Part shown: one piece after another, positions 1 through 64,000 of the stretch
Numbering within the stretch: position 1 is the stretch's first letter
Layout: every line of letters begins with the position of its first letter
Assembly: GCF_006715785.1 (NCBI RefSeq)
Contig: NZ_VFNX01000001.1
Span: 4,010,001-4,074,000 of the forward strand
Direction of reading: 5' to 3'
Length of the DNA stretch: 64,000 nt
Source: Streptomyces puniciscabiei
GTDB taxonomy: Bacteria; Actinomycetota; Actinomycetes; Streptomycetales; Streptomycetaceae
Translations under genes and position numbers: made by a program
The notes under the pieces: model-generated
Database searches by the model: none
The model's input: only the letters and a program-made list of their open reading frames with translations
What the model was told of the DNA's origin: nothing

Positions 1-2411
<2,411 letters not shown>

Positions 2412-2494
2412 CAGTTGCTCGCGTCCACTGTGTTGGTTCTGAAACCACGAACAGCCCCGCCGTTATGGCGGTGCGGCGTTCACAGTTTCATAGT

Positions 2495-2613
2495 GTTTCG
2501 GTGGTCATAGCGTGAGGGAAACGCCCGGTTACATTCCGAACCCGGAAGCTAAGCATCACAGCGCCGATGGTACTGCAGGGGGGACCCTGTGGGAGAGTAG
2601 GACGCCGCCGAAC
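2495..2613 (+). rRNA. 5S ribosomal RNA
   Basis: About 119 bases starting gtttcggtggtcatagcg and containing the conserved block cattccgaacccggaagc and the closing arm ggagagtaggacgccgccg, as in actinobacterial 5S rRNA. It follows the 23S 3' end by about 85 bases, the normal rrn operon spacing. The ends are approximate by one or two bases. Confidence 0.95.
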
Positions 2614-2623
2614 AATTCTTGGG

Positions 2624-2653
2624 AAAGGCCCACGCCATTTGGCGTGGGCCTTT
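2624..2653. terminator. rrn operon terminator, probably bidirectional
   Basis: A perfect 13-bp stem (aaaggcccacgcc / ggcgtgggccttt) with a 4-base loop and T-rich flanks, starting about 10 bases after 5S. Because the DUF58 gene runs in from the other strand and stops at 2703, the hairpin can end both convergent transcripts. Confidence 0.9.
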
Positions 2654-2702
2654 CTGCGTTTCAGGACCCGCAATACCCGAAGGGCGGCGGGGCCAGGACC
2701 GA

Positions 2703-4013
2703 TCAGAGGCGGCCCGCCGCCTTCAGAGCCAGATACGCGTCCGCCAACGCCGGTGCCAGATTCTCAGGTGTCGCGTCCACAACGGTCACGCCATGCCGTC
2801 GTAGCTGTTCGGCTGTGCGCTGACGCTCGCTCTGTGCCTGAGCCGCCGCCGCTGCCTCGTACACCGCCTCTGCACTGCCTCGGGACTCCGCCATGCGTGC
2901 GATGTGCGGGTCGGCCACTGAGGCGACGAGAAGGGTGTGCCGCTGAGTGAGCTGCGGAAGCACCGGGAGCAGACCTTGCTCCACAGGGGCCGCGTCGAGC
3001 GTCGTGAGCAGGACGATCAGAGATCGGCGCGGCGCCGTACGCAGAGCTGCCGCGGTGAGACCCCGGGCGTCCGTCTCGACGAGTTCCGGTTCCAGCGTGG
3101 CCATCGCGTTCACCAGGCCCGGCAGTACATCTCCTGCCGAGCGGCCTTGGACGAGGGCGCGGACCCGGCGGTCGTACGCCAGGAGCGCCACGCGGTCGCC
3201 GGCTCGGGAGGCCAGGGCTGCGAGGAGGAGCGCGGCGTCCATGGAGGCGTCGAGGCGCGGCGCGTCGCCCACGCGGCCGGCCGAGGTGCGGCCCGTGTCC
3301 AGGACGAGCAGGATGTGGCGGTCGCGTTCCGGCCGCCAGGTGCGGACGGCGACGGTGGACTGGCGGGCGGTGGCTCGCCAGTCGATGGAGCGGGTGTCGT
3401 CTCCGGGGACGTACTCCCGCAGGCTGTCGAACTCGGTTCCCTCCCCGCGGGTCAGCACGCTGGTGCGGCCGTCGAGTTCACGCAATCGGGCGAGTTTCGA
3501 CGGGAGATGCTTTCGGCTGGTGAAGGGGGGCAGAACTCGTACGGACCAGGGCAGCCTGTGGGCGCCTTGGCGGGAGAACAGTCCGAGGGGGCCGTAGGAG
3601 CGGATCGTCACGCGGTCGGCCTGGCGGTCGCCCCGGCGGGTGGGGCGCAGCCTGGTCGTCACGCGTCGGCGCTCACCCGGAGGCACGGTCAGACGGTGCC
3701 GGGAGGCCTCGACCTCGGTGTCCGGTTGCCAGCTGCTGGGCGGCCAGGCGTCCCGCAGCTGTGCCCGCAGGGGGCGGCGGGACGGGTTGGCGATCGTGAG
3801 CGTGACGTCGGCGGTCTCGCCGAGACGGGTGGAGGTGTCGCCGGACCGGGACAGGACGAGCCGTCGTACGGGGGCAGCCAGCGCGTAGTCGCAGGCGCAG
3901 GCGAGGGCCAGCGGGCCGTTGACCGCGAGGATGCCCGTCCAGCCGGGTTCCAGGATGCCGACGGGGATCGAGCCGAGTGCCGCGAGGAGGGCGGCGCGTC
4001 CGGTGAGTGCCAT
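2703..4013 (-). CDS. DUF58 domain-containing membrane protein
   Basis: A 436-residue protein starting MALTGRAALLAALGSIPVG. Two hydrophobic segments near the N-terminus precede a beta-rich middle part and the DUF58 signature around VPGDDTRSIDWRATARQ, followed by a von Willebrand A-like fold (ILLVLDTGRTSAG). DUF58 proteins are typically encoded beside MoxR AAA ATPases and are thought to be chaperone partners or envelope-linked adaptors; the exact substrate is unknown. The ATG overlaps the TGA of the upstream MoxR gene (TGATG), implying translational coupling. An upstream in-frame extension is rejected because it would lie inside the MoxR gene. Last gene of a five-gene operon, convergent with the rRNA operon. 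Confidence 0.9.
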   Translation of the reverse strand: MALTGRAALLAALGSIPVGILEPGWTGILAVNGPLALACACDYALAAPVRRLVLSRSGDTSTRLGETADVTLTIANPSRRPLRAQLRDAWPPSSWQPDTEVEASRHRLTVPPGERRRVTTRLRPTRRGDRQADRVTIRSYGPLGLFSRQGAHRLPWSVRVLPPFTSRKHLPSKLARLRELDGRTSVLTRGEGTEFDSLREYVPGDDTRSIDWRATARQSTVAVRTWRPERDRHILLVLDTGRTSAGRVGDAPRLDASMDAALLLAALASRAGDRVALLAYDRRVRALVQGRSAGDVLPGLVNAMATLEPELVETDARGLTAAALRTAPRRSLIVLLTTLDAAPVEQGLLPVLPQLTQRHTLLVASVADPHIARMAESRGSAEAVYEAAAAAQAQSERQRTAEQLRRHGVTVVDATPENLAPALADAYLALKAAGRL

Positions 4014-5005
4014 CAGCGGGGGACCGGGACGTGCGCGAGGATGGCGTTGATGACGGAGTCCGCCGTCACGCCTTCCATCTCGGCTTCGGGGCGCAGCTGG
4101 ACCCGGTGGCGCAGCGTGGGCAGGGCGAGTGCCTTGACGTCGTCGGGGATGACGTAGTCGCGGCCGGTCAGCCAGGCCCACGCGCGGGAGGCGGCCAGCA
4201 GGGCGGTGGCGCCGCGCGGGGAGACGCCGAGGGTGAGGGAGGGCGACTCCCTGGTGGCGCGGCAGATGTCCACGACATACGCGGTGATCTCGGGGGACAC
4301 GGCCGTCTTGGCGACGGCGGCGCGGGCCGCTTCCAGGTCGGCGGGTCCCGCGACGGGGCGTACGCCGGCTGCACGGAGGTCTCGGGGGTTGAAGCCCGAG
4401 GCGTGGCGGGTCAGGACGTCGATCTCGTCCTGCCGCGAGGGCAGAGGGATCGTCAGTTTCAGGAGGAATCGGTCGAGTTGGGCCTCGGGGAGGGGATAGG
4501 TGCCCTCGTACTCGACCGGGTTCTGGGTCGCGGCGACCAGGAACGGCTCGGGGAGCGGACGCGGGGTGCCGTCGACCGTGACCTGGCGCTCCTCCATGGC
4601 TTCGAGGAGGGACGACTGGGTCTTGGGCGGAGTGCGGTTGATCTCGTCCGCGAGCAGGAGGTTGGTGAAGACCGGGCCCTCCTGGAAGGAGAACTCGGCG
4701 GTGCGCGTGTCGTAGACGAGGGAGCCGGTGACGTCGCTCGGCATCAGGTCGGGGGTGAACTGGACACGCTTGGTGTCGAGTTCGAGCGCGGATGCCAGGG
4801 CGCGGACGAGCAACGTTTTGGCGACTCCGGGGACTCCTTCAAGGAGAACGTGTCCGCGGCACAGGAGGGCGACGACGAGGCCGGTCACGGCGGGGTCCTG
4901 GCCGACCACGGCTTTGGCGATCTCGGCGCGCAGGGCTTCCAGGGAGGCTCGGGCGGTGCCCGCGTCCCCGGAGTTCCCGGCGTTGTCAGTGGTCGGGTCC
5001 ATCAT
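4013..5005 (-). CDS. MoxR family AAA+ ATPase
   Basis: A 330-residue protein with a MoxR-type AAA+ core: Walker A GVPGVAKT (residues 57-64), Walker B LLLADEIN (116-123), the sensor stretch ATQNPVEYEGTYPLPEAQLD with its downstream arginine finger region, and a C-terminal lid ending in HVPVPR. MoxR ATPases act as chaperones for assembly of partner proteins that often carry VWA or DUF58 domains, which fits the overlapping DUF58 gene downstream. ATGATG at the start overlaps the stop of the DUF4350 gene, so translation may begin at either ATG. Cytoplasmic; no membrane segment seen. Confidence 0.95.
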   Translation of the reverse strand: MMDPTTDNAGNSGDAGTARASLEALRAEIAKAVVGQDPAVTGLVVALLCRGHVLLEGVPGVAKTLLVRALASALELDTKRVQFTPDLMPSDVTGSLVYDTRTAEFSFQEGPVFTNLLLADEINRTPPKTQSSLLEAMEERQVTVDGTPRPLPEPFLVAATQNPVEYEGTYPLPEAQLDRFLLKLTIPLPSRQDEIDVLTRHASGFNPRDLRAAGVRPVAGPADLEAARAAVAKTAVSPEITAYVVDICRATRESPSLTLGVSPRGATALLAASRAWAWLTGRDYVIPDDVKALALPTLRHRVQLRPEAEMEGVTADSVINAILAHVPVPR

Positions 5006-6198
5006 GAACGGCGTACCTCTCTTTCGAGGGCGTCGAGTTGGTCGGTCAGTGCGATGAGGGCCGCGTCGTCGCCGGGCGGCGGTCCGAAGAGGAGGGAATC
5101 CAGGCCCGGTTGGTTGCCGGTGAGGTGGGCGGCCAGGGCGGGGAGCAGGGCCTCGGGCGTGTGCGCCTGGGTGACGGGGATGCCGACGAGGGGGGCGAGC
5201 CGGATGCGGGTGGTGGAGCGAAGAGCGGTGGCCGCGCGGTCGCGGGCGTCGGCCTTGCGGTAGAGGCGGGCGCGGCCTTCGGCGGTCTCGGAGGCGCGGA
5301 TCGCGACAGGGAGTTTCTCGGGCACGAGGGGGCCGAAGCGGCGTGCCCGCCAGAAGGCGGCGAGGACCGCTGCGATGAAGAGCTGCAGGGTGCCCCAGAG
5401 CCAGCCCGAGGGGAGCAGTTCGAGGAAGCCCTTCCGGTCGCCGCTGCCGGTGGCCGAGACGTCGGAGAGTGAGGGGAGGTACCAGACCAGATGGGGGCGG
5501 GAGCCGAGGAGTTGAAGGGCGAGCGAGGCGTTGCCCTGCTTGTCGAGGCGGTCGTTGTAGAGGATGTCGGGCGCGCCGAGCACGACGGTGTCGCCGCTCC
5601 CCGATGCCTCGGGGATGCGCAGCACGGTGGCGAGACGCGCGCTTGGGTAACAGCGGTCCGCGCCGGGGCGGGTGGTGGTGTAGCGAATGCCGCCGGTGTC
5701 GGCGCTGCCGGCTCGCCGGGCCTCGGGCAGGGCGCAGTCGGGGGCGAGCGTGGTGGCGCTGCTGGTGGCGGGGTCCGCGGTGACTCCGGGGGCGAGTCCT
5801 TCGACGGAGGAACTGCCGGCCGCGACCAGGACGGTGCGGCCGCCGGAGGCCACGGTGGCCGCGCGGAGCTGGGCCTGTTGACCGCTCGTCAGCAGGTCCG
5901 GTACGGCGACCAGGAGGGTGGTGTCGGCCCCGGCGGCGTTCCGTGCGTCCCTGAGCGTGGTGACCACGCGCGTGGAGACGCCCCGGTCGGCGAGGAGTTG
6001 AGCGACGGCACGGCTGCCGTAGGGGTCGGCGGAGCGCGGATCCAGTTCGCCGTGCCGGTCGGTGGAGCGTACGGCGGCCATGGCGACGGCCGCCACCAGG
6101 ATGAGCACGGCGGCGAGGGCGAGGCCTCGCGCGCGGGTCCACACCTGGCGGACGGTGGGCGCGGTGGAGGTCGTCGGCAGCGTGGCCCCGGCGGTCAC
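5002..6198 (-). CDS. DUF4350 domain-containing membrane protein
   Basis: A 398-residue protein with one transmembrane segment at about residues 25-43, a long extracytoplasmic region beginning RSTDRHGELDPRSADPYGSRAV, a second membrane segment near 265-280 and a cytoplasmic tail. The DUF4350 family is recognised by the region following TM1, where the signature resembles a Rossmann-like GATase fold (AVAQLLADRGV, TLLVAVPDLL). It overlaps the DUF4129 gene upstream by 4 bases and the MoxR gene downstream, so all are co-translated. No catalytic function is known; its place between DUF4129 and MoxR is typical of Actinobacteria. Confidence 0.88.
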   Translation of the reverse strand: MTAGATLPTTSTAPTVRQVWTRARGLALAAVLILVAAVAMAAVRSTDRHGELDPRSADPYGSRAVAQLLADRGVSTRVVTTLRDARNAAGADTTLLVAVPDLLTSGQQAQLRAATVASGGRTVLVAAGSSSVEGLAPGVTADPATSSATTLAPDCALPEARRAGSADTGGIRYTTTRPGADRCYPSARLATVLRIPEASGSGDTVVLGAPDILYNDRLDKQGNASLALQLLGSRPHLVWYLPSLSDVSATGSGDRKGFLELLPSGWLWGTLQLFIAAVLAAFWRARRFGPLVPEKLPVAIRASETAEGRARLYRKADARDRAATALRSTTRIRLAPLVGIPVTQAHTPEALLPALAAHLTGNQPGLDSLLFGPPPGDDAALIALTDQLDALEREVRRS

Positions 6199-6977
6199 TC
6201 GGTGGCCCCCTGGCGGGTGGTGTGGGCCGTGCTGGTGGTGCTGTGGCTGAGGGCAGGCCTGGCGTGTTCCAGGTCGCGGTCGAGTTCGGCGATACGGTGG
6301 TACGACTGCTCGCCCGCCCTGCGCCCGCCATATGTCACGTCATCGAATTCACGAGCCGCGGACCGCAGTCGTTCGGTGTGTGCGGGCAGGGTCCGGCCGG
6401 CCTCGGCGGCCGCTTCGTCGGCGGTGCGGCCCGGGCGGACATCGAGCAGGGTGCGCTCCTCCAGGGAGCGGACGATGGCCCGCATCCGTTCCTGGACGGC
6501 CTGGTTCCAGTGGCCCTGGGCCGCGTGTGCCTCTGCGGCCGCGCGGTGTTCGGCGGCGCTGCGGGGTCGGTCGTCGAACAGGGTGGCGGCGGTGGAGGAG
6601 GGTTGCCGGTGCGGGGTGCCAAGGCGCCACCACAGGGCGGCCAGGACGGCGACGACGAACAGGACCACGACGACCAGGCCGGTCGTGCCGCCGGGTGTGG
6701 CCGACGCAGCCGAGTTGAGTACCCGGTCGAGCCAGTCCCAGAAGGCGTTCAGTGCGCGCTGGAAGAGTCCAGGGTCGTTCTCGTGGTACATCCGCTTGGA
6801 CAGCTCGCGGCGAGCCGCCTCCCGCGCGGGATCGCGCGGGGTGGTGACGGGCGGCCCGTCTCCCGAGCCGCCTGCCGCGCGGACGGCCGTGTCCGCCGCG
6901 CGCAGCAGGCCTCGTACGACCGTGCCGCCGGCGCCGGACGGGACCGCCGCCGTGAGTACTCCCCCCGTGGGACTCAC
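6195..6977 (-). CDS. DUF4129 domain-containing membrane protein
   Basis: About 260 residues if translation starts at the GTG at 6975-6977 (VSPTGGVLTAAVPSG). This GTG has a good GGGAGC ribosome site seven bases upstream and sits 4 bases after the stop of the preceding gene. A longer ATG frame from 7025 would overlap that gene by 44 bases and is less likely. One transmembrane helix (GLVVVVLFVVAVLAALWW) is followed by the DUF4129 region rich in Arg, Ala and Glu (RTADEAAAEAGRTLP), which is related to C-terminal parts of transglutaminase-like proteins. The role is unknown; likely membrane anchored with the C-terminal domain inside the cell. Confidence 0.85.
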   Translation of the reverse strand: MSPTGGVLTAAVPSGAGGTVVRGLLRAADTAVRAAGGSGDGPPVTTPRDPAREAARRELSKRMYHENDPGLFQRALNAFWDWLDRVLNSAASATPGGTTGLVVVVLFVVAVLAALWWRLGTPHRQPSSTAATLFDDRPRSAAEHRAAAEAHAAQGHWNQAVQERMRAIVRSLEERTLLDVRPGRTADEAAAEAGRTLPAHTERLRSAAREFDDVTYGGRRAGEQSYHRIAELDRDLEHARPALSHSTTSTAHTTRQGATE

Positions 6978-6981
6978 CGCA

Positions 6982-8346
6982 TCAGCTCCCCGGGACGGGA
7001 CCGGGGCCGCCGGTGCCCTGCACACCGGCGGCGCGGGCCAGCTCGAGGTCGAGGGCCTCGCGGCGGATGCGCTGGTCGATGTAGAGGAGCACGGTGACGC
7101 CCGCGCTGATCGGCAGGGTGAGCGTGGTGCCGATCAGGGCGCCGATGCCCCGGATGATCAGGGCGGTCCAGCCGATGTGTCCACCGCTGGTGCCGAGCAC
7201 CTCGCCCGTGCTGTCGCCGCTGACGGCGGCCCCGATGAGGGCGAAGGGGACGGAGATGACCGAGGCGACGATGACAGTGATGATCATCGTGAGCAGCACG
7301 ATGCCGAAGGTGCGCCACCAGGAGCCGCGGACGAGCTTCGCGGAGCGCTTCAGGGACTTCACGATGCCCTGCCGCTCCAGCATCAGGGCGGGCGCTGCCA
7401 GGTAGAAGCGGATCCCCAGCCACAGCGCGACGACGGAGGCCGCGAGGAAGCCCAGGACGAGCAGGGCCGCTCCGCCGACGGTGCTGCCGGAGAGCACGAG
7501 GAGGATGCCGGGCAGTCCACCGACGAGCGCGACCCCGGCGAAGATCAGGCCCAGCAGGATGAGCAGCCCGAAGAGCTTCAGGATCTGCGGGCGGGATTCG
7601 CGCCAGGCCTCGCCGACGGTGACCGACCTGCCGAGGACGGCCCGGCTGGTGATGGTCGTGAGCAGGGCGGTCAAAAGGATGATGGCGACCGTGCGGATCA
7701 CCGAGACGATGCCGGTGCCGATCATGGTCTCGCGCAGGGCGTGGAGCGCTTCGTCGGGGCTGGCGCTGTTCGGGTCGTTGATCGTCGTCTGGACGGTGGT
7801 GTCGTTCAGGACGAAGCCCTGCAGCAGCACCATGCTGGTGTTCAGGAGCAGGGAGACCGCCAGCGAGATGCCGAGCACCGTGCGCCAGTGGGTGCGCATG
7901 GTGGAGACGGCGCCGTCGAGGATCTCGCCGACGCCGAGCGGGCGCAGCGGGATGACGCCGGGCTTGGCTGCGGGCGGGGGGCCACCCCAGCCGCCGCCCC
8001 AGGCTCCGTGGCCGCCGGGGGCGCCGTAACCGCCGTAGCCGGCGGGAGGGGCTCCGTGCCCGCCTCCGTAGCCGCCGGGCGGTTGTCCGGTCCAGCCCGG
8101 GCCGGGCGGCGGGGGAGGCGGGGTCTGCTGGGGGCTGGGGGCACCGGTGGGCGCGGACCACTGGCCGGGTGGCGGCTGCTCCTTGGACCACTTCACGCCT
8201 GGGCCCTGCGGCTGGGCACCCGGCTGCGGTGCGGGCGGGGTGTCGCCGGGGCGGTCGCCAGGCTCGGCGGGACCGGACGCGCCGGGTTCCCGCCCCTCGT
8301 TCGACGGGGCGGTTCCGGGCGAGGCCCAGCCCGGAGTGTCTGTCAT
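6982..8346 (-). CDS. membrane protein with proline/glycine-rich N-terminus (GPDPase-membrane-domain-like)
   Basis: 454 residues starting MTDTPGWASPGTAP, with AAGGAGC upstream of the ATG. The first 150 or so residues are low-complexity Pro/Gly/Gln and probably disordered in the cytoplasm. From PLRPLGVGEILDGAVSTMR onward there are six or more hydrophobic helices, with the DUF-type signature EILDGAV seen in proteins annotated as glycerophosphodiester phosphodiesterase membrane domain. No catalytic phosphodiesterase part is present. It is the first gene of the minus-strand operon that ends with DUF58 and is divergent from mtnA, with about 140 bases between them for promoters. Confidence 0.85.
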   Translation of the reverse strand: MTDTPGWASPGTAPSNEGREPGASGPAEPGDRPGDTPPAPQPGAQPQGPGVKWSKEQPPPGQWSAPTGAPSPQQTPPPPPPGPGWTGQPPGGYGGGHGAPPAGYGGYGAPGGHGAWGGGWGGPPPAAKPGVIPLRPLGVGEILDGAVSTMRTHWRTVLGISLAVSLLLNTSMVLLQGFVLNDTTVQTTINDPNSASPDEALHALRETMIGTGIVSVIRTVAIILLTALLTTITSRAVLGRSVTVGEAWRESRPQILKLFGLLILLGLIFAGVALVGGLPGILLVLSGSTVGGAALLVLGFLAASVVALWLGIRFYLAAPALMLERQGIVKSLKRSAKLVRGSWWRTFGIVLLTMIITVIVASVISVPFALIGAAVSGDSTGEVLGTSGGHIGWTALIIRGIGALIGTTLTLPISAGVTVLLYIDQRIRREALDLELARAAGVQGTGGPGPVPGS

Positions 8347-8486
8347 CGAAGCTCCTTCTCGGTGCCCGTCCGCGGTCGCGGCGGCAGGTTGGCAGCCATC
8401 GTGCCATGGGGTGGTCATCAAGGGACCGGCCGCGGTAGGTGCTGGATGCCTTCAATTGTTCGCCGGATCCGGGGCAGACTGACCGC

Positions 8487-9629
8487 ATGGCTGATCAGCA
8501 GGCGCGAACCGATGGGGACAAGCGGTCGACCGAGATACCTGCGATCCGATGGGAGGAACCGCCCGAAGGCCCTGTGCTGGTGCTTCTCGATCAGACACGG
8601 CTGCCGGCCGAGGAGGTCGAGCTGGTGTGCACCGACGCGCCGGCGCTGGTGGAGGCGATCCGGTCGCTCGCCGTGCGTGGGGCGCCGCTGCTCGGGATCG
8701 CGGGGGCGTACGGTGTCGCGCTCGCCGCCGCGCGTGGCTACGACGTGGCCGACGCGGCGCGGGCTCTCGAAGGGGCCCGGCCCACGGCGGTGAACCTGTC
8801 CGTCGGCGTGCGCCGGGCCGAGGCCGCGTATCAGGCCGTGCTGGCGACGAGCGGCGATCCCACCGAGGCGGCGACGGCGGCGCTGGCCGCGGCGCGGGCG
8901 CTGCACCGGGAGGACGCCGAGGCCAGTGCCCTGATGGCGGCCCACGGACTGGCGCTGCTGGACGAGCTGTTGCCCGGCGGCGGACACCGGATCCTCACCC
9001 ACTGCAACAGCGGTTCGCTGGTGTCGGGTGGTGAGGGCACGGCCTTCGCGGTGGCGCTCGCGGCACACCGTCAGGGGCGGCTGCGGCGGCTGTGGGTGGA
9101 CGAGACCCGCCCGTTGCTGCAAGGTGCTCGCCTCACGGCGTACGAAGCGGCCCGCACCGGCATGGCGTACACCTTGCTCACCGACAACGCGGCGGGTTCG
9201 CTGCTCGCGGCCGGTGAGGTGGACGCGGTGCTGATCGGGGCGGACCGGATCGCGGCCGACGGCTCGGTGGCGAACAAGGTGGGGAGCTACCCGCTCGCCG
9301 TGCTCGCGCGGTACCACCATGTGCCTTTCATCGTGGTGGCGCCGGTGACCACGGTCGATCCGGACACTCCGGACGGGGCGTCCATCGAGGTCGAGCAGCG
9401 ACCCGGCTTCGAGGTGACCGAGGTCGCCGTACCGCATGTGCCGGTGACGGGAGCGGGAGGAGGTGTTCCGGTGGCGCCCCTGGGGACCCAGGCGTACAAC
9501 CCGGCGTTCGACGTGACGCCGCCCGAGCTGGTGACGGCCATCGTCACCGAGGAGGGGATCGTCTCCCCCGTGACAGCCCAGGCTCTTGCGGAGCTGTGCG
9601 CCGGCTCACGCCAGGTGACGACCGGCTGA
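8487..9629 (+). CDS. mtnA: S-methyl-5-thioribose-1-phosphate isomerase
   Basis: A 380-residue eIF2B-like sugar-phosphate isomerase of the methionine salvage pathway, converting methylthioribose-1-phosphate to methylthioribulose-1-phosphate. Visible family motifs are AVRGAPLLGIAGAYG near the start of the catalytic domain, THCNSGSL with the catalytic Cys173, and LIGADRIAADGSVANKVG with the catalytic Asp253; the 80-residue spacing of these two matches the family. The ATG at 8487 is chosen because MADQQ fits family starts; no strong ribosome site is visible, so the mRNA may be leaderless or nearly so. No other methionine-salvage gene is nearby. Confidence 0.95.
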   Translation: MADQQARTDGDKRSTEIPAIRWEEPPEGPVLVLLDQTRLPAEEVELVCTDAPALVEAIRSLAVRGAPLLGIAGAYGVALAAARGYDVADAARALEGARPTAVNLSVGVRRAEAAYQAVLATSGDPTEAATAALAAARALHREDAEASALMAAHGLALLDELLPGGGHRILTHCNSGSLVSGGEGTAFAVALAAHRQGRLRRLWVDETRPLLQGARLTAYEAARTGMAYTLLTDNAAGSLLAAGEVDAVLIGADRIAADGSVANKVGSYPLAVLARYHHVPFIVVAPVTTVDPDTPDGASIEVEQRPGFEVTEVAVPHVPVTGAGGGVPVAPLGTQAYNPAFDVTPPELVTAIVTEEGIVSPVTAQALAELCAGSRQVTTG

Positions 9630-9840
9630 TCGGCTTGCGCCGCAAGCTCAGCGCCGCATGGTCACCAGACCCGGATGCACCAACCCGACTCCGGCGATCC
9701 CGAACCGCAGTCGCTGTCCGCTTCCCCTGCCGCATGGCCCGTGTCGTCTGTCACGGGATTGCCGCCGGGGCGCCCGGCAGCCGTCCCTGACATCGGCGTC
9801 GTTGGACGGGGGCAGACAGTGACGCCCTCGTACGACTATC

Positions 9841-9887
9841 GTCACCGGCCAGTGACCTCGCTCACCAGCGCCTCTGTCACTGTTACG
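9841..9887 (+). promoter_or_regulatory. candidate MtrA-binding direct repeats upstream of mtrA
   Basis: Directly visible: gtcacc-N5-gtgacc at 9841-9857, a six-base direct repeat with five-base spacing, followed by gtcact and gttacg back to back at 9876-9887, just before the mtrA start. Actinobacterial MtrA is known to prefer direct repeats of GT(A/T/C)ACC-like hexamers separated by five bases. Autoregulation of mtrA through this site is inferred. The rest of the 9630-9895 interval holds a short hairpin (gcttgcg/cgcaagc, 9633-9647) after mtnA without a T-run and nothing else I recognise. Confidence 0.5.
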
Positions 9888-9895
9888 AGAATGGG

Positions 9896-10585
9896 ATGAT
9901 GTCGTTTATGAAGGGACGAGTCCTTGTCGTCGACGACGACACCGCACTGGCCGAGATGCTCGGCATCGTGCTGCGTGGTGAAGGTTTTGAGCCGTCTTTC
10001 GTAGCCGACGGCGACAAGGCGCTGGCCGCTTTCCGGGAAACCAAACCCGATCTGGTTCTGCTCGACCTGATGCTGCCCGGGCGGGACGGCATCGAGGTGT
10101 GCCGGCTGATCCGGGCGGAGTCCGGCGTGCCGATCGTGATGCTCACGGCGAAGAGCGACACCGTCGACGTGGTCGTGGGCCTGGAGTCGGGCGCCGACGA
10201 CTACATCGTCAAGCCGTTCAAGCCCAAGGAGCTGGTCGCCCGGATCCGGGCGCGGCTGCGGAGGTCGGAGGAGCCGGCGCCGGAGCAGCTGACCATCGGT
10301 GACCTGGTCATCGATGTGGCCGGGCACTCGGTGAAGCGGGACGGGCAGTCCATCGCGCTGACCCCGCTGGAGTTCGACCTGCTGGTCGCGCTCGCCCGCA
10401 AGCCGTGGCAGGTGTTCACCCGTGAGGTGCTGCTCGAGCAGGTGTGGGGCTACCGCCACGCCGCCGACACGCGGCTTGTGAATGTGCACGTCCAGCGGCT
10501 GCGTTCCAAGGTCGAGAAGGACCCGGAGCGGCCCGAGATCGTGGTGACCGTCCGTGGTGTCGGTTACAAGGCCGGACCGAGCTGA
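9896..10585 (+). CDS. mtrA: DNA-binding response regulator MtrA
   Basis: A 229-residue OmpR/PhoB-type regulator. The receiver domain has the acidic pair VVDDD (residues 11-15), the phospho-acceptor Asp57 in LVLLDLMLPG, the conserved Thr/Lys switch (MLTAKSD, YIVKPFKPKE), then a winged-helix domain with TPLEFDLLVALARKP and the recognition region DTRLVNVHVQRLRSKVE. It partners with MtrB encoded directly downstream. MtrA-MtrB controls cell wall metabolism, division and development in actinomycetes. Three in-frame ATGs lie close together (9896, 9899, 9908); the first matches the usual MMSFMKGRV start. Confidence 0.97.
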   Translation: MMSFMKGRVLVVDDDTALAEMLGIVLRGEGFEPSFVADGDKALAAFRETKPDLVLLDLMLPGRDGIEVCRLIRAESGVPIVMLTAKSDTVDVVVGLESGADDYIVKPFKPKELVARIRARLRRSEEPAPEQLTIGDLVIDVAGHSVKRDGQSIALTPLEFDLLVALARKPWQVFTREVLLEQVWGYRHAADTRLVNVHVQRLRSKVEKDPERPEIVVTVRGVGYKAGPS

Positions 10586-10586
10586 C

Positions 10587-12701
10587 ATGACCGGGGACAG
10601 CGCCGCTTCGGCTCCCGGTCGGTCCGGGGCCCGTCCGGGGCGGCCTGTCGGCCGGACGGCGGGTGCCCGGTTCAGGAATCTCTTCGAGGGCGGACTGCTC
10701 GAGGGCGGGGTCCAGCGCAGCCCGGTCCTCAGGCTGCTTCTGCGCTGGGTGCGCCGTCCGCTGCTGCCCGTGATGCGGCTGTGGCGGCGCAACATCCAGC
10801 TACGGGTCGTCGCCATGACGCTGGTGATGTCCCTGGGCGTGGTCCTGCTGCTGGGCTTCGTCGTGATCGGGCAGGTGCGCAACGGCCTGCTGGACGCGAA
10901 GGTGCGAGCCTCGCAGAGCCAGGCCACGGGCGGCTTCGCGGTGGCCAAGCAGAAGGCGGACGAGGCCGCCAGCGGCGCCGACAAGGGCGCGGCCGCGGGG
11001 AGCGGCACCGCCGATGGCACCGCGACCGTGGACGGCCGGCAGTCGCAGAACGTCATCCCGTGGATGAGCGACCTCGTGGAGTCGCTGTCCAGCGGCGGTG
11101 CGGGCGCCTTCGACGTCGTCACGCTGCCCGTCGGCGACGACAGCGGCGGCGGCCGCAGCCCGCGCGGCTCCGGGAACGTCAATCCGACGTCCAGCATCCC
11201 CGACGACCTGCGCGAGCGCGTCAACGGCGGTACGACGGCCGCCCAGAGCTATACCCGGATCGTCTACGCCAACGGCAAGGAGTCGCAGCCGGCGCTGGTC
11301 ATCGGCAAGCAGGTCAACGACCCGCACGGGCGGCCGTACGAGCTGTACTACCTCTTCCCGCTCACGCAGGAGGAGAAGTCGCTGAGCCTGGTCAAGGGCA
11401 CGCTCGCGACCGCCGGTCTGTTCGTCGTCGTCCTGCTCGGCGCCATCGCCTGGCTGGTGGTGCGCCAGGTCGTCACGCCGGTGCGGATGGCGGCCGGGAT
11501 CGCGGAGCGGCTGTCCGCGGGCAAGCTGCAGGAGCGGATGAAGGTCACCGGCGAGGACGACATCGCGCGTCTGGGCGAGGCCTTCAACAAGATGGCGCAG
11601 AACCTCCAGGTGAAGATCCAGCAGCTGGAGGACCTGTCGCGGATGCAGCGCCGGTTCGTGTCGGACGTCTCGCACGAACTGCGCACCCCCCTGACCACCG
11701 TCCGCATGGCCGCCGACGTCATCCACGAGGCGCGCGAGGACTTCGACCCCGTGACCGCTCGCTCGGCCGAGCTGCTCGCCGACCAGCTGGACCGGTTCGA
11801 GTCGCTGCTCGCGGACCTGCTGGAGATCAGCCGCTTCGACGCGGGCGCGGCGGCGTTGGAGGCCGAGCCGATAGACCTCAGGGAGGTCGTCCGGCGTGTG
11901 GTCAGCGGTGCCGAGCCGCTCGCCGAGCGCAAGGGCACGCACATACGCGTGGTCGGCGACCAGCAGCCCGTCGTCGCCGAGGCAGACGCCCGCCGGGTGG
12001 AGCGTGTGCTGCGCAACCTCGTCGTCAACGCCGTCGAGCACGGCGAGGGCAAGGACGTCATCGTCAAGCTCGCCGCCGCGGGCGGCGCGGTCGCCGTCGC
12101 CGTGCGCGACTACGGCGTGGGACTCAAGCCGGGCGAGGCGACGCGGGTCTTCAGCCGCTTCTGGCGGGCGGACCCGGCACGCGCGCGTACCACCGGCGGT
12201 ACGGGCCTCGGGCTGTCGATCGCCCTGGAGGACGCGCGGCTGCACGGCGGCTGGCTGCAGGCCTGGGGCGAGCCGGGCGGCGGTTCCCAGTTCCGGCTGA
12301 CGCTGCCCAGGACCGCTGACGAGCCGCTGCGGGGTTCACCGATACCGCTGGAGCCCAAGGACTCGCGCCGCAACCGTGGCCTCGACGAGGCCGGTCTGCC
12401 GGGCGGGGGCGAGGAGAAGCGGGCGACCGTTCCGGTGCAGCCCACCGGCAGCCAGGCGCCGGCGCTGCCGCCGCGCGCCCCGATGGCGCCGCGGCTGACC
12501 TCTGCCGCCCCCGCCGCCGACCCGGCCGCGCTGCCCGGTAACGGCAACGGCGCGCGCGTGGTGCCCCGGCCCGCGGGTGGCGCACGGCGCGCGGACGACA
12601 GGCCCGCCACGCGTCCGGCATCCGGCGCGGGCGCGGCCCGGCCGGATGCCGCCGACAGGGAGGACTCGACCGAGCCAGGGGAGGCATTTCGTGGGCGCTG
12701 A
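10587..12701 (+). CDS. mtrB: sensor histidine kinase MtrB
   Basis: 704 residues, starting one base after the mtrA stop. It has a first transmembrane helix at about residues 74-95, an extracytoplasmic sensor loop of roughly 180 residues that is rich in Gly/Ala, a second helix (GLFVVVLLGAIAWLVV), a HAMP linker, a HisKA domain with phospho-acceptor His363 in SDVSHELRTPLTTVR, and an ATP-binding domain with N-, G1- and G2-box motifs NLVVNAVEH, DYGVGL and GTGLGLSIA. A disordered Pro/Ala/Arg-rich C-terminal tail of about 130 residues follows the ATPase and carries no recognisable domain. Its 3' end overlaps lpqB. Confidence 0.96.
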   Translation: MTGDSAASAPGRSGARPGRPVGRTAGARFRNLFEGGLLEGGVQRSPVLRLLLRWVRRPLLPVMRLWRRNIQLRVVAMTLVMSLGVVLLLGFVVIGQVRNGLLDAKVRASQSQATGGFAVAKQKADEAASGADKGAAAGSGTADGTATVDGRQSQNVIPWMSDLVESLSSGGAGAFDVVTLPVGDDSGGGRSPRGSGNVNPTSSIPDDLRERVNGGTTAAQSYTRIVYANGKESQPALVIGKQVNDPHGRPYELYYLFPLTQEEKSLSLVKGTLATAGLFVVVLLGAIAWLVVRQVVTPVRMAAGIAERLSAGKLQERMKVTGEDDIARLGEAFNKMAQNLQVKIQQLEDLSRMQRRFVSDVSHELRTPLTTVRMAADVIHEAREDFDPVTARSAELLADQLDRFESLLADLLEISRFDAGAAALEAEPIDLREVVRRVVSGAEPLAERKGTHIRVVGDQQPVVAEADARRVERVLRNLVVNAVEHGEGKDVIVKLAAAGGAVAVAVRDYGVGLKPGEATRVFSRFWRADPARARTTGGTGLGLSIALEDARLHGGWLQAWGEPGGGSQFRLTLPRTADEPLRGSPIPLEPKDSRRNRGLDEAGLPGGGEEKRATVPVQPTGSQAPALPPRAPMAPRLTSAAPAADPAALPGNGNGARVVPRPAGGARRADDRPATRPASGAGAARPDAADREDSTEPGEAFRGR

Positions 12702-14529
12702 CCGCAGGAGGGGCGCCCGGCCCCGGCCGGGACGCGCGGTGGCGTACACCGCCCTGGGGACCGTACTGCTGGCCGGGTGCGCCTCGATGCCGGACAGCGG
12801 GGATCTGCGGAACGTGGAGTCCACGCCGCGGCAGGACACCGGTGTCCGGGTGTTCGCCATGCCGCCGGCCGAGGGCGCCGGGCCCGCCGAGATCATGCAG
12901 GGCTTCCTGGAGGCCCTGACCAGCGACGACCCGGCGTACGACACGGCCCGCAAGTACCTGACGTCCGGCGCGGCGAACAGCTGGCGGCCGGAGCAGTCGA
13001 CGACCGTCCTCGCCAACGGGCCGAGCATCGAGCCCGACTGCCGGGCGGGCAGCGGCCGCGAGACGGCCAACAGCGTCACCTGCGTGCTCGCGGGCAGCAG
13101 GGTCGCGACGGTGGACTCCCAGCAGGCGTACCAGCCGGCCGACGGCTCCTACCAGAAGAAGGTGCACCTCACCCGGGATCCCAAGAACGGGCAGTGGCGC
13201 ATCGACGCGCTGCCCGACGGCGTGGTGATGGGCAAGTCGGACTTCCAGCGCAACTACACCTCCGTCGACAAGTACTACTTCGCCTCCGGCACGACGGGCG
13301 GGTCCACGGGGGAGCCGGTCGCGGTCGCCGATCCGGTGTTTTTGCGCAGCAAGGTGGACCCGATGACGCAGATGGTCCGCTCGCTGGTGGCCGGCCCCAC
13401 CCGTTGGCTCGGGCCGGTCGTCAGGTCCAGCTTCCCGACCGGTACGGCCCTGCAGAAGGACGTGTCGGGGCTGGCACCGGACGACCAGAACAAGCTGACC
13501 GTGCCGTTGAACCTGAAGGTGTCCCAGGTCGCGGCGACCAGGTGCACCGAGATGGCGACGCAGGTGCTGTTCACGCTGCGGAACCTGGCGCCGACGCTGG
13601 AGTCCGTCGAGTTGCAGGGCATCGGCGGCCATCGGCTGTGCGACCTGAGCGAGGAGCGCGCCGAGGCCACCGCCTGGCACGGGTCGGCCAAGAGCCCCGA
13701 GAACCTGTACTACCTCGACGGCAAGCACCGGCTGGTGCGGATGCCGACCGGGAGTACCACCACCAGTGCCGTACCGGTGCCCGGTCCGTTGGGCGAGGGC
13801 GGCAAGACGCTCGAGTCGGTGGCGGTGTCGCGGGACGAGCACAGCGGGGCCGGCGTCGGCGACCAGGGCAGGTCGCTGTACGTGACGTCGCTGGCGTCGG
13901 GCGGTTCGCTGGGTCAGGCGCTGGTGACCAGCCAGGGCGCGACCCCGGACGAGCGGCTGACGACACCGAGCTGGGACGCCCGCGGCGATCTGTGGGTGGC
14001 CGACCGGGACCCGCGCCGTCCGCGGCTGTACGTCCTCGAACAGGGCGCCGCCAAACCGGCGGAGGTCTCGGTCCCGGACCTGTCCGGCCGGATCAGCGAC
14101 GCGCGGGTCGCCGCCGACGGCGTGCGGATCGCGCTCGTGGTGGAGAAGGCCGGCAAGCAGTCCCTGCTCATCGGCCGGATTCAGCACGACGACGGCACGG
14201 GGCAGGGCACATCGGTGGTCGAACTGCGGTCGGCGGCGCCCGACCTGGAGCAGGTCAGCGCCCTGTCCTGGGCCGGGGACAGCAGACTGCTCGTGGCAGG
14301 CCGGGAGCAGGGCGGCGTGCTGCAGATGCGGTACGTCCAGGTCGATGGCTCCACGCTCGACGGACCGGCGCCGGGCGCGCTCACCGGTGTGAAGTCGGTC
14401 GCCGCGTCCGAGGACGAGCGGGTGCCGCTGGTGGCCTACTCGCAGGACGACGGGATCGTACGACTGCCGTCCGGGTCGCAGTGGCAGAAGGTGGACAAGG
14501 ACGGAACGGCGCCGGTCTATCCGGGCTGA
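12691..14529 (+). CDS. lpqB: lipoprotein LpqB with GerMN and beta-propeller domains
   Basis: 612 residues from a GTG at 12691, which has GGGGAGG seven bases upstream and overlaps the 3' end of mtrB by 11 bases. The N-terminus has an arginine-rich signal peptide with lipobox LLAGC (Cys30), a GerMN-type domain in the first half (around QMVRSLVAGPTRWLGP) and a beta-propeller-like C-terminus. LpqB is the conserved MtrAB accessory lipoprotein in Actinobacteria and is thought to modulate MtrB signalling from the outer face of the membrane. Translational coupling to mtrB is implied by the overlap. Confidence 0.95.
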   Translation: MGADRRRGARPRPGRAVAYTALGTVLLAGCASMPDSGDLRNVESTPRQDTGVRVFAMPPAEGAGPAEIMQGFLEALTSDDPAYDTARKYLTSGAANSWRPEQSTTVLANGPSIEPDCRAGSGRETANSVTCVLAGSRVATVDSQQAYQPADGSYQKKVHLTRDPKNGQWRIDALPDGVVMGKSDFQRNYTSVDKYYFASGTTGGSTGEPVAVADPVFLRSKVDPMTQMVRSLVAGPTRWLGPVVRSSFPTGTALQKDVSGLAPDDQNKLTVPLNLKVSQVAATRCTEMATQVLFTLRNLAPTLESVELQGIGGHRLCDLSEERAEATAWHGSAKSPENLYYLDGKHRLVRMPTGSTTTSAVPVPGPLGEGGKTLESVAVSRDEHSGAGVGDQGRSLYVTSLASGGSLGQALVTSQGATPDERLTTPSWDARGDLWVADRDPRRPRLYVLEQGAAKPAEVSVPDLSGRISDARVAADGVRIALVVEKAGKQSLLIGRIQHDDGTGQGTSVVELRSAAPDLEQVSALSWAGDSRLLVAGREQGGVLQMRYVQVDGSTLDGPAPGALTGVKSVAASEDERVPLVAYSQDDGIVRLPSGSQWQKVDKDGTAPVYPG

Positions 14530-14565
14530 GCGCCGCGCGCAGCGTTTCCCCCGGATGGCCGTATG

Positions 14566-14595
14566 CCGCCCTTCACTCGTGTGAGTGAAGGGCGG
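14566..14595 (+). terminator. hairpin after mtrAB-lpqB
   Basis: A perfect 13-bp inverted repeat (ccgcccttcactc / gagtgaagggcgg) with a gtgt loop, 36 bases past the lpqB stop. There is no T-run, as is usual for Streptomyces terminators. Confidence 0.75.
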
Positions 14596-14611
14596 TGCGC
14601 GTTCCCCGGGG

Positions 14612-14634
14612 TTGTCCACAGGGGGTTTTCCACA
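14612..14634 (+). promoter_or_regulatory. pair of DnaA-box-like sequences upstream of comF-like gene
   Basis: ttgtccaca at 14612-14620 is identical to the preferred Streptomyces DnaA box, and ttttccaca at 14626-14634 differs from it at one position; both are in the same orientation and start 14 bases apart. They lie between the lpqB terminator and the comF-like start at 14675. Binding or a regulatory role is inferred only. Confidence 0.45.
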
Positions 14635-14674
14635 GGGGTGGCCGGGCCGCTTCCGCGTTGGCACAGTGGTGGAC

Positions 14675-15532
14675 ATGCGGGGGTGGTGGCAGGACCTCAC
14701 CGACCTGGTGCTGCCGACCGACTGCGCGGGCTGCGGAGCACCTCGTACGGTGCTCTGCCCGAGGTGCCGGCGCGCGCTGTACGGCCGCACGCCGCGGCGG
14801 GTGCGGCCGGTGCCGGAGCCGGCCGGGCTGCCGGTGGTGCATGCGGTGGCCCCCTATGGGGAGGAGGTGCGCACGCTGCTGCTCGCGCACAAGGAGCGGG
14901 GCGCGCTGGCCCTCACGGGGACCCTGGGCAGGGCCCTGGCGGGAGCCGTGCGGGCGGGGCTCGGCGCGGGCCCCGGGGCCGTTGCCGCCGGTTCAGGGTC
15001 CGTGCTGCTCGTGCCTGTGCCCTCCGCCCGGTGGGCGGTGCGGGCACGTGGGCACGATCCGGTGCGGCGGATGGCGCTCGCGGCGGCCGGGGAGCTGCGG
15101 CGTACCGGCACGCCGGCCAGGGTGGCGGCCGTGCTCCGCCAGCGTCGGCCGGTCGCGGACCAGGCCGGGCTGGACGCGCGGCGGCGCCAGGCGAACCTCG
15201 CGGGCGCGCTGGAGGTGACGGCGGGCGGTGGCCGGCTGCTCGGCGCGGGACACGTCGTGCTCGTCGACGACCTGATCACCACGGGCGCCAGCCTCGCGGA
15301 GGCGGCGCGGGCTGTCCGGGAGGTGGCAGAGGAGGGAACTGGAGTGAGAACAGTCGTGTACGGGGCCGTAACTCGGGAAGGAAGGGATGAACGACGGAGC
15401 GGAGCACGGTGGGAGAGCGCGAAGTGGGTGCATGGTGCACCGGAAAAGACGGTCGTGAACACCCTCGGGCATGCGCTCCGTGCTGCCGTGATCGCCGCTC
15501 CGCTGGATTCTTTCGAAATAAACAGGAACTGA
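14675..15532 (+). CDS. ComF family phosphoribosyltransferase-like protein
   Basis: 285 residues. The N-terminus carries a double zinc-knuckle-like set of cysteines (DCAGCGAPRTVLCPRCRRAL) and the middle and C-terminus form a type I phosphoribosyltransferase fold with the PRPP loop HVVLVDDLITTGASLAEA. ComF homologues in naturally competent bacteria aid DNA uptake; in Streptomyces the role is unknown. The conserved family C-terminus SFEINRN is present, but about 45 residues between REVAEEGTG and LRAAVIAAP look like an in-frame insertion relative to the homologues I recall. The ATG at 14675 (MRGWWQDLTDLVLP) is preferred to an upstream in-frame ATG at 14585. Confidence 0.88.
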   Translation: MRGWWQDLTDLVLPTDCAGCGAPRTVLCPRCRRALYGRTPRRVRPVPEPAGLPVVHAVAPYGEEVRTLLLAHKERGALALTGTLGRALAGAVRAGLGAGPGAVAAGSGSVLLVPVPSARWAVRARGHDPVRRMALAAAGELRRTGTPARVAAVLRQRRPVADQAGLDARRRQANLAGALEVTAGGGRLLGAGHVVLVDDLITTGASLAEAARAVREVAEEGTGVRTVVYGAVTREGRDERRSGARWESAKWVHGAPEKTVVNTLGHALRAAVIAAPLDSFEINRN

Positions 15533-15843
15533 CCGCCGACCTGCATCGTTGCAGGTAGCGAGAGGGGTAATTCACCTGAACGGAGGTACGCCGGAGTAGA
15601 GGGTGACGACATCCGTCCGGGCGAGATATGTTCGGTTGTGAGGAAAGGCGCAGGCCACACCTCTCATATCGAATGCCGTGCCACGGGTTTTCGGCAATCA
15701 CCCGTGCCGGTGGGGTGGAGATCTCGCCCTTGGGGGAGGAGGAGGTGGAAGTCACCGAGTCCGAGGTCCGGTGCTCACCGGACCTGGTGCAAAAGGGAGA
15801 TGCTCCGCCGATGGAGCGGAGCGATCCGGGAACGGAGTTCTGC
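15533..15843. other. long leader between comF-like gene and hpf
   Basis: About 310 bases. It holds a short hairpin at 15540-15555 (cctgca/tgcagg) just after comF, a gttg-N13-gggta arrangement at 15548-15569 that loosely resembles a stress sigma factor (SigB/SigH-type) promoter, an isolated perfect ggaggt at 15582-15587 with no start codon at the right spacing, and a 7-bp hairpin (cacgggt/acccgtg) at 15682-15706. The hpf frame is open back to an ATG at 15628, so a longer protein cannot be fully excluded. Confidence 0.4.
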
Positions 15844-16536
15844 GTGGACATCGTCGTCAAAGGCCGCAAGACCGAGGTGCCCGAGCGGTTCCGCAAGCAC
15901 GTGGCCGAGAAGCTGAAGCTGGAGAAGATCCAGAGGCTCGATGCCAAGGTGATCAGCCTCGACGTCGAGGTGTCCAAGGAGCCCAACCCGCGACAGGCAG
16001 ACCGCTGTGACCGAGTGGAGATCACCCTCCGCTCCCGCGGTCCGGTGATCCGGGCGGAAGCAGCGGCCAGCGACCCGTACGCGGCACTCGACCTGGCGGC
16101 GGAGAAGCTGGACGCCCGGTTGCGCAAGCAGCACGACAAGCGGTTCTCGCGCCGTGGCGCACGCCGGATCTCGGCGGCCGAGGTTCCCGACCACGTCCCG
16201 GGCGCGGCGACGCTGAACGGCAACGGCCTCCCCGTCCAGGAGGAAGAGACGGACGGAGTGCCGACGAAGAAGATCGGCTCGCTGGAGGTCAAGGGAGAAG
16301 GTCCCCTCATCGTCCGCGAGAAGACCCACGTCGCCGCCCCGATGAGCCTGGACCAGGCCCTCTACGAGATGGAACTGGTCGGCCACGACTTCTACTTGTT
16401 CGTCGACGCAGAGACGAAGGAACCGAGCGTCGTCTACCGGCGGCACGCCTACGACTACGGCGTGATCCACCTCAGCACGGACCCGATGGTCGCTGAGGCG
16501 CAGCCCCCCGCGGCAGGTGGCACGCTCGGCGGCTGA
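15844..16536 (+). CDS. hpf: long-form ribosome hibernation promoting factor
   Basis: 230 residues from the GTG at 15844, giving MDIVVKGRKTEVPERFRKHV, the usual start of this family; cggag lies about six bases upstream. The N-terminal S30AE/YfiA-like domain (about residues 1-100) binds the small ribosomal subunit. The C-terminal domain (from THVAAPMSLDQALYEMELVGHDFY to the end) is the dimerisation domain typical of long HPF, which pairs 70S ribosomes into 100S. Its place between comF-like and secA is conserved in Actinobacteria. An upstream in-frame ATG at 15811 (MERSDPG) is an alternative start. Confidence 0.93.
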   Translation: MDIVVKGRKTEVPERFRKHVAEKLKLEKIQRLDAKVISLDVEVSKEPNPRQADRCDRVEITLRSRGPVIRAEAAASDPYAALDLAAEKLDARLRKQHDKRFSRRGARRISAAEVPDHVPGAATLNGNGLPVQEEETDGVPTKKIGSLEVKGEGPLIVREKTHVAAPMSLDQALYEMELVGHDFYLFVDAETKEPSVVYRRHAYDYGVIHLSTDPMVAEAQPPAAGGTLGG

Positions 16537-16560
16537 CCCGCCCGTCCCATGCCGAGCCGG

Positions 16561-16594
16561 TGCCCCTGGAAGCGCGTGTGCGCCCCCAGGGGCA
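16561..16594 (+). terminator. hairpin after hpf
   Basis: Stem tgcccctgg / ccaggggca with an inner gcgc-gtgt-gcgc hairpin, 25 bases past the hpf stop. No T-run. It separates hpf from the response regulator gene. Confidence 0.7.
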
Positions 16595-16740
16595 CCTGTG
16601 TGCGACCAGTTCGCGCCTCGCACGTCACCCCGGTGCCGCCCGGGCATGAAATCATGACCGGACCGGCCCAACCGGTGGGCCGCTGCCTTGGGTTGGCGAT
16701 GGCGCAGGATCACAGGCCACAGCCTTCAGGGGGAGGAACG

Positions 16741-17487
16741 ATGGCGGACACCTTCGGACCGATGCGGGACGAAGAGGACGACGGCGGTGTCGTCGGCATG
16801 GGCCCGGAGGTGGGCGCCGTGCGCGCGGAGCCGATCAGAGTCCTGGTCGTGGACGACCACGCCCTCTTCCGGCGCGGCCTGGAGATCGTGCTCGCCGCCG
16901 AGGAGGACATCCAGGTCGTCGGCGAGGCCGGTGACGGGGCCGAGGCCGTGGACAAGGCCGCAGACCTGCTGCCCGACATCGTGCTGATGGACGTCCGCAT
17001 GCCCAAGCGCGGCGGGATCGAGGCCTGCACCTCCATCAAGGAGGTCGCCCCCAGCGCCAAGATCATCATGCTGACGATCAGCGACGAGGAGGCGGACCTC
17101 TACGACGCGATCAAGGCGGGCGCCACCGGCTACCTCCTCAAGGAGATCTCCACGGACGAGGTGGCGACCGCCATCCGCGCGGTGGCCGACGGGCAGTCGC
17201 AGATCAGCCCGTCCATGGCGTCCAAACTCCTCACCGAGTTCAAGTCGATGATCCAGCGCACCGACGAGCGCCGGCTGGTGCCCGCGCCGCGGCTGACCGA
17301 CCGGGAGCTGGAGGTCCTCAAGCTCGTCGCCACCGGGATGAACAACCGGGACATCGCCAAGGAACTGTTCATCTCCGAGAACACCGTGAAGAATCATGTC
17401 CGCAACATCCTGGAGAAGCTCCAGCTGCACTCCCGGATGGAAGCCGTGGTCTACGCGATGCGGGAGAAGATCCTCGAGATCCGCTAG
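16741..17487 (+). CDS. NarL/FixJ-type response regulator
   Basis: 248 residues from an ATG with a strong GGGGGAGGAACG site. After a 30-residue acidic leader comes a receiver domain (VLVVDDHALFRRGLEIV; phospho-acceptor Asp84 in IVLMDVRMPKRGG; the Ser/Lys switch LTISDEE, YLLKEIS) and a LuxR-type HTH (LTDRELEVLKLVATGMNNRDIAKELF, then ENTVKNHVRNILEKL). No sensor kinase gene is adjacent, so it is an orphan in this window. It is the usual gene between hpf and secA in Streptomyces. The stop is 3 bases from the stop of the convergent gene at 17491. Confidence 0.93.
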   Translation: MADTFGPMRDEEDDGGVVGMGPEVGAVRAEPIRVLVVDDHALFRRGLEIVLAAEEDIQVVGEAGDGAEAVDKAADLLPDIVLMDVRMPKRGGIEACTSIKEVAPSAKIIMLTISDEEADLYDAIKAGATGYLLKEISTDEVATAIRAVADGQSQISPSMASKLLTEFKSMIQRTDERRLVPAPRLTDRELEVLKLVATGMNNRDIAKELFISENTVKNHVRNILEKLQLHSRMEAVVYAMREKILEIR

Positions 17488-17490
17488 CCC

Positions 17491-18666
17491 CTACCCGAGC
17501 AGTCCGGCGAGTTCCCTCGTCAGGGGCTCGCGCAGGCCGGGTGCGTCCACCCGCTCCACCCGGACGTCCGTGCAGTCCACCCAGGTCGCCGCCTCGACCA
17601 GGGCCTGGGCGACCGCCGGGACCGCCTTCGGGCCGTCCAGGGTCACCTGCCTGGCCACCAGTGTGCGGCCCTCGCGCGCCGGGTCCACCCGTCCGATCAG
17701 CCGGCCGCCCGCGAGCACCGGCATCGCGAAGTAGCCGTAGACCCGCTTCGGCCTGGGCACGTACGCCTCCAGGCGGTGGGTGAAGCCGAAGATCCGCTCC
17801 GTACGCGCCCGCTCCCAGATCAGTGAGTCGAACGGCGACAGCAGCGTGGTGCGGTGCCGGCCACGCGGCGGTGCCGCCAGCGCCGCCGGATCGGCCCAGG
17901 CCGGCTTTCCCCAGCCCTCGACCTCGACCGGCACCAGACCCGAGTCGGCGATCACCGCGTCGACCTGCTCGCCCTTGAGGCGGTGGTAGTCGGCTATGTC
18001 CGCGCGGGTGCCGACACCGAGGGACTCGCCGGCCAGCCGGACCAGGCGGCGCAGGCACTCGGTGTCGTCCAGCTCGTCGTGCAGCAGCGTGTCCGGGATC
18101 GCGCGCTCGGCGAGGTCGTACACCCGCTTCCAGCCCCGCCGCTCGACGCACACCACCTCGCCGTACATCAGCGCGCGCTCCACCGCGACCTTGGTGCCGG
18201 ACCAGTCCCACCAGTCGCTCGTCTTCTTCGCGCCGCCCAGCTCCGTGGAGGTCAGCGGGCCCTCCGCGCGCAGCTGCTTGATGACCTGGTCGTAGACACC
18301 CTCGGGCAGCTCGTGGTTCCAGTGCGGGCGGTGGCGGTAGGCGCGGCGGCGGAAGGCGAAGTGCGGCCATTCCTCGATGGGCAGGATGCATGCCGCGTGC
18401 GACCAGTACTCGAAGGCGTGGGCGCCCTTCCAGTAGGCGGCCTCGACCGTCTTGCGGCCGACGGCGCCGAGCCGGGCGTACGGCACCAGTTCGTGGGAGC
18501 GGGCGAGGACCGAGATCGTGTCGAGCTGGACCGCGCCGAGATGACGCAGCACGCCGCGCACGCCGGCCCGCCGGTCGGGCGCGCCGAGGAAGCCCTGGGC
18601 CCGCAGGGCGATGCGGCGGGCGTCGTCCGCGGTGAGGGTGGTGGTCGGGCGCGGAAGGGTCGTCAT
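17491..18666 (-). CDS. winged-helix DNA glycosylase of the YcaQ/AlkX type (HTH_42)
   Basis: 391 residues starting MTTLPRPTTTLTADDARRIA. It belongs to the HTH_42 superfamily that includes E. coli YcaQ (AlkX), which unhooks DNA interstrand crosslinks, and Streptomyces AlkZ, which protects against azinomycin. The catalytic motif here is Q47-L48-D49 (AVQLDTISVLARSHELV), i.e. the Q-x-D form of the YcaQ-like group rather than the Q-x-Q form of AlkZ-like enzymes. Other family features seen are the WSHAACILP and LLSPFDSLIWERAR stretches. No biosynthetic genes are nearby, consistent with a housekeeping repair role rather than self-resistance. Confidence 0.88.
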   Translation of the reverse strand: MTTLPRPTTTLTADDARRIALRAQGFLGAPDRRAGVRGVLRHLGAVQLDTISVLARSHELVPYARLGAVGRKTVEAAYWKGAHAFEYWSHAACILPIEEWPHFAFRRRAYRHRPHWNHELPEGVYDQVIKQLRAEGPLTSTELGGAKKTSDWWDWSGTKVAVERALMYGEVVCVERRGWKRVYDLAERAIPDTLLHDELDDTECLRRLVRLAGESLGVGTRADIADYHRLKGEQVDAVIADSGLVPVEVEGWGKPAWADPAALAAPPRGRHRTTLLSPFDSLIWERARTERIFGFTHRLEAYVPRPKRVYGYFAMPVLAGGRLIGRVDPAREGRTLVARQVTLDGPKAVPAVAQALVEAATWVDCTDVRVERVDAPGLREPLTRELAGLLG

Positions 18667-18718
18667 GCCCGGGACGATAGAGGGTGCCACTGACAACCCG
18701 CGCTGAGCTGCGGTTTCG

Positions 18719-19288
18719 CTAGCCGCGCGCGGGCAGGTACGGCGCCGTGGACGGCAACCCCAGGTCCGAGGGAAGCAGGGAGCCGACCCAGCAGTCCCGG
18801 CGCACTCCCTTGTTGTTGATCGCGGAGCGCAGGGTGCCCTCGATGGTGAACCCCGCCCGTTCGGCCACCGCGCGGGAGGCGTGGTTGCCGACCTCGGCGC
18901 GCCATTCGACCCGGTCGACGCCGACCTCGGTGAAGATCCAGCGGCAGGCGGTGAGCGCGGCCTCGGTGACGTAACCGTGGCCGCGGTGCTCCTTGGCCGC
19001 CCAGAAGCCGACCTCCGCCACGCCGAGCGAACGCATGGTGAGACCGAGCATGCCGGCGAGCTCCCCGCCGGTGAGGAACACACCGAAGGTGAACATCGAG
19101 CCCTGCGCCCAGCCGTCGGGGACCAGCTCCTCGGTGAATCCGCTCGCGTGCTCGGCCAGATACGGCGAGGGCACCGTGGTCCAGCGCTGGATCTCGGGGT
19201 CCTGCGCGGCGTCGTACACCGCCTGGGTGTCCTGCGGGCCGACGGTGCGCAGGATCAGGCGGTCCGTGGTGAGTGTGACGGGTTCCAT
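18719..19288 (-). CDS. GNAT family N-acetyltransferase (RimJ/RimL-like)
   Basis: 189 residues from the ATG at 19288 (MEPVTLTTDRLILRTVGPQD). The acetyl-CoA loop appears as WAAKEHRGHGYVTEAALTAC, followed by VGNHASRAVAERAGF and a C-terminal tryptophan/aspartate region. The fold and the opening DRLILR motif are those of ribosomal-protein or small-molecule N-acetyltransferases; the substrate cannot be told. A GTG at 19324 would add 12 residues. Divergent from secA, with about 260 bases between the starts. Confidence 0.87.
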   Translation of the reverse strand: MEPVTLTTDRLILRTVGPQDTQAVYDAAQDPEIQRWTTVPSPYLAEHASGFTEELVPDGWAQGSMFTFGVFLTGGELAGMLGLTMRSLGVAEVGFWAAKEHRGHGYVTEAALTACRWIFTEVGVDRVEWRAEVGNHASRAVAERAGFTIEGTLRSAINNKGVRRDCWVGSLLPSDLGLPSTAPYLPARG

Positions 19289-19550
19289 CGGCTGATTGTG
19301 CTCGGCGGTACCCGGCCGGGCCACGGATTTTCGCTATACGTGAGCGCGTGATCACAATTCGCGCAAATCCTCGCGCGGATGCGGCACTATGCGCATGCCC
19401 CGTCCGTTGTCCTGGATGAAGCAGCGACGAACAGCCGTCGGACCGCCAGGCCTCCCGGCCCAGCCGGGTCCTCGCATACGATGGCCGTTGCTCAGTACGT
19501 CAAATGGAAACCGACCGTCCCAGGCCCGACCGGCAAGGAGACAAACCCCC

Positions 19551-22361
<2,811 letters not shown>

Positions 22362-22388
22362 CGGTCGCCTGCGGCGCGTTGACCGTGA

Positions 22389-22423
22389 GAAGGGCCGGGC
22401 CTCCTTCGGGGGTCCGGCCCTTC
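22389..22423. terminator. hairpin after secA, probably bidirectional
   Basis: Stem gaagggccgg / ccggcccttc starting 28 bases past the secA stop and ending 13 bases before the stop of the convergent Rv3235-like gene. Confidence 0.8.
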
Positions 22424-22435
22424 GGCGTCGCTCCC

Positions 22436-23026
22436 TCAGGTGTCAAGGGGCGTTTGCTGGGGGCGGGGGCCCGTTTCCACCGCTGTGCAGCGCCAGCGGC
22501 GGTCCTGGCCGCGTTCCAGGCGGAAGGCCAGGGCGCGGAGTTGGTCGCCGGCCGCGACGCGGGCGAAGACCTCGAGGGCGCCCTCGCTGGGGACGTAGTA
22601 GCCGATGTCGTGGACGACGGGGCGGGCCCCGCGCGTGCGCAGGGGGCTGCGTTCGGCGAGGCGGGTCAGGTCGTCGTAGGCGCGGCCGGCGGTGTGGCGG
22701 AGCATCCAGTGAACGGGCCGCTGACCGCTCAGGACGGCCAGCAGACGGTCGGCGAAGACGTCGGTGGGGCGTACCGAGGGCAAGGTGGTCTCCGGCCTGG
22801 TGGGAGCCGTGATCTCCGGCATGGGCGGAGCCGTGGTCTCCGGTGTGGTGAGGGCCGTGCCGGCGTTTCGGGGTGCGGTCGGTGGCATGCCATGCCTGCC
22901 CCTGATCGACGGCTTCCGGGGCGGGGTGCCGCCCGGGCGGCGGGTGTCGTGGCGGGTCGGCGGGCGGTGGCGCGGGGTGCGGTTCGTCGTCGCCTTGGGC
23001 GTGGTGCGGCTCATGACCTTGTTCAT
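22436..23026 (-). CDS. Rv3235 family protein (DUF6459)
   Basis: 196 residues from the ATG at 23026 (MNKVMSRTTPKATTN), preceded by GGGGAC. The first 100 residues are low complexity, rich in Pro, Thr and Arg. The conserved part is the last 90 residues, with DVFADRLLAVLSGQRPVHWML, RPVVHDIGYYVPSEGALEVFARV and a C-terminal RRWRCTAVETG. In mycobacteria the homologue lies in the same neighbourhood as secA. The function is unknown; no membrane helix or catalytic motif is visible. Convergent with secA. Confidence 0.85.
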   Translation of the reverse strand: MNKVMSRTTPKATTNRTPRHRPPTRHDTRRPGGTPPRKPSIRGRHGMPPTAPRNAGTALTTPETTAPPMPEITAPTRPETTLPSVRPTDVFADRLLAVLSGQRPVHWMLRHTAGRAYDDLTRLAERSPLRTRGARPVVHDIGYYVPSEGALEVFARVAAGDQLRALAFRLERGQDRRWRCTAVETGPRPQQTPLDT

Positions 23027-23357
23027 GGGGGTCCCCGTTCGGCGGGCCCGGTGGATACCGGACGGTAACTCGCTGGTGGGGATCTTGTACGGGGGCGGGG
23101 AGTGGGGTGGCAAGGGAGGCGTGGGCCGGCCGGGCGGTGCGCAGATGTTCACCTATCCGAGTGAGGCGGGTGTCGCGGATCCCTGGTGTTCGGCGGGTCG
23201 CCCCGTGATCGCGTGATCCGGAGTCGACGGCTCCCGGGGCGTGGGCACAGACCCGAAAGGGGACGGGCGCACGTATCCTGAAGGCCCTCCGGGAGACGCC
23301 GGCAGCGCACCTTCCCGGGGCCTCAGCGGAGCCTTTGAGCAGGAAAGAGCGGCCAGC
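23027..23357. other. divergent intergenic region
   Basis: About 330 bases between the Rv3235-like gene and the DUF6912 gene. It contains a possible -10 tatcct near 23274 on the plus strand and no clear partner -35, hairpin or short gene. I see no RNA gene here. Confidence 0.3.
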
Positions 23358-23870
23358 ATGCGCGTCTACGTCCCCCTGACCCTCCCCGGTCTCGCCGAGG
23401 CGTACAAGACGGGTGAGCTGGGGAGCGGTCCCTTCGTCGGGTATGCCGTCACGCCCGCGCTGCGCGAGTGGTATCTCTCCGAGGACATCGAGGAACTGGA
23501 GTACGCGGCGCTCGGCCGGGCCGCGCTGGCCTCGCTGCGGCTCCTGGCCGCGGATCCGGGTGCGGTACGGCGCCGGGTCGTGGTCGCCGTGGACGTGGCC
23601 GACGGCGCCGCTGGCGTCGCCCCGGACCGTGGCCTGGACCCGGACGCCATCGGCGAGGTGACCGTGACGGTGACCGTGCCGCTCGCCAAGGCGGCCGCGG
23701 TGCACATCGACGCGGATGATGCGACGCAGGACGTGGCCGCGGCGGCGGACGCGCTGGAAGCGGCCGACGGCGGGGACGACGACGCGCAGTTCGTCGTGGA
23801 CGGCGCGGACGATCATGAGCTGCTGTGGTACGCCACGCAGGAGATCCCCAACCTCGTCGGACTCGCCTGA
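23358..23870 (+). CDS. DUF6912 family protein
   Basis: 170 residues starting MRVYVPLTLPGLAEAYKTGE. The sequence is acidic, with no membrane segment and a conserved opening of alternating beta-strand and helix; the C-terminus ends LLWYATQEIPNLVGLA. The family is small and confined to Actinobacteria, often near secA, and has no known function. The ATG follows an AGGAAAG stretch at 23341. A longer in-frame extension from 23241 would lie in a region with no ribosome site and is not favoured. The next gene starts 67 bases downstream on the same strand. Confidence 0.8.
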   Translation: MRVYVPLTLPGLAEAYKTGELGSGPFVGYAVTPALREWYLSEDIEELEYAALGRAALASLRLLAADPGAVRRRVVVAVDVADGAAGVAPDRGLDPDAIGEVTVTVTVPLAKAAAVHIDADDATQDVAAAADALEAADGGDDDAQFVVDGADDHELLWYATQEIPNLVGLA

Positions 23871-23937
23871 CCCGGTCCGACCTGCGCGGATACGTCGGCC
23901 GGCCGCGTTGTCAGTGGGGGCGGGTACGGTTTCTGGC

Positions 23938-24606
23938 ATGGGGATGAACGGGAGCGCGCACATCGTCTGGGACTGGAACGGCACGTTGTTCCACGACAAT
24001 GACGCGATCATCGGGGCGACGAACGCGGCCTTCGCCGAGCTGGGGCTCGCGCCGATCACGCTGGAGCAGTACCGGTCGCTGTACTGCGTGCCGGTGCCGA
24101 AGTTCTACGAGCGGCTGCTCGGCCGGCTGCCGACCGATGCCGAGTGGGAGCTGATGGACGAGGTCTTCCACCGGTACTACGCCGAGCACCGGGCACGGTG
24201 CCGTCTGACCGACGGGGCGGAGGAGCTGCTCATGGGGTGGCGGTCGGCGGGGCACAGCCAGTCGCTGCTCAGCATGTATGGGCACGACGAACTGGTGCCG
24301 CTCGTGCGGCGGTTCGGGATAGAGGCGCACTTTCTGCGGGTCGACGGGCGTACGGGGCCGTCCGGGGGGAGCAAGGCCGCGCACATGGTGCGGCATCTGA
24401 AGGCGCTGAGCGGGGTCGTGGAGCCTGCGCGGACCGTGGTGATCGGGGACGCGGCGGATGACGCGGTTGCCGCGCGGGGCGTGGGGGCGCGGGCGGTGCT
24501 GTACACCGGGGGGTCGCACAGCCGGGCCAGCCTCGAGGAAGTGGGGGTGCCGGTGGTGGACACGCTGGCCGAGGCGGTGGAGGAAGCGGAGCGAATAGCG
24601 GCGTAG
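23938..24606 (+). CDS. HAD superfamily phosphatase (phosphoglycolate-phosphatase-like)
   Basis: 222 residues. HAD motif I is WDWNGTLFHD, with nucleophile Asp12 and Asn at position 14 where most HAD phosphatases have a second Asp. Motif II is LLSMYGH, motif III SKAAH and motif IV VVIGDAADDAVAA. A helical cap lies between motifs I and II. The substrate is unknown. The Asn in motif I occurs in a minority of the superfamily and may alter catalysis. The stop is convergent with the DJ-1-like gene, 151 bases away, with a long-range inverted repeat (gccgggggcg near 24607, cgcccccggc near 24742). Confidence 0.85.
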   Translation: MGMNGSAHIVWDWNGTLFHDNDAIIGATNAAFAELGLAPITLEQYRSLYCVPVPKFYERLLGRLPTDAEWELMDEVFHRYYAEHRARCRLTDGAEELLMGWRSAGHSQSLLSMYGHDELVPLVRRFGIEAHFLRVDGRTGPSGGSKAAHMVRHLKALSGVVEPARTVVIGDAADDAVAARGVGARAVLYTGGSHSRASLEEVGVPVVDTLAEAVEEAERIAA

Positions 24607-24757
24607 CCGGGGGCGCCGGGTTCTTGGGGTCCGGTGCCGGTGCGGGTGCCCTGTGCTGCGGCGGGGCGGGGCTTGTGAGGTGCCCGCGGCACGGGTATCC
24701 GGTTCCAGTGGCTGCCCGCAGCGGCACAGGCACCGCTGAGACGCCCCCGGCCGCTGC

Positions 24758-25324
24758 TCAGCTCGCCGGCGCCTTCGAGCGCAGTACCTGGAGGAACTCG
24801 CGCATCCAGGCCGGGTGGTCGGGCCAGGCCCGGGAGGAGACCAGGGTGCCGTCGACCACGGCCTCGGTGTCCTGGAAGCTCGCTCCGGCCGCCTGCATGT
24901 CCGGCTCCAGCGCGGGGTACGCCGTGACCCGGCGGCCGCGCAGGCTGTCGATCGCCGCGGTGAGCAGCGGGCCGTGGCAGATCTGGGCGACCGGCCGGTC
25001 GGAGTCGAAGAACGCCTTGAGGATCTTGCGGAGTTCGGGATCGTTGCGCAGATACTCGGGGGCCCGGCCGCCGGGGATGACGAGGGCCGCGTACTCGCCG
25101 GGGTCCACGTCGGCGAAGGCCAGGTCGGCGGGCCAGGTGTAGCCGGGCTTCTCGGTGTAGGTGTCGTAGCCGGGTTCGAAGTCGTGGACCACGAAGCGGA
25201 GGGTCTTGCGGGAGGGGGCCGCGATATGGACCTCGTAGCCTTCCTCGCGCAGGCGCTGGTAGGGGTAGAGGACTTCCAGGGACTCCGCCGCGTCGCCGGT
25301 GACGATCAGGATCTTCGCGGGCAT
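24758..25324 (-). CDS. DJ-1/PfpI family protein
   Basis: 188 residues starting MPAKILIVTGDAAESLEVLY with GGAGGAG just upstream of the ATG. The nucleophile elbow is AQICHGPLLTAA with Cys116-His117, and the family acidic residue sits in VIPGGRAPE (Glu90). The longer insertion YDTYTEKPGYTW after the first strand pair is seen in PfpI-like stress proteins and putative deglycases or peptidases. A single domain with no partner; the true activity cannot be inferred from the motif alone. Convergent with the HAD gene. Confidence 0.88.
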   Translation of the reverse strand: MPAKILIVTGDAAESLEVLYPYQRLREEGYEVHIAAPSRKTLRFVVHDFEPGYDTYTEKPGYTWPADLAFADVDPGEYAALVIPGGRAPEYLRNDPELRKILKAFFDSDRPVAQICHGPLLTAAIDSLRGRRVTAYPALEPDMQAAGASFQDTEAVVDGTLVSSRAWPDHPAWMREFLQVLRSKAPAS

Positions 25325-26093
25325 GTCGGCTCCTCCGGTACTCCGGTGCTGGGTGCTCCTGCACTCCTGGGCGGGACGCACTGTCCCTGGGCAACGTGCC
25401 AACACCGGGCGTGCTTGCCAAGGGGGGCCGTCGCGGTTCCGGCCCCCCTCGGGCGAGCGCCGGGGCCTCGCGCCGGGGCCTCACCTGGTGGCAGGGTGCC
25501 CTCTTCTCAGATTGCGGTCGGGGCCCCGCCGGCGCGACCGGACGCCCGCCGCCACAGGACGGGCGCCCGCCCCCCGCTCCGGCAGGCGCACGCACCCCGC
25601 ACCGCCGCCCTCCCAAACGCCACGTACCCCCATCCGACCGAATACGTCACCACGCCCCGGCCCACCCCTGTGCAGAACGTCAAACTTCACCCCTCGGTTT
25701 TGTACACATACGGCTCATGACGGGCCCCCGGTAAGGAGCGATAGCCTTGTGGCGTGATCAGCGCGATATCCCGCGGGGGCGATCCTGCTCCTGCCCTGCG
25801 CCCGGGTTGCACGGAACACCTCCGTGACCGGGCGGCGGTCGCTGGTCTTCGCGGGCGGGACGGGGCCGTAGGAGCCTCCGGGACGCCGAGGACACCCCTG
25901 GACACGACGGCGCCGAGACCGGCGTCACACCCGACGGGCGTGTCGAGAATGGCCGAATTCCCCCCGCTCATCTCACCTCGCGGCATAGCGTCGACACGGA
26001 CCGGACACCCCGGGCCGTGGCGTCGAGCCGGTGGGAAAGAGACCGTACTTCCTTCTACGTCACGCAACGGCGCGCGACAGGAGTCAGAGGACA
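25325..26093. other. large non-coding interval before the glutamate dehydrogenase gene
   Basis: About 770 bases between divergent genes. Several short frames exist on both strands, but none has family-like sequence or a good ribosome site. The stretch around 25675-25720 (ttttgtacacatacgg) is AT-richer than its surroundings and could hold promoter elements. The last 30 bases carry the ribosome site of the dehydrogenase gene. No tRNA or other RNA gene was recognised. Confidence 0.35.
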
Positions 26094-29000
26094 ATGCAGA
26101 CCAAGCTGGACGAAGCCAAGGCCGAGCTGCTCGAGAGGGCTGCCCGGGTAGCTGAGAACAGCCCGGTCGGGGGGTATCTACCGACCGGGACCGAGGGCGA
26201 GGGCTCCCCGGGCACCCCGGACAGCGAGTCCGTGCTCGCGTTCCTCCAGCGCTACTACCTGCACACCGCCCCGGAAGACCTCACCGACCGCGACCCGGTC
26301 GACGTCTTCGGCGCCGCGGTCTCGCACTACCGTCTCGCCGAGATGCGCCCCCAGGGCACGGCGAACGTGCGGGTACACACCCCGACCGTCGAGGAGAACG
26401 GGTGGACCTGCAGCCACTCGGTCGTGGAGGTCGTCACCGACGACATGCCCTTCCTCGTCGACTCGGTCACCAACGAGCTGACCCGGCGCGGGCGCGGCAT
26501 CCATGTCGTCGTCCACCCGCAGTTCGTGGTCCGCCGCGACCTGACCGGCAAGCTGATCGAGGTCCTGCCGACCCCGCCGAGCGGCGACCTGCCGCACGAC
26601 GCGTACTTCGAGTCCTGGATCCACGTCGAGATCGACCGGGAGACCGACCGCGCCGACCTGAAGCAGATCACCGCCGATCTGCTGCGCGTGCTGTCCGACG
26701 TGCGCGAGGCCGTCGAGGACTGGGAGAAGATGCGGAGCACGGCGACCCGGATCGCCGACGAGCTGCCGAGCGAGCCCGCCCCGGGCGACCTGCCCTCGCC
26801 GGAGGTGGAGGAGGCCCGCGAGCTGCTGCGCTGGCTGGCCGACGACCACTTCACCTTCCTCGGCTACCGCGAGTACCAGCTGCGCGAGGACGACACGCTC
26901 GCCGCCGTGCCCGGCACCGGCCTGGGCATCCTGCGCTCCGACCCGCACCACGCCGAGGACGAGGAGCACCCGGTCAGCCCCTCCTTCGAGCGGCTGCCGG
27001 CGGACGCCCGCGCCAAGGCCCGCGAGCACAAGCTGCTCGTGCTGACCAAGGCCAACAGCCGGGCCACCGTGCACCGGCCGTCGTACCTGGACTACATCGG
27101 CGTCAAGAAGTTCGACGCGGACGGGAACGTGGTCGGGGAGCGGCGCTTCCTCGGTCTGTTCTCCTCGGCCGCCTACACCGAGTCCGTCCGCCGGGTGCCC
27201 GTCATCCGGCGCAAGGTGGACGAGGTCCTCGAGCGCGCCGGGTTCTCGCCGAACAGCCACGACGGCCGCGACCTGCTGCAGATCCTGGAGACCTACCCGC
27301 GCGACGAGCTGTTCCAGACACCCGTCGCCGAGCTGCAGTCCATCGTGACCAGCGTCCTGTATCTGCAGGAGCGGCGGCGCCTGAGGCTCTACCTGCGCCA
27401 GGACGAGTACGGCCGCTACTACTCGGCCCTCGTCTACCTCCCGCGCGACCGCTACACCACCGGTGTCCGGCTGCGGATCATCGACATCCTGAAGGAGGAG
27501 CTCGGCGGCGTCAGCGTTGACTTCACCGCCTGGAACACCGAGTCGATCCTCTCCCGGCTGCACTTCGTCGTCCGTGTCCCGCCGGGCACCGTGCTGCCCG
27601 AGCTGTCGGACGCCGACAAGGACCGGATCGAGGCCCGCCTGGTCGAGGCCGCCCGGTCCTGGGCCGACGCGTTCGCCGAGGCACTCACCGCCGAGTGCGG
27701 CGAGGAGCGCGCGGCCGAGGTGCTGCGCCGCTACAACCACGCCTTCCCCGAGGGTTACAAGGCCGACCACACCCCGCGCGCCGCGGTCGCCGACCTGGTC
27801 CACCTGGAGCAGCTCAGCGAGGACAAGACCTTCAGCCTGAGCCTGTACGAGCCGGTGGGCGCCGGGCCGGAGGAGCGCCGGTTCAAGATCTACCAGAAGG
27901 GCGGCACCGTCTCCCTCTCCAAGGTGCTGCCGGTGCTCAGCCGCCTCGGTGTCGAGGTCACCGACGAGCGGCCGTACGAGCTGCGCTGCGCGGACCGCAC
28001 GACCGCCTGGATCTACGACTTCGGTCTGCGCATGCCCAAGGCGGTCAGCGGCGACCACCTCGCCGACGACGCCCGCGAGCGCTTCCAGGAGGCCTTCGCC
28101 GCCACCTGGACCGGCAAGGCGGAGAACGACGGTTTCAACGCGCTCGTGCTGAGCGCCGGGCTGACCTGGCGGCAGGCGATGGTGCTGCGCGCCTACGCCA
28201 AGTACCTGCGGCAGGCCGGTTCGACCTTCTCGCAGGACTACATGGAGGACACCCTCCGCAACAACGTCCACACCACCCGCCTGCTGGTCTCCCTGTTCGA
28301 GGCGCGGATGTCGCCGGACCGGCAGAAGGCCGGGCTGGAGATCACGGACGCCCTGCTGGAGGAGCTGGACGCGGCCCTGGACCAGGTGGCGAGCCTGGAC
28401 GAGGACCGGATCCTCAGGTCCTTCCTCACCGTCATCAAGGCGACCCTGCGCACGAACTTCTTCCAGGAGGCGCACGGCGGCGAGCCGCACGACTACGTCT
28501 CCATGAAGTTCGACCCGCAGGCCATCCCGGACCTCCCGGCGCCGCGCCCGGCGTACGAGATCTGGGTGTACTCGCCGCGGGTCGAGGGCGTGCACCTGCG
28601 CTTCGGCAAGGTCGCGCGAGGCGGCCTGCGCTGGTCCGACCGGCGTGAGGACTTCCGCACCGAGATCCTCGGCCTGGTCAAGGCGCAGATGGTGAAGAAC
28701 ACCGTCATCGTGCCGGTCGGCGCCAAGGGCGGCTTCGTCGCCAAGCAGCTGCCGGACCCGAGCGTGGACCGGGACGCGTGGCTGGCCGAGGGCATCGCCA
28801 GCTACAAGATGTTCATCTCGGGCCTGCTCGACATCACCGACAACATGGTCGCCGGGGAGGTCGTGCCGCCGCAGGACGTGGTCCGGCACGACGGCGACGA
28901 CACCTACCTGGTCGTCGCCGCCGACAAGGGCACCGCGACCTTCTCGGACATCGCCAACGGGGTCGCCGAGAAGTACAACTTCTGGCTCGGCGACGCCTTC

Positions 29001-31028
29001 GCCTCCGGCGGCTCGGCCGGTTACGACCACAAGGGCATGGGCATCACCGCGCGCGGTGCCTGGGAGTCCGTCAAGCGGCACTTCCGTGAGCTGGGCGTGG
29101 ACACGCAGTCCGAGGACTTCACGGTCGTCGGCATCGGTGACATGTCCGGTGACGTGTTCGGCAACGGCATGCTGCTCTCGGAGCACATCCGCCTGGTCGC
29201 CGCCTTCGACCACCGGCACATCTTCATCGACCCGACGCCGGACGCGGCGACCTCGTACGCCGAGCGCCGCCGGCTGTTCGAGCTGCCCCGCTCCAGCTGG
29301 GCCGACTACAACACCGAGCTGCTGTCGGCGGGCGGCGGGATCTTCCCGCGCAGCGCCAAGGCGATCCCGGTCAACGCCCACATCCGCGAGGCCCTCGGCA
29401 TCGAGGGCAAGGTCACCAAGATGACCCCGGCCGACCTGATGAAGGCGATCCTGGAGTCGCCGGTCGACCTGCTGTGGAACGGCGGCATCGGCACGTACGT
29501 GAAGTCGTCCGTCGAGTCGAACGCGGACGTCGGCGACAAGGCCAACGACGCCATCCGGGTCGACGGCAAGGACCTGCGGGTCAAGGTCGTCGGCGAGGGC
29601 GGCAACCTGGGCCTGACCCAGCTCGGCCGGATCGAGTTCGCCATGCACGGCGGCAAGATCAACACCGACGCGATCGACAACAGCGCGGGCGTGGACACCT
29701 CCGACCACGAGGTGAACATCAAGATCCTGCTGAACGGCCTGGTCGCGGACGGCGACATGACCGTCAAGCAGCGCAACAAGCTGCTCGCCGAGATGACCGA
29801 CGAGGTCGGCGCGCTGGTCCTGCGCAACAACTACGCACAGAACACCGCGATCGCCAACGCCCTGTTCCAGGCCAAGGACATGCTCCACGCCCAGCAGCGG
29901 TTCATCCGCCACCTGGTGCGCGAGGGCCACCTGGACCGGGCGCTGGAGTTCCTGCCGACCGACCGCCAGATCCGCGAGCGCCTCGCCCAGGGGCAGGGGC
30001 TCACCGGCCCGGAGACCGCCGTCGTCCTGGCGTACACGAAGATCACGGTCGCCGAGGAGCTGCTGCACACCTCGCTGCCGGACGACCCGTACCTGCGCAG
30101 CCTGCTGCACGCCTACTTCCCGACGGCGCTGCGCGAGCGGTTCGCGGACGCGGTCGACAACCACCCGCTGCGCCGCGAGATCACCACGACCGTGCTGGTC
30201 AACGACACGGTCAACACGGGCGGTACGACGTATCTGCACCGCCTGCGCGAGGAGACCGGTGCCTCCCTGGAGGAGATCGTCCGCGCCCAGACCGCGGCCC
30301 GCGCGATCTTCTGCTCGGCACCGGTGTGGGACGCGGTGGAGGCCCTGGACAACAAGGTCGACGCCGCCGTCCAGACCCGGATCCGGCTGCACTCGCGGCG
30401 CCTCGTCGAGCGTGGCACGCGCTGGCTGCTCAACAACCGGCCGCAGCCGCTGCAGCTCGCCGAGACGGTCGAGTTCTTCGCCGAGCGGGTCGAGCGGGTC
30501 TGGCAGGAGCTGCCGAAGCTGCTCAAGGGCGCGGACCTGGAGTGGTACCAGCACGTGTACGACGAGCTGTCCGCGGCCGGTGTCCCGGACGAACTCGCCA
30601 CGCGCGTGGCCGGTTTCTCCTCCGCCTTCCCGGCGCTCGACATCGTGTCGGTGGCGGACCGCATGGGCAAGGAGCCGCTGGACGTCGCCGAGGTCTACTA
30701 CGACCTCGCCGACCGGCTCAGCATCACCCAGCTGATGGACCGCATCATCGAGCTGCCCCGCAACGACCGCTGGCAGTCCATGGCCCGCGCCTCCATCCGC
30801 GAGGACCTGTACGCGGCGCACGCGGGGCTCACCGCTGACGTCCTCGCGGCCGGAAACGGCACGTCCACGCCCGAGCAGCGGTTCGAGGCCTGGGAGCAGC
30901 GGAACGCGCCCATCCTGAGCCGGGCGCGCACCACTCTCGAGGAGATCCGCGGCTCGGAGACCTTCGACCTCGCCAACCTGTCGGTGGCGATGCGGACGAT
31001 GCGGACGCTGCTGCGCACGCATTCGTAG
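26094..31028 (+). CDS. large NAD-specific glutamate dehydrogenase (about 180 kDa class)
   Basis: 1644 residues from an ATG with GAGG four bases upstream. It is one of the large NAD-dependent glutamate dehydrogenases (often called GdhB) known in Streptomyces, Pseudomonas and Mycobacterium, which convert glutamate to 2-oxoglutarate and ammonia. Long N-terminal regulatory regions precede the catalytic core: KGGFVAKQLPDP, GDMSGDVFGNGML, VEGGIGTYVK-like LWNGGIGTYVKSS and KVVGEGGNLGLTQLGRIEFA. Its size is normal for the class. It is the only gene on its transcript, with a long leader before it and a strong terminator after it. Confidence 0.96.
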   Translation: MQTKLDEAKAELLERAARVAENSPVGGYLPTGTEGEGSPGTPDSESVLAFLQRYYLHTAPEDLTDRDPVDVFGAAVSHYRLAEMRPQGTANVRVHTPTVEENGWTCSHSVVEVVTDDMPFLVDSVTNELTRRGRGIHVVVHPQFVVRRDLTGKLIEVLPTPPSGDLPHDAYFESWIHVEIDRETDRADLKQITADLLRVLSDVREAVEDWEKMRSTATRIADELPSEPAPGDLPSPEVEEARELLRWLADDHFTFLGYREYQLREDDTLAAVPGTGLGILRSDPHHAEDEEHPVSPSFERLPADARAKAREHKLLVLTKANSRATVHRPSYLDYIGVKKFDADGNVVGERRFLGLFSSAAYTESVRRVPVIRRKVDEVLERAGFSPNSHDGRDLLQILETYPRDELFQTPVAELQSIVTSVLYLQERRRLRLYLRQDEYGRYYSALVYLPRDRYTTGVRLRIIDILKEELGGVSVDFTAWNTESILSRLHFVVRVPPGTVLPELSDADKDRIEARLVEAARSWADAFAEALTAECGEERAAEVLRRYNHAFPEGYKADHTPRAAVADLVHLEQLSEDKTFSLSLYEPVGAGPEERRFKIYQKGGTVSLSKVLPVLSRLGVEVTDERPYELRCADRTTAWIYDFGLRMPKAVSGDHLADDARERFQEAFAATWTGKAENDGFNALVLSAGLTWRQAMVLRAYAKYLRQAGSTFSQDYMEDTLRNNVHTTRLLVSLFEARMSPDRQKAGLEITDALLEELDAALDQVASLDEDRILRSFLTVIKATLRTNFFQEAHGGEPHDYVSMKFDPQAIPDLPAPRPAYEIWVYSPRVEGVHLRFGKVARGGLRWSDRREDFRTEILGLVKAQMVKNTVIVPVGAKGGFVAKQLPDPSVDRDAWLAEGIASYKMFISGLLDITDNMVAGEVVPPQDVVRHDGDDTYLVVAADKGTATFSDIANGVAEKYNFWLGDAFASGGSAGYDHKGMGITARGAWESVKRHFRELGVDTQSEDFTVVGIGDMSGDVFGNGMLLSEHIRLVAAFDHRHIFIDPTPDAATSYAERRRLFELPRSSWADYNTELLSAGGGIFPRSAKAIPVNAHIREALGIEGKVTKMTPADLMKAILESPVDLLWNGGIGTYVKSSVESNADVGDKANDAIRVDGKDLRVKVVGEGGNLGLTQLGRIEFAMHGGKINTDAIDNSAGVDTSDHEVNIKILLNGLVADGDMTVKQRNKLLAEMTDEVGALVLRNNYAQNTAIANALFQAKDMLHAQQRFIRHLVREGHLDRALEFLPTDRQIRERLAQGQGLTGPETAVVLAYTKITVAEELLHTSLPDDPYLRSLLHAYFPTALRERFADAVDNHPLRREITTTVLVNDTVNTGGTTYLHRLREETGASLEEIVRAQTAARAIFCSAPVWDAVEALDNKVDAAVQTRIRLHSRRLVERGTRWLLNNRPQPLQLAETVEFFAERVERVWQELPKLLKGADLEWYQHVYDELSAAGVPDELATRVAGFSSAFPALDIVSVADRMGKEPLDVAEVYYDLADRLSITQLMDRIIELPRNDRWQSMARASIREDLYAAHAGLTADVLAAGNGTSTPEQRFEAWEQRNAPILSRARTTLEEIRGSETFDLANLSVAMRTMRTLLRTHS

Positions 31029-31067
31029 CCGTACGACAGCGAGTGCGCAGCCGTACGACGGTGTGAG

Positions 31068-31106
31068 CGCCCCGGGCCGACGACGAACCGGCCCGGGGCG
31101 TTCCGT
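31068..31106 (+). terminator. terminator after the glutamate dehydrogenase gene
   Basis: Perfect 11-bp stem cgccccgggcc / ggcccggggcg with an 11-base loop followed by ttccgttt, 40 bases past the stop. It is preceded by a duplicated gccgtacgac at 31028 and 31051. Confidence 0.85.
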
Positions 31107-31117
31107 TTCTTGCCGAG

Positions 31118-31190
31118 GATTAGCCAAAAAAGTTCAACGATTTTACCGTTTCCTGCTAATCGATGGCCGTCGGATAGGGTCTGCGGTGTG
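31118..31190 (+). promoter_or_regulatory. AT-rich promoter region of the GtrA-membrane protein pair
   Basis: An unusually AT-rich 45 bases with an inverted repeat gattagc (31118-31124) / gctaatc (31155-31161). A -10-like taggGt (31175-31180) ends seven bases before the GTG at 31188, an arrangement typical of leaderless transcripts. Promoter use is inferred. The sequence ttggctaatc (minus strand at 31118-31127) recurs at 44611-44620. Confidence 0.4.
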
Positions 31191-31673
31191 ACTGTTCAAC
31201 TCACCGAGACCCGACCGGCACCAGCACCCGCGCCGGCTCCGGCTCCGGCCCGGCGGCCCGTCACGCGTGTCGTGCTGGAGGTCGTGAAATTCGGGATCGT
31301 CGGCGGCAGCGGCGTCCTCGTCAATTTCCTGATCTTCAACCTGCTGCTGCACGGCCTGGGTTGGCAGGCGATGACGGCGACCGTCCTGGCCAGCTGTATC
31401 GCCATGGTGACCAATTACGTGGGTTTCCGCTATTTCGCCTATCGAGACCGGTCCTCGCGCACCCGCAGCCAGATCATCCTGTTCTTCGTCTTCAGCGGCC
31501 TCGGTGTCGTGATGGAAATCGGCCTGTTCTGGGTCGGTTACCACGGTTTCGGCCTGCACAGCGTGCTGGCATCGAATGTGGCGAAGGCACTGTCGATCGT
31601 GCTCGCCTCCGCCTTCCGATTCCTCGTCTACCGCACTTGGGTGTTCCAGCAGGATGCACACCGCACCGTCTGA
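31188..31673 (+). CDS. GtrA family membrane protein
   Basis: 161 residues with a run of alternating Ala-Pro at positions 8-18 and four transmembrane helices. The signature is VKFGIVGGSGVLVNFLIFNLLL, then VTNYVGFRYFAYRD and a final FRFLVYRTWVF. GtrA-like proteins help move polyprenyl-linked sugars across the membrane. In S. flexneri GtrA and related systems a GtrB-type glycosyltransferase usually accompanies them; here the partner is a membrane protein instead. The GTG start is chosen since upstream frames lack a ribosome site. The stop overlaps the next gene by 20 bases. Confidence 0.85.
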   Translation: MTVQLTETRPAPAPAPAPAPARRPVTRVVLEVVKFGIVGGSGVLVNFLIFNLLLHGLGWQAMTATVLASCIAMVTNYVGFRYFAYRDRSSRTRSQIILFFVFSGLGVVMEIGLFWVGYHGFGLHSVLASNVAKALSIVLASAFRFLVYRTWVFQQDAHRTV

Positions 31674-33165
31674 CATCGAACCGGTGAGCCGCACACAGTC
31701 ACCGCAGGGTGCCGCGCGGGCCGGCCGGGCGCTGCCGCAGGCCGCCGCCGCGCTCGTCGTGGTGCTGCTGCTCCTGGTGATCGTCCGCCTGCCCTGGGCG
31801 GGCGACCTCGGCATGCACGCCGCCACCGTCCAGCGTCTGAGCCACAACCTGTTCCATCCGGGCAACCCGCTGGTGGACGCGGACACGCCGAGCCCCTACT
31901 ACTCGCCGTGGATGCTGGTCCTGGGCCTGGTCGCCAAGGTGACCGGCCTGTCGGTGTTCGTGGTGCTGCGCCTCGCGGCGCTGGCCGGCCTGTCCCTGCT
32001 GGTCACCGGGGTCTGGCGGTACGTCCGCACGCTCAGCGCCCACCGCGCCGCCCCCGCCCTGGCCCTCCTCAGCCTGCTCTTCCTCTGGGGCCCGCTGCTG
32101 TTCAACTGGTCCGGCTTCCTGGGCCTGAACTCCCTCGCGCTGACGGTGTCGTACCCCAGCGTCTTCGCGCTCGGCCTCACCTTCCACTTCTGGGCCTGGG
32201 TCACGCGCGCGACGCGGGAGGAGGCCGCGTGGGGAAGGTGGCTGTGGCTCGGGGTCCTGTGGGCGCTGGTCCTGCTGTGCCACCAGTTCACCGGCGTCGT
32301 GGCCTCACTGGGCGCGCTGGCGATGGTGATCGCGGCACGGCCGGCCCGCCCGGTGCTGCTGCGGCTGGCCGCCGCGCTCGCCCTGGGCATGCTCCTGCTG
32401 TGGCTGTGGCCGTACTACGACTTCTTCTCCCTCTTCTCCGCCGGCGCGGACCTGGAGGCCATCCACAAGCCGCTGTACGAGGACCTGGCCGCGCGGTTCG
32501 GCCTGGTGCTGCTCGGGGTGGCGGCGCTGGTGCTCCGTCTCCGCCGCGACCGCTGGGACCCGCTGGTGCTGTTCTTCCTGCTGGGCGTGCTGGTGTTCGC
32601 CGCGGGCGGGCTGTCCGGCCACTACTCCTGGGGCCGCGCCCTGCCGGCCGCGCTGATCCCGGCGCAGCTCGCGGCCGCGCTGGAGGTCGTCTCGGCCGGG
32701 CGGCGGGCGGTGCGGGCGGGCTGGGCGTGTGTGCTGGGCGCCGCGCTGGCCGTCGGGGCGTGGACGCAGGTGGGGACGCTCGGTTATGTGACGGGCCGTG
32801 CCGCACTGCCCTCCGCTGTCGCCGCGAAGTACCGGACGCCGTGGGTGGGGTACCACTGGATCACACCGTGGGTGAAGTACGGGGATGTGGTGATGGCTCG
32901 GACGACTCCGGCGCGGCAGATCCCCGCGTACGGGGCGTACACCGTGGCGCCGGGGTATCCGGATGTGTTCCTGAAGGACGCCGGGCGGCGGGAGGCGGCG
33001 GTTGAGCGGTACTTCGCCGCGGGCACCTCTTCTGCCGACCGGGCCGGGATCCTGCGGGAGTACGACGTGAAGTGGGTCGTGGGTCCGAAGAGCCTGGCGG
33101 GACCGGGTCTTCGGAAGGTGACCGTCGGCCCCGCGTCCCAGGTCCTGTACCGAGTGCTGCCCTGA
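31654..33165 (+). CDS. polytopic membrane protein, probable GT-C-type glycosyltransferase
   Basis: About 503 residues with roughly ten hydrophobic helices and a short cytoplasmic start. An acidic residue follows the first helix (LPWAGDLGMHAATVQRL), as in GT-C enzymes, and a long C-terminal soluble portion ends in VKWVVGPKSLAGPGL. The overlap with the GtrA gene suggests co-translation and a joint role in adding or exporting lipid-linked sugars. A GTG at 31684 is an alternative start. No specific family was recognised with certainty. Confidence 0.7.
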   Translation: MHTAPSDIEPVSRTQSPQGAARAGRALPQAAAALVVVLLLLVIVRLPWAGDLGMHAATVQRLSHNLFHPGNPLVDADTPSPYYSPWMLVLGLVAKVTGLSVFVVLRLAALAGLSLLVTGVWRYVRTLSAHRAAPALALLSLLFLWGPLLFNWSGFLGLNSLALTVSYPSVFALGLTFHFWAWVTRATREEAAWGRWLWLGVLWALVLLCHQFTGVVASLGALAMVIAARPARPVLLRLAAALALGMLLLWLWPYYDFFSLFSAGADLEAIHKPLYEDLAARFGLVLLGVAALVLRLRRDRWDPLVLFFLLGVLVFAAGGLSGHYSWGRALPAALIPAQLAAALEVVSAGRRAVRAGWACVLGAALAVGAWTQVGTLGYVTGRAALPSAVAAKYRTPWVGYHWITPWVKYGDVVMARTTPARQIPAYGAYTVAPGYPDVFLKDAGRREAAVERYFAAGTSSADRAGILREYDVKWVVGPKSLAGPGLRKVTVGPASQVLYRVLP

Positions 33166-33441
33166 GCCGCGGCCGGCCAACGGGGGTTTCGCTCGCCCGC
33201 GCTTGCGGGGTGCCGCTGCGCCCACCCGTGCCGCCCCCAGCGGCACGACTGCGCGCAGCGGCGGCGGCACTAGGAAGCCGACGGCACTGCAGCGCCCCCG
33301 AAGGGGCGCGGGGAACTGCGCGACCAGCCACGACGGGCCCGCAGTCGGCCATGTGCCGTCAGTGCAACGGCGCTTCGCCTCCCACGGACCCGCAGTCGCC
33401 CACGCCCCTCAAGCGGAACGGCGCTTCGAACCGGCCGCCTC
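33166..33441. repeat. Streptomyces-type intergenic repeat with 51-bp tandem duplication
   Basis: This interval holds two hairpins (cccgc/gcggg at 33196-33209; gtgccgctg/cagcggcac at 33210-33246) and the gaaggggcgcggggaactgc motif at 33299-33318, a sequence I recall from many Streptomyces intergenic regions. Two blocks then repeat with a 51-bp period: cccgcagtcg at 33338 and 33389, aacggcgcttcg at 33366 and 33417. No gene is contained. It lies between convergent genes and may also terminate transcription. Confidence 0.7.
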
Positions 33442-35106
33442 TTACCGCAGCACGCTCGACAGCAGCTTCGCCGCCTTGCGGACCTTCGGGCGGGCCACCT
33501 TCTGCACGACCGGGCGGATGACGCGGGCCGTGACTCCCACCGGCATCCAGCGGAGCTGCAGGCGGCCGGGGTTGCGGCCCTCCGGTTCGACGGTGAGCTC
33601 GTGCGGGGTCGCGCCGGAGCGGTACTCGATGCGGGCGGTGAGGGTGGGGAAGTCCGGAGGGGCCAGCAGGAGACCGGAGTTGGCCAGGCCCTGCTGCTGA
33701 AGGCGGACCAGGGGGTGCCGTACGCCCGCGAAGCCCTGCAGGGGCAGCGGGGCCTCGGTGAGGTCGAGGTGGACCGTGCCCTCGAAGACGCCGGGGCTGA
33801 CCGGGTCCAGGCGGAAGGGCACCGTCATGCGGCGGTTGCCCGGCGACAGGATCAGACCGGCGCGCTGCGGGCCGACGGGGAGACGCAGACCGGGGTCGTA
33901 CGTGCGGATGGCCAGCGTGAGGGAGGCTCCCCGGCCGGGCGTCAGCTCGACGATCTCGTGCCGGAAGAGCGCGCTCGGGAACGGGCGCGTGTCCAACTCC
34001 AGGTCGGACACGGCCAGTTCACGGCGTCCGCGGTCGGAGGAGGGCACGCTGTCGCCCCAGTACGGCACTCCCGTCGCGTCGGCCGTGACCTGCCGCGGCG
34101 CCACCGGATGCCCGAGCCCGCGTGCCGCGAGCCCGAGCTCGTCCAGCCGGCGTTCCCGCAGCAGCTCCAGCACCACCCGCTCCTGCCGGGGCAGCCGGAC
34201 GTACGCGCCGTCGGACAGCGTGTCCAGGTAAGGGTTCATGATGTCCGCGAAGGCGGCCAGCCACTCCTCGTCCCGGTAGGGCAGGTCGCCGGCGTACATC
34301 CGGAAGTCGTGCTTGAGGAACTTGTAGTCCTTGTCCTCGCGCAGCCCCGCGTGTCCGCTCTCCACCAGGAAGTCGTCGATCAGGCGCTGGACATGGACGC
34401 GGTCGCGGACGTTGGTGACCTTGTGCCGCTGGTTGGAGATCGAGGCCGCCGCGGCCGCCGCGTACGGGTCGATGTACCAGATGTACACCGGGTCCGGAAT
34501 GATCGTGAACGCCTTCGCCAGGCAGTACGACTGCGCCGAGAACAGCTGGTCCTCGTAGTGGATGCCCTCCGGGAAGCGGAGTTCGTGGCGGTCCAGGAAG
34601 GAGCGCGCGTACATCTTGCTCGTCGACAGGTGCTCGAACAGCAGGCGGGGGTCCGCGTCGATGCCCTCCACCGTGCGGCGCTCGGCGACGAGGTGCGGCA
34701 TCCACGTGGTGCGGCGGCCGGTGTCCACCCGGTGCCGGCGCACCGCGCCCATGGTGAAGTCCACCTCGCGCTCGCGGTGCGCGGCGAGCAGCAGCTCGAC
34801 CGCCCGCGGCGTCAGTTCGTCGTCGCTGTCGAGGAACATCAGATACGGCGCCCGGGCGATGTCGATGGCCCGGTTGCGCGGGGCGCTGCAGCCGCCGCTG
34901 TTCTCCGGCAGGCGGAGGTAGCGGACGCGGTCGTCCTGCGCCTCCAGCCGGCGTGCCACCTCGGGCGTGTTGTCCGTCGAGTGGTCGTCGCTGATGATGA
35001 TCTCGATGTTCGCGTGCGTCTGGGCGCGCAGCGAGGCGACCGCCCGGGGCAGGCGGGCGGCGTCGTTGTAGACGATGACCGTCACCGTCACGTCGGGGGT
35101 GGTCAT
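33442..35106 (-). CDS. glycosyltransferase family 2 with long C-terminal extension
   Basis: 554 residues. A GT-A domain occupies about the first 230 residues, with the nucleotide-binding start VTVTVIVYNDAARLPRAV, ISDDHSTDN and the metal-binding motif Asp93-Ser-Asp-Asp96 (MFLDSDDELTP). Residues from about 330 to the end form a beta-rich region of unknown function. It is cytoplasmic or peripheral. Its ATG overlaps the stop of the upstream TagF-like gene by 4 bases, so the two are co-translated. The same length and layout recur in the gene at 41567-43231, with which it is paralogous. Confidence 0.9.
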   Translation of the reverse strand: MTTPDVTVTVIVYNDAARLPRAVASLRAQTHANIEIIISDDHSTDNTPEVARRLEAQDDRVRYLRLPENSGGCSAPRNRAIDIARAPYLMFLDSDDELTPRAVELLLAAHREREVDFTMGAVRRHRVDTGRRTTWMPHLVAERRTVEGIDADPRLLFEHLSTSKMYARSFLDRHELRFPEGIHYEDQLFSAQSYCLAKAFTIIPDPVYIWYIDPYAAAAAASISNQRHKVTNVRDRVHVQRLIDDFLVESGHAGLREDKDYKFLKHDFRMYAGDLPYRDEEWLAAFADIMNPYLDTLSDGAYVRLPRQERVVLELLRERRLDELGLAARGLGHPVAPRQVTADATGVPYWGDSVPSSDRGRRELAVSDLELDTRPFPSALFRHEIVELTPGRGASLTLAIRTYDPGLRLPVGPQRAGLILSPGNRRMTVPFRLDPVSPGVFEGTVHLDLTEAPLPLQGFAGVRHPLVRLQQQGLANSGLLLAPPDFPTLTARIEYRSGATPHELTVEPEGRNPGRLQLRWMPVGVTARVIRPVVQKVARPKVRKAAKLLSSVLR

Positions 35107-37319
35107 GCCGAGGCCTCCTCGGGGGTCGGGGCGGGGGTGCGTTCCTCGAGCGGGATCACCGGTGGCAGGGACTCCTCCGGCTCGCCCAGGAACACCCGTC
35201 GTACGACCCGTTCGGCGGCGCGGCCGTCGTCGTACTCGCAGAACCGGCGCCGGAAGGCGGCCCGTGCCTTGGCCGCGCTCTCGTCACGCCAGGCGCCGGA
35301 GACGAAGATCTCCGTCAGCTCCTCCTGGGTGCGGGCGACCTGGCCGGGGTGGTCGGTCATGAGGTCGAAGTAGACGCCCCGGGTGGTCCGGTAGGTCTCC
35401 CAGTCGTCGGCGTAGACGACGATCGGGCGGTCGAGGTTGGCGTAGTCGAACATGATCGACGAGTAGTCCGTGACCAGCGCGTCGGCGGCCAGGCACAGCT
35501 CCTCGACGGGGTCGTAGGAGGAGACGTCGATGATCCGGCCGGAGCGGCGCAGGCCGGTCAGCGGGGAGGCGGCGCCGCCGTAGAAGTAGTGGGCGCGCAC
35601 CAGGAGCACGGTGTCCTCGCCGAGGCGGTCGGCGAGGGCCGCGAGGTCCAGGCGCGGGGTGAAGCCGGCCTCGTAGTCGCGGTGCGTGGGCGCGTACAGG
35701 ACGGCCGTCTTGCCGGGCGGGATGCCGAGGCGCTCGCGGGCGGCGCGGACGTCGGCGGCCGTGGCCGAGTAGAAGACGTCGTTGCGCGGGTAGCCGTAGT
35801 CCAGCGAGGTGTAGCGGGCCGGGTAGGCGCGCTCCCACATGCGGGTGGAGTGGCTGTTGGCGCTGACGCTGTAGTCCCACTTGTCGATGCGGGCCAGCAG
35901 GGCGTCGAAGTCCAGGCCCTTGGCGGCGGCCGGGTGCTCCATCTGGTCCAGGCCCATGCGCTTGAGCGGGGTGCCGTGGTGGGTCTGGAGGTGGATCGCG
36001 TCGGGGCGCTTGACCACCGCGTTGGGGAAGTTGACGTTGTTGACGAGGTACTTGGCGGTGGCCAGGGTCTCCCAGTAACGGCGGGTGCCGGGGATCACAT
36101 GGTCGGTGCCGGGCGGCAGCAGGGCCTCGTTGCTCTTCGACACCACCCACACCGGGTGGATGTGCGGGGCGAGTTCGCGGAGCTTGGCGGCGATCGCGGC
36201 CGGGTTGCAGGCCACTCCGCGCTCCCAGTAGGCGGCGAACACGGCCAGGTTCGGGTCGACCGGGCGGGTCAGGGCGCGGCGGTACTGCTGGTCGCGGAGC
36301 TTGGCGCCGACCTGCTTCTTCCGGGTCCGTACGGCCTTCTTGGCGGCGCGGCGGGTGCGGTTGGCGGCCTGGAACGCACGGTACTTGGTGTACGCGCCCT
36401 CCTCCAGCAGGGCGTGCCGTACGCCCTCCACGCCCGCCGGGTGCTCGTGGTTCTCGGGGCGCCAGCGGACCGCGGCCAGGGAGGCGCGGCGGAAGAACTC
36501 GCGGGCCACCGCGTCGGGCAGGTTCTCCCCGGCGAAGGTGCGCACGAGGTCGCGCATCATCAGGTCGTACAGCACCACGCGGGCGGCGCGGCGGTCCTTG
36601 GCGAGCGCGAGCACCGACTCGTAGCGCTCGATCAGGTCGAACCGGTCCTCGGGGGCGAGCGGCGGCAGGCTCTCGGGGCGCAGTTCGCGGCTTTCGTACG
36701 CCGCCTGGTTCAGGCAGGCGACACGGTCGGCGAGCAGCAGGGCGGCGTGGGCGGCCTGCGGTTCGTCGTCGGTGGTGAGGCGCTCCTCGTGGGCCCGCCA
36801 GAAGTCGGCGCGCAGGACCCGGTTGCCGAGCAGCGGGGTGAGGCGCAGCAGGTCGGCGGCCTCGTCCAGGGGCAGGCTCGCGCGGCCGACGGCGGCGAGG
36901 AGCCGGCCGTCGCGGGAGGGCGTGCCGGCGGTCTGCCAGGTGGTGGTGACGTGGTCGACGAGCAGAATATCCGCGCCCGTTACGCCATCGGGGTCAGTGG
37001 CGTCCAGCTCTGCGGTCCGCTCGGCGATCAGCCGCGCGGCGCCGGCCGGCAGGCTGTCCTTGGCGTGGACGAAGTGCAGCCAGCGGCCGGTGGCGCGGGC
37101 GGCGCCGGCGGCCCGGGCCGCCGCGTCACCGGTGCCGTCCGGCAGCGGTACGACGACCGTCTCGGGGGCGTGCCCTTCGGCGGCCTCCCGTGCCCAGTCA
37201 CCGACCGCCGCGACGATCACCTCGGCGTCGGACAGCGGGTGGGCCTCCAGAGAGTCCAGCAACTCTGTCAGATGCCCCTGTGCGTTCGGTCCGTAGACGA
37301 TGACGCTGAGTTGGGGCAT
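35103..37319 (-). CDS. TagF-like CDP-glycerol glycerophosphotransferase with degenerate GT2 N-terminus (copy 1)
   Basis: 738 residues from an ATG with AAGGAGT eight bases upstream. Residues 1-230 resemble a GT2 domain whose DxD motif has become HAKD (85-88), so it is probably not active as a glycosyltransferase. The C-terminal half is a CDP-glycerol glycerophosphotransferase with QTHHGTPLK (His448 at the position of the catalytic base), YAPTHRDYEAG, LVRAHYFY and VTDYSSIMFDYANLDRP. Such enzymes polymerise polyol-phosphate onto lipid-linked wall polymer precursors at the inner face of the membrane. Co-translated with the GT2 gene that follows it; TagG/TagH-like genes precede it. Confidence 0.88.
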   Translation of the reverse strand: MPQLSVIVYGPNAQGHLTELLDSLEAHPLSDAEVIVAAVGDWAREAAEGHAPETVVVPLPDGTGDAAARAAGAARATGRWLHFVHAKDSLPAGAARLIAERTAELDATDPDGVTGADILLVDHVTTTWQTAGTPSRDGRLLAAVGRASLPLDEAADLLRLTPLLGNRVLRADFWRAHEERLTTDDEPQAAHAALLLADRVACLNQAAYESRELRPESLPPLAPEDRFDLIERYESVLALAKDRRAARVVLYDLMMRDLVRTFAGENLPDAVAREFFRRASLAAVRWRPENHEHPAGVEGVRHALLEEGAYTKYRAFQAANRTRRAAKKAVRTRKKQVGAKLRDQQYRRALTRPVDPNLAVFAAYWERGVACNPAAIAAKLRELAPHIHPVWVVSKSNEALLPPGTDHVIPGTRRYWETLATAKYLVNNVNFPNAVVKRPDAIHLQTHHGTPLKRMGLDQMEHPAAAKGLDFDALLARIDKWDYSVSANSHSTRMWERAYPARYTSLDYGYPRNDVFYSATAADVRAARERLGIPPGKTAVLYAPTHRDYEAGFTPRLDLAALADRLGEDTVLLVRAHYFYGGAASPLTGLRRSGRIIDVSSYDPVEELCLAADALVTDYSSIMFDYANLDRPIVVYADDWETYRTTRGVYFDLMTDHPGQVARTQEELTEIFVSGAWRDESAAKARAAFRRRFCEYDDGRAAERVVRRVFLGEPEESLPPVIPLEERTPAPTPEEASA

Positions 37320-37467
37320 CGCAGTGGACTCCTTCGGGTCGTGGATTTTGGCCCCCTTCATAACATACTGTCACTAAGCGGATGAAAGGGATAACCGCTG
37401 TCGGAGTAAGAGACGCCCAGGAGGGAAGGGGAAGTTCCGTTACCTGGGGTTTCTCTTCCGACAACTT

Positions 37468-38412
37468 TTACGCCGCCTTCTTACCAGCGGCCTTCTTGTC
37501 GCTCTTGTCACCGGTGAAGGCCTCGTACTCCTTCATGACGTCCTCCGTCGGCCCGTCCATGCGCAGTTCGCCGCGCTCCAGCCAGATCGTCCGCTCGCAG
37601 GTGTCGCGGATCGACTTGTTGTTGTGGCTGACCAGGAAGACGGTACCCGCTGTCGCGCGCAGCTCGCGGATCCGTTCCTCGGAGCGCATCTGGAACCTGC
37701 GGTCACCGGTGGCCAGGGCCTCGTCGATCAGCAGCACGTCGTGGTCCTTGGCGGCGGCGATGGAGAAGCGGAGCCGGGCGGCCATACCGGAGGAGTACGT
37801 GCGCATCGGAAGGGTGATGAAGTCGCCCTTCTCGTTGATGCCGGAGAAGTCGACGATGTCCTGGTAGCGCTCCTTGACCTGCTCCCGGGACATGCCCATG
37901 GCGAGCCCGCCGAGGTAGACGTTGCGTTCGCCCGTGAGGTCGTTCATCAGGGCCGCGTTGACGCCGAGCAGGGAGGGCTGGCCGTGGGTGTAGATGTGGC
38001 CGTTCTCCACCGGCAGCAGGCCGGCGACGGCCTTGAGCAGCGTGGACTTGCCGGAGCCGTTGGTGCCGATCAGGCCGATCGCCTCACCCTTGTAGGCGAC
38101 GAAGGACACGTTCTTCACCGCGTGCACCCGGCGCACACCGGCCGCCTTCTCCGCCTGCTTGCGGCGCAGGATGCGGTTGAGGGCGGCGGTGGCGGAGCCG
38201 CGGCCGGAACCGGTGCCGTTGACGCGGTAGACGATGTCGACGCCGTCGCAGACGACGGTGGGGATCCTCTCCGCCTTGGACAGACGCTCGAGCCTCTCCC
38301 GCATCATGCGCTCGTCGGGAGTCTCCTCGGCGGTCCCGTCGGGGTTCGCGGGGTTCGCGGAGCGCTCGGGGTTCTTGGGGTTCTCGGGGTTCCCGGGAGT
38401 CTGCTCAGCCAC
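37468..38412 (-). CDS. TagH-like polysaccharide/teichoic acid ABC transporter ATP-binding protein
   Basis: 314 residues from a GTG with GGAGAGG upstream. Walker A is GLIGTNGSGKSTLL, the ABC signature YSSGMAARL, Walker B VLLIDEALATGD. The N-terminus carries repeated Asn-Pro pairs encoded by a run of ggggttc units, absent from typical TagH. The ABC module matches the TagH/RfbE group that exports lipid-linked polymers and pairs with the permease gene, which it overlaps by 8 bases. The C-terminus is Lys/Ala-rich. It is followed by the TagF-like gene after a 148-base gap. Confidence 0.93.
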   Translation of the reverse strand: MAEQTPGNPENPKNPERSANPANPDGTAEETPDERMMRERLERLSKAERIPTVVCDGVDIVYRVNGTGSGRGSATAALNRILRRKQAEKAAGVRRVHAVKNVSFVAYKGEAIGLIGTNGSGKSTLLKAVAGLLPVENGHIYTHGQPSLLGVNAALMNDLTGERNVYLGGLAMGMSREQVKERYQDIVDFSGINEKGDFITLPMRTYSSGMAARLRFSIAAAKDHDVLLIDEALATGDRRFQMRSEERIRELRATAGTVFLVSHNNKSIRDTCERTIWLERGELRMDGPTEDVMKEYEAFTGDKSDKKAAGKKAA

Positions 38413-39319
38413 GGCCGTACCTCTCCTCAGCCTTCCAGAAGTAGATGAAGCCGCCGACGCCGGCGACCAGCGCCCAGCCGATCGCCGTCGGCCACACGTG
38501 CGGGGGCAGCTGCTTGGCGTGGAAGCTCTTGATCAGGGCGAAGCGCATGAGGTCGATGTAGACCGCGGCCGGGTTGGTCTCGAGCAGGACCGTGACGACG
38601 TGCGGCAGGTGGTCCTTCTTGGTGAGCGAGTGGATGCTCCACATCACGCCGGACACGTACATCCAGGTGCGCAGGACGAACGGCATCAGCTGGGCGATGT
38701 CCGGGGTCTTGGCGCCCATCCGCGCCATGATCATCGCCATGCCGGCGTTGAACACGAACTGCAGGATCAGCGCGGGGAGCACCAGCAGCCAGGAGACGGA
38801 GATCGGCACGCCCAGACTGAGCAGGATGACGACCAGCGCGGCCATCGAGAACAGCAGCTGCTGCAGCTGCTGGATGCAGAAGGAGATCGGCAGGGCGGCG
38901 CGCGGGAAGTGCAGGGCGCGGACCAGGCCCAGGTTGCCGGAGATCGCCCGGGTGCCGACCTGGATCGAGCTCTGCGTGAACGTCCAGACGAACACGCCGG
39001 TGACCAGGAACGGGATGTAGTCCGGGACGCCCTTCTTGGTGCCCAGCAGCACGCCGAAGATGAAGTAGTAGACCGCCGCGTTCAGCAGCGGGGTCATGAC
39101 CTGCCAGATCTGGCCGAGCTTCGCCTCGCTGTACTGGGCGGTGAGCTTGGCGGTGGCGAAGGCGGTGATGAAGTGGCGCCGGGCCCACAGCTGGCGGACG
39201 TACTCCGGCAGGGAGGGGCGGGCGCCGCTGACCGTCAGGCCGTGCCGGGCGGCCAGTGCCGCGAGGTCGTCGTCGGCCGGGGCCTGGGTGGGGGGCGGTG
39301 TGTCGAGGACCTGGCTCAC
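38405..39319 (-). CDS. TagG-like polysaccharide/teichoic acid ABC transporter permease
   Basis: 304 residues from the GTG at 39319 (VSQVLDTPPPT); a second GTG at 39385 would add 22 residues. Six predicted transmembrane helices in the ABC-2 layout follow a conserved cytoplasmic entry LWARRHFITAFATAKLTAQY. With the ATPase gene downstream it forms a TagGH-like exporter moving finished wall polymer across the membrane. The region upstream (39385-39520) is shared with the divergent TetR gene, which may regulate it. Confidence 0.9.
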   Translation of the reverse strand: MSQVLDTPPPTQAPADDDLAALAARHGLTVSGARPSLPEYVRQLWARRHFITAFATAKLTAQYSEAKLGQIWQVMTPLLNAAVYYFIFGVLLGTKKGVPDYIPFLVTGVFVWTFTQSSIQVGTRAISGNLGLVRALHFPRAALPISFCIQQLQQLLFSMAALVVILLSLGVPISVSWLLVLPALILQFVFNAGMAMIMARMGAKTPDIAQLMPFVLRTWMYVSGVMWSIHSLTKKDHLPHVVTVLLETNPAAVYIDLMRFALIKSFHAKQLPPHVWPTAIGWALVAGVGGFIYFWKAEERYGRG

Positions 39320-39394
39320 ATCCGCTGCTTTCGCTCGGGGGGAGGGGGTGCCGCGGCCCGGCCGGCTGCCGGGGCGCACGGTCACCGGTCCGAC

Positions 39395-39510
39395 GTTTCC
39401 TTACGTTTCTCTTCACGTTCTCTTACGTCGGGACGGGACCGTATCGTCGCAACGGCGAGCGTAGAACCAATCGACGTCGGAACGCAACCGTATCGTCGTC
39501 ACGGCCTATG
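39395..39510. promoter_or_regulatory. paired palindromic direct repeats between the TagG-like and TetR genes
   Basis: Two copies of accgtatcgtcg followed by (c/t)(a/c)acggc at 39438-39456 and 39487-39505, 49 bases apart. Each contains a CCGT-N9-ACGG inverted repeat, as expected for a TetR-type dimer site. Upstream, an array of cgtttccttacgtttctct-type 10-12-base units runs through about 39395-39428. The TetR protein encoded next is the natural candidate binder; this is inferred. Confidence 0.5.
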
Positions 39511-39519
39511 CTGTGCGTC

Positions 39520-40143
39520 ATGACGACGAACGCCGACGACCCGACGACGCGTCCGCGCCGGACCCCCGCCGGGGCCGCCGTACTCCGGGAGGATGTGACC
39601 GAGGCCATCCGGGCCGCGGTCTTCGAGGAGCTCGCGGCCGTGGGATACGCGCGGATGTCCATCGAGGGCATCGCGCGGCGGGCCGGGGTGGGCAAGACCG
39701 CGGTGTACCGGCGCTGGCGTTCGAAACTGCATCTCGTCCTGGACGTGGTGTCGGCGATGGCGGTGCTGGGCCTGCCGGTACCGGACACGGGCTCCCTGGA
39801 GGGCGACCTCCGCCTCCTCTACGAGGTCACCTCCCGCGCCCTGCGCCATCCGGTCGCCTCGCAGATCATCCCCGACCTCCAGGCCGAGGCGGCCCGCAAT
39901 CCCGACATCGCCGACGCCTTCCAGAAGGCCCTGCGGGACGGACAGGAGGGCGTGGCCAGCAAGATCGTGGCGGCGGCGGAGGAGCGGGGTGAGGTGCGCG
40001 CGGGTGTCGACCCCGACCTCGCCCTCGACCTGATCTCCGGCCCGCTGTACTGGCGCGCGGTGGTCATCCGCTCCCCCAAGCTCCCCAAGGGCTACCTGAA
40101 CAACCTGGCCCGGGCCACGGCGGGGGCGCTCAAGGCGCTGTGA
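39520..40143 (+). CDS. TetR family transcriptional regulator
   Basis: 207 residues. The N-terminal HTH is clear: MSIEGIARRAGVGKTAVYRRW at about 46-66, followed by the ligand-binding helical domain of a TetR_C-type fold (LAKGYLNNLARATAGAL near the end). It is divergent from the TagG/TagH/TagF operon with operator-like repeats in between, so it may control wall-polymer export; the ligand is unknown. The ATG at 39520 (MTTNADD) is preferred over ATGs further upstream. Confidence 0.88.
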   Translation: MTTNADDPTTRPRRTPAGAAVLREDVTEAIRAAVFEELAAVGYARMSIEGIARRAGVGKTAVYRRWRSKLHLVLDVVSAMAVLGLPVPDTGSLEGDLRLLYEVTSRALRHPVASQIIPDLQAEAARNPDIADAFQKALRDGQEGVASKIVAAAEERGEVRAGVDPDLALDLISGPLYWRAVVIRSPKLPKGYLNNLARATAGALKAL

Positions 40144-40435
40144 CGGCGGGGTGAGCCGGACGGGGCGGGGTGCCGCGGCTGGGTGACGGGGCGTTTCGGT
40201 CGCCCGTGCCGACGGGGTGCGGGGCGCCGCGGCCGGTGGCGCCGGCGCGGTTTGCCCGCCCGCGCCGGCGCAACCGGCCGCCGCCCCCGCACATCTCGCC
40301 GCCGTGTCCGGGGCGGGGGAAGCGGGCGGAGAAGGCGCCCTCGGGGCCGAACTCGAAGGGCGCCCCGAGCGCGTCGCCGACGGCGGAGCCGAGCACGGCT
40401 CCGGCCGCGCGTTCGAGGATCCCGGGACCGCTCAT
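40130..40435 (-). pseudogene. truncated ADP-ribosylglycohydrolase gene remnant
   Basis: The minus-strand frame starts MSGPGILERAAGAVLGSAVG, followed by DALGAPFEFGPEGAF and GHGGEMCGGG. This is the usual N-terminus of ADP-ribosylglycohydrolases (DraG/ARH family), including the metal-site region. After about 50 residues the similarity ends and the remaining frame is low-complexity Arg/Pro. The rest of the enzyme, normally about 300 residues, is missing. It lies between tetR and the galE-like gene on the galE strand and starts 11 bases past the galE stop. A cryptic short protein cannot be ruled out. Confidence 0.7.
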
Positions 40436-40445
40436 CCCGCGGAGC

Positions 40446-41426
40446 CTACGACCGCGCCGCCTCCGGGTGGTGGTGTACCCAGCCCTCCCAGGCCGAGGTG
40501 ATCATGTCCTGGACGTCGTACTTGGCCTGCCAGCCCAGCTCGGTGGCGATGCGCGCGGCGGAGGCGACGACGCGTGCGGGGTCGCCGGGGCGGCGCGCGG
40601 TGACGGTCGGGGCGCGGTCGTAGCCGGTGACCGCGTTGATGCGGTCGATCATCTCGCGCACCGACACACCCTCGCCGCGGCCGATGTTGAGGGTCAGGTC
40701 GGTGCCGGGGGAGGAGGCCAGGGCGCGGGCGACGGTGACGTGGGCCTCGGCCAGGTCGACCACATGGATGTAGTCACGCACGCAGGTGCCGTCCGGCGTC
40801 GGGTAGTCGTCGCCGAAGATGCGCGGCGCCGCGCCCTCGGTGAGCTTCTCGAAGACCATGGGGACGAGATTGAACACGCCGGTGTCGGCGTATTCGGGGG
40901 CGGCCGCGCCCGCCACGTTGAAGTAGCGCAGGGACGCCGTGGACATGCCGGTCGCCCGGCCCGTGGCGCGCACCAGCCACTCGCCGGCCAGCTTGGTCTC
41001 CCCGTAGGGGGACATCGGCCGGCAGGGGGTCTCCTCGGTCACCAGGTCGACGTCCGGCATGCCGTAGACGGCGGCCGAGGAGGAGAAGACGAAGGCCCCG
41101 ATCTCCGCCCGCGTCACCGCCTCCAGAAGGACCCGCAGGCCCTCGACGTTCTCCCGGTAGTAGTGCAGCGGGCGCTCCACCGACTCGCCCACCTGCTTCT
41201 TCGCCGCCAGATGCACGACCCCGCTGATCTCGTGCTCGGCGAGCGTGCGGGCGACAAGCTCCGCGTCCAGGACCGAGCCCCGCACCAGCGGGACCTCCGT
41301 CGGCACGCGCTCGGCGACGCCCGTGGTCAGGTCGTCGTAGACGACCGTGCGCTCACCCGCCTCGGTCATCGCCCGTACGACGTGTGCCCCGATGTATCCG
41401 GCACCGCCGGTGATCAGCCAGGTCAT
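40446..41426 (-). CDS. galE: UDP-glucose 4-epimerase
   Basis: 326 residues of the extended short-chain dehydrogenase family: NAD-binding GGAGYIGAHV at the N-terminus, catalytic SSSAAVYG with YGETK (Tyr-xxx-Lys), and the sugar-binding region FNVAGAAAPEYADTGV. GAGGAG lies before the ATG. It interconverts UDP-glucose and UDP-galactose and so supplies hexose donors for the surrounding glycosyltransferases. Related epimerases acting on N-acetylated sugars look much alike, so the exact substrate is uncertain. Confidence 0.9.
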   Translation of the reverse strand: MTWLITGGAGYIGAHVVRAMTEAGERTVVYDDLTTGVAERVPTEVPLVRGSVLDAELVARTLAEHEISGVVHLAAKKQVGESVERPLHYYRENVEGLRVLLEAVTRAEIGAFVFSSSAAVYGMPDVDLVTEETPCRPMSPYGETKLAGEWLVRATGRATGMSTASLRYFNVAGAAAPEYADTGVFNLVPMVFEKLTEGAAPRIFGDDYPTPDGTCVRDYIHVVDLAEAHVTVARALASSPGTDLTLNIGRGEGVSVREMIDRINAVTGYDRAPTVTARRPGDPARVVASAARIATELGWQAKYDVQDMITSAWEGWVHHHPEAARS

Positions 41427-41472
41427 TGCGGCCGTCTCCTCGTCAGTTGGCCCGTTCAGCCGCTCGGTGGAG

Positions 41473-41577
41473 CAGTGGGCGTCTCTCAGTGAATCAGTGG
41501 GTGTCCCGCCGGGTCAGCGGGTGTCCCGGTGAAGGGGCGGGTGTCCCGTGTGAACCGGCGGGTGTCTCAGTGAAGCA
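41473..41577. repeat. five tandem copies of a 20-21-bp repeat
   Basis: gggcgtctctcagtgaa, gggtgtcccgccgggtc, gggtgtcccggtgaag, gggtgtcccgtgtgaa and gggtgtctcagtgaagc start about every 20-21 bases (cores at 41480, 41501, 41521, 41541, 41562). The array fills the gap between the galE-like gene and the 3' end of the GT2 gene, and the last unit covers that gene's stop codon. Confidence 0.75.
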
Positions 41578-43231
41578 GGCGCCGGAGCCGGTTGCGCGCC
41601 ACCTGCACCACCCCGCCCACCCCGGTCGCCACGCGTACGGCCAGTGCGCCGGAGTGCGTGGCGTACGGCTGCACCAGGAGCACGCCGTGCCGGATGCTCG
41701 GGACGGCGCGCCGGCGCAGCCGGCCGGCGCCCGCAAGGGCGTGCGCCGTCACCTCCCGCTCCGCGCCGTCGGCGAAGCGCACGGTCAGCCGCAGGTCCCA
41801 GGTACCGGCGCCGAGCCCGGCCAGATCGACGGGCAGCTCGGCCGTCCAGCTCACCGCGCCGGTCTCCCCTTCGGTCTCCGCGCCGGAGGGCGTGAGCGGG
41901 ACCGTCGTACGCCCCCGCCTCTGCTCTTCATCGTCCCGGCAACTCCACTCCACGTCGGCCTCCCGCGGGCCCGCCTCGGCCACCCTGCCGTACAGCTCGT
42001 GCAGCCGCAGATGGAGCAGCGAGGCACGCGCGCGTGGCCGCAGTTCCGCGTCGACCGTCACCGGGAGCAGAGCGGTGGGGCGGGTCAGGAACGGTGTGAG
42101 GGTGACCTGGGGGAGGTCGGCGGCCCAGACGGGGACACCGTCGGGGGTGCTGGCGTAGGGCGGCAGCAGGCGCGCCGGGCGGGCGGCCAGCTCGCGCAGC
42201 CGGGGCAGGTCGCGGGGTTCGGGCGACTCCATGACGACCCGCGCCAGCAGCCGGCCCGGGGCGCCCGGGTTCAGCTCCCAGTCGGCGGCGTCGTAGCCCG
42301 CGAGGTACTCCCGGGTGTGCGCCCACCACGCGCTCCGGTACTGCGCGTCGCGCAACCCCAGCTCGCGGGCGTACATGCGCACCTCGTGGTCGAGGAACTT
42401 GGCCCGGGCCGCCCGCGCCAGCTCCTTCTGCCCGGCGCCGAGCAGGATCTCGTACGCCAGCGCGCACGCCTCCACGCGCGCCTTCCAGTTGTCGATGTGC
42501 TCCCGGGCCAGCGAGAGCGACAGCTGCTCGGCGGCACGGCGCACATGCCACACGTACACGCGGTCCGGTACGAGCGCGATGCGGGGGCCGGCGGCCAGTA
42601 TGCGCGAGGTGAAGACGATGTCCTCATAGAGGAAGCGGCCCTCGGGGAAGCGGATGCCGTGCTCACGCAGGAAGTCGGTGCGGTACAGCTTGTTGACGCA
42701 CAGCGTGTCGTGGACCAGGCGCGGGCGCTGGGAGGGGCGCGCGAGGACGGTGTGCGCCGTGTAGAGGGGCGCCTGCCAGGGTTGTTCGCGCCCCGAGGGC
42801 AGCTCCCGGCGGACGCACAGCCCGCTCGCGACCTCGGCGCGCGCCTCGGTGGCCGCCGTCAGCAGCGCGTCCACCGCACCGGGCGGCAGCACGTCGTCGC
42901 TGTCCAGGAACATCACGTACGGCGTGGTCACCGCGTCGATCCCGGCGTTGCGCGGGCTGCCGCAGCCGCCGCTGTTCTCGCCCCGGTGCACCACCCGTAG
43001 TCTGGGCTCGTCGGCGGCCAGCCGGTCGAGCAGTTCGGCGCTGCCGTCCGTGGAGCAGTCGTCCACGGCGACGACCTCGGCGACCGCCGGTCCCTGCGCG
43101 AGCGCCGAACGCACGGCGTCACCCACATGGGTAAGGTCGTTGTAGCCGATGACGACGACACCGACCTGCGCCGGACGCGGCGAATCGGCGGTACCTGCTG
43201 TATCGGGTGTGTCAGTCGAGTCTGATCGCAT
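41567..43231 (-). CDS. glycosyltransferase family 2 with long C-terminal extension (paralogue)
   Basis: 554 residues from the ATG at 43231 (MRSDSTDTPDTAG); a GTG nine bases further upstream is an alternative. GT-A domain with VGVVVIGYNDLTHVGDAV, VDDCSTDGS, and DxD in MFLDSDDVLPPG; the sequence continues with LEHFP-type acceptor-region features (RFPEGRFLYEDIVF) and a C-terminal beta-rich region. It equals the 33442-35106 enzyme in length and layout. Downstream of a GT87-like membrane gene on the same strand and separated from it by 44 bases. Confidence 0.88.
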   Translation of the reverse strand: MRSDSTDTPDTAGTADSPRPAQVGVVVIGYNDLTHVGDAVRSALAQGPAVAEVVAVDDCSTDGSAELLDRLAADEPRLRVVHRGENSGGCGSPRNAGIDAVTTPYVMFLDSDDVLPPGAVDALLTAATEARAEVASGLCVRRELPSGREQPWQAPLYTAHTVLARPSQRPRLVHDTLCVNKLYRTDFLREHGIRFPEGRFLYEDIVFTSRILAAGPRIALVPDRVYVWHVRRAAEQLSLSLAREHIDNWKARVEACALAYEILLGAGQKELARAARAKFLDHEVRMYARELGLRDAQYRSAWWAHTREYLAGYDAADWELNPGAPGRLLARVVMESPEPRDLPRLRELAARPARLLPPYASTPDGVPVWAADLPQVTLTPFLTRPTALLPVTVDAELRPRARASLLHLRLHELYGRVAEAGPREADVEWSCRDDEEQRRGRTTVPLTPSGAETEGETGAVSWTAELPVDLAGLGAGTWDLRLTVRFADGAEREVTAHALAGAGRLRRRAVPSIRHGVLLVQPYATHSGALAVRVATGVGGVVQVARNRLRRLLH

Positions 43232-43275
43232 CGGGTCCACAGGTCGGGAGCGTAGAAATGTTCGGTAATACCCTG

Positions 43276-44544
43276 TTAAGAGAGACTTAGAGCCCGGTCC
43301 GGAAGACGGCCGGAATCGGGTCGAGGTTCCCTTGTTTGCAGGGTCTTTTCCTTCGAATGTGTCGAACGCCACAACCGGAAGAGCGACAGCGCGGACGCGC
43401 CCGCCAGGATCCCGTTGCGGGCCAGCATCAGCAGACAGCCGGTCCAGGTGCCGTCGACCACCTCGCCGTAGTTCATCGGGAACACCAGGGCGCTCAGCGC
43501 CGCCGCCGCCACGACCAGCGCCGCCACCGGCCGCTGGCTGGTGTGCCGCGAGGTCAGGCACACCGCCGCGAGACCGAGCAGCCAGATCATGTACTGCGGG
43601 CTGATCACCCGGCTGGTGACCGTGAACAGCAGCACCGCGCACAGCGCCGCGTCGAACGGCGTGGCCTCGCTCCACCGCCGCGCCCGCGCCCGCCACAGCA
43701 CCAGCAGCGCGAACGCGGCCGCCGTCAGCGCGAGGGAGACGGTGGCGACGGCCTGCACATGCGGGCCGACCAGCTCGGTGGCGCCGTACCGGTAGCGCGC
43801 GCGGCCCGGCCAGCCGGCGTGCCGCGCCAGGTTCAGTGCCGTACCGCCGAGCGACTCGATCTGCACGCCCCGCCCGCCCTGCTCCCGCAGAAAGGCCAGG
43901 GGGTGGTCGAACAGCGCGGCGAGCGCGCCGAAGGCGACGGCTCCGGCGGCCGCCGCCCACCCCCACGCCCGGCGCGTATCCCGCCCCCGGGGCGTGCCCA
44001 GAAGCATCAGCGCCGGCCATACCTTCACCAGTGCGCCCAGCGCTCCCCAGACCCCGGCCGCGCGCGGGGAGCGGCCCACGGCCAGCAGCGAGAGCACGGC
44101 CAGGGCGGTGACCTGGACGTCGTACCGGGCGAGCGGGAGGTGCAGCAGCAGCGGCAGGCCGGCCGTCCACAGGACCGCGCCGAGCGGGCTGCGCCCGGGA
44201 AGCCTGCCCGCGCGGGTCAGCGCCGCCGTGACCAGCGCGTCCACGGCCAGCGTGAGCACCACGAACGCCTGGAAGTACGTCAGCCACGGCAGCAGGCGCG
44301 GCGCCAGCAGCACCACGCCGGCGCCCGGCGGGTACTGCCACAGCGTGTCGTGCGCCGGGAACGAGCCGTGTGCGAGGACGCCGTACCAGTCGCCGTACAG
44401 CCACCACACCTCACGCGCCACCGTGCCCCCGCCCAGCAGCGGGGCACTGTCGTGGGTGAGCAGCCACAGCATCAGCGCGCGGGTGGCCAGCCAGAGGGCG
44501 GTGACGCCGGGGACCGGACCGGAGTTGACACGGAGACGGTTCAT
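43276..44544 (-). CDS. GT87-like (DUF2029) polyprenyl-mannose-type membrane glycosyltransferase
   Basis: 422 residues from the ATG at 44544 (MNRLRVNSGPVPG); an in-frame ATG at 44577 would add 11 residues. Ten or so transmembrane helices, with the signature of the GT87/DUF2029 family in the first periplasmic loop (DTLWQYPPGAGVVLLAPRLL) and the conserved ALVKVWPALMLLG. Such enzymes use polyprenyl-phosphate-linked sugars and act on the outside of the membrane. It is divergent from the GT39-like gene. Confidence 0.8.
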   Translation of the reverse strand: MNRLRVNSGPVPGVTALWLATRALMLWLLTHDSAPLLGGGTVAREVWWLYGDWYGVLAHGSFPAHDTLWQYPPGAGVVLLAPRLLPWLTYFQAFVVLTLAVDALVTAALTRAGRLPGRSPLGAVLWTAGLPLLLHLPLARYDVQVTALAVLSLLAVGRSPRAAGVWGALGALVKVWPALMLLGTPRGRDTRRAWGWAAAAGAVAFGALAALFDHPLAFLREQGGRGVQIESLGGTALNLARHAGWPGRARYRYGATELVGPHVQAVATVSLALTAAAFALLVLWRARARRWSEATPFDAALCAVLLFTVTSRVISPQYMIWLLGLAAVCLTSRHTSQRPVAALVVAAAALSALVFPMNYGEVVDGTWTGCLLMLARNGILAGASALSLFRLWRSTHSKEKTLQTREPRPDSGRLPDRALSLS

Positions 44545-44610
44545 CGCATGGGAGCCTAAGCGGGGCGGATGGTCCATTCATGCCGATACGCCGTCATGAC
44601 TGTAAAAAGG

Positions 44611-44639
44611 TTGGCTAATCGCAAAAGATCGGGCGGGCC
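44611..44639 (+). promoter_or_regulatory. TTGGCTAATC element upstream of the GT39-like gene
   Basis: ttggctaatc at 44611-44620 sits 20 bases before the GTG start at 44640, within an AT-rich patch (tgtaaaaaggttggctaatc). The same ten bases are found on the minus strand at 31118-31127 before the GtrA gene. A role as a promoter or regulator site is inferred. Confidence 0.35.
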
Positions 44640-46421
44640 GTGGTGAACGTCGGGCTTCCTGTGGAACGGCAGTCGCGCAGGGCGGCTGCGACGGCAGCCG
44701 GCGCGCCGGCCGGCGGGGCGGGGCGCGTGCCGCGCGGTCGACGGGCCCGGATCCACCGCCTGCTCGCCGTGGGGATGCCCGCGCTCGTGATGCTCGTGGT
44801 CGGGCTCTGGGGGCTCGACCGGGGCGGCATGTGGCGCGACGAGGCCGTCAGCTTCCAGGTCGGGCGGCGCACGGTGCCGCAGATCTGGCTGCTGCTGCAC
44901 GACGTGGACGCCGTGCACGGCCTGTACTACCTCCTCGTGCACACCGTCCTCGCCGTCCATCCCGGCGAGGTCGTGCTGCGGCTGCCGTCGGTGTGCGCGG
45001 CGGCGGGGACGGCCGCGCTGGTGGCGGCGCTCGGCACCCGGCTGTCCCGGCCGCGCGTCGGGCTGTGGGCCGGGCTGCTGTACGCCGTCGCGCCGATGGC
45101 CGGCCACTATGCGCAGGAGGGCCGCTCGTACGCCCTGGTCGCCGCCGGGGCCGCCTTGGCGACACTGCTGCTCGTCCGGGCCGTGCGCTGCGGTTCCGCG
45201 CGTTCCTGGGCGGCGTACGGGGCCGTCCTCGGCCTCACCTGCTGGCTGCACGAGTTCGCGGTGCTGCTGCTGTGCGCCCACGCGGGAGCGCTGGCGTCGG
45301 CCCGGGTCGGGGGGAGGGTGTGGCGCCGGTGGGCGTGCGCGGCGGGCGGGGTCGTGGTGTCGCTGGTGCCGATGGCCGTGGTGTCGCGGGGGCAGGCGGC
45401 GCAGGTGGCATGGCTGCGGAGGCCCACGGTGGTGACGGCGGAAGGGCTGGTGCGGGGGTTTCTCGGGCCCTCGGGCGGGGTGTACGCGGTGTGTCTGGGC
45501 CTTGCGCTGGCCGGGTCGGCCGGGCTGGTGGGGCGGCGGGGGGAAATCACCCTCGCGGGGGTGGCGTTGCCGTTGACCGTGGTGCCGCCCGCGGTGCTGA
45601 TGCTGGCCTCCCAGGTCTCGCCGCTGTACGTCGACCGGTACGTGCTGTACGCGCTGAGCGGGGCGCCGTTGCTGGTGGCGGCGGGGGCCGAGCGGGTGGC
45701 CGGGGTGGTGGGGCGGCTGCGGCTGAGCGGCCGGCCGGGAAGGTGCTCTCCGCCGCAGCCGGGGAACGACCGCTCACCGGGGCCGAACGCCGCACGCGAG
45801 GACGGGCGGCCGAAAAGGTGCCCTTCGCCGCCGCCCCGCGCGCTGTCGCGATCCCCCCTCGTCGCCCTCGCCGGCGTCTTCGCCGTCGCCCTCGCGTTCC
45901 TGCATCAGCTCCCCCTCCTCCGGGCGGACCGGAACCCCGGGGCCCGGCCCGATGATCTCGGTGCTGTTTCGCGGGTCGTGGCGCGGGAGTTGGGGCCCGG
46001 CGACGCCGTGGTGTTCCTGCCGGCACACGCACGGAACGTGGCTCTGACCTACCCGGGGGCGTTCCGGGGCGCGCGGGATGTGGCCTTGGGGGAGGGGGCC
46101 GCCGGGTCGGGGACGCTGTACGGGCGGGAGGCCGGGGCCCGGGAGGTACGGCGGCGGATGGCGCGGCTGGACCGGGTGTGGGTCGTGGCGGACCCGGATC
46201 TGCTCGCCGGGCGCTGGATCCCCCGCAACCACACCGAGCGGGCCAAACTCGCCGTGCTGCGGCGGTACTTCACCGGGCGGGAAGAGGTGCTGCGGGGCGG
46301 CATGGCCGTACGGCTGTACGTCCGCAAGCCCGTGAAGCCCCTGCCCGCGAAGCCCCTGCCCGCGCCGGCTAGTTCTCCTCGCGCCCCGCTGTCACGGCCG
46401 CCGCGTCCAGCGCGGTCGTGA
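44640..46421 (+). CDS. GT39-like (ArnT/PMT-type) membrane glycosyltransferase
   Basis: 593 residues from a GTG at 44640 (MVNVGLPVERQ; the next codon is also GTG). The first membrane helix is followed by DRGGMWRDEAVSFQVG, the acidic motif of GT-C enzymes that bind polyprenyl-linked sugar donors. There are about ten helices, then a hydrophilic insert near residues 360-400 rich in Pro/Arg (GRPGRCSPPQPGNDRSPGPN) and a soluble C-terminal domain. The 3' end overlaps the convergent MarR/OhrR gene by 53 bases. Confidence 0.8.
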   Translation: MVNVGLPVERQSRRAAATAAGAPAGGAGRVPRGRRARIHRLLAVGMPALVMLVVGLWGLDRGGMWRDEAVSFQVGRRTVPQIWLLLHDVDAVHGLYYLLVHTVLAVHPGEVVLRLPSVCAAAGTAALVAALGTRLSRPRVGLWAGLLYAVAPMAGHYAQEGRSYALVAAGAALATLLLVRAVRCGSARSWAAYGAVLGLTCWLHEFAVLLLCAHAGALASARVGGRVWRRWACAAGGVVVSLVPMAVVSRGQAAQVAWLRRPTVVTAEGLVRGFLGPSGGVYAVCLGLALAGSAGLVGRRGEITLAGVALPLTVVPPAVLMLASQVSPLYVDRYVLYALSGAPLLVAAGAERVAGVVGRLRLSGRPGRCSPPQPGNDRSPGPNAAREDGRPKRCPSPPPRALSRSPLVALAGVFAVALAFLHQLPLLRADRNPGARPDDLGAVSRVVARELGPGDAVVFLPAHARNVALTYPGAFRGARDVALGEGAAGSGTLYGREAGAREVRRRMARLDRVWVVADPDLLAGRWIPRNHTERAKLAVLRRYFTGREEVLRGGMAVRLYVRKPVKPLPAKPLPAPASSPRAPLSRPPRPARS

Positions 46422-46845
46422 GCCGGTCGAGGCGTTCGCGCAGCTCGGTGATCTCCTCCAGGCCGAAGCCGGTCGCCCGGGCGATGCGGCGCGGCACCTC
46501 CAGGGCCCGCTCGCGCAGCCCCGCGCCCTCCTCGGTGAGCCGGACCCATACCGAGCGCTCGTCCTCGGCGCTGCGCTCCCGGCGCACCAGACCGGCCCCT
46601 TCCAGCCGCTTGACCAGCGGGGACAGCGTGCCGGAGTCGAGCCGCAGATGTTCGCCGAGCGCTTTGACGGGCAGGTCGCCCTGCTCCCACAGCACCAGCA
46701 TCACCAGGTACTGGGGGTAGGTGAGCCCGAGGTCCTTCAGGATCACGCGGTAGACGCCGTTGAAGGCGCGGGACGCGGCGTGCAGGGAGAAGCAGATCTG
46801 GCGGTCCAGGCGGAGCCAGTCGGCGGCGGTGGGCGAGGCGGTCAT
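46369..46845 (-). CDS. ohrR: MarR family redox regulator, OhrR-like
   Basis: 158 residues from the ATG at 46845 (MTASPTAADW); an ATG at 46872 would add nine residues. The conserved redox Cys18 is in RQICFSLHAASRAF, the hallmark of OhrR proteins, and the winged-helix region contains LGEHLRLDSGTLSPLVKRL and RRERSAEDERSVWVRL. It likely represses the divergent ohr gene and is released upon oxidation of Cys18 by organic peroxides. Operator-like palindromes lie between the two starts. Confidence 0.9.
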   Translation of the reverse strand: MTASPTAADWLRLDRQICFSLHAASRAFNGVYRVILKDLGLTYPQYLVMLVLWEQGDLPVKALGEHLRLDSGTLSPLVKRLEGAGLVRRERSAEDERSVWVRLTEEGAGLRERALEVPRRIARATGFGLEEITELRERLDRLTTALDAAAVTAGREEN

Positions 46846-46874
46846 GACTCCAGGATAGCTCTTGCGAGCCATTT

Positions 46875-46896
46875 AGTTGTGCACAACTTAATTGTG
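46875..46896. promoter_or_regulatory. OhrR operator-like overlapping palindromes
   Basis: agttgtgcacaact (46875-46888) is a perfect 14-base palindrome and cacaa-ctTaa-ttgtg (46882-46896) overlaps it. Both resemble the TACAA...TTGTA-type operators of OhrR. They lie between ohrR and ohr; binding is inferred. Confidence 0.65.
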
Positions 46897-46947
46897 TGCT
46901 CTACTTGTGGTCACATCGAACCCCGCACCCGAGAGGGAATGGTCATC

Positions 46948-47361
<414 letters not shown>

Positions 47362-47381
47362 GCCCCGGAGATCCGTCCTCC

Positions 47382-47407
47382 AGGGTGCCGGTCCGGGCCG
47401 GCACCCT
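47382..47407. terminator. hairpin between ohr and TagF-like copy 2
   Basis: Perfect 10-bp stem agggtgccgg / ccggcaccct with a six-base loop, 20 bases after ohr and 14 before the stop of the convergent gene. Likely bidirectional. Confidence 0.8.
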
Positions 47408-47420
47408 AGAGGCGTGCGCC

Positions 47421-49643
47421 CTACGCCGACGCCAGCGCGCCCGGGCCCACCGCCTGGCCCGGGATCCGGGCCGCGCCGGGGCCGGTCATCGGCTCGCCCA
47501 GCAGCAGCGTCCGTACGACGCGCTCGGCGGCCCGGCCGTCGTCGAACTCGCAGAACCGCTCCCTGAACCGGGCCCGCAGCCGCGCCGACTCCTCGTCCCG
47601 CCAGGACCCCGAGGCGAACAGCCGGGCCAGCTCGCGGTAGGAGCGCGCGACATGGCCCGGCGGTTCGGCGGTGATGTCGAAGTAGGCGCCCCGGCTCGCG
47701 GTGTACGCGGGCCAGTCGTCGGCGTGCACCACGATCGGCCGGTCCAGGTTGGCGTAGTCGAACATCACGGCCGAGTAGTCGGTGACCAGCACGTCGGCCG
47801 CGAGCAGGACGTCCTCCACGCGCGGCTCGTCGGTCGCGTCGACCAGGATCCCGCGCCGGTCCAGCTCGGTCAGGCCCATGCCCCGCGCGGGACCGGTCGC
47901 CAGTGACGGGTGCAGCCGGACCACCAGGGTGAGCCCCGCGCCCACGCACTCGCTCAGGTCCGCCGCGAAGCGGTCCAGGTCGATCCGGTCCACGTGCCCG
48001 CTGCGGCGGTAGTCCCGGCGGGTCGGGGCGTACAGCACCACCGTGTCCGTCTCCGGGATGCCGTACCGCCGACGGAAGTCGCTCTCGGCGCCGTTCACCA
48101 GCACGTCGTTGCGCGGGCTGCCGGTGCGCAGCGAGGTGAAGTGGCAGGGGTAGGCGCGCTCCCAGACCAGCTCCGAGTGGCGGTTGGCGACCAGGCTGTA
48201 GTCCCAGCGGTCGGCCCGGCGCAGCATCTGCGGCACGTCGAAGCCGAGCCGGGCGCCCGGCTTGTCCAGCAGATCCGCGCCCATGTACTTCAGCGGGGTG
48301 CCCTGGTGGGTCTGGATGTGCACGCTGCCGGGCCGCTTGGCGAGCGTGCCGGGCCAGTTGACGTCGTTCACGAAGAACGTGGCCCGCGCCGCGACCTCCA
48401 GATAGCGCCGGGAACCCACGATCACGTGCTCCACCCCGGGCGGCAGCCGGTCGGCGCTCTCCTCGTCCTTCACCACCCACACCCCGCGCAGCTGCGGGGC
48501 GATCTCCCGGGCCTTGGCGTACACGGCGGCCGGGTCGCCGAGCACGCCCCGGTGCGAGGACGCCGAGTAGACGACCAGGTGCGGGTCCAGCGGACGGAGC
48601 GTGTGCACGGCCGCCCAGCCGGCGCGGGCCCGGGCGGTGGCCGCGCCGCCTGCCAGAGCGGCCAGCCGTGCCGCCTCCTGCCCGGCCCGCGCCGCCTGCC
48701 GCCTGATCCGGTACGCCGTCCAGGAGCCCTCCAGCAGCCTGGTCTCGCCGTCGGCCGGGGCACCCTGCGCCGGCCGGTGGCGCCGCGACATCTCACGCGT
48801 ACGCCGGAAGAACTCGGCCTTGTCGGCGGGCGGCAGCCGGTCGGGCTTGGCCAGGATGTCCAGGCAGTGCTCGCCCATCTTGCGGTGCAGGTACGGCCGC
48901 CAGTGCGCGAGCTCCGGACGCTGCTCGACGAACGCGAAGACCCGCTCGTACTGGTCGTGGATGTCGAAGTGCTTCCGGCTGGTCGTGGACAGGATGCTGC
49001 CCTGCCGGCGCTGCCGGTAGTTCAGGCAGATCCGGTCCAGCGTGGCGATCCGCCGTGCGCTGAGCATGACCGGGAAGGTCCAGGGCGTGTCCTCGTAGTA
49101 GCCGGGCGGGAACTCGAAGCCCTCCGCCTTCACGAACGCCCGCCGGTAGACCTTGTTCCACACCACCATCAGCAGGTCGAGGATCTGCGGGTACTCGTCC
49201 GCGGTGAAGGTGCCCGGGCCGGCCTCGGCGAGCACCTCGGCCAGGGCGTTGCGCCGGGTGCCGCCCCACCAGTAGGTGCGCGCGTAGTCGAAGACCAGCA
49301 CGTCCGGGTCCCCGGCCTCGGCCAGCCGGTCGGCGATCGCCCGCAGCGCGCCCGGGGTGAGGGTGTCGTCGCTGTCCAGGAAGAACAGGTAGTCGCCGGT
49401 GGCGTGCGGCAGCCCGGCGTTGCGCGCCCGGCCGAGGCCCACGTTCTCCGGCAGGTGCAGCACCTTCACGCGCGGGTCGCGCTCGGCGTACTCGTCGAGG
49501 ATGGCGCCGCAGCCGTCGGGGGAGCGGTCGTCCACGGCGATCAGCTCGAAGTCGTTGAAGGACTGCAGCAGCACCGAGTCCAGGCACTCGCGCAGAAAGC
49601 CCTGCACCTTGAAGCAGGGCACGATCAGACTGAAGCGGGGCAC
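47421..49643 (-). CDS. GT2-TagF-like fusion protein (copy 2)
   Basis: 740 residues. N-terminal GT2 domain: MPRFSLIVPCFKVQGFLREC, IAVDDRSPDGC and metal-binding Asp90-Ser-Asp-Asp93. C-terminal TagF-like domain with Gln447 in place of the catalytic His (QTHQGTPLKYMG), then YAPTRRDY, LVVRLHPSLA and VTDYSAVMFDYANLDRP. It is therefore a bifunctional enzyme by layout, but with a changed active site in the polymerase half. Six bases separate it from copy 3, upstream on the same strand; copy 4 lies further upstream. Confidence 0.88.
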   Translation of the reverse strand: MPRFSLIVPCFKVQGFLRECLDSVLLQSFNDFELIAVDDRSPDGCGAILDEYAERDPRVKVLHLPENVGLGRARNAGLPHATGDYLFFLDSDDTLTPGALRAIADRLAEAGDPDVLVFDYARTYWWGGTRRNALAEVLAEAGPGTFTADEYPQILDLLMVVWNKVYRRAFVKAEGFEFPPGYYEDTPWTFPVMLSARRIATLDRICLNYRQRRQGSILSTTSRKHFDIHDQYERVFAFVEQRPELAHWRPYLHRKMGEHCLDILAKPDRLPPADKAEFFRRTREMSRRHRPAQGAPADGETRLLEGSWTAYRIRRQAARAGQEAARLAALAGGAATARARAGWAAVHTLRPLDPHLVVYSASSHRGVLGDPAAVYAKAREIAPQLRGVWVVKDEESADRLPPGVEHVIVGSRRYLEVAARATFFVNDVNWPGTLAKRPGSVHIQTHQGTPLKYMGADLLDKPGARLGFDVPQMLRRADRWDYSLVANRHSELVWERAYPCHFTSLRTGSPRNDVLVNGAESDFRRRYGIPETDTVVLYAPTRRDYRRSGHVDRIDLDRFAADLSECVGAGLTLVVRLHPSLATGPARGMGLTELDRRGILVDATDEPRVEDVLLAADVLVTDYSAVMFDYANLDRPIVVHADDWPAYTASRGAYFDITAEPPGHVARSYRELARLFASGSWRDEESARLRARFRERFCEFDDGRAAERVVRTLLLGEPMTGPGAARIPGQAVGPGALASA

Positions 49644-49649
49644 GGCGGG

Positions 49650-51851
49650 TCAGCTCCTCACGAGGGTCGCGGCGGCGGGGGCGGGGACGCGCCGCGCCGG
49701 CGGGATCACGGGCGGGAGAGCCTCCGGCGGCTCGCCGAGCAGCACCCGCCGTACGACGCGTTCGGCGGCCCGGCCGTCGTCGAACTCGCAGAACCGCTCC
49801 CGGAACGCCGCCCGCAGCGCCGCGGCCTGCTCACCCGCGTACGAGCCGTCCCGGAAGACGGCGGCCAGCTCCTGAGGGGTGCGCGCGACCGGTCCGGGCG
49901 GTTCGGCCATCAGGTCGAAGTAGACGCCCCGGGTCTCCCGGTAGACGTCCCAGTCGTCGGCGTACACCACGATCGGCCGGTCCAGGTTGGCGTAGTCGAA
50001 CATGATCGAGGAGTAGTCGGTGACCAGCGCGTCCGCCGCCAGGCACACGTCCTCGGCCGAGCGGTGCGCGGTGACGTCGATGATCCGGCCGTCGCCGCGG
50101 CCCGGCCCCCGGTCGTAGAAGTAGTGGGCGCGCAGCAGCACGACCACGTCCTCGCCGGCCGCCGCGCAGAACGCCTCCAGGTCCAGGCCGGGCTCGAAGC
50201 CGGTGTGGTGGTCGCGGTGGGTCGGGGCGTAGAGGACGGCCGTGCTGCCCTCGGGGACGCCCAGCTCCCGCCGGACGCGGGCCACGTCCTCGCCGGTCGC
50301 CGTGTAGTAGACGTCGTTGCGCGGATAGCCGTACTCCAGCGCCTCCCAGGAGCCGGGGAAGGCGCGCTCCCACATCTGGGTGGAGTGGCGGTTGGAGGAG
50401 AGGTTGAAGTCCCAGCGGTCGACCCGGCCCAGCAGTTTCGTGTAGCTGCCGGACTGCGCGGCCACCACCGGGTACGTCGACTGGTCCACGCCCATCGTCT
50501 TCAGCGGGGTGCCGTGCTGGGTCTGCAGGTGCACACTGCCGGGCCGCTTGACGATGCCCTCGGCGAAGTTGGCGTTGTTCACCAGGTACTTGGCGCGGGC
50601 CAGCACCTCCCAGTAGCGGCGGGAGCCGATCACCGCGTACTCCACGTCCTCCGGCATCGTGTGCGCCTGGCCGACCTCGACGAGGAACACCGAGCGGATG
50701 TGCGGGGCGAGTTCGCGGGCCTTGGCGTGGATCGCGGCCGGGTTGCAGGTGTACCCCCGGCCCCAGTAGGCGCAGTACACGGCCAGGTTCTCGTCGAGCG
50801 GGCGGTGCAGGTCGCGGGCGTAGCGCAGCCGGGTGCGCACCGCGCGCGGGCGCGGCAGGCTCTCGGCGGTGTGCACGGCCAGCTGGTTGGCGCCACGCAG
50901 CGCCCGGAACGCGCTGTACGCCCCGGTCGCCAGCAGCCGGTGCTGCACGCCCAGGCTGCCGCCCGGGGCCCGGAAGCCGGCCGGGCGGTGGCGCCGGTAG
51001 AGGCGGGCGGCGCGGCGGAAGAACGCCCGGTGCCCGGACGGCAGCCGCTCCGGCCGGGACGCGGTCTTCAGGACCTGGGTGAACAGCTGCTCGAAGAGCG
51101 CGCGCGTCCGCTCGGCGGGCAGCTCCCGCTCGGCGGCCCGGGTCAGCACGAGCTCCACCTGGCCGAGCAGGTCGTGCTGGTGCGGCCCCGGCAGGTTCAG
51201 CCGGCTGCCCTGCCGGCGCAGCCGGTGGCGTACCACGACCCGGCGCAGCACCGCGATCCGCCCGGCCGCGAGCGTGGTCAGCCCGCCCCAGCCCAGGTCG
51301 GTGAAGTGGCTGTCGGGAAAGGCGAGTTCGTGCTCGGTGAGGAAGTCGCGGCGGTAGGCCGCGCTCCACGCCGGGAGCTGGACGCCGGTCAGCTCCGGCA
51401 GGTCGGCGGGGGCGAAGGCACCCTTCGGCGCTCCGGCGAACAGCGGCGCGGCCGGGTTGGTCGGCTCGCCCTCCCACCAGGGGGCGCGCTCGTGCTCGGC
51501 GTAGAGGACGTCGACGCCGGCGGTTTCGGTCAGCCGGGCGTCCAGCGCCGCGAGGGCACCCGGCAGCAGCAGGTCGTCGCCGTCCAGGAACAGCACATAC
51601 GCGCCGGTCGCCGCACGGATCCCCGCGTTGCGTGCCCCGCTCAGACCGGCGGACGGCGGCGAGTGGACCGGGGTCACCCGGGAGTCCCGCTCCGTGTGTC
51701 CGGCGGCCACGGCGCCGGCCGGGGAGTCGGGGGCGTCGCAGACCGGGATCAGCTGCAGATCGCCGAAGGACTGGCCGAGAACCGAGTCCAGCGCCTGGGA
51801 CAGCCGGGCGACGACCCCATGGGAGGGGACGATGATGCTGAAGCGGGGCAT
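49650..51851 (-). CDS. GT2-TagF-like fusion protein (copy 3)
   Basis: 733 residues from the ATG at 51851 (MPRFSIIVPSHGVVARLSQA). The GT2 half keeps Asp-Gly-Asp-Asp (YVLFLDGDDLLLPG) but has VCDAPDSPAG where paralogues have VDDxSPDG, so nucleotide binding may differ. The TagF-like half has His446 in QTQHGTPLKTMG, YAPTHRDHHTG, LLRAHYFY and VTDYSSIMFDYANLDRP. It resembles copy 1 in these motifs. AAAGAG lies before the start. The 173-base gap to copy 4 is noted as non-coding. Confidence 0.88.
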   Translation of the reverse strand: MPRFSIIVPSHGVVARLSQALDSVLGQSFGDLQLIPVCDAPDSPAGAVAAGHTERDSRVTPVHSPPSAGLSGARNAGIRAATGAYVLFLDGDDLLLPGALAALDARLTETAGVDVLYAEHERAPWWEGEPTNPAAPLFAGAPKGAFAPADLPELTGVQLPAWSAAYRRDFLTEHELAFPDSHFTDLGWGGLTTLAAGRIAVLRRVVVRHRLRRQGSRLNLPGPHQHDLLGQVELVLTRAAERELPAERTRALFEQLFTQVLKTASRPERLPSGHRAFFRRAARLYRRHRPAGFRAPGGSLGVQHRLLATGAYSAFRALRGANQLAVHTAESLPRPRAVRTRLRYARDLHRPLDENLAVYCAYWGRGYTCNPAAIHAKARELAPHIRSVFLVEVGQAHTMPEDVEYAVIGSRRYWEVLARAKYLVNNANFAEGIVKRPGSVHLQTQHGTPLKTMGVDQSTYPVVAAQSGSYTKLLGRVDRWDFNLSSNRHSTQMWERAFPGSWEALEYGYPRNDVYYTATGEDVARVRRELGVPEGSTAVLYAPTHRDHHTGFEPGLDLEAFCAAAGEDVVVLLRAHYFYDRGPGRGDGRIIDVTAHRSAEDVCLAADALVTDYSSIMFDYANLDRPIVVYADDWDVYRETRGVYFDLMAEPPGPVARTPQELAAVFRDGSYAGEQAAALRAAFRERFCEFDDGRAAERVVRRVLLGEPPEALPPVIPPARRVPAPAAATLVRS

Positions 51852-52024
51852 TCTGCTCTTTCTGTTGTCTTGCGGACGCGTGTCGTGCGGAGGCGTGTCC
51901 AGACGACAGGGCCTGGGCCGGCCCCGCGACCGGGCCGCCCCGCCGGACGCCAGGTGGACGGCCGGCTCGGGGTCGGCCGCGTCGAGCCGAGGGGCACGGG
52001 AACTCCCGAAGAGATCAACGCCCT

Positions 52025-54271
52025 TCAGCGCCTCTCGGTGACGGGGAGGGAACCGGAAGGTTGCGGCACGGTGGCGGTGGCCAGCGGGGAGCGCGCACAG
52101 GCGGCCGACGGCACCGGCTTGCGCTGCTCCAGCGGCACCACCGGCGGCAGCCCCGACCCGCCCAGCACCACATGCCGTGCGACCCGCTCGGCGGCGCGTC
52201 CGTCGTCGTACGGGCAGAACCGCTCCCGGAACGCCGCCCGCAGCTGGGCCGAGCGCGAGCCGCACCAGTGCCCGGTCGCGAAGATGTCGATCAGCTCGTC
52301 CTCGCTGCGCGCGACCGCGCCCGGCGGGAAGGCACGCAGGTCGAAGTAGGTCCCACGGGCCGCCTGGTACGCCTCCCAGTCGCCGGTGTGCACCACGATC
52401 GGCCGGTCCAGGTTGGCGTAGTCGAACATGATCGACGAGTAGTCGGTGAGGAGGGCGTCCGAGGCCAGACACAGCGACTGCACGCTCGGATGGTCACCGA
52501 CGTCGACGATCCGGCCGCCCGTGGCCAGGGGGCCGCCGCGGGTGGGGTGCGGGCGGGCCAGGATCACGAAGCGCGGGCCGAGGCGGCGCACGATCCGCTC
52601 CAGGTCCAGCAGCGGACGCTGGGTGCGCAGATAGTCCCGGTAGGTCGGCGCGTACAGGATCGCGACCGCGCCCTCCGGGATGCCCAGCGACTGGCGCAGC
52701 CGGGCCACGTCCGCCGAGGTCGCCCGCTGGAAGACGTCGTTGCGCGGCGACCCGTACTCCAGGGTGCGGTACCGGCCCGGGAGGACGCGCTCCCAGGTCA
52801 GGGTCGAGTGCCGGTTGCCGGACAGGACGACGTCCCACTGGTCGACGCCGCGCAGCAGCCGGGCGAAGTCGGTGTCACGGGCCGCCGCCGGGCGCTCCTG
52901 GAGGTCCAGGCCCATGTGCCCCAGCGGGGTGCCCTGCCGGGTCTGGACCAGGATCTGCCCGGGGCGCTTGCGCAGGCCCGGGTCCAGGACGTCGTCGGTG
53001 ACCAGGTACTTGGCGCGGGCCAGCGCCGTCCAGTAGGCGGCGGTGCCGGGCCGTAGCCGGCGCGGCCCGGGCGGGACCCTGTGCTGGTGCTCGGGACGGG
53101 CGATCCACGCGGTGCGGATGTGCGGGACATGGGTGCGGAACGCCTCCTCCAGGGCACCCGGGTCGCCGCCGTGGCCCCGGCCCGCACCGGAGCCGAACAC
53201 CGCCCGGTCGGCGCGCACGGGCAGCCGCAACTGGATCCGGTAGTGCAGCCGCAGCACGCCGGTCCGCACGGCCCGGGCCAGCTTCACCACCGCCTTGAAC
53301 GTACGCCGGCGCACGGCCGAGACCAGCTGGAACGCGCGGAACGTGCGGTGCAGGCCGAAGCGGACCAGGATGGCACGGCGCCGCATCCGGGCTCCGGGGA
53401 CGCGGTGGCGGCGGTAGTGGGCGCGCGCCCGGCGCAGGAACTCGCCGTGACTGCCGCGCGGCAGCCGGTCGCGCTTGGTGAACACGGTGGCGTAGTGGTC
53501 GATCATCCGGCGGAACAACTCAGGCCGCCAGCACGCCAGTTCGGGATGCTCCTCGACGTACGCGAAGACCCGGTCGTACTGCTCGAACAGATCGAAGTGC
53601 CTCGCGCTGGTGGTGCCGAGGATGTTGCCCTGCCGGCGCTGCCGGTAGTGCACGCACACCCGGTCCAGGGTGCTGATCGACCCCGCCGTCATCAGCACCG
53701 GGAAGGTCCAGGGGGTGTCCTCGTAGTAGCCCGGCGGGAAGGTGAAGCCGTGCTCCTCCACGAACTCCCGCCGGTACGCCTTGTTCCAGGCCACCATCAG
53801 CACCCTGAGCAGCCCCGGCCGGTCCTCCAGACGGAACGGCGCCGCGCTCTGCTCGGTGAGCTGGCCGGCGAGCTGGTTGCGCACCACCCGGCCGTCCCAG
53901 TAGGTGCGCGCGTAGTCGTACACCAGGACGTCCGGCTCGCCGGTCTCCTTGATCCGGTCGGCGATCGAGCGCAGCGCGTCCGGGGTGAGCGTGTCGTCGC
54001 TGTCGAGGAAGACCAGGTAGTCACCGGTCGCCTCGGCCATCCCCGCGTTCCGGGCCCGCCCGAGCCCCTGGTTCTCGGCCAGGTGCACGGGTCGCACCCG
54101 CGCGTCCCGGTCCGCGTACTCGTCGATGATCGCCCCGCAGGCGTCCGGGGAGCAGTCGTCCACGGCGATCAGTTCCAGATCGGGGTACGACTGCGAGAGC
54201 ACCGAGTCCAGGCACTCGGAGAGGTACGCCTGGACCTTGTACGCGGGGACAATGACACTGAACCTGGGCAA
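52025..54271 (-). CDS. GT2-TagF-like fusion protein (copy 4)
   Basis: 748 residues starting MPRFSVIVPAYKVQAYLSEC; the start codon is TTG at 54269-54271, supported by identity of the N-terminus with copies 2 and 3. GT2 half: IAVDDCSPDAC and DxD in VFLDSDDTLTPD. TagF-like half: Gln446 in QTRQGTPLGHMG, YAPTYRDY, VILARPHPTRGG, LTDYSSIMFDYANLDRP. The QGTP form and the YYEDTPWTFPV segment pair it with copy 2. It is the most upstream gene of the fusion cluster (copies 4, 3, 2) on the minus strand. Confidence 0.85.
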   Translation of the reverse strand: MPRFSVIVPAYKVQAYLSECLDSVLSQSYPDLELIAVDDCSPDACGAIIDEYADRDARVRPVHLAENQGLGRARNAGMAEATGDYLVFLDSDDTLTPDALRSIADRIKETGEPDVLVYDYARTYWDGRVVRNQLAGQLTEQSAAPFRLEDRPGLLRVLMVAWNKAYRREFVEEHGFTFPPGYYEDTPWTFPVLMTAGSISTLDRVCVHYRQRRQGNILGTTSARHFDLFEQYDRVFAYVEEHPELACWRPELFRRMIDHYATVFTKRDRLPRGSHGEFLRRARAHYRRHRVPGARMRRRAILVRFGLHRTFRAFQLVSAVRRRTFKAVVKLARAVRTGVLRLHYRIQLRLPVRADRAVFGSGAGRGHGGDPGALEEAFRTHVPHIRTAWIARPEHQHRVPPGPRRLRPGTAAYWTALARAKYLVTDDVLDPGLRKRPGQILVQTRQGTPLGHMGLDLQERPAAARDTDFARLLRGVDQWDVVLSGNRHSTLTWERVLPGRYRTLEYGSPRNDVFQRATSADVARLRQSLGIPEGAVAILYAPTYRDYLRTQRPLLDLERIVRRLGPRFVILARPHPTRGGPLATGGRIVDVGDHPSVQSLCLASDALLTDYSSIMFDYANLDRPIVVHTGDWEAYQAARGTYFDLRAFPPGAVARSEDELIDIFATGHWCGSRSAQLRAAFRERFCPYDDGRAAERVARHVVLGGSGLPPVVPLEQRKPVPSAACARSPLATATVPQPSGSLPVTERR

Positions 54272-54389
54272 GGGACATCCAAGGGTCGTCGGTCGGCGCG
54301 GGGTTTCTGACCGGAAACGGCCGATGGAGTGAATTGGTTACGGTTCGTACGGCATGTGGGGGACTGCGGGGGGACGGCGGGTGAACGGC

Positions 54390-54420
54390 GAGGGGCGGGC
54401 CCCCTTGTGGCCCGCCCCTC
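54390..54420 (-). terminator. hairpin after the carbohydrate ABC permease genes
   Basis: Stem gaggggcgggcc / ggcccgcccctc with a short loop, 23 bases past the stop of the last permease gene (54443). The remaining 54272-54389 interval shows no gene. Confidence 0.8.
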
Positions 54421-54442
54421 TGAAGAGTGCTGAGAACTGCCC

Positions 54443-55282
54443 TTACTTGACCGCGCCCGCCATCACCCCGGACACGAACTGCCGCTGGAACGCGAAGAAC
54501 ACGGCCAGCGGGATCACCATGGAGATGAACGCACCGGGAGCCAGCACGTCGATGTTGTTGCCGAACTGCCGTACCTGCGTCTGCAGCGCGACCGTGATCG
54601 GCTGGGTGCCGGACTTGGTGAACACCAGCGCCACCAGCATGTCGTTCCACACCCACAGGAACTGGAAGATGGCGAGGCTCGCGATCGCCGGCCCGGCGAG
54701 CGGCAGCACCACCCGGGCGAACAGCCGCAGTTCACCGGCGCCGTCGAGACGGGCCGCCTCCAGCAGCTCGCGCGGGATCTCCGCGAAGAAGTTCCGCAGC
54801 AGGAACACCGCGAACGGCAGACCGAAGCCGGTGTGGAACAGGATCACGCCGAGGATGCTCCCGAACAGGCCGATCTTCCCGAACAGTTCGGCGATCGGGA
54901 TCAGCGCCACCTGCACCGGCACCACCAGCAGGCTCACCACGCCCAGGAACCACCAGTCCCGGCCCGGGAACTCCATCCACGCGAACGCGTAACCCGCGAG
55001 GGAGCCGACCACGACCACCAGGACCGTCGCCGGGACCGTGATCAGCACGGTGTTCCACAGGGAGTGGGTGATGTCGCCGTTCTCCAGCAGCTTCCGGTAG
55101 CTGTCGAAGGTGAGCTGGGACGGCTTGGTGAACACCTTCCACCAGCCGCTCGCGCTCATGTCCTCCGGCGAGCGCAGGGAGGAGGCGAGCAGCCCGATCG
55201 TCGGCACCAGCCAGAACAGGCCCACGACGATCAGGAAGGCGCGGACCAGACCGCCGTTGATCTTCTCCAGCAGCCAGGTCAT
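54443..55282 (-). CDS. carbohydrate ABC transporter permease (MalG-like)
   Basis: 279 residues, six transmembrane helices. The EAA loop is visible as EIPRELLEAARLDGAGELRLF and the ending GVMAGAVK is typical for MalG/AraQ-type inner-membrane components of CUT1 importers. The ATG overlaps the TGA of the other permease gene by 4 bases. Together with that permease and the lipoprotein it forms a sugar importer lacking its own ATPase; a shared ATPase such as MsiK usually serves such systems in Streptomyces. Confidence 0.93.
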   Translation of the reverse strand: MTWLLEKINGGLVRAFLIVVGLFWLVPTIGLLASSLRSPEDMSASGWWKVFTKPSQLTFDSYRKLLENGDITHSLWNTVLITVPATVLVVVVGSLAGYAFAWMEFPGRDWWFLGVVSLLVVPVQVALIPIAELFGKIGLFGSILGVILFHTGFGLPFAVFLLRNFFAEIPRELLEAARLDGAGELRLFARVVLPLAGPAIASLAIFQFLWVWNDMLVALVFTKSGTQPITVALQTQVRQFGNNIDVLAPGAFISMVIPLAVFFAFQRQFVSGVMAGAVK

Positions 55283-56622
55283 CGCCGCACCTCCCGCCTG
55301 AGCCGACGGATGTTGAACGCCATCACAGGGATCACGAGCACCAGCAGCAGCACCGCGATCGCGCTGGCGACGCCCGGCTGGTTCTCCGCGAAGCCCTTGC
55401 GGTACAGCTCCAGGGCGAGCACGTCGGCGTCGTCCTGGGAGGAGCCCGGCGCGATGATGTAGACGAGGTCGAACACCTTGAGCACGTTGATCATCAGGGT
55501 GACGGTGACGACCGCGAGGACCGGCGCCAGCAGGGGCACGGTGACCTTGCGGAACACCTGCCACTCGTTCGCGCCGTCCACCCGGGCCGCCTCCAGCAGC
55601 TCCCGGGGCACGCCCGCGAGCCCGGCCGCGATCAGCACCATCGCGAAGCCCGCCCACATCCACACGTACGCCCCGATGATCGCGGGGGTGACCAGCGTGG
55701 GGCCGAGCCACTCGACGCCGTTGTACGGCTCCCGGAAGTTGCTCGCGGGCAGCCGCAGCCGCGCGCCGTCGGCCGAGGCGGGCAGGGTGAAGGTGCCGTC
55801 GCCGGCCGCCTTGGTGGCGGCGACCACCGTGCCGTCCTTCACCGCCTCGATCCGCATCCCGGCGTAGCCCAGCTCGGACGGGTCGGGCGCGCCGAGCCGT
55901 CCCACGCCCTTGCCGCGCGTGAAGTCCTGCCAGGTGGTGCCGGTGATCCTGCCGGGCTCGGGCCGGGCGGCCACCGCCCTCTTCGCGCTGTCCGGCATCT
56001 GGTCCGGGGCCACGCCGACGAGGGGCAGGGCGACCGGCTGCCCGGCGTGCACGGCGGCCTTGGTGACGAAGCCGCCGCCTTGGGGCACGAGCGGCGACTC
56101 ACGGCCCGGGTGGGCCTTCGGGAACGCCGACGACTGCGCGAAGGTGTCGTGGACCCCCACCCACACCGCGTTCGCGACCCCCTTGTGCGGATCCTGGTCG
56201 TACACCAGCCGGAAGATGATCCCGGCCGCCAGCATCGAGATCGCCATCGGCATGAAGACGACCAGCTTGAACGCCGTTCCCCAGCGCACCCGTTCGGTCA
56301 GCACCGCGAAGACCAGACCGAGCGCGGTGGAGACCGTCGGTGCGAACACCACCCAGATCACGTTGTTCTTCAGGGCGGTGCGGATGCCGTCGTCGGTGAA
56401 GAGGGTCTTGTAGTTGTCGGCGCCGGCGAACCCGTCGCCGTTCGCGTTGTAGAAGCTGCGGATGACCGAGTACCCGATCGGGTAGACCACGAGCGCGCCG
56501 AGCAGCACCAGGGCGGGCAGCAGGAACAGTGCTGCCACGGTCTTCCGGGTGCCGGTCACGCTCCTACGACTGCGGGGTGCGGCCGGACCCGGTGGGGCCC
56601 CGGCCGTCGCTGCCGACGTCAT
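55279..56622 (-). CDS. carbohydrate ABC transporter permease (MalF-like) with large insertion
   Basis: 447 residues. Helices and the EAA loop VPRELLEAARVDGANEWQVF are those of CUT1 permeases. Between helices 3 and 4, roughly residues 147-295, lies an extracytoplasmic domain of about 150 residues with beta-strand-like sequence (PLVGVAPDQMPDSAKRAV, TGTTWQDFTRGKGVGRL). Most permeases of this class in Actinobacteria are near 300 residues, so this domain is an addition, comparable in place to the periplasmic P2 domain of E. coli MalF. It may help dock the binding protein. Confidence 0.9.
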   Translation of the reverse strand: MTSAATAGAPPGPAAPRSRRSVTGTRKTVAALFLLPALVLLGALVVYPIGYSVIRSFYNANGDGFAGADNYKTLFTDDGIRTALKNNVIWVVFAPTVSTALGLVFAVLTERVRWGTAFKLVVFMPMAISMLAAGIIFRLVYDQDPHKGVANAVWVGVHDTFAQSSAFPKAHPGRESPLVPQGGGFVTKAAVHAGQPVALPLVGVAPDQMPDSAKRAVAARPEPGRITGTTWQDFTRGKGVGRLGAPDPSELGYAGMRIEAVKDGTVVAATKAAGDGTFTLPASADGARLRLPASNFREPYNGVEWLGPTLVTPAIIGAYVWMWAGFAMVLIAAGLAGVPRELLEAARVDGANEWQVFRKVTVPLLAPVLAVVTVTLMINVLKVFDLVYIIAPGSSQDDADVLALELYRKGFAENQPGVASAIAVLLLVLVIPVMAFNIRRLRREVRR

Positions 56623-56629
56623 CGCCGGA

Positions 56630-58015
56630 TCAGCTCCCGTTTCCGTACGCGGCCGCCGCGTCCTTCTCCAGCTTCGTCTGGGTGCCCGTCACGTCCGCCG
56701 GGTTCTTCAGGAAGTCCTGCAGGTCCTTCCACTCACCCTTGCCGGGGGTGCCGCCGAAGGCCTGCGGGGCCTGGTCGGACATGTCGAAGCGGAAGTCGTC
56801 GCCGGACGCGATCAGTGCCTTGGCGATCTTCTGCTGCACCGCGTTCGGGTACGCCGAGAGCGGCACGTTCTTGTTCGGCGAGAGATAGCCGCCGAGCTTC
56901 GCCTGGATCGTCGCCGCGTCCGGGGAGGCGAGGAAGGTGACCAGGGCCTGGGCCGCCTTGGAGTCCTTCAGGATCACCGCCGCGTCACCGCCGGAGACCA
57001 CCGGCGCGCTCGAGCCGACCGCCGGGAACGGGAACACCTTCGCGTCCGTGCCCACCTTCGCCTTGGTCTCACCGATGTTGACCTGCGCGAAGTCGCCCTC
57101 GTAGACCATCGCGGCCTTCGGCTGGTCGCCGCCGGTGAAGGTCTGGGTGACCGAGGCCGGGAACTCCGTCTGCAGCGCGCCGTCCTGGCCGCCCGCGAGA
57201 TAGTCCTTCTTGCCCCAGAGCTGCGCGAGGGTCGTCAGTGCCTGCCGGACCGAGGGATCCGTCCACTTGATCCTGTGCTGGGCGAGCTGGTCGTACTTCT
57301 GCGGGCCCGCCTGGGACAGATAGACGTTCTCGAACCAGTCCGTCAGCGTCCAGCCGTCCGCGCCGCCGACCGAGAACGGGGTGACACCGGAGTCGTACAC
57401 GTTCTGTGCCGTCTTCAGCAGCTCCTGCCAGGTCTTCGGCTCCTTGCTGTTCGCACCCTCGAACACCTTGGCGTTGTACCAGATCAGCGACTTGTTGGCG
57501 GCCTTGTAGTAGACGCCGTACTGCTTGCCGCCCACCTTGCCGATGTCCTGCCAGCCCTGGGAGTAGTTCTTCTGCAGCTCCTTCAGGGCGTCCGGGCCGA
57601 GCGGCTTGGCCCAGCCCCGCTGCACGGCCTGCTTGATGGCGCCGGGCTGCGGCAGCATGGCCACGTCCGGCGGCTGGCCGCCCGCGATCTTGGAACCGAC
57701 GAAGTTGATGATCGGGTCCTGGGCGGGCACGAAGGTGACCTGCGCACCGGTGCGCCGCTCGAACTCGGCCAGCACCTGCTTGAAGTTCTTCTGCTCCTGA
57801 CCGGTCCAGACGGCGGCGATCTCCAGGTGCGCGCCGTTCAGCTTGGGCAGGCCGACGGTGGAGGTGCTCTGCGAGGGGCCGCCGCTCGTGCCACCGTCCT
57901 TGGTGTCCTTGCCGCTGCTGGAGCAGGCGCTGAGGGCGAGGGCTCCCGTGAGGAGCGCGGCGAGTGTGGTGACGGTCCTGTGTGTCCGGATGGTGCTGCT
58001 GCTTCTGCTGCGCAT
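56630..58015 (-). CDS. carbohydrate ABC transporter substrate-binding lipoprotein
   Basis: 461 residues from the ATG at 58015 with GGGGAAG just upstream. Signal peptide with lipobox LSAC (Cys31), then an extracellular solute-binding protein family 1 fold (LEIAAVWTGQEQKNFKQVLA, QPPDVAMLPQPG, YYKAANKSLIWYNAKVF). The sugar is not deducible. It is the first gene of the importer operon. Upstream, 58039-58058 holds two back-to-back copies of gttgaacgtc. Confidence 0.92.
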   Translation of the reverse strand: MRSRSSSTIRTHRTVTTLAALLTGALALSACSSSGKDTKDGGTSGGPSQSTSTVGLPKLNGAHLEIAAVWTGQEQKNFKQVLAEFERRTGAQVTFVPAQDPIINFVGSKIAGGQPPDVAMLPQPGAIKQAVQRGWAKPLGPDALKELQKNYSQGWQDIGKVGGKQYGVYYKAANKSLIWYNAKVFEGANSKEPKTWQELLKTAQNVYDSGVTPFSVGGADGWTLTDWFENVYLSQAGPQKYDQLAQHRIKWTDPSVRQALTTLAQLWGKKDYLAGGQDGALQTEFPASVTQTFTGGDQPKAAMVYEGDFAQVNIGETKAKVGTDAKVFPFPAVGSSAPVVSGGDAAVILKDSKAAQALVTFLASPDAATIQAKLGGYLSPNKNVPLSAYPNAVQQKIAKALIASGDDFRFDMSDQAPQAFGGTPGKGEWKDLQDFLKNPADVTGTQTKLEKDAAAAYGNGS

Positions 58016-58038
58016 CACTTCCCCGTTCGTCGTTCTCC

Positions 58039-58058
58039 GTTGAACGTCGTTGAACGTC
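58039..58058 (+). promoter_or_regulatory. tandem GTTGAACGTC upstream of the sugar importer operon
   Basis: Two perfect, abutting 10-base direct repeats within the 5' region of the binding-protein gene. They could bind a repressor or activator of the importer; no regulator gene is adjacent in this window, so this is inferred. Confidence 0.35.
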
Positions 58059-58210
58059 AAGAAGACTGTCCCGTGCGGTCCGGTCTACGCCGGGCCGCTC
58101 GGAGGCGGCAAGAGCGCCTGCGGTGTCAAGCGGCGCATCGTGACCGGCTCGTGACCGGGGGTGTATGCGTCGTTCTCCGGTTACAGCTTCGGTGACAGGG
58201 GGGCTGTCGG

Positions 58211-61200
58211 CTACAGCAGGGACGGCACCTGAGCCGCCGACACCTCCCGGGCCGCCCGGTCCACCGCGCTCGCCAGCAGGGCCAGGTCGGTGGGGCCGTT
58301 GCCCAGCTCCCGCACGGGCCGGCGGGCCGGGGGGTCGCCCATGCGCTGCCAGTCCAGCGGGACCACCGTGGGCCGCTGGGTCGCGGTGCGCGGGATCCGG
58401 CCCGTCACCCGGCCGGCCTGGAAACCGACGACCCGCCCGTCGGCGTACGCCAGCCGGCCACGGCCCGGCGCCGGTTCGTCCGGCCCCTGCCGGGGAGCGT
58501 CCAGCACGACCCGCAGGGCCGCCCGGCGCGCGGGCTCGGTCTCCGCCGTACGACCGCCGGTCCCGGCCGCCGCCACCAGGTGCACCCCGAGTCGCTCGCC
58601 CTCCCGGGCCACCGCCTCCAGCGCGCGCATCACCGAACCGGCGGCGGGCCGGCCCGGCGAGCCGAGCGGGGGCGATACCAGCGCGTCCAGATCGTCGACG
58701 ACGACCACGAGCCGGGGCAGCGGCGGCGCGGCCTCGGCCTGCTGCCGTGCGGCCGCCCCCGGCCGCAGCCGCAGGGTGGAGCTGGGCGGCGCCTCTATGT
58801 CCCCGCTCGCGGTGCCGGGCGTGCGCTGGGCGACGATCCGGCCCGACACCTCACGCCCCGCGTGCCACTGCGCGAAGTCGGTCCGGCCCAGCAACTCCGC
58901 CCGCCGCTTCAGCTCGGCGGCCAGCGACTGGGCGAACTCCCGCATGCGCACGGGGTCGTTGGCGATCAGATGGGTGGTGACATGCGGTATGTCGGTGCAC
59001 ACCCGCAGGCCCTCGCCGTGCCCCGCGCCCGTCCCGACGCCGTCCCGCCCGTCCATCAGGACGACCCCCAGCCGGTCCGGCCGCTCGGCGGCGGCCAGCG
59101 AGGCCACCACGGCCCGCAGCAGCTCCGTACGGCCGCTGCCGGCGGGCCCCTCGATCAGCAGATGCGGTCCGTCGGCCACGAGATCGGCGGTGAGCGGCCC
59201 GCGCGGCCCGGCACCGAGCACCGCCCGGGCCCGGCCGCCCAGCGCCTGGGTGTCGTCGGCCGCGTCGGCCCAGCGAGCCATCAGCGACGCCGGGGTGGCC
59301 CGGGCCAGCCCCAGCTCGTCCAGCAGCCGCGCCGACTGCGGCAACGGTGCCGCCACGCGCGTGTCCCGCTCGCCGACCGGGCCGTCCGGCCGCAGCGGCG
59401 CCAGCGCCCGGGCGAACCGCTCCGCCCAGGCGAGGGACACGGCGTCCACGGCGGCGAGCGTCCCCGGTCCGACGGGCCCGCCCGGCGCCACCCGCAGCAG
59501 CCGCAGCGCCGTCGCGACATCCCCGCTGAGCAGCGCGACGGCACCGCAGTGCCGGAACGTCGGCAGCACCGCGCACGCGGCCTCGTACGTCCGCGTCACG
59601 GGGGAGGCGGGCGAGGCGGGTTCCGTCTCGGCGAGGCAGAGCACATGGATCCCCACCCGCGGCCCGGCCACGGCAAGCCGCGCCAGGGCATCCCGCAGGG
59701 CGCCGCCGCCGGGATCGCCGTCCACGACGACGACGGTGCAGGGCCCGGGGAACCCGCTGCCCCCGCCGACCTCGCCCTCCTCCTTGGCCCAGGAGGGGCG
59801 GCGGGTGGGGGCGGTGGGGGTTTGTCCGGGGGCGGGGGAGCCGGTTCGAGCGGGGGTGCCGGTGGTCCCCGCGGTGGCGCCATGGGGGCCGGTGGCCTGG
59901 CCGTGGACGGCGGAGCCGGTGCCGGGGTGGCCGGAAAAGCTCCCCTGGGCGGTGACGTCCGGGCGCTGCGCGGGAGCGCCGAACGCCTCGGTCGGGGTGC
60001 CCTGGGCCGGTGTGCCCGACGGGGAAGGCTGGGCGGCAGCACCCGAGCCGGTGCCGTGCGCGGAGGCACCGAACGCCTCGGACGGGCTCTGGGCCGGTGC
60101 GCCCCTGCGCGGCGTCCCAGCGGTGCCCGGGCGGGCGCCGGGCGTCGCTGTGCCGGTCGGCTCGCCGTGTGCGGTACCGGGTGCCGGGACCCGGGCGGGG
60201 TGGGCTGCCGTTCTGCCGGTCGCCGCGTGGTCGTCGAGCCGGCGCAGGAGCTCCTCCGCGCGGGCCGCCGCCTGCTCGCGGTCGTAGGCCAGCAGCAGCC
60301 GGCAGTCCTGGCCGTGGCCCGGCCTGACATGCGGGAGCCAGCCCAGCCAGGACCACTCGGCCGTGCGCTCCTCCACCGGGCGGGAGCGGTCGGCACTGAT
60401 CAGCACGATCTCCAGCAGGTCGGGCGAGTGCAACGCGGCCAGCTGGGCCAGCGCCGCACGGGCCAGCCCCGACAGCCGGGGCCGCGGCCCGGCCAGGCCC
60501 AGCGCGCCCGCCTCGCGCAGCGCCGCCGTCACGGGCACCGCGGGAAGCACACCGGAGCCGTCCGGCGCGCTCCGGTCCGCCGTGCCGAGCCGCACGGTCA
60601 GCGTTTCCGGATGACCGGGCCCCCGCTCCCACAGCCGGGGCCCCGGGCCGAGCGCGGTCAGCAGCAGTGCGGCGGGATCCGGCCAGGTCTCCTGCTGCTG
60701 CGACGCGGAGACGGCCGGGCCGGCGCCGGCATGGGCGTCGGTGCCGTCGTACGCCTCGGGACCGGCGGACTGTTCGCCACGCCCACCAGCCAGCCGGCGC
60801 GCCCAGGCACCGAGCCCGCGCCGCCGTGCGCCCTGCGGCGCGTCGATGCCGCGGAGCCCCGCGTGCGTGTCCCCGCTGAAGGCCGCACCGGATGCGCTCT
60901 CGATCCGGGGCGCCCCGCCCTGCCCCGGCACCACCGCCGGCTCCCCCCGCCGATGCTCCTGCCCCCCACTGCCGGAGGTCCCCCAGCCACCGGACCCGTA
61001 ACTGTGCTGCCCCGCCTCGGAGGCACTCCGCCCCCCACGCCCGGACGCCGACCCGCCCCCACGGGCCGCGGAGGGCACTCCATCCCTAGCCCCACCAGCA
61101 CCTGCATCCACCGAAGGCACTTCATCGCCAGGAGTCCAGCGCGCACCCGCAGCCGGCGATCCCGGGCCCCCGGCGCGCCCCGCACCCGCCGATGCCCCCC

Positions 61201-62002
61201 GCCCGCCCACGGCGGAACCCGCACCCGCCGCCGGCGATCCCGCCCCACCAGGGCCACCCGCACCCGACGACGATGCCCGCACGGGTGGTGCCGGTGGGAA
61301 ACCGAACCCCGAGGCCCCCGACGCACCCGCACCCGGCAACGCGTCCCGAACGACCCGGAGGCACCCCTCACCGTCGGGGACGGTCGGCGCCCCCGGCCCC
61401 CCGGACGGAGCAACCCGAAGCGCCGACTCCCCGATCCGCAGCAAGCCCCCGGCAGGGACCCGCACCGGGCGCTCGCCCACCCGCGCCCCGTCCAGCGCCG
61501 TGCCGTTCGTGGAGCCGAGGTCGGCGACGGACACCTGGCCGTCCGCCGCGACGGTGACCGCGCAGTGCAGCCGGGACACGTCGGGGTCGTCCAGCGGCAC
61601 GTCCGCGTCGGCCGAGCGGCCCACGGTGATCCGGCCGCCGTGCAGCAGATGGACCCCGCCCGCGTCCGGACCCGCGACGACATGCAGCTGGGTGGGGGCG
61701 TCGTCGAGCTCGGGATGCGGCTCGGGGGCCGCGGGCGCGCCCAGGGACAGCACGGCGCCGTCGACCAGCGGGGGCTCGCCGAGGGTGCAGCGGCGTGGAT
61801 CCAGCCGCTCGGTGCCGGCGTAGAGCACGACGGAGGAGCCGGCGGTGTCGCGGCCCTCCCCGGTGACCGCCCCGGCCAGTGCCGACGCGACCGCGGCCAG
61901 GTCCGTGCCCGTGGGCGCCGTGACCAGCACGTCGCGGCTCGCGGCACGGCCCCGCTGCGGGGACGGGCCCAGCGGGTCTACGACGGTCAGCCGGATCTGC
62001 AT
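58211..62002 (-). CDS. FHA domain and FtsK/SpoIIIE-like protein (EssC/EccC-like layout)
   Basis: 1263 residues from the ATG at 62002 (MQIRLTVVDPLG). An N-terminal ubiquitin-like/FHA1-like region precedes a canonical FHA domain (residues 106-190: GRS at 128-130, SRLH at 143-146, Asn166 in STNGT), which binds phosphothreonine. A long low-complexity linker follows (about 210-430), then FtsK-like modules: WSWLGWLPHVRPG; and GPHLLIEGPAGSGRTELL, where Walker A has Arg958 instead of Lys; Walker B is VVVVDDLD. This layout resembles EssC/EccC of type VII secretion, but no ESX genes are near. Divergent from the Ser/Thr kinase gene. Confidence 0.85.
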   Translation of the reverse strand: MQIRLTVVDPLGPSPQRGRAASRDVLVTAPTGTDLAAVASALAGAVTGEGRDTAGSSVVLYAGTERLDPRRCTLGEPPLVDGAVLSLGAPAAPEPHPELDDAPTQLHVVAGPDAGGVHLLHGGRITVGRSADADVPLDDPDVSRLHCAVTVAADGQVSVADLGSTNGTALDGARVGERPVRVPAGGLLRIGESALRVAPSGGPGAPTVPDGEGCLRVVRDALPGAGASGASGFGFPPAPPVRASSSGAGGPGGAGSPAAGAGSAVGGRGASAGAGRAGGPGSPAAGARWTPGDEVPSVDAGAGGARDGVPSAARGGGSASGRGGRSASEAGQHSYGSGGWGTSGSGGQEHRRGEPAVVPGQGGAPRIESASGAAFSGDTHAGLRGIDAPQGARRRGLGAWARRLAGGRGEQSAGPEAYDGTDAHAGAGPAVSASQQQETWPDPAALLLTALGPGPRLWERGPGHPETLTVRLGTADRSAPDGSGVLPAVPVTAALREAGALGLAGPRPRLSGLARAALAQLAALHSPDLLEIVLISADRSRPVEERTAEWSWLGWLPHVRPGHGQDCRLLLAYDREQAAARAEELLRRLDDHAATGRTAAHPARVPAPGTAHGEPTGTATPGARPGTAGTPRRGAPAQSPSEAFGASAHGTGSGAAAQPSPSGTPAQGTPTEAFGAPAQRPDVTAQGSFSGHPGTGSAVHGQATGPHGATAGTTGTPARTGSPAPGQTPTAPTRRPSWAKEEGEVGGGSGFPGPCTVVVVDGDPGGGALRDALARLAVAGPRVGIHVLCLAETEPASPASPVTRTYEAACAVLPTFRHCGAVALLSGDVATALRLLRVAPGGPVGPGTLAAVDAVSLAWAERFARALAPLRPDGPVGERDTRVAAPLPQSARLLDELGLARATPASLMARWADAADDTQALGGRARAVLGAGPRGPLTADLVADGPHLLIEGPAGSGRTELLRAVVASLAAAERPDRLGVVLMDGRDGVGTGAGHGEGLRVCTDIPHVTTHLIANDPVRMREFAQSLAAELKRRAELLGRTDFAQWHAGREVSGRIVAQRTPGTASGDIEAPPSSTLRLRPGAAARQQAEAAPPLPRLVVVVDDLDALVSPPLGSPGRPAAGSVMRALEAVAREGERLGVHLVAAAGTGGRTAETEPARRAALRVVLDAPRQGPDEPAPGRGRLAYADGRVVGFQAGRVTGRIPRTATQRPTVVPLDWQRMGDPPARRPVRELGNGPTDLALLASAVDRAAREVSAAQVPSLL

Positions 62003-62359
62003 CGGCGTCAGCGGTCCCTTCTGCGCGGGTCTGCGCGGGACGGACTTCCCCCCACCCCACACGAGCACGTCGGCCAGTACTGGAAGGCATCCTCGCACCT
62101 GCCACCGACAACGCGCCCGGAACCCGGAGAGAAGTGATCTTGATTGGTCGGCTCTGCCCCCAAAAGTGCCTGACCAGTGCCGCACCGGCGATCACTTGAG
62201 ATCGGTCACGTCCGGCTCCGGCAACCAGGAGACCGGGACGCGCGTCTTTCCGTCGACACGTGGTGCCCACAGGGGCGGCACTACAGTGGGTCGGAACAAC
62301 CGGAACGACAACCGGAATGCAGCGAAGCAAGCACCAGCAAGCAGCAGGGAGCGCGTGAC
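62003..62359. other. divergent intergenic region between FHA-FtsK and kinase genes
   Basis: 357 bases. An inverted repeat aagtgatc (62132-62139) / gatcactt (62190-62197) spans 66 bases, and a -10-like tacagt lies at 62282-62287 in the orientation of the kinase gene. Two ggaacaaccgga/gacaaccgga-like repeats follow. No RNA gene recognised. Confidence 0.4.
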
Positions 62360-64000
62360 GTGCGGCCAGTCGGCAGCAAGTACCTGCTTGAGGAGCCGCT
62401 CGGACGCGGCGCCACAGGCACCGTCTGGCGTGCCCGCCAGCGCGAGACCGCGGGCGCCGAGGCGGCCGTACCCGGGCAGCCCGGCGAGACGGTCGCGATC
62501 AAGGTCCTCAAGGAGGAGCTGGCGAGCGACCCGGACATCGTGATGCGCTTCCTGCGCGAGCGGTCCGTGCTGCTGCGCCTCACCCACCCGAACATCGTCC
62601 GGGTCCGCGACCTGGTCGTCGAGGGCGATCTGCTGGCGCTGGTCATGGACCTCGTCGACGGCCCCGACCTGCACCGCTACCTGCGCGAGAACGGGCCCCT
62701 GACCCCGGTCGCCGCCGCGCTGATGACCGCGCAGATCGCCGACGCGCTCGCCGCGAGCCACGCCGACGGCGTCGTCCACCGCGACCTGAAGCCCGCCAAC
62801 GTGCTGCTCCGGCAGCACGAGGGCCAGATGCACCCGATGCTGACCGACTTCGGCATCGCCCGCCTCGCGGACTCCCCGGGCCTGACCCGCACCCAGGAGT
62901 TCGTCGGCACGCCCGCGTACGTGGCACCGGAGTCCGCCGAGGGCCGCCCGCAGACCTCCGCCGTGGACATCTACGGCGCCGGCATCCTGCTGTACGAGCT
63001 GGTCACCGGCCGCCCGCCGTTCGCCGGCAGCACCGCTCTCGAAGTGCTGCACCAGCACCTGAGCGCCGAGCCGCGCCGCCCCTCCACCGTCCCGGACCCG
63101 CTGTGGACGGTCATAGAGCGCTGCCTGCGCAAGAACCCCGACGACCGGCCCAGCGCCGAGAACCTCGCGCGCGGCCTCAGGGTCGTCGCCGAGGGCATCG
63201 GCGTGCACGCGAACGCCGCGCAGATCGCCGCCGCCGAGGGGGTGGGCGCGCTGCTGGCCCCCGACCCGGCCCCGACCGCCGTCCCGGGCGTGCCCGGCGC
63301 CGCCGACCCCACCCAGGTGCTGCCCCAGGGCTCGGCGGGGTCCTACGACCCGAACGCCGCGACCAGCGTGCTGCCGCACACCGGCGGACCCGTCGGCGCC
63401 GCCGACCCCACCGCCGTACTGCCGAACACGGGCGCGGCCGACCCGACGGCGGTGCTGCCGAACACCGGCCCGCAGGGGCAGCAGCCCGAGCAGCCGCACC
63501 CCTGGCAGACCCAGCTGCGCGCGGCCCGCGACCGCAACGAGCAGACGCAGATCCAGTACCTGTCCCCGGAGGACGACCCGCTGCGCCACCGGCCCCAGCG
63601 GCAGGTGGCCCGTCCGCAGCAGCAGCCGCGGCAGGCCCCGCAGGCCCGCCCGCAGCAGCCGCAGCCGCGCGGCCGGCAGCAGGGGTACCAGCAGGGCTAC
63701 GGCTACGCGCCGCAGCAGCCCCAGCAGTACGCCCCGCCGCAGGCGCCGCAGCGGTACGCGCCGCCCGCGCCGGAGCCGCAGCGGCCCGCCCGTGAGCCCC
63801 GGGCGCCCCGCCGGCGCAGCGCCAATCCGATGAAGATCCCGGGACTCGGCTGTCTGAAGGGCTGCCTGTTCACGATCGTCATCCTGGTCGTGGCGAGCTG
63901 GCTGATCTATGAGCTGACCCCGCTGCACACCTGGATCGGCCAGGGCCGGAGCTACTGGCACGAGGTGAGCCACTGGGCCGGTCAGGTGAGCAAGTGGGTC
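62360..64000 (+). CDS. Ser/Thr protein kinase, PkaA/PkaB-like (3' end outside window)
   Basis: At least 547 residues from a GTG with GGGAG eight bases upstream; the frame stays open to the window edge. Kinase motifs: glycine loop LGRGATGTVW, catalytic Lys48, HRDLKPANV with Asp142, DFG (Asp163), and activation-loop threonines in LTRTQEFVGTPAYVAPE. A variable linker holds three AADPTxVLPxTG-like repeats and a Gln/Pro-rich stretch, and a transmembrane helix near residues 510-525 (FTIVILVVASWLIYEL) anchors it. It is likely the kinase for, or regulator of, the divergent FHA protein; this pairing is inferred. Confidence 0.93.
   Translation, partial: MRPVGSKYLLEEPLGRGATGTVWRARQRETAGAEAAVPGQPGETVAIKVLKEELASDPDIVMRFLRERSVLLRLTHPNIVRVRDLVVEGDLLALVMDLVDGPDLHRYLRENGPLTPVAAALMTAQIADALAASHADGVVHRDLKPANVLLRQHEGQMHPMLTDFGIARLADSPGLTRTQEFVGTPAYVAPESAEGRPQTSAVDIYGAGILLYELVTGRPPFAGSTALEVLHQHLSAEPRRPSTVPDPLWTVIERCLRKNPDDRPSAENLARGLRVVAEGIGVHANAAQIAAAEGVGALLAPDPAPTAVPGVPGAADPTQVLPQGSAGSYDPNAATSVLPHTGGPVGAADPTAVLPNTGAADPTAVLPNTGPQGQQPEQPHPWQTQLRAARDRNEQTQIQYLSPEDDPLRHRPQRQVARPQQQPRQAPQARPQQPQPRGRQQGYQQGYGYAPQQPQQYAPPQAPQRYAPPAPEPQRPAREPRAPRRRSANPMKIPGLGCLKGCLFTIVILVVASWLIYELTPLHTWIGQGRSYWHEVSHWAGQVSKWV

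Follow-up and report, generated by a model that had tools for sequence, protein, structure and literature searches.

The four GT2-TagF fusion enzymes encoded in the 64,000-nucleotide stretch of Streptomyces puniciscabiei DNA analysed here (the window) are of two active-site types, as an earlier note on this DNA had claimed, with His at the position of TagF H444 in copies 1 and 3 and Gln in copies 2 and 4. Judged from the aligned residues, the state of the GT2 site varies inversely with the state of the TagF H444 position across the four copies, a pattern that the earlier note, which considered the TagF domain alone, had missed. On balance, the four copies are probably teichoic-acid synthases that have subfunctionalised, with glycerol phosphate transferred by copies 1 and 3, sugar by copies 2 and 4, and the partners acting in trans. 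The basis of this reading is the catalytic motifs, their conservation among orthologues, the reciprocal pattern, a contrast in domain rates, the coupling of the genes and structure predictions of the folds of copies 1 and 2.

The fusion genes and the surrounding locus

A check of ORFs and motifs found all four fusion genes and their motifs on the minus strand, and bore out the proposed architecture of a GT2-like N-terminus joined to a CDP-glycerol glycerophosphotransferase C-terminus in proteins of 733-748 residues. Copy 1 (35103..37319; ATG start, 738 aa, or 752 from a longer start), copy 2 (47421..49643; GTG, 740 aa), copy 3 (49650..51851; 733 aa) and copy 4 (52025..54271; TTG, 748 aa) match the full PF04464 domain with 450.6, 375.7, 443.4 and 373.4 bits, respectively (cut-off 22.1), and are the sole PF04464 matches in a profile search of the genome. 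PF00535 is matched with 123.7, 65.1 and 133.8 bits by copies 2, 3 and 4, and with 20.4 bits, below the cut-off of 23.3, by copy 1.

Together with the neighbouring genes, likewise on the minus strand, the fusion genes may form a wall teichoic acid locus. A TarP-like stand-alone GT2 of 554 aa (33442..35106) keeps HYEDQLF and matches TarP 6h1j with an E value of 1.5e-23. The putative TagGH-type exporter would consist of a TagH-like ABC transporter ATPase, putatively for polymer export (37468..38412; 183.5 bits to the TagH model, below its cut-off of 320), and a TagG/Wzm-like ABC-2 permease (38405..39319; start uncertain, the ORF reaching 39385), which is closest to the galactan export permease (Wzm) model, again below the cut-off. 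A GalE-like protein of the NAD-dependent sugar epimerase family (40446..41426) may contribute to sugar-nucleotide supply, and a further GT2 glycosyltransferase is encoded at 41567..43126, its start being uncertain. The genome holds one gene of the TagA type (PF03808), and a TagD-like gene is the candidate CDP-glycerol synthase (65.7 against the cut-off of 165.4 of the glycerol-3-phosphate cytidylyltransferase model). From locus order, SCO2981-SCO2983 and SCO2997 are taken to be the probable S. coelicolor orthologues. SCO2997 is reportedly, by the title of one study, a TagF homologue linked to sporulation. The part of PMC3937824 used here lists SCO2981-SCO2983 and SCO2997 among the WTA glycosyltransferases of S. 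coelicolor.

Catalytic residues of the two domains

The phmmer alignments and the alignment of all copies place the Gln of copies 2 (Gln447) and 4 (Gln446, in QTRQGTPLG) on H444, the proposed base of S. epidermidis TagF, and confirm the contrast with the His of copies 1 (H448) and 3 (H446) that had been noted in the HGTP motif. The positions given earlier, 448, 446, 447 and 446, stand for copies 1 and 4 and not for copies 2 and 3, as the codon positions give 448, 447, 446 and 446. The second motif difference, RAHYFY in copies 1 and 3 against RLHP in copy 2 and RPHP in copy 4, was also recovered. The His of all these motifs aligns with TagF H584, which contacts the pyrophosphate (by phmmer for copies 1 and 2, and by multiple alignment for all); the second catalytic His is therefore present in all four copies. 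The suggestion that the true catalytic His lies elsewhere is rejected by this comparison with the structurally known TagF, since H444 is matched by the Gln and H584 by the remaining His.

The conservation of QGTP among orthologues, which the earlier note had proposed to check, differs between the two Gln-type copies. Gln is found in 115 of the best 120 of 3444 matched homologues of copy 2, the remaining five having QSTP, RSTP or QCTP and none having His, while HGTP occurs in 120/120 of the best listed homologues of copy 1. The position of H444 in 92 distinct copy-2-type sequences is occupied by Q in 79, R in 9, L in 4 and H in none, which rejects a sequencing artefact or chance as the origin of QGTP. 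The copy-4 type is mixed, and because 35 of its 78 distinct sequences still carry His at this position, the Gln of copy 4 is read as one among several lineage-specific losses.

The other TagF-domain residues of the copy-2 type are retained, those matching R511, N512, D513, R582, H584, D622 and Y623 at 100% and K449 and S624 at 98%, and His occurs at TagF position 443 in 96/96 and at position 441 in 87/96 sequences. This retention is in favour of neofunctionalisation, in which the copy 2 TagF site and the copy 3 GT2 site would be active with changed chemistry, copy 2 being for example a low-turnover primase or other-acceptor transferase that works with Gln, with a His close by or without any general base. 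A precedent is Cps7A, which is described in the part of PMC11666461 used here as an active glycerol-phosphate transferase with Tyr (Tyr94) at the H444 position. Neofunctionalisation is nevertheless rather unlikely, as the Q/R/L drift at the base position and the loss of the loop Gly of the motif in 5/120 of the best listed homologues are unlike a position holding a new specific role. Moreover, His 443 is common to the copy-1 type (12/12) and the canonical fusions (20/32) and is hence not a new base, and position 441 of copy 2 is occupied by Gln. Since its other TagF-domain residues are kept and Cps7A is active with Tyr, copy 2 may still have some residual activity or act in priming.

Pro at TagF position 447, which according to the part of PMC10299916 used here marks glycerol-phosphate transferases, ribitol enzymes having Gly, is present in all four copies and in 321/321 distinct fusion sequences. 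A different polyol donor for copies 2 and 4, one of the options raised earlier, is for this reason not favoured, and CDP-ribitol was set aside as the main reading.

In the GT2 domain, copies 2 and 4 display canonical motifs, with DxD and ED present in the alignment (VDD, FLDSDD and YED in copy 2). The GT2 site of copy 1 is erased, FVHAKD replacing FLDSDD and ED being absent, so that both DxD and ED are lost. The GT2 domain of copy 3 is remodelled (VCD...P), with DGDD kept and ED changed to TD. As DxD is found in 90/91 and TD, which keeps the Asp of ED, in 88/91 copy-3-type sequences, the statement that the copy 3 GT2 is dead was softened; the domain may be active with changed specificity, and its retained DxD and Asp count in favour of neofunctionalisation. 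The canonical GT2 sites of copies 2 and 4, together with the non-canonical ones of copies 1 and 3, point to glycosyltransferase-only and glycerol-phosphate-transferase-only enzymes rather than to primase, capping or new-donor variants. Among the options offered earlier for copies 2 and 4, inactivity as glycerol-phosphate polymerases is accordingly the best supported, and the primase, capping and new-donor roles are less favoured.

The inverse pattern extends beyond the window. Among 321 distinct fusions (332 sequences before identical cores were collapsed, some genomes being in both samples), both sites are kept in 66, the GT2 site alone is altered in 115, H444 alone is absent in 139 and both are altered in 1. 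The genus sample comprised 60 regions picked by hand among the matches listed, and its alignment held 136 sequences (132 distinct from loci and the four window copies), of which 102 entered the count, as fusions of 640-800 aa without gaps at the key columns, and 34 (other architectures and pieces) were omitted. Both sites were altered in 0/102 of this sample, yet the statement that no protein ever has both altered was given up, L124, L202 and L208 being exceptions. The Fisher p-values ignore relatedness, and the reverse test (p 0.65) is uninformative because the change on the GT2 side is essentially one deep event.

Gene coupling and domain evolution

A gap of 6 nt (49644..49649, minus strand) separates the copy 3 stop from the copy 2 GTG start, suggesting probable translational coupling. 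In the 80 named Streptomyces loci, which were found using two GT2-domain peptides of the copy-2 type, the copy-3 and copy-2 types occur together in 80/80, with a gap of 1-8 nt in 77 and a GTG start in 75, the starts being inferred from protein alignment. GT2 retention in the copy-2 type of these loci is in part subject to ascertainment through the seeding; the seed peptides do not cover the motif columns that were counted. The copy 1 stop and the ATG of the TarP-like GT2 share an overlap of 4 nt, and the copy-1 type overlaps this GT2 by 4 or 1 nt in 12/12 readable loci (15 were examined, the other three ending at the copy-1-type gene). Copy 3 with copy 2, and copy 1 with the TarP-like GT2, thus each make up a probable coupled pair of a His-type gene and a gene with a canonical GT2 site. 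Several glycopolymers occur in Streptomyces walls, as stated in the part of PMC13274773 used here, and the His-type and Gln-type enzymes could in principle serve different wall polymers with no cooperation; however, the close spacing and constant co-occurrence of the copy-3 and copy-2 types and the overlap of copy 1 with the GT2 gene make this explanation very improbable.

In the larger set, to which the 80 seeded loci belong, the copy-2 type has an N/C value of 0.73 and the copy-3 type exceeds it 2.11-fold (1.88-2.41). In the unseeded genus sample, from which the peptide region was excluded, the contrast is 1.37-fold (1.15-1.72), the copy-3 type being higher in 89/120 genome pairs. The statement that the rates cross over fully was softened, as the 2.11-fold contrast belongs to the GT2-peptide-seeded set only. 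On the same basis, the unseeded sample gives an N/C of 1.01 for the copy-2 type and 0.96 for canonical fusions; the copy-2-type TagF domain does not appear clearly relaxed relative to the latter, which is a further point for neofunctionalisation. The dN/dS values set the copy-1 and copy-3 types apart, N being above C, and do not separate the copy-2 type (0.264/0.354) from the canonical fusions (0.487/0.609), whose ratio is similar.

The altered domains of the copy-1, copy-2 and copy-3 types are conserved (median dN/dS 0.35-0.45; mean pairwise divergence 22-27%), and the fold of the altered domain is preserved in the structure models of copies 1 and 2. In the named loci, 231 of 247 sequences are longer than 650 aa, indicating that whole domains are seldom lost in them (the analysis used 230 and omitted one unassigned sequence and the 16 of ≤650 aa). 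These observations argue against plain decay, according to which the altered domains would be roleless, dying remnants of redundant duplicates and the reciprocity would reflect the domain still needed. The TagF domains of the copy-4 type, with repeated losses and many residues gone, do fit decay, which is an improbable explanation for the locus. Under subfunctionalisation, the altered domains, which keep their fold and stay conserved, are probably chain-binding or assembly domains.

Proposed division of labour and related systems

The ancestor of the four copies would have been a bifunctional synthase, with an N-terminal GT-A domain like TarS, TarP and RmlT and a C-terminal CDP-glycerol glycerophosphotransferase like TagF, and duplication with subfunctionalisation in Streptomyces would have left one canonical active site per copy. 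Copies 1 and 3 would use CDP-glycerol as the donor of glycerol phosphate, one of them probably as the primer and the other for elongation, and copies 2 and 4 would decorate the growing poly(glycerol phosphate) with sugar taken from a nucleotide sugar. Copies 3 and 2 as one set of partners, and copy 1 and the TarP-like GT2 as the other, would be co-produced and would work in trans on a single lipid-linked chain, which the adjoining TagGH-like transporter would export. In this scheme we infer the activities, the identity of the sugar, which copy primes and which elongates, the joint translation of partners and their assembly into any complex. A possible arrangement, advanced tentatively, is an obligate heteromer of copies 3 and 2 with one live and one pseudo site per subunit, the live sites opposed and the pseudo-sites holding the polymer, copy 1 and the TarP-like GT2 forming a second pair. 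The conserved pseudo-sites would then still bind donor or chain, and a natural, cross-braced two-step polymerase would have arisen when the duplicates of a bifunctional enzyme each lost the opposite site.

If correct, the subfunctionalised reading provides each of the four wall-polymer genes with a role open to testing, in a genus of major antibiotic producers, accounts for the retention of several 'TagF' genes in Streptomyces, and offers natural pseudo-domains for studying the part of a disabled transferase domain in chain binding and length. The automatic name 'bifunctional glycosyltransferase/CDP-glycerol:glycerophosphate glycerophosphotransferase' may overstate the abilities of each protein.

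The locus is a new arrangement of already known parts. A phage search returned 112 records, every one below 60% identity, and no title on the H444 motif change or on a natural split of active sites was found in the open-access literature. Actinobacillus Cps1B (GT-A and TagF-like) and Cps3D/Cps7D (TagF-like and GT-B) likewise carry glycosyltransferase and polyol/hexose-phosphate transferase sites on one polypeptide, and engineered half-dead mutants of these capsule polymerases complement in trans, as described in the part of PMC5974469 used here. Their sites are naturally intact and were split by mutation, whereas the putative split of the Streptomyces copies is natural and lies in separate genes. 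Trans-complementing half-dead TagF-like polymerases are thus laboratory-made, and the locus suggests that evolution has fixed the same split in many Streptomyces species. TarS, TarP and RmlT have no TagF domain, unlike the Streptomyces GT2 domain, which is fused to one, and TarS and TarP act on ribitol phosphate. Like copies 2 and 4, the transition transferase Cps7A belongs to PF04464 and has a residue other than His at the position of H444, but its activity is proven, it primes capsule linkers, and the part of the source used here describes no GT2 domain for it. S. epidermidis TagF (PDB 3l7i-3l7m) has both His, whereas copies 2 and 4 lack that of H444; to judge by the entry titles, the TagF H444N structure soaked with CDP-glycerol resembles the natural state of these two copies.

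Fusion genes and their active-site residues

The four GT2-TagF fusions described in the earlier note were recovered, all on the minus strand: copy 1 (35103-37319), copy 2 (47421-49643), copy 3 (49650-51851) and copy 4 (52025-54271). No other PF04464 match occurs in the 9.1-Mb genome. Copies 1-4 score 20.4, 123.7, 65.1 and 133.8 bits with the N-terminal GT2 model (PF00535), and 450.6, 375.7, 443.4 and 373.4 bits with the C-terminal CDP-glycerol glycerophosphotransferase model (PF04464). Sequence alignment to the solved TagF, forms of which include an H444N mutant, places the residue that is His in copies 1 and 3 and Gln in copies 2 and 4 at H444 (S. epidermidis TagF numbering), the proposed catalytic base, as had been supposed; the His of RAHY, RLHP or RPHP corresponds to H584. 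The motif residue is 448, 447, 446 and 446 in copies 1-4; the earlier numbering thus holds for copies 1 and 4, its values for copies 2 and 3 having been interchanged.

Gln replaces H444 in 115 of the 120 best homologues listed for copy 2, and His occupies this position in none of the 120; RLHP is retained in all. Five of them (P0035, P0045, P0046, P0061 and P0092) carry QSTP, RSTP or QCTP; here the GTP loop has lost its Gly as well, and the site departs further. HGTP is present in every one of the 120 best homologues listed for copy 1, and the DxD motif of GT2 is missing from all of them. In the precomputed domain table PF04464 alone is annotated in 119/120 of these, while the GT2 model is also present in 120/120 of those listed for copy 2, a contrast which led to the main finding, an inverse pattern of the GT2 and TagF sites.

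Inverse pattern of the two active sites

A search over 61 genomes of the genus, including the window's own, from which 60 selected regions were fetched, yielded 102 full-length fusions. Both sites are canonical in 37, the GT2 site alone is altered in 38 and the TagF site (H444 or H584) alone in 27; none of the 102 is altered at both. Addition of 80 named Streptomyces loci and collapse of identical cores gave 321 sequences, of which, with the TagF side scored by H444 alone, 66 are canonical at both sites, 115 altered at GT2 only, 139 devoid of H444 only and one altered at both.

When homologues are grouped with the matching window copy, the copy-1 type displays H444 and H584 in 12/12, and DxD and ED in 0/12. 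The copy-3 type retains both His residues in 91/91 and DxD in 90/91, with TD replacing ED in 88/91; in TarS/TarP the Asp of ED is the GT2 base. DxD, ED and H584 are present in all 92 copy-2-type sequences, which carry Q (79), R (9) or L (4) at the H444 position. The copy-4 type keeps ED in 77/78, whereas H444 is lost in 43 and retained in 35; 20 of the 43 also lack an aligned H584.

A Fisher test of the inverse pattern, which takes no account of kinship, is extreme. An event tree built without the key columns, with a midpoint root and gain costed above loss, displays five His losses, every one on a GT2-intact branch even though GT2-altered branches make up 58% of the branch length that bears His (p 0.014). 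For GT2 the changes amount to one deep event and one tip, so the converse test (p 0.65) carries no information.

The five full-length fusions read outside Streptomyces, from other families of the class and drawn from the 30 best-scoring loci of a separate search, are canonical at both sites, and the bifunctional form is therefore likely to be ancestral. Both sites are altered in two Streptomyces sequences of the same sample (L202 and L208). Six further fusions outside the four types (L034_12311, L045_11946, L056_12164, L057_557 and L058_457, of 663-719 aa, and L046_5196) are GT2-altered and TagF-canonical, suggesting additional instances of the same split.

Retention and constraint in the altered domains

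Retention was assessed at TagF-domain positions invariant across the copy-1, copy-3 and canonical types. The base is absent in 96/96 copy-2-type sequences and more changes are fixed, e.g. at TagF positions 427, 441 and 603; many reference columns are 98-100% retained, including the matches of R511, N512, D513, R582, H584, D622, Y623, K449 and S624. Several of these residues line the donor pocket; published work describes the roles of H584 and P447. The His-less copy-4 type departs broadly (K449 in 25%, T546 in 32%, H584 in 52%). The GT2 site is erased in the copy-1 type and remodelled in the copy-3 type. The altered site thus resembles a loss in copy 1 and in copy 4, and a controlled remodelling in copy 2 and in copy 3.

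In the genus sample, which was collected without seeding, the ratio of N- to C-terminal divergence is 1.80 for the copy-1 type, 1.40 for copy-3, 1.01 for copy-2, 0.96 for other fusions canonical at both sites, and 0.76 for copy-4 (0.85 with His, 0.70 without, n=6 each). The copy-3 ratio exceeds that of copy-2 1.37-fold (1.15-1.72) in 16 matched genomes. By these ratios, constraint on the GT2 domain is clearly weaker in copies 1 and 3, and constraint on the TagF domain is somewhat weaker in copy 4; the TagF domain of copy 2 displays no measurable loosening in this sample. The crossover of rates is stronger in the larger set, but that set had been seeded on copy-2-type GT2 peptides. Median dN/dS is below 1 in all domains, and is higher in the N- than in the C-terminal domain in the copy-1 and copy-3 types only.

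Gene order and a proposed distribution of synthase steps

The order copy-4, copy-3, copy-2 type occurs in 71 of the 80 named loci, followed by a copy-1 type in 12 and by another relative in one. Eight loci have the copy-3 and copy-2 types without copy-4, and the remaining locus carries a pair of copy-3-type genes together with another relative. The copy-3-type stop lies 1-8 nt from the copy-2-type start in 77/80 loci (starts from protein alignment). The stop of copy 1 is overlapped by 4 nt by a TarP-like stand-alone GT2 (33442-35106; TarP E 1.5e-23), and such an overlap with a copy-1-type or near gene is found in 12/15 loci (4 nt in 10, 1 nt in 2), the remaining three ending at the gene, with downstream sequence absent. 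Thus both enzymes with canonical glycerol-phosphate sites directly precede one with a GT2 site.

Cps1B and Cps7D require the equivalents of H444 and H584 for polymer synthesis, which is restored by mixing single-domain mutants (PMC5974469); the activities of Bcs3, once separated, function in trans (PMC10299916); and a similar two-domain enzyme of C. jejuni adds glycerol phosphate and galactose in alternation (PMC11924219). The simplest reading of function is that in Streptomyces the glycerol-phosphate and sugar-transfer steps of the synthase would be shared out among partner proteins. For a TarS-like Streptomyces enzyme, toxin sensitivity is reported to be abolished on replacement of a predicted catalytic Asp (PMC13274773). 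Cps7A is active with Tyr at the H444 position (PMC11666461), so a missing H444 is no proof of inactivity, and the conservation of the copy 2 TagF domain leaves room for a different activity there.

Within or adjoining the cluster, Pfam identifies another GT2 (41567-43126), a GT87-type (43276-44544) and a PMT-like (44775-46421) membrane glycosyltransferase; a protein at 31654-33165 has no Pfam match. Two genes lie elsewhere in the same genome, outside the window (regions L178/L211): one is glycerol-3-phosphate cytidylyltransferase-like but scores under the cut-off of its model, and the other is a second IspD-type gene, with a domain that narrowly passes the D-ribitol-5-phosphate cytidylyltransferase model (168.1 vs 166).
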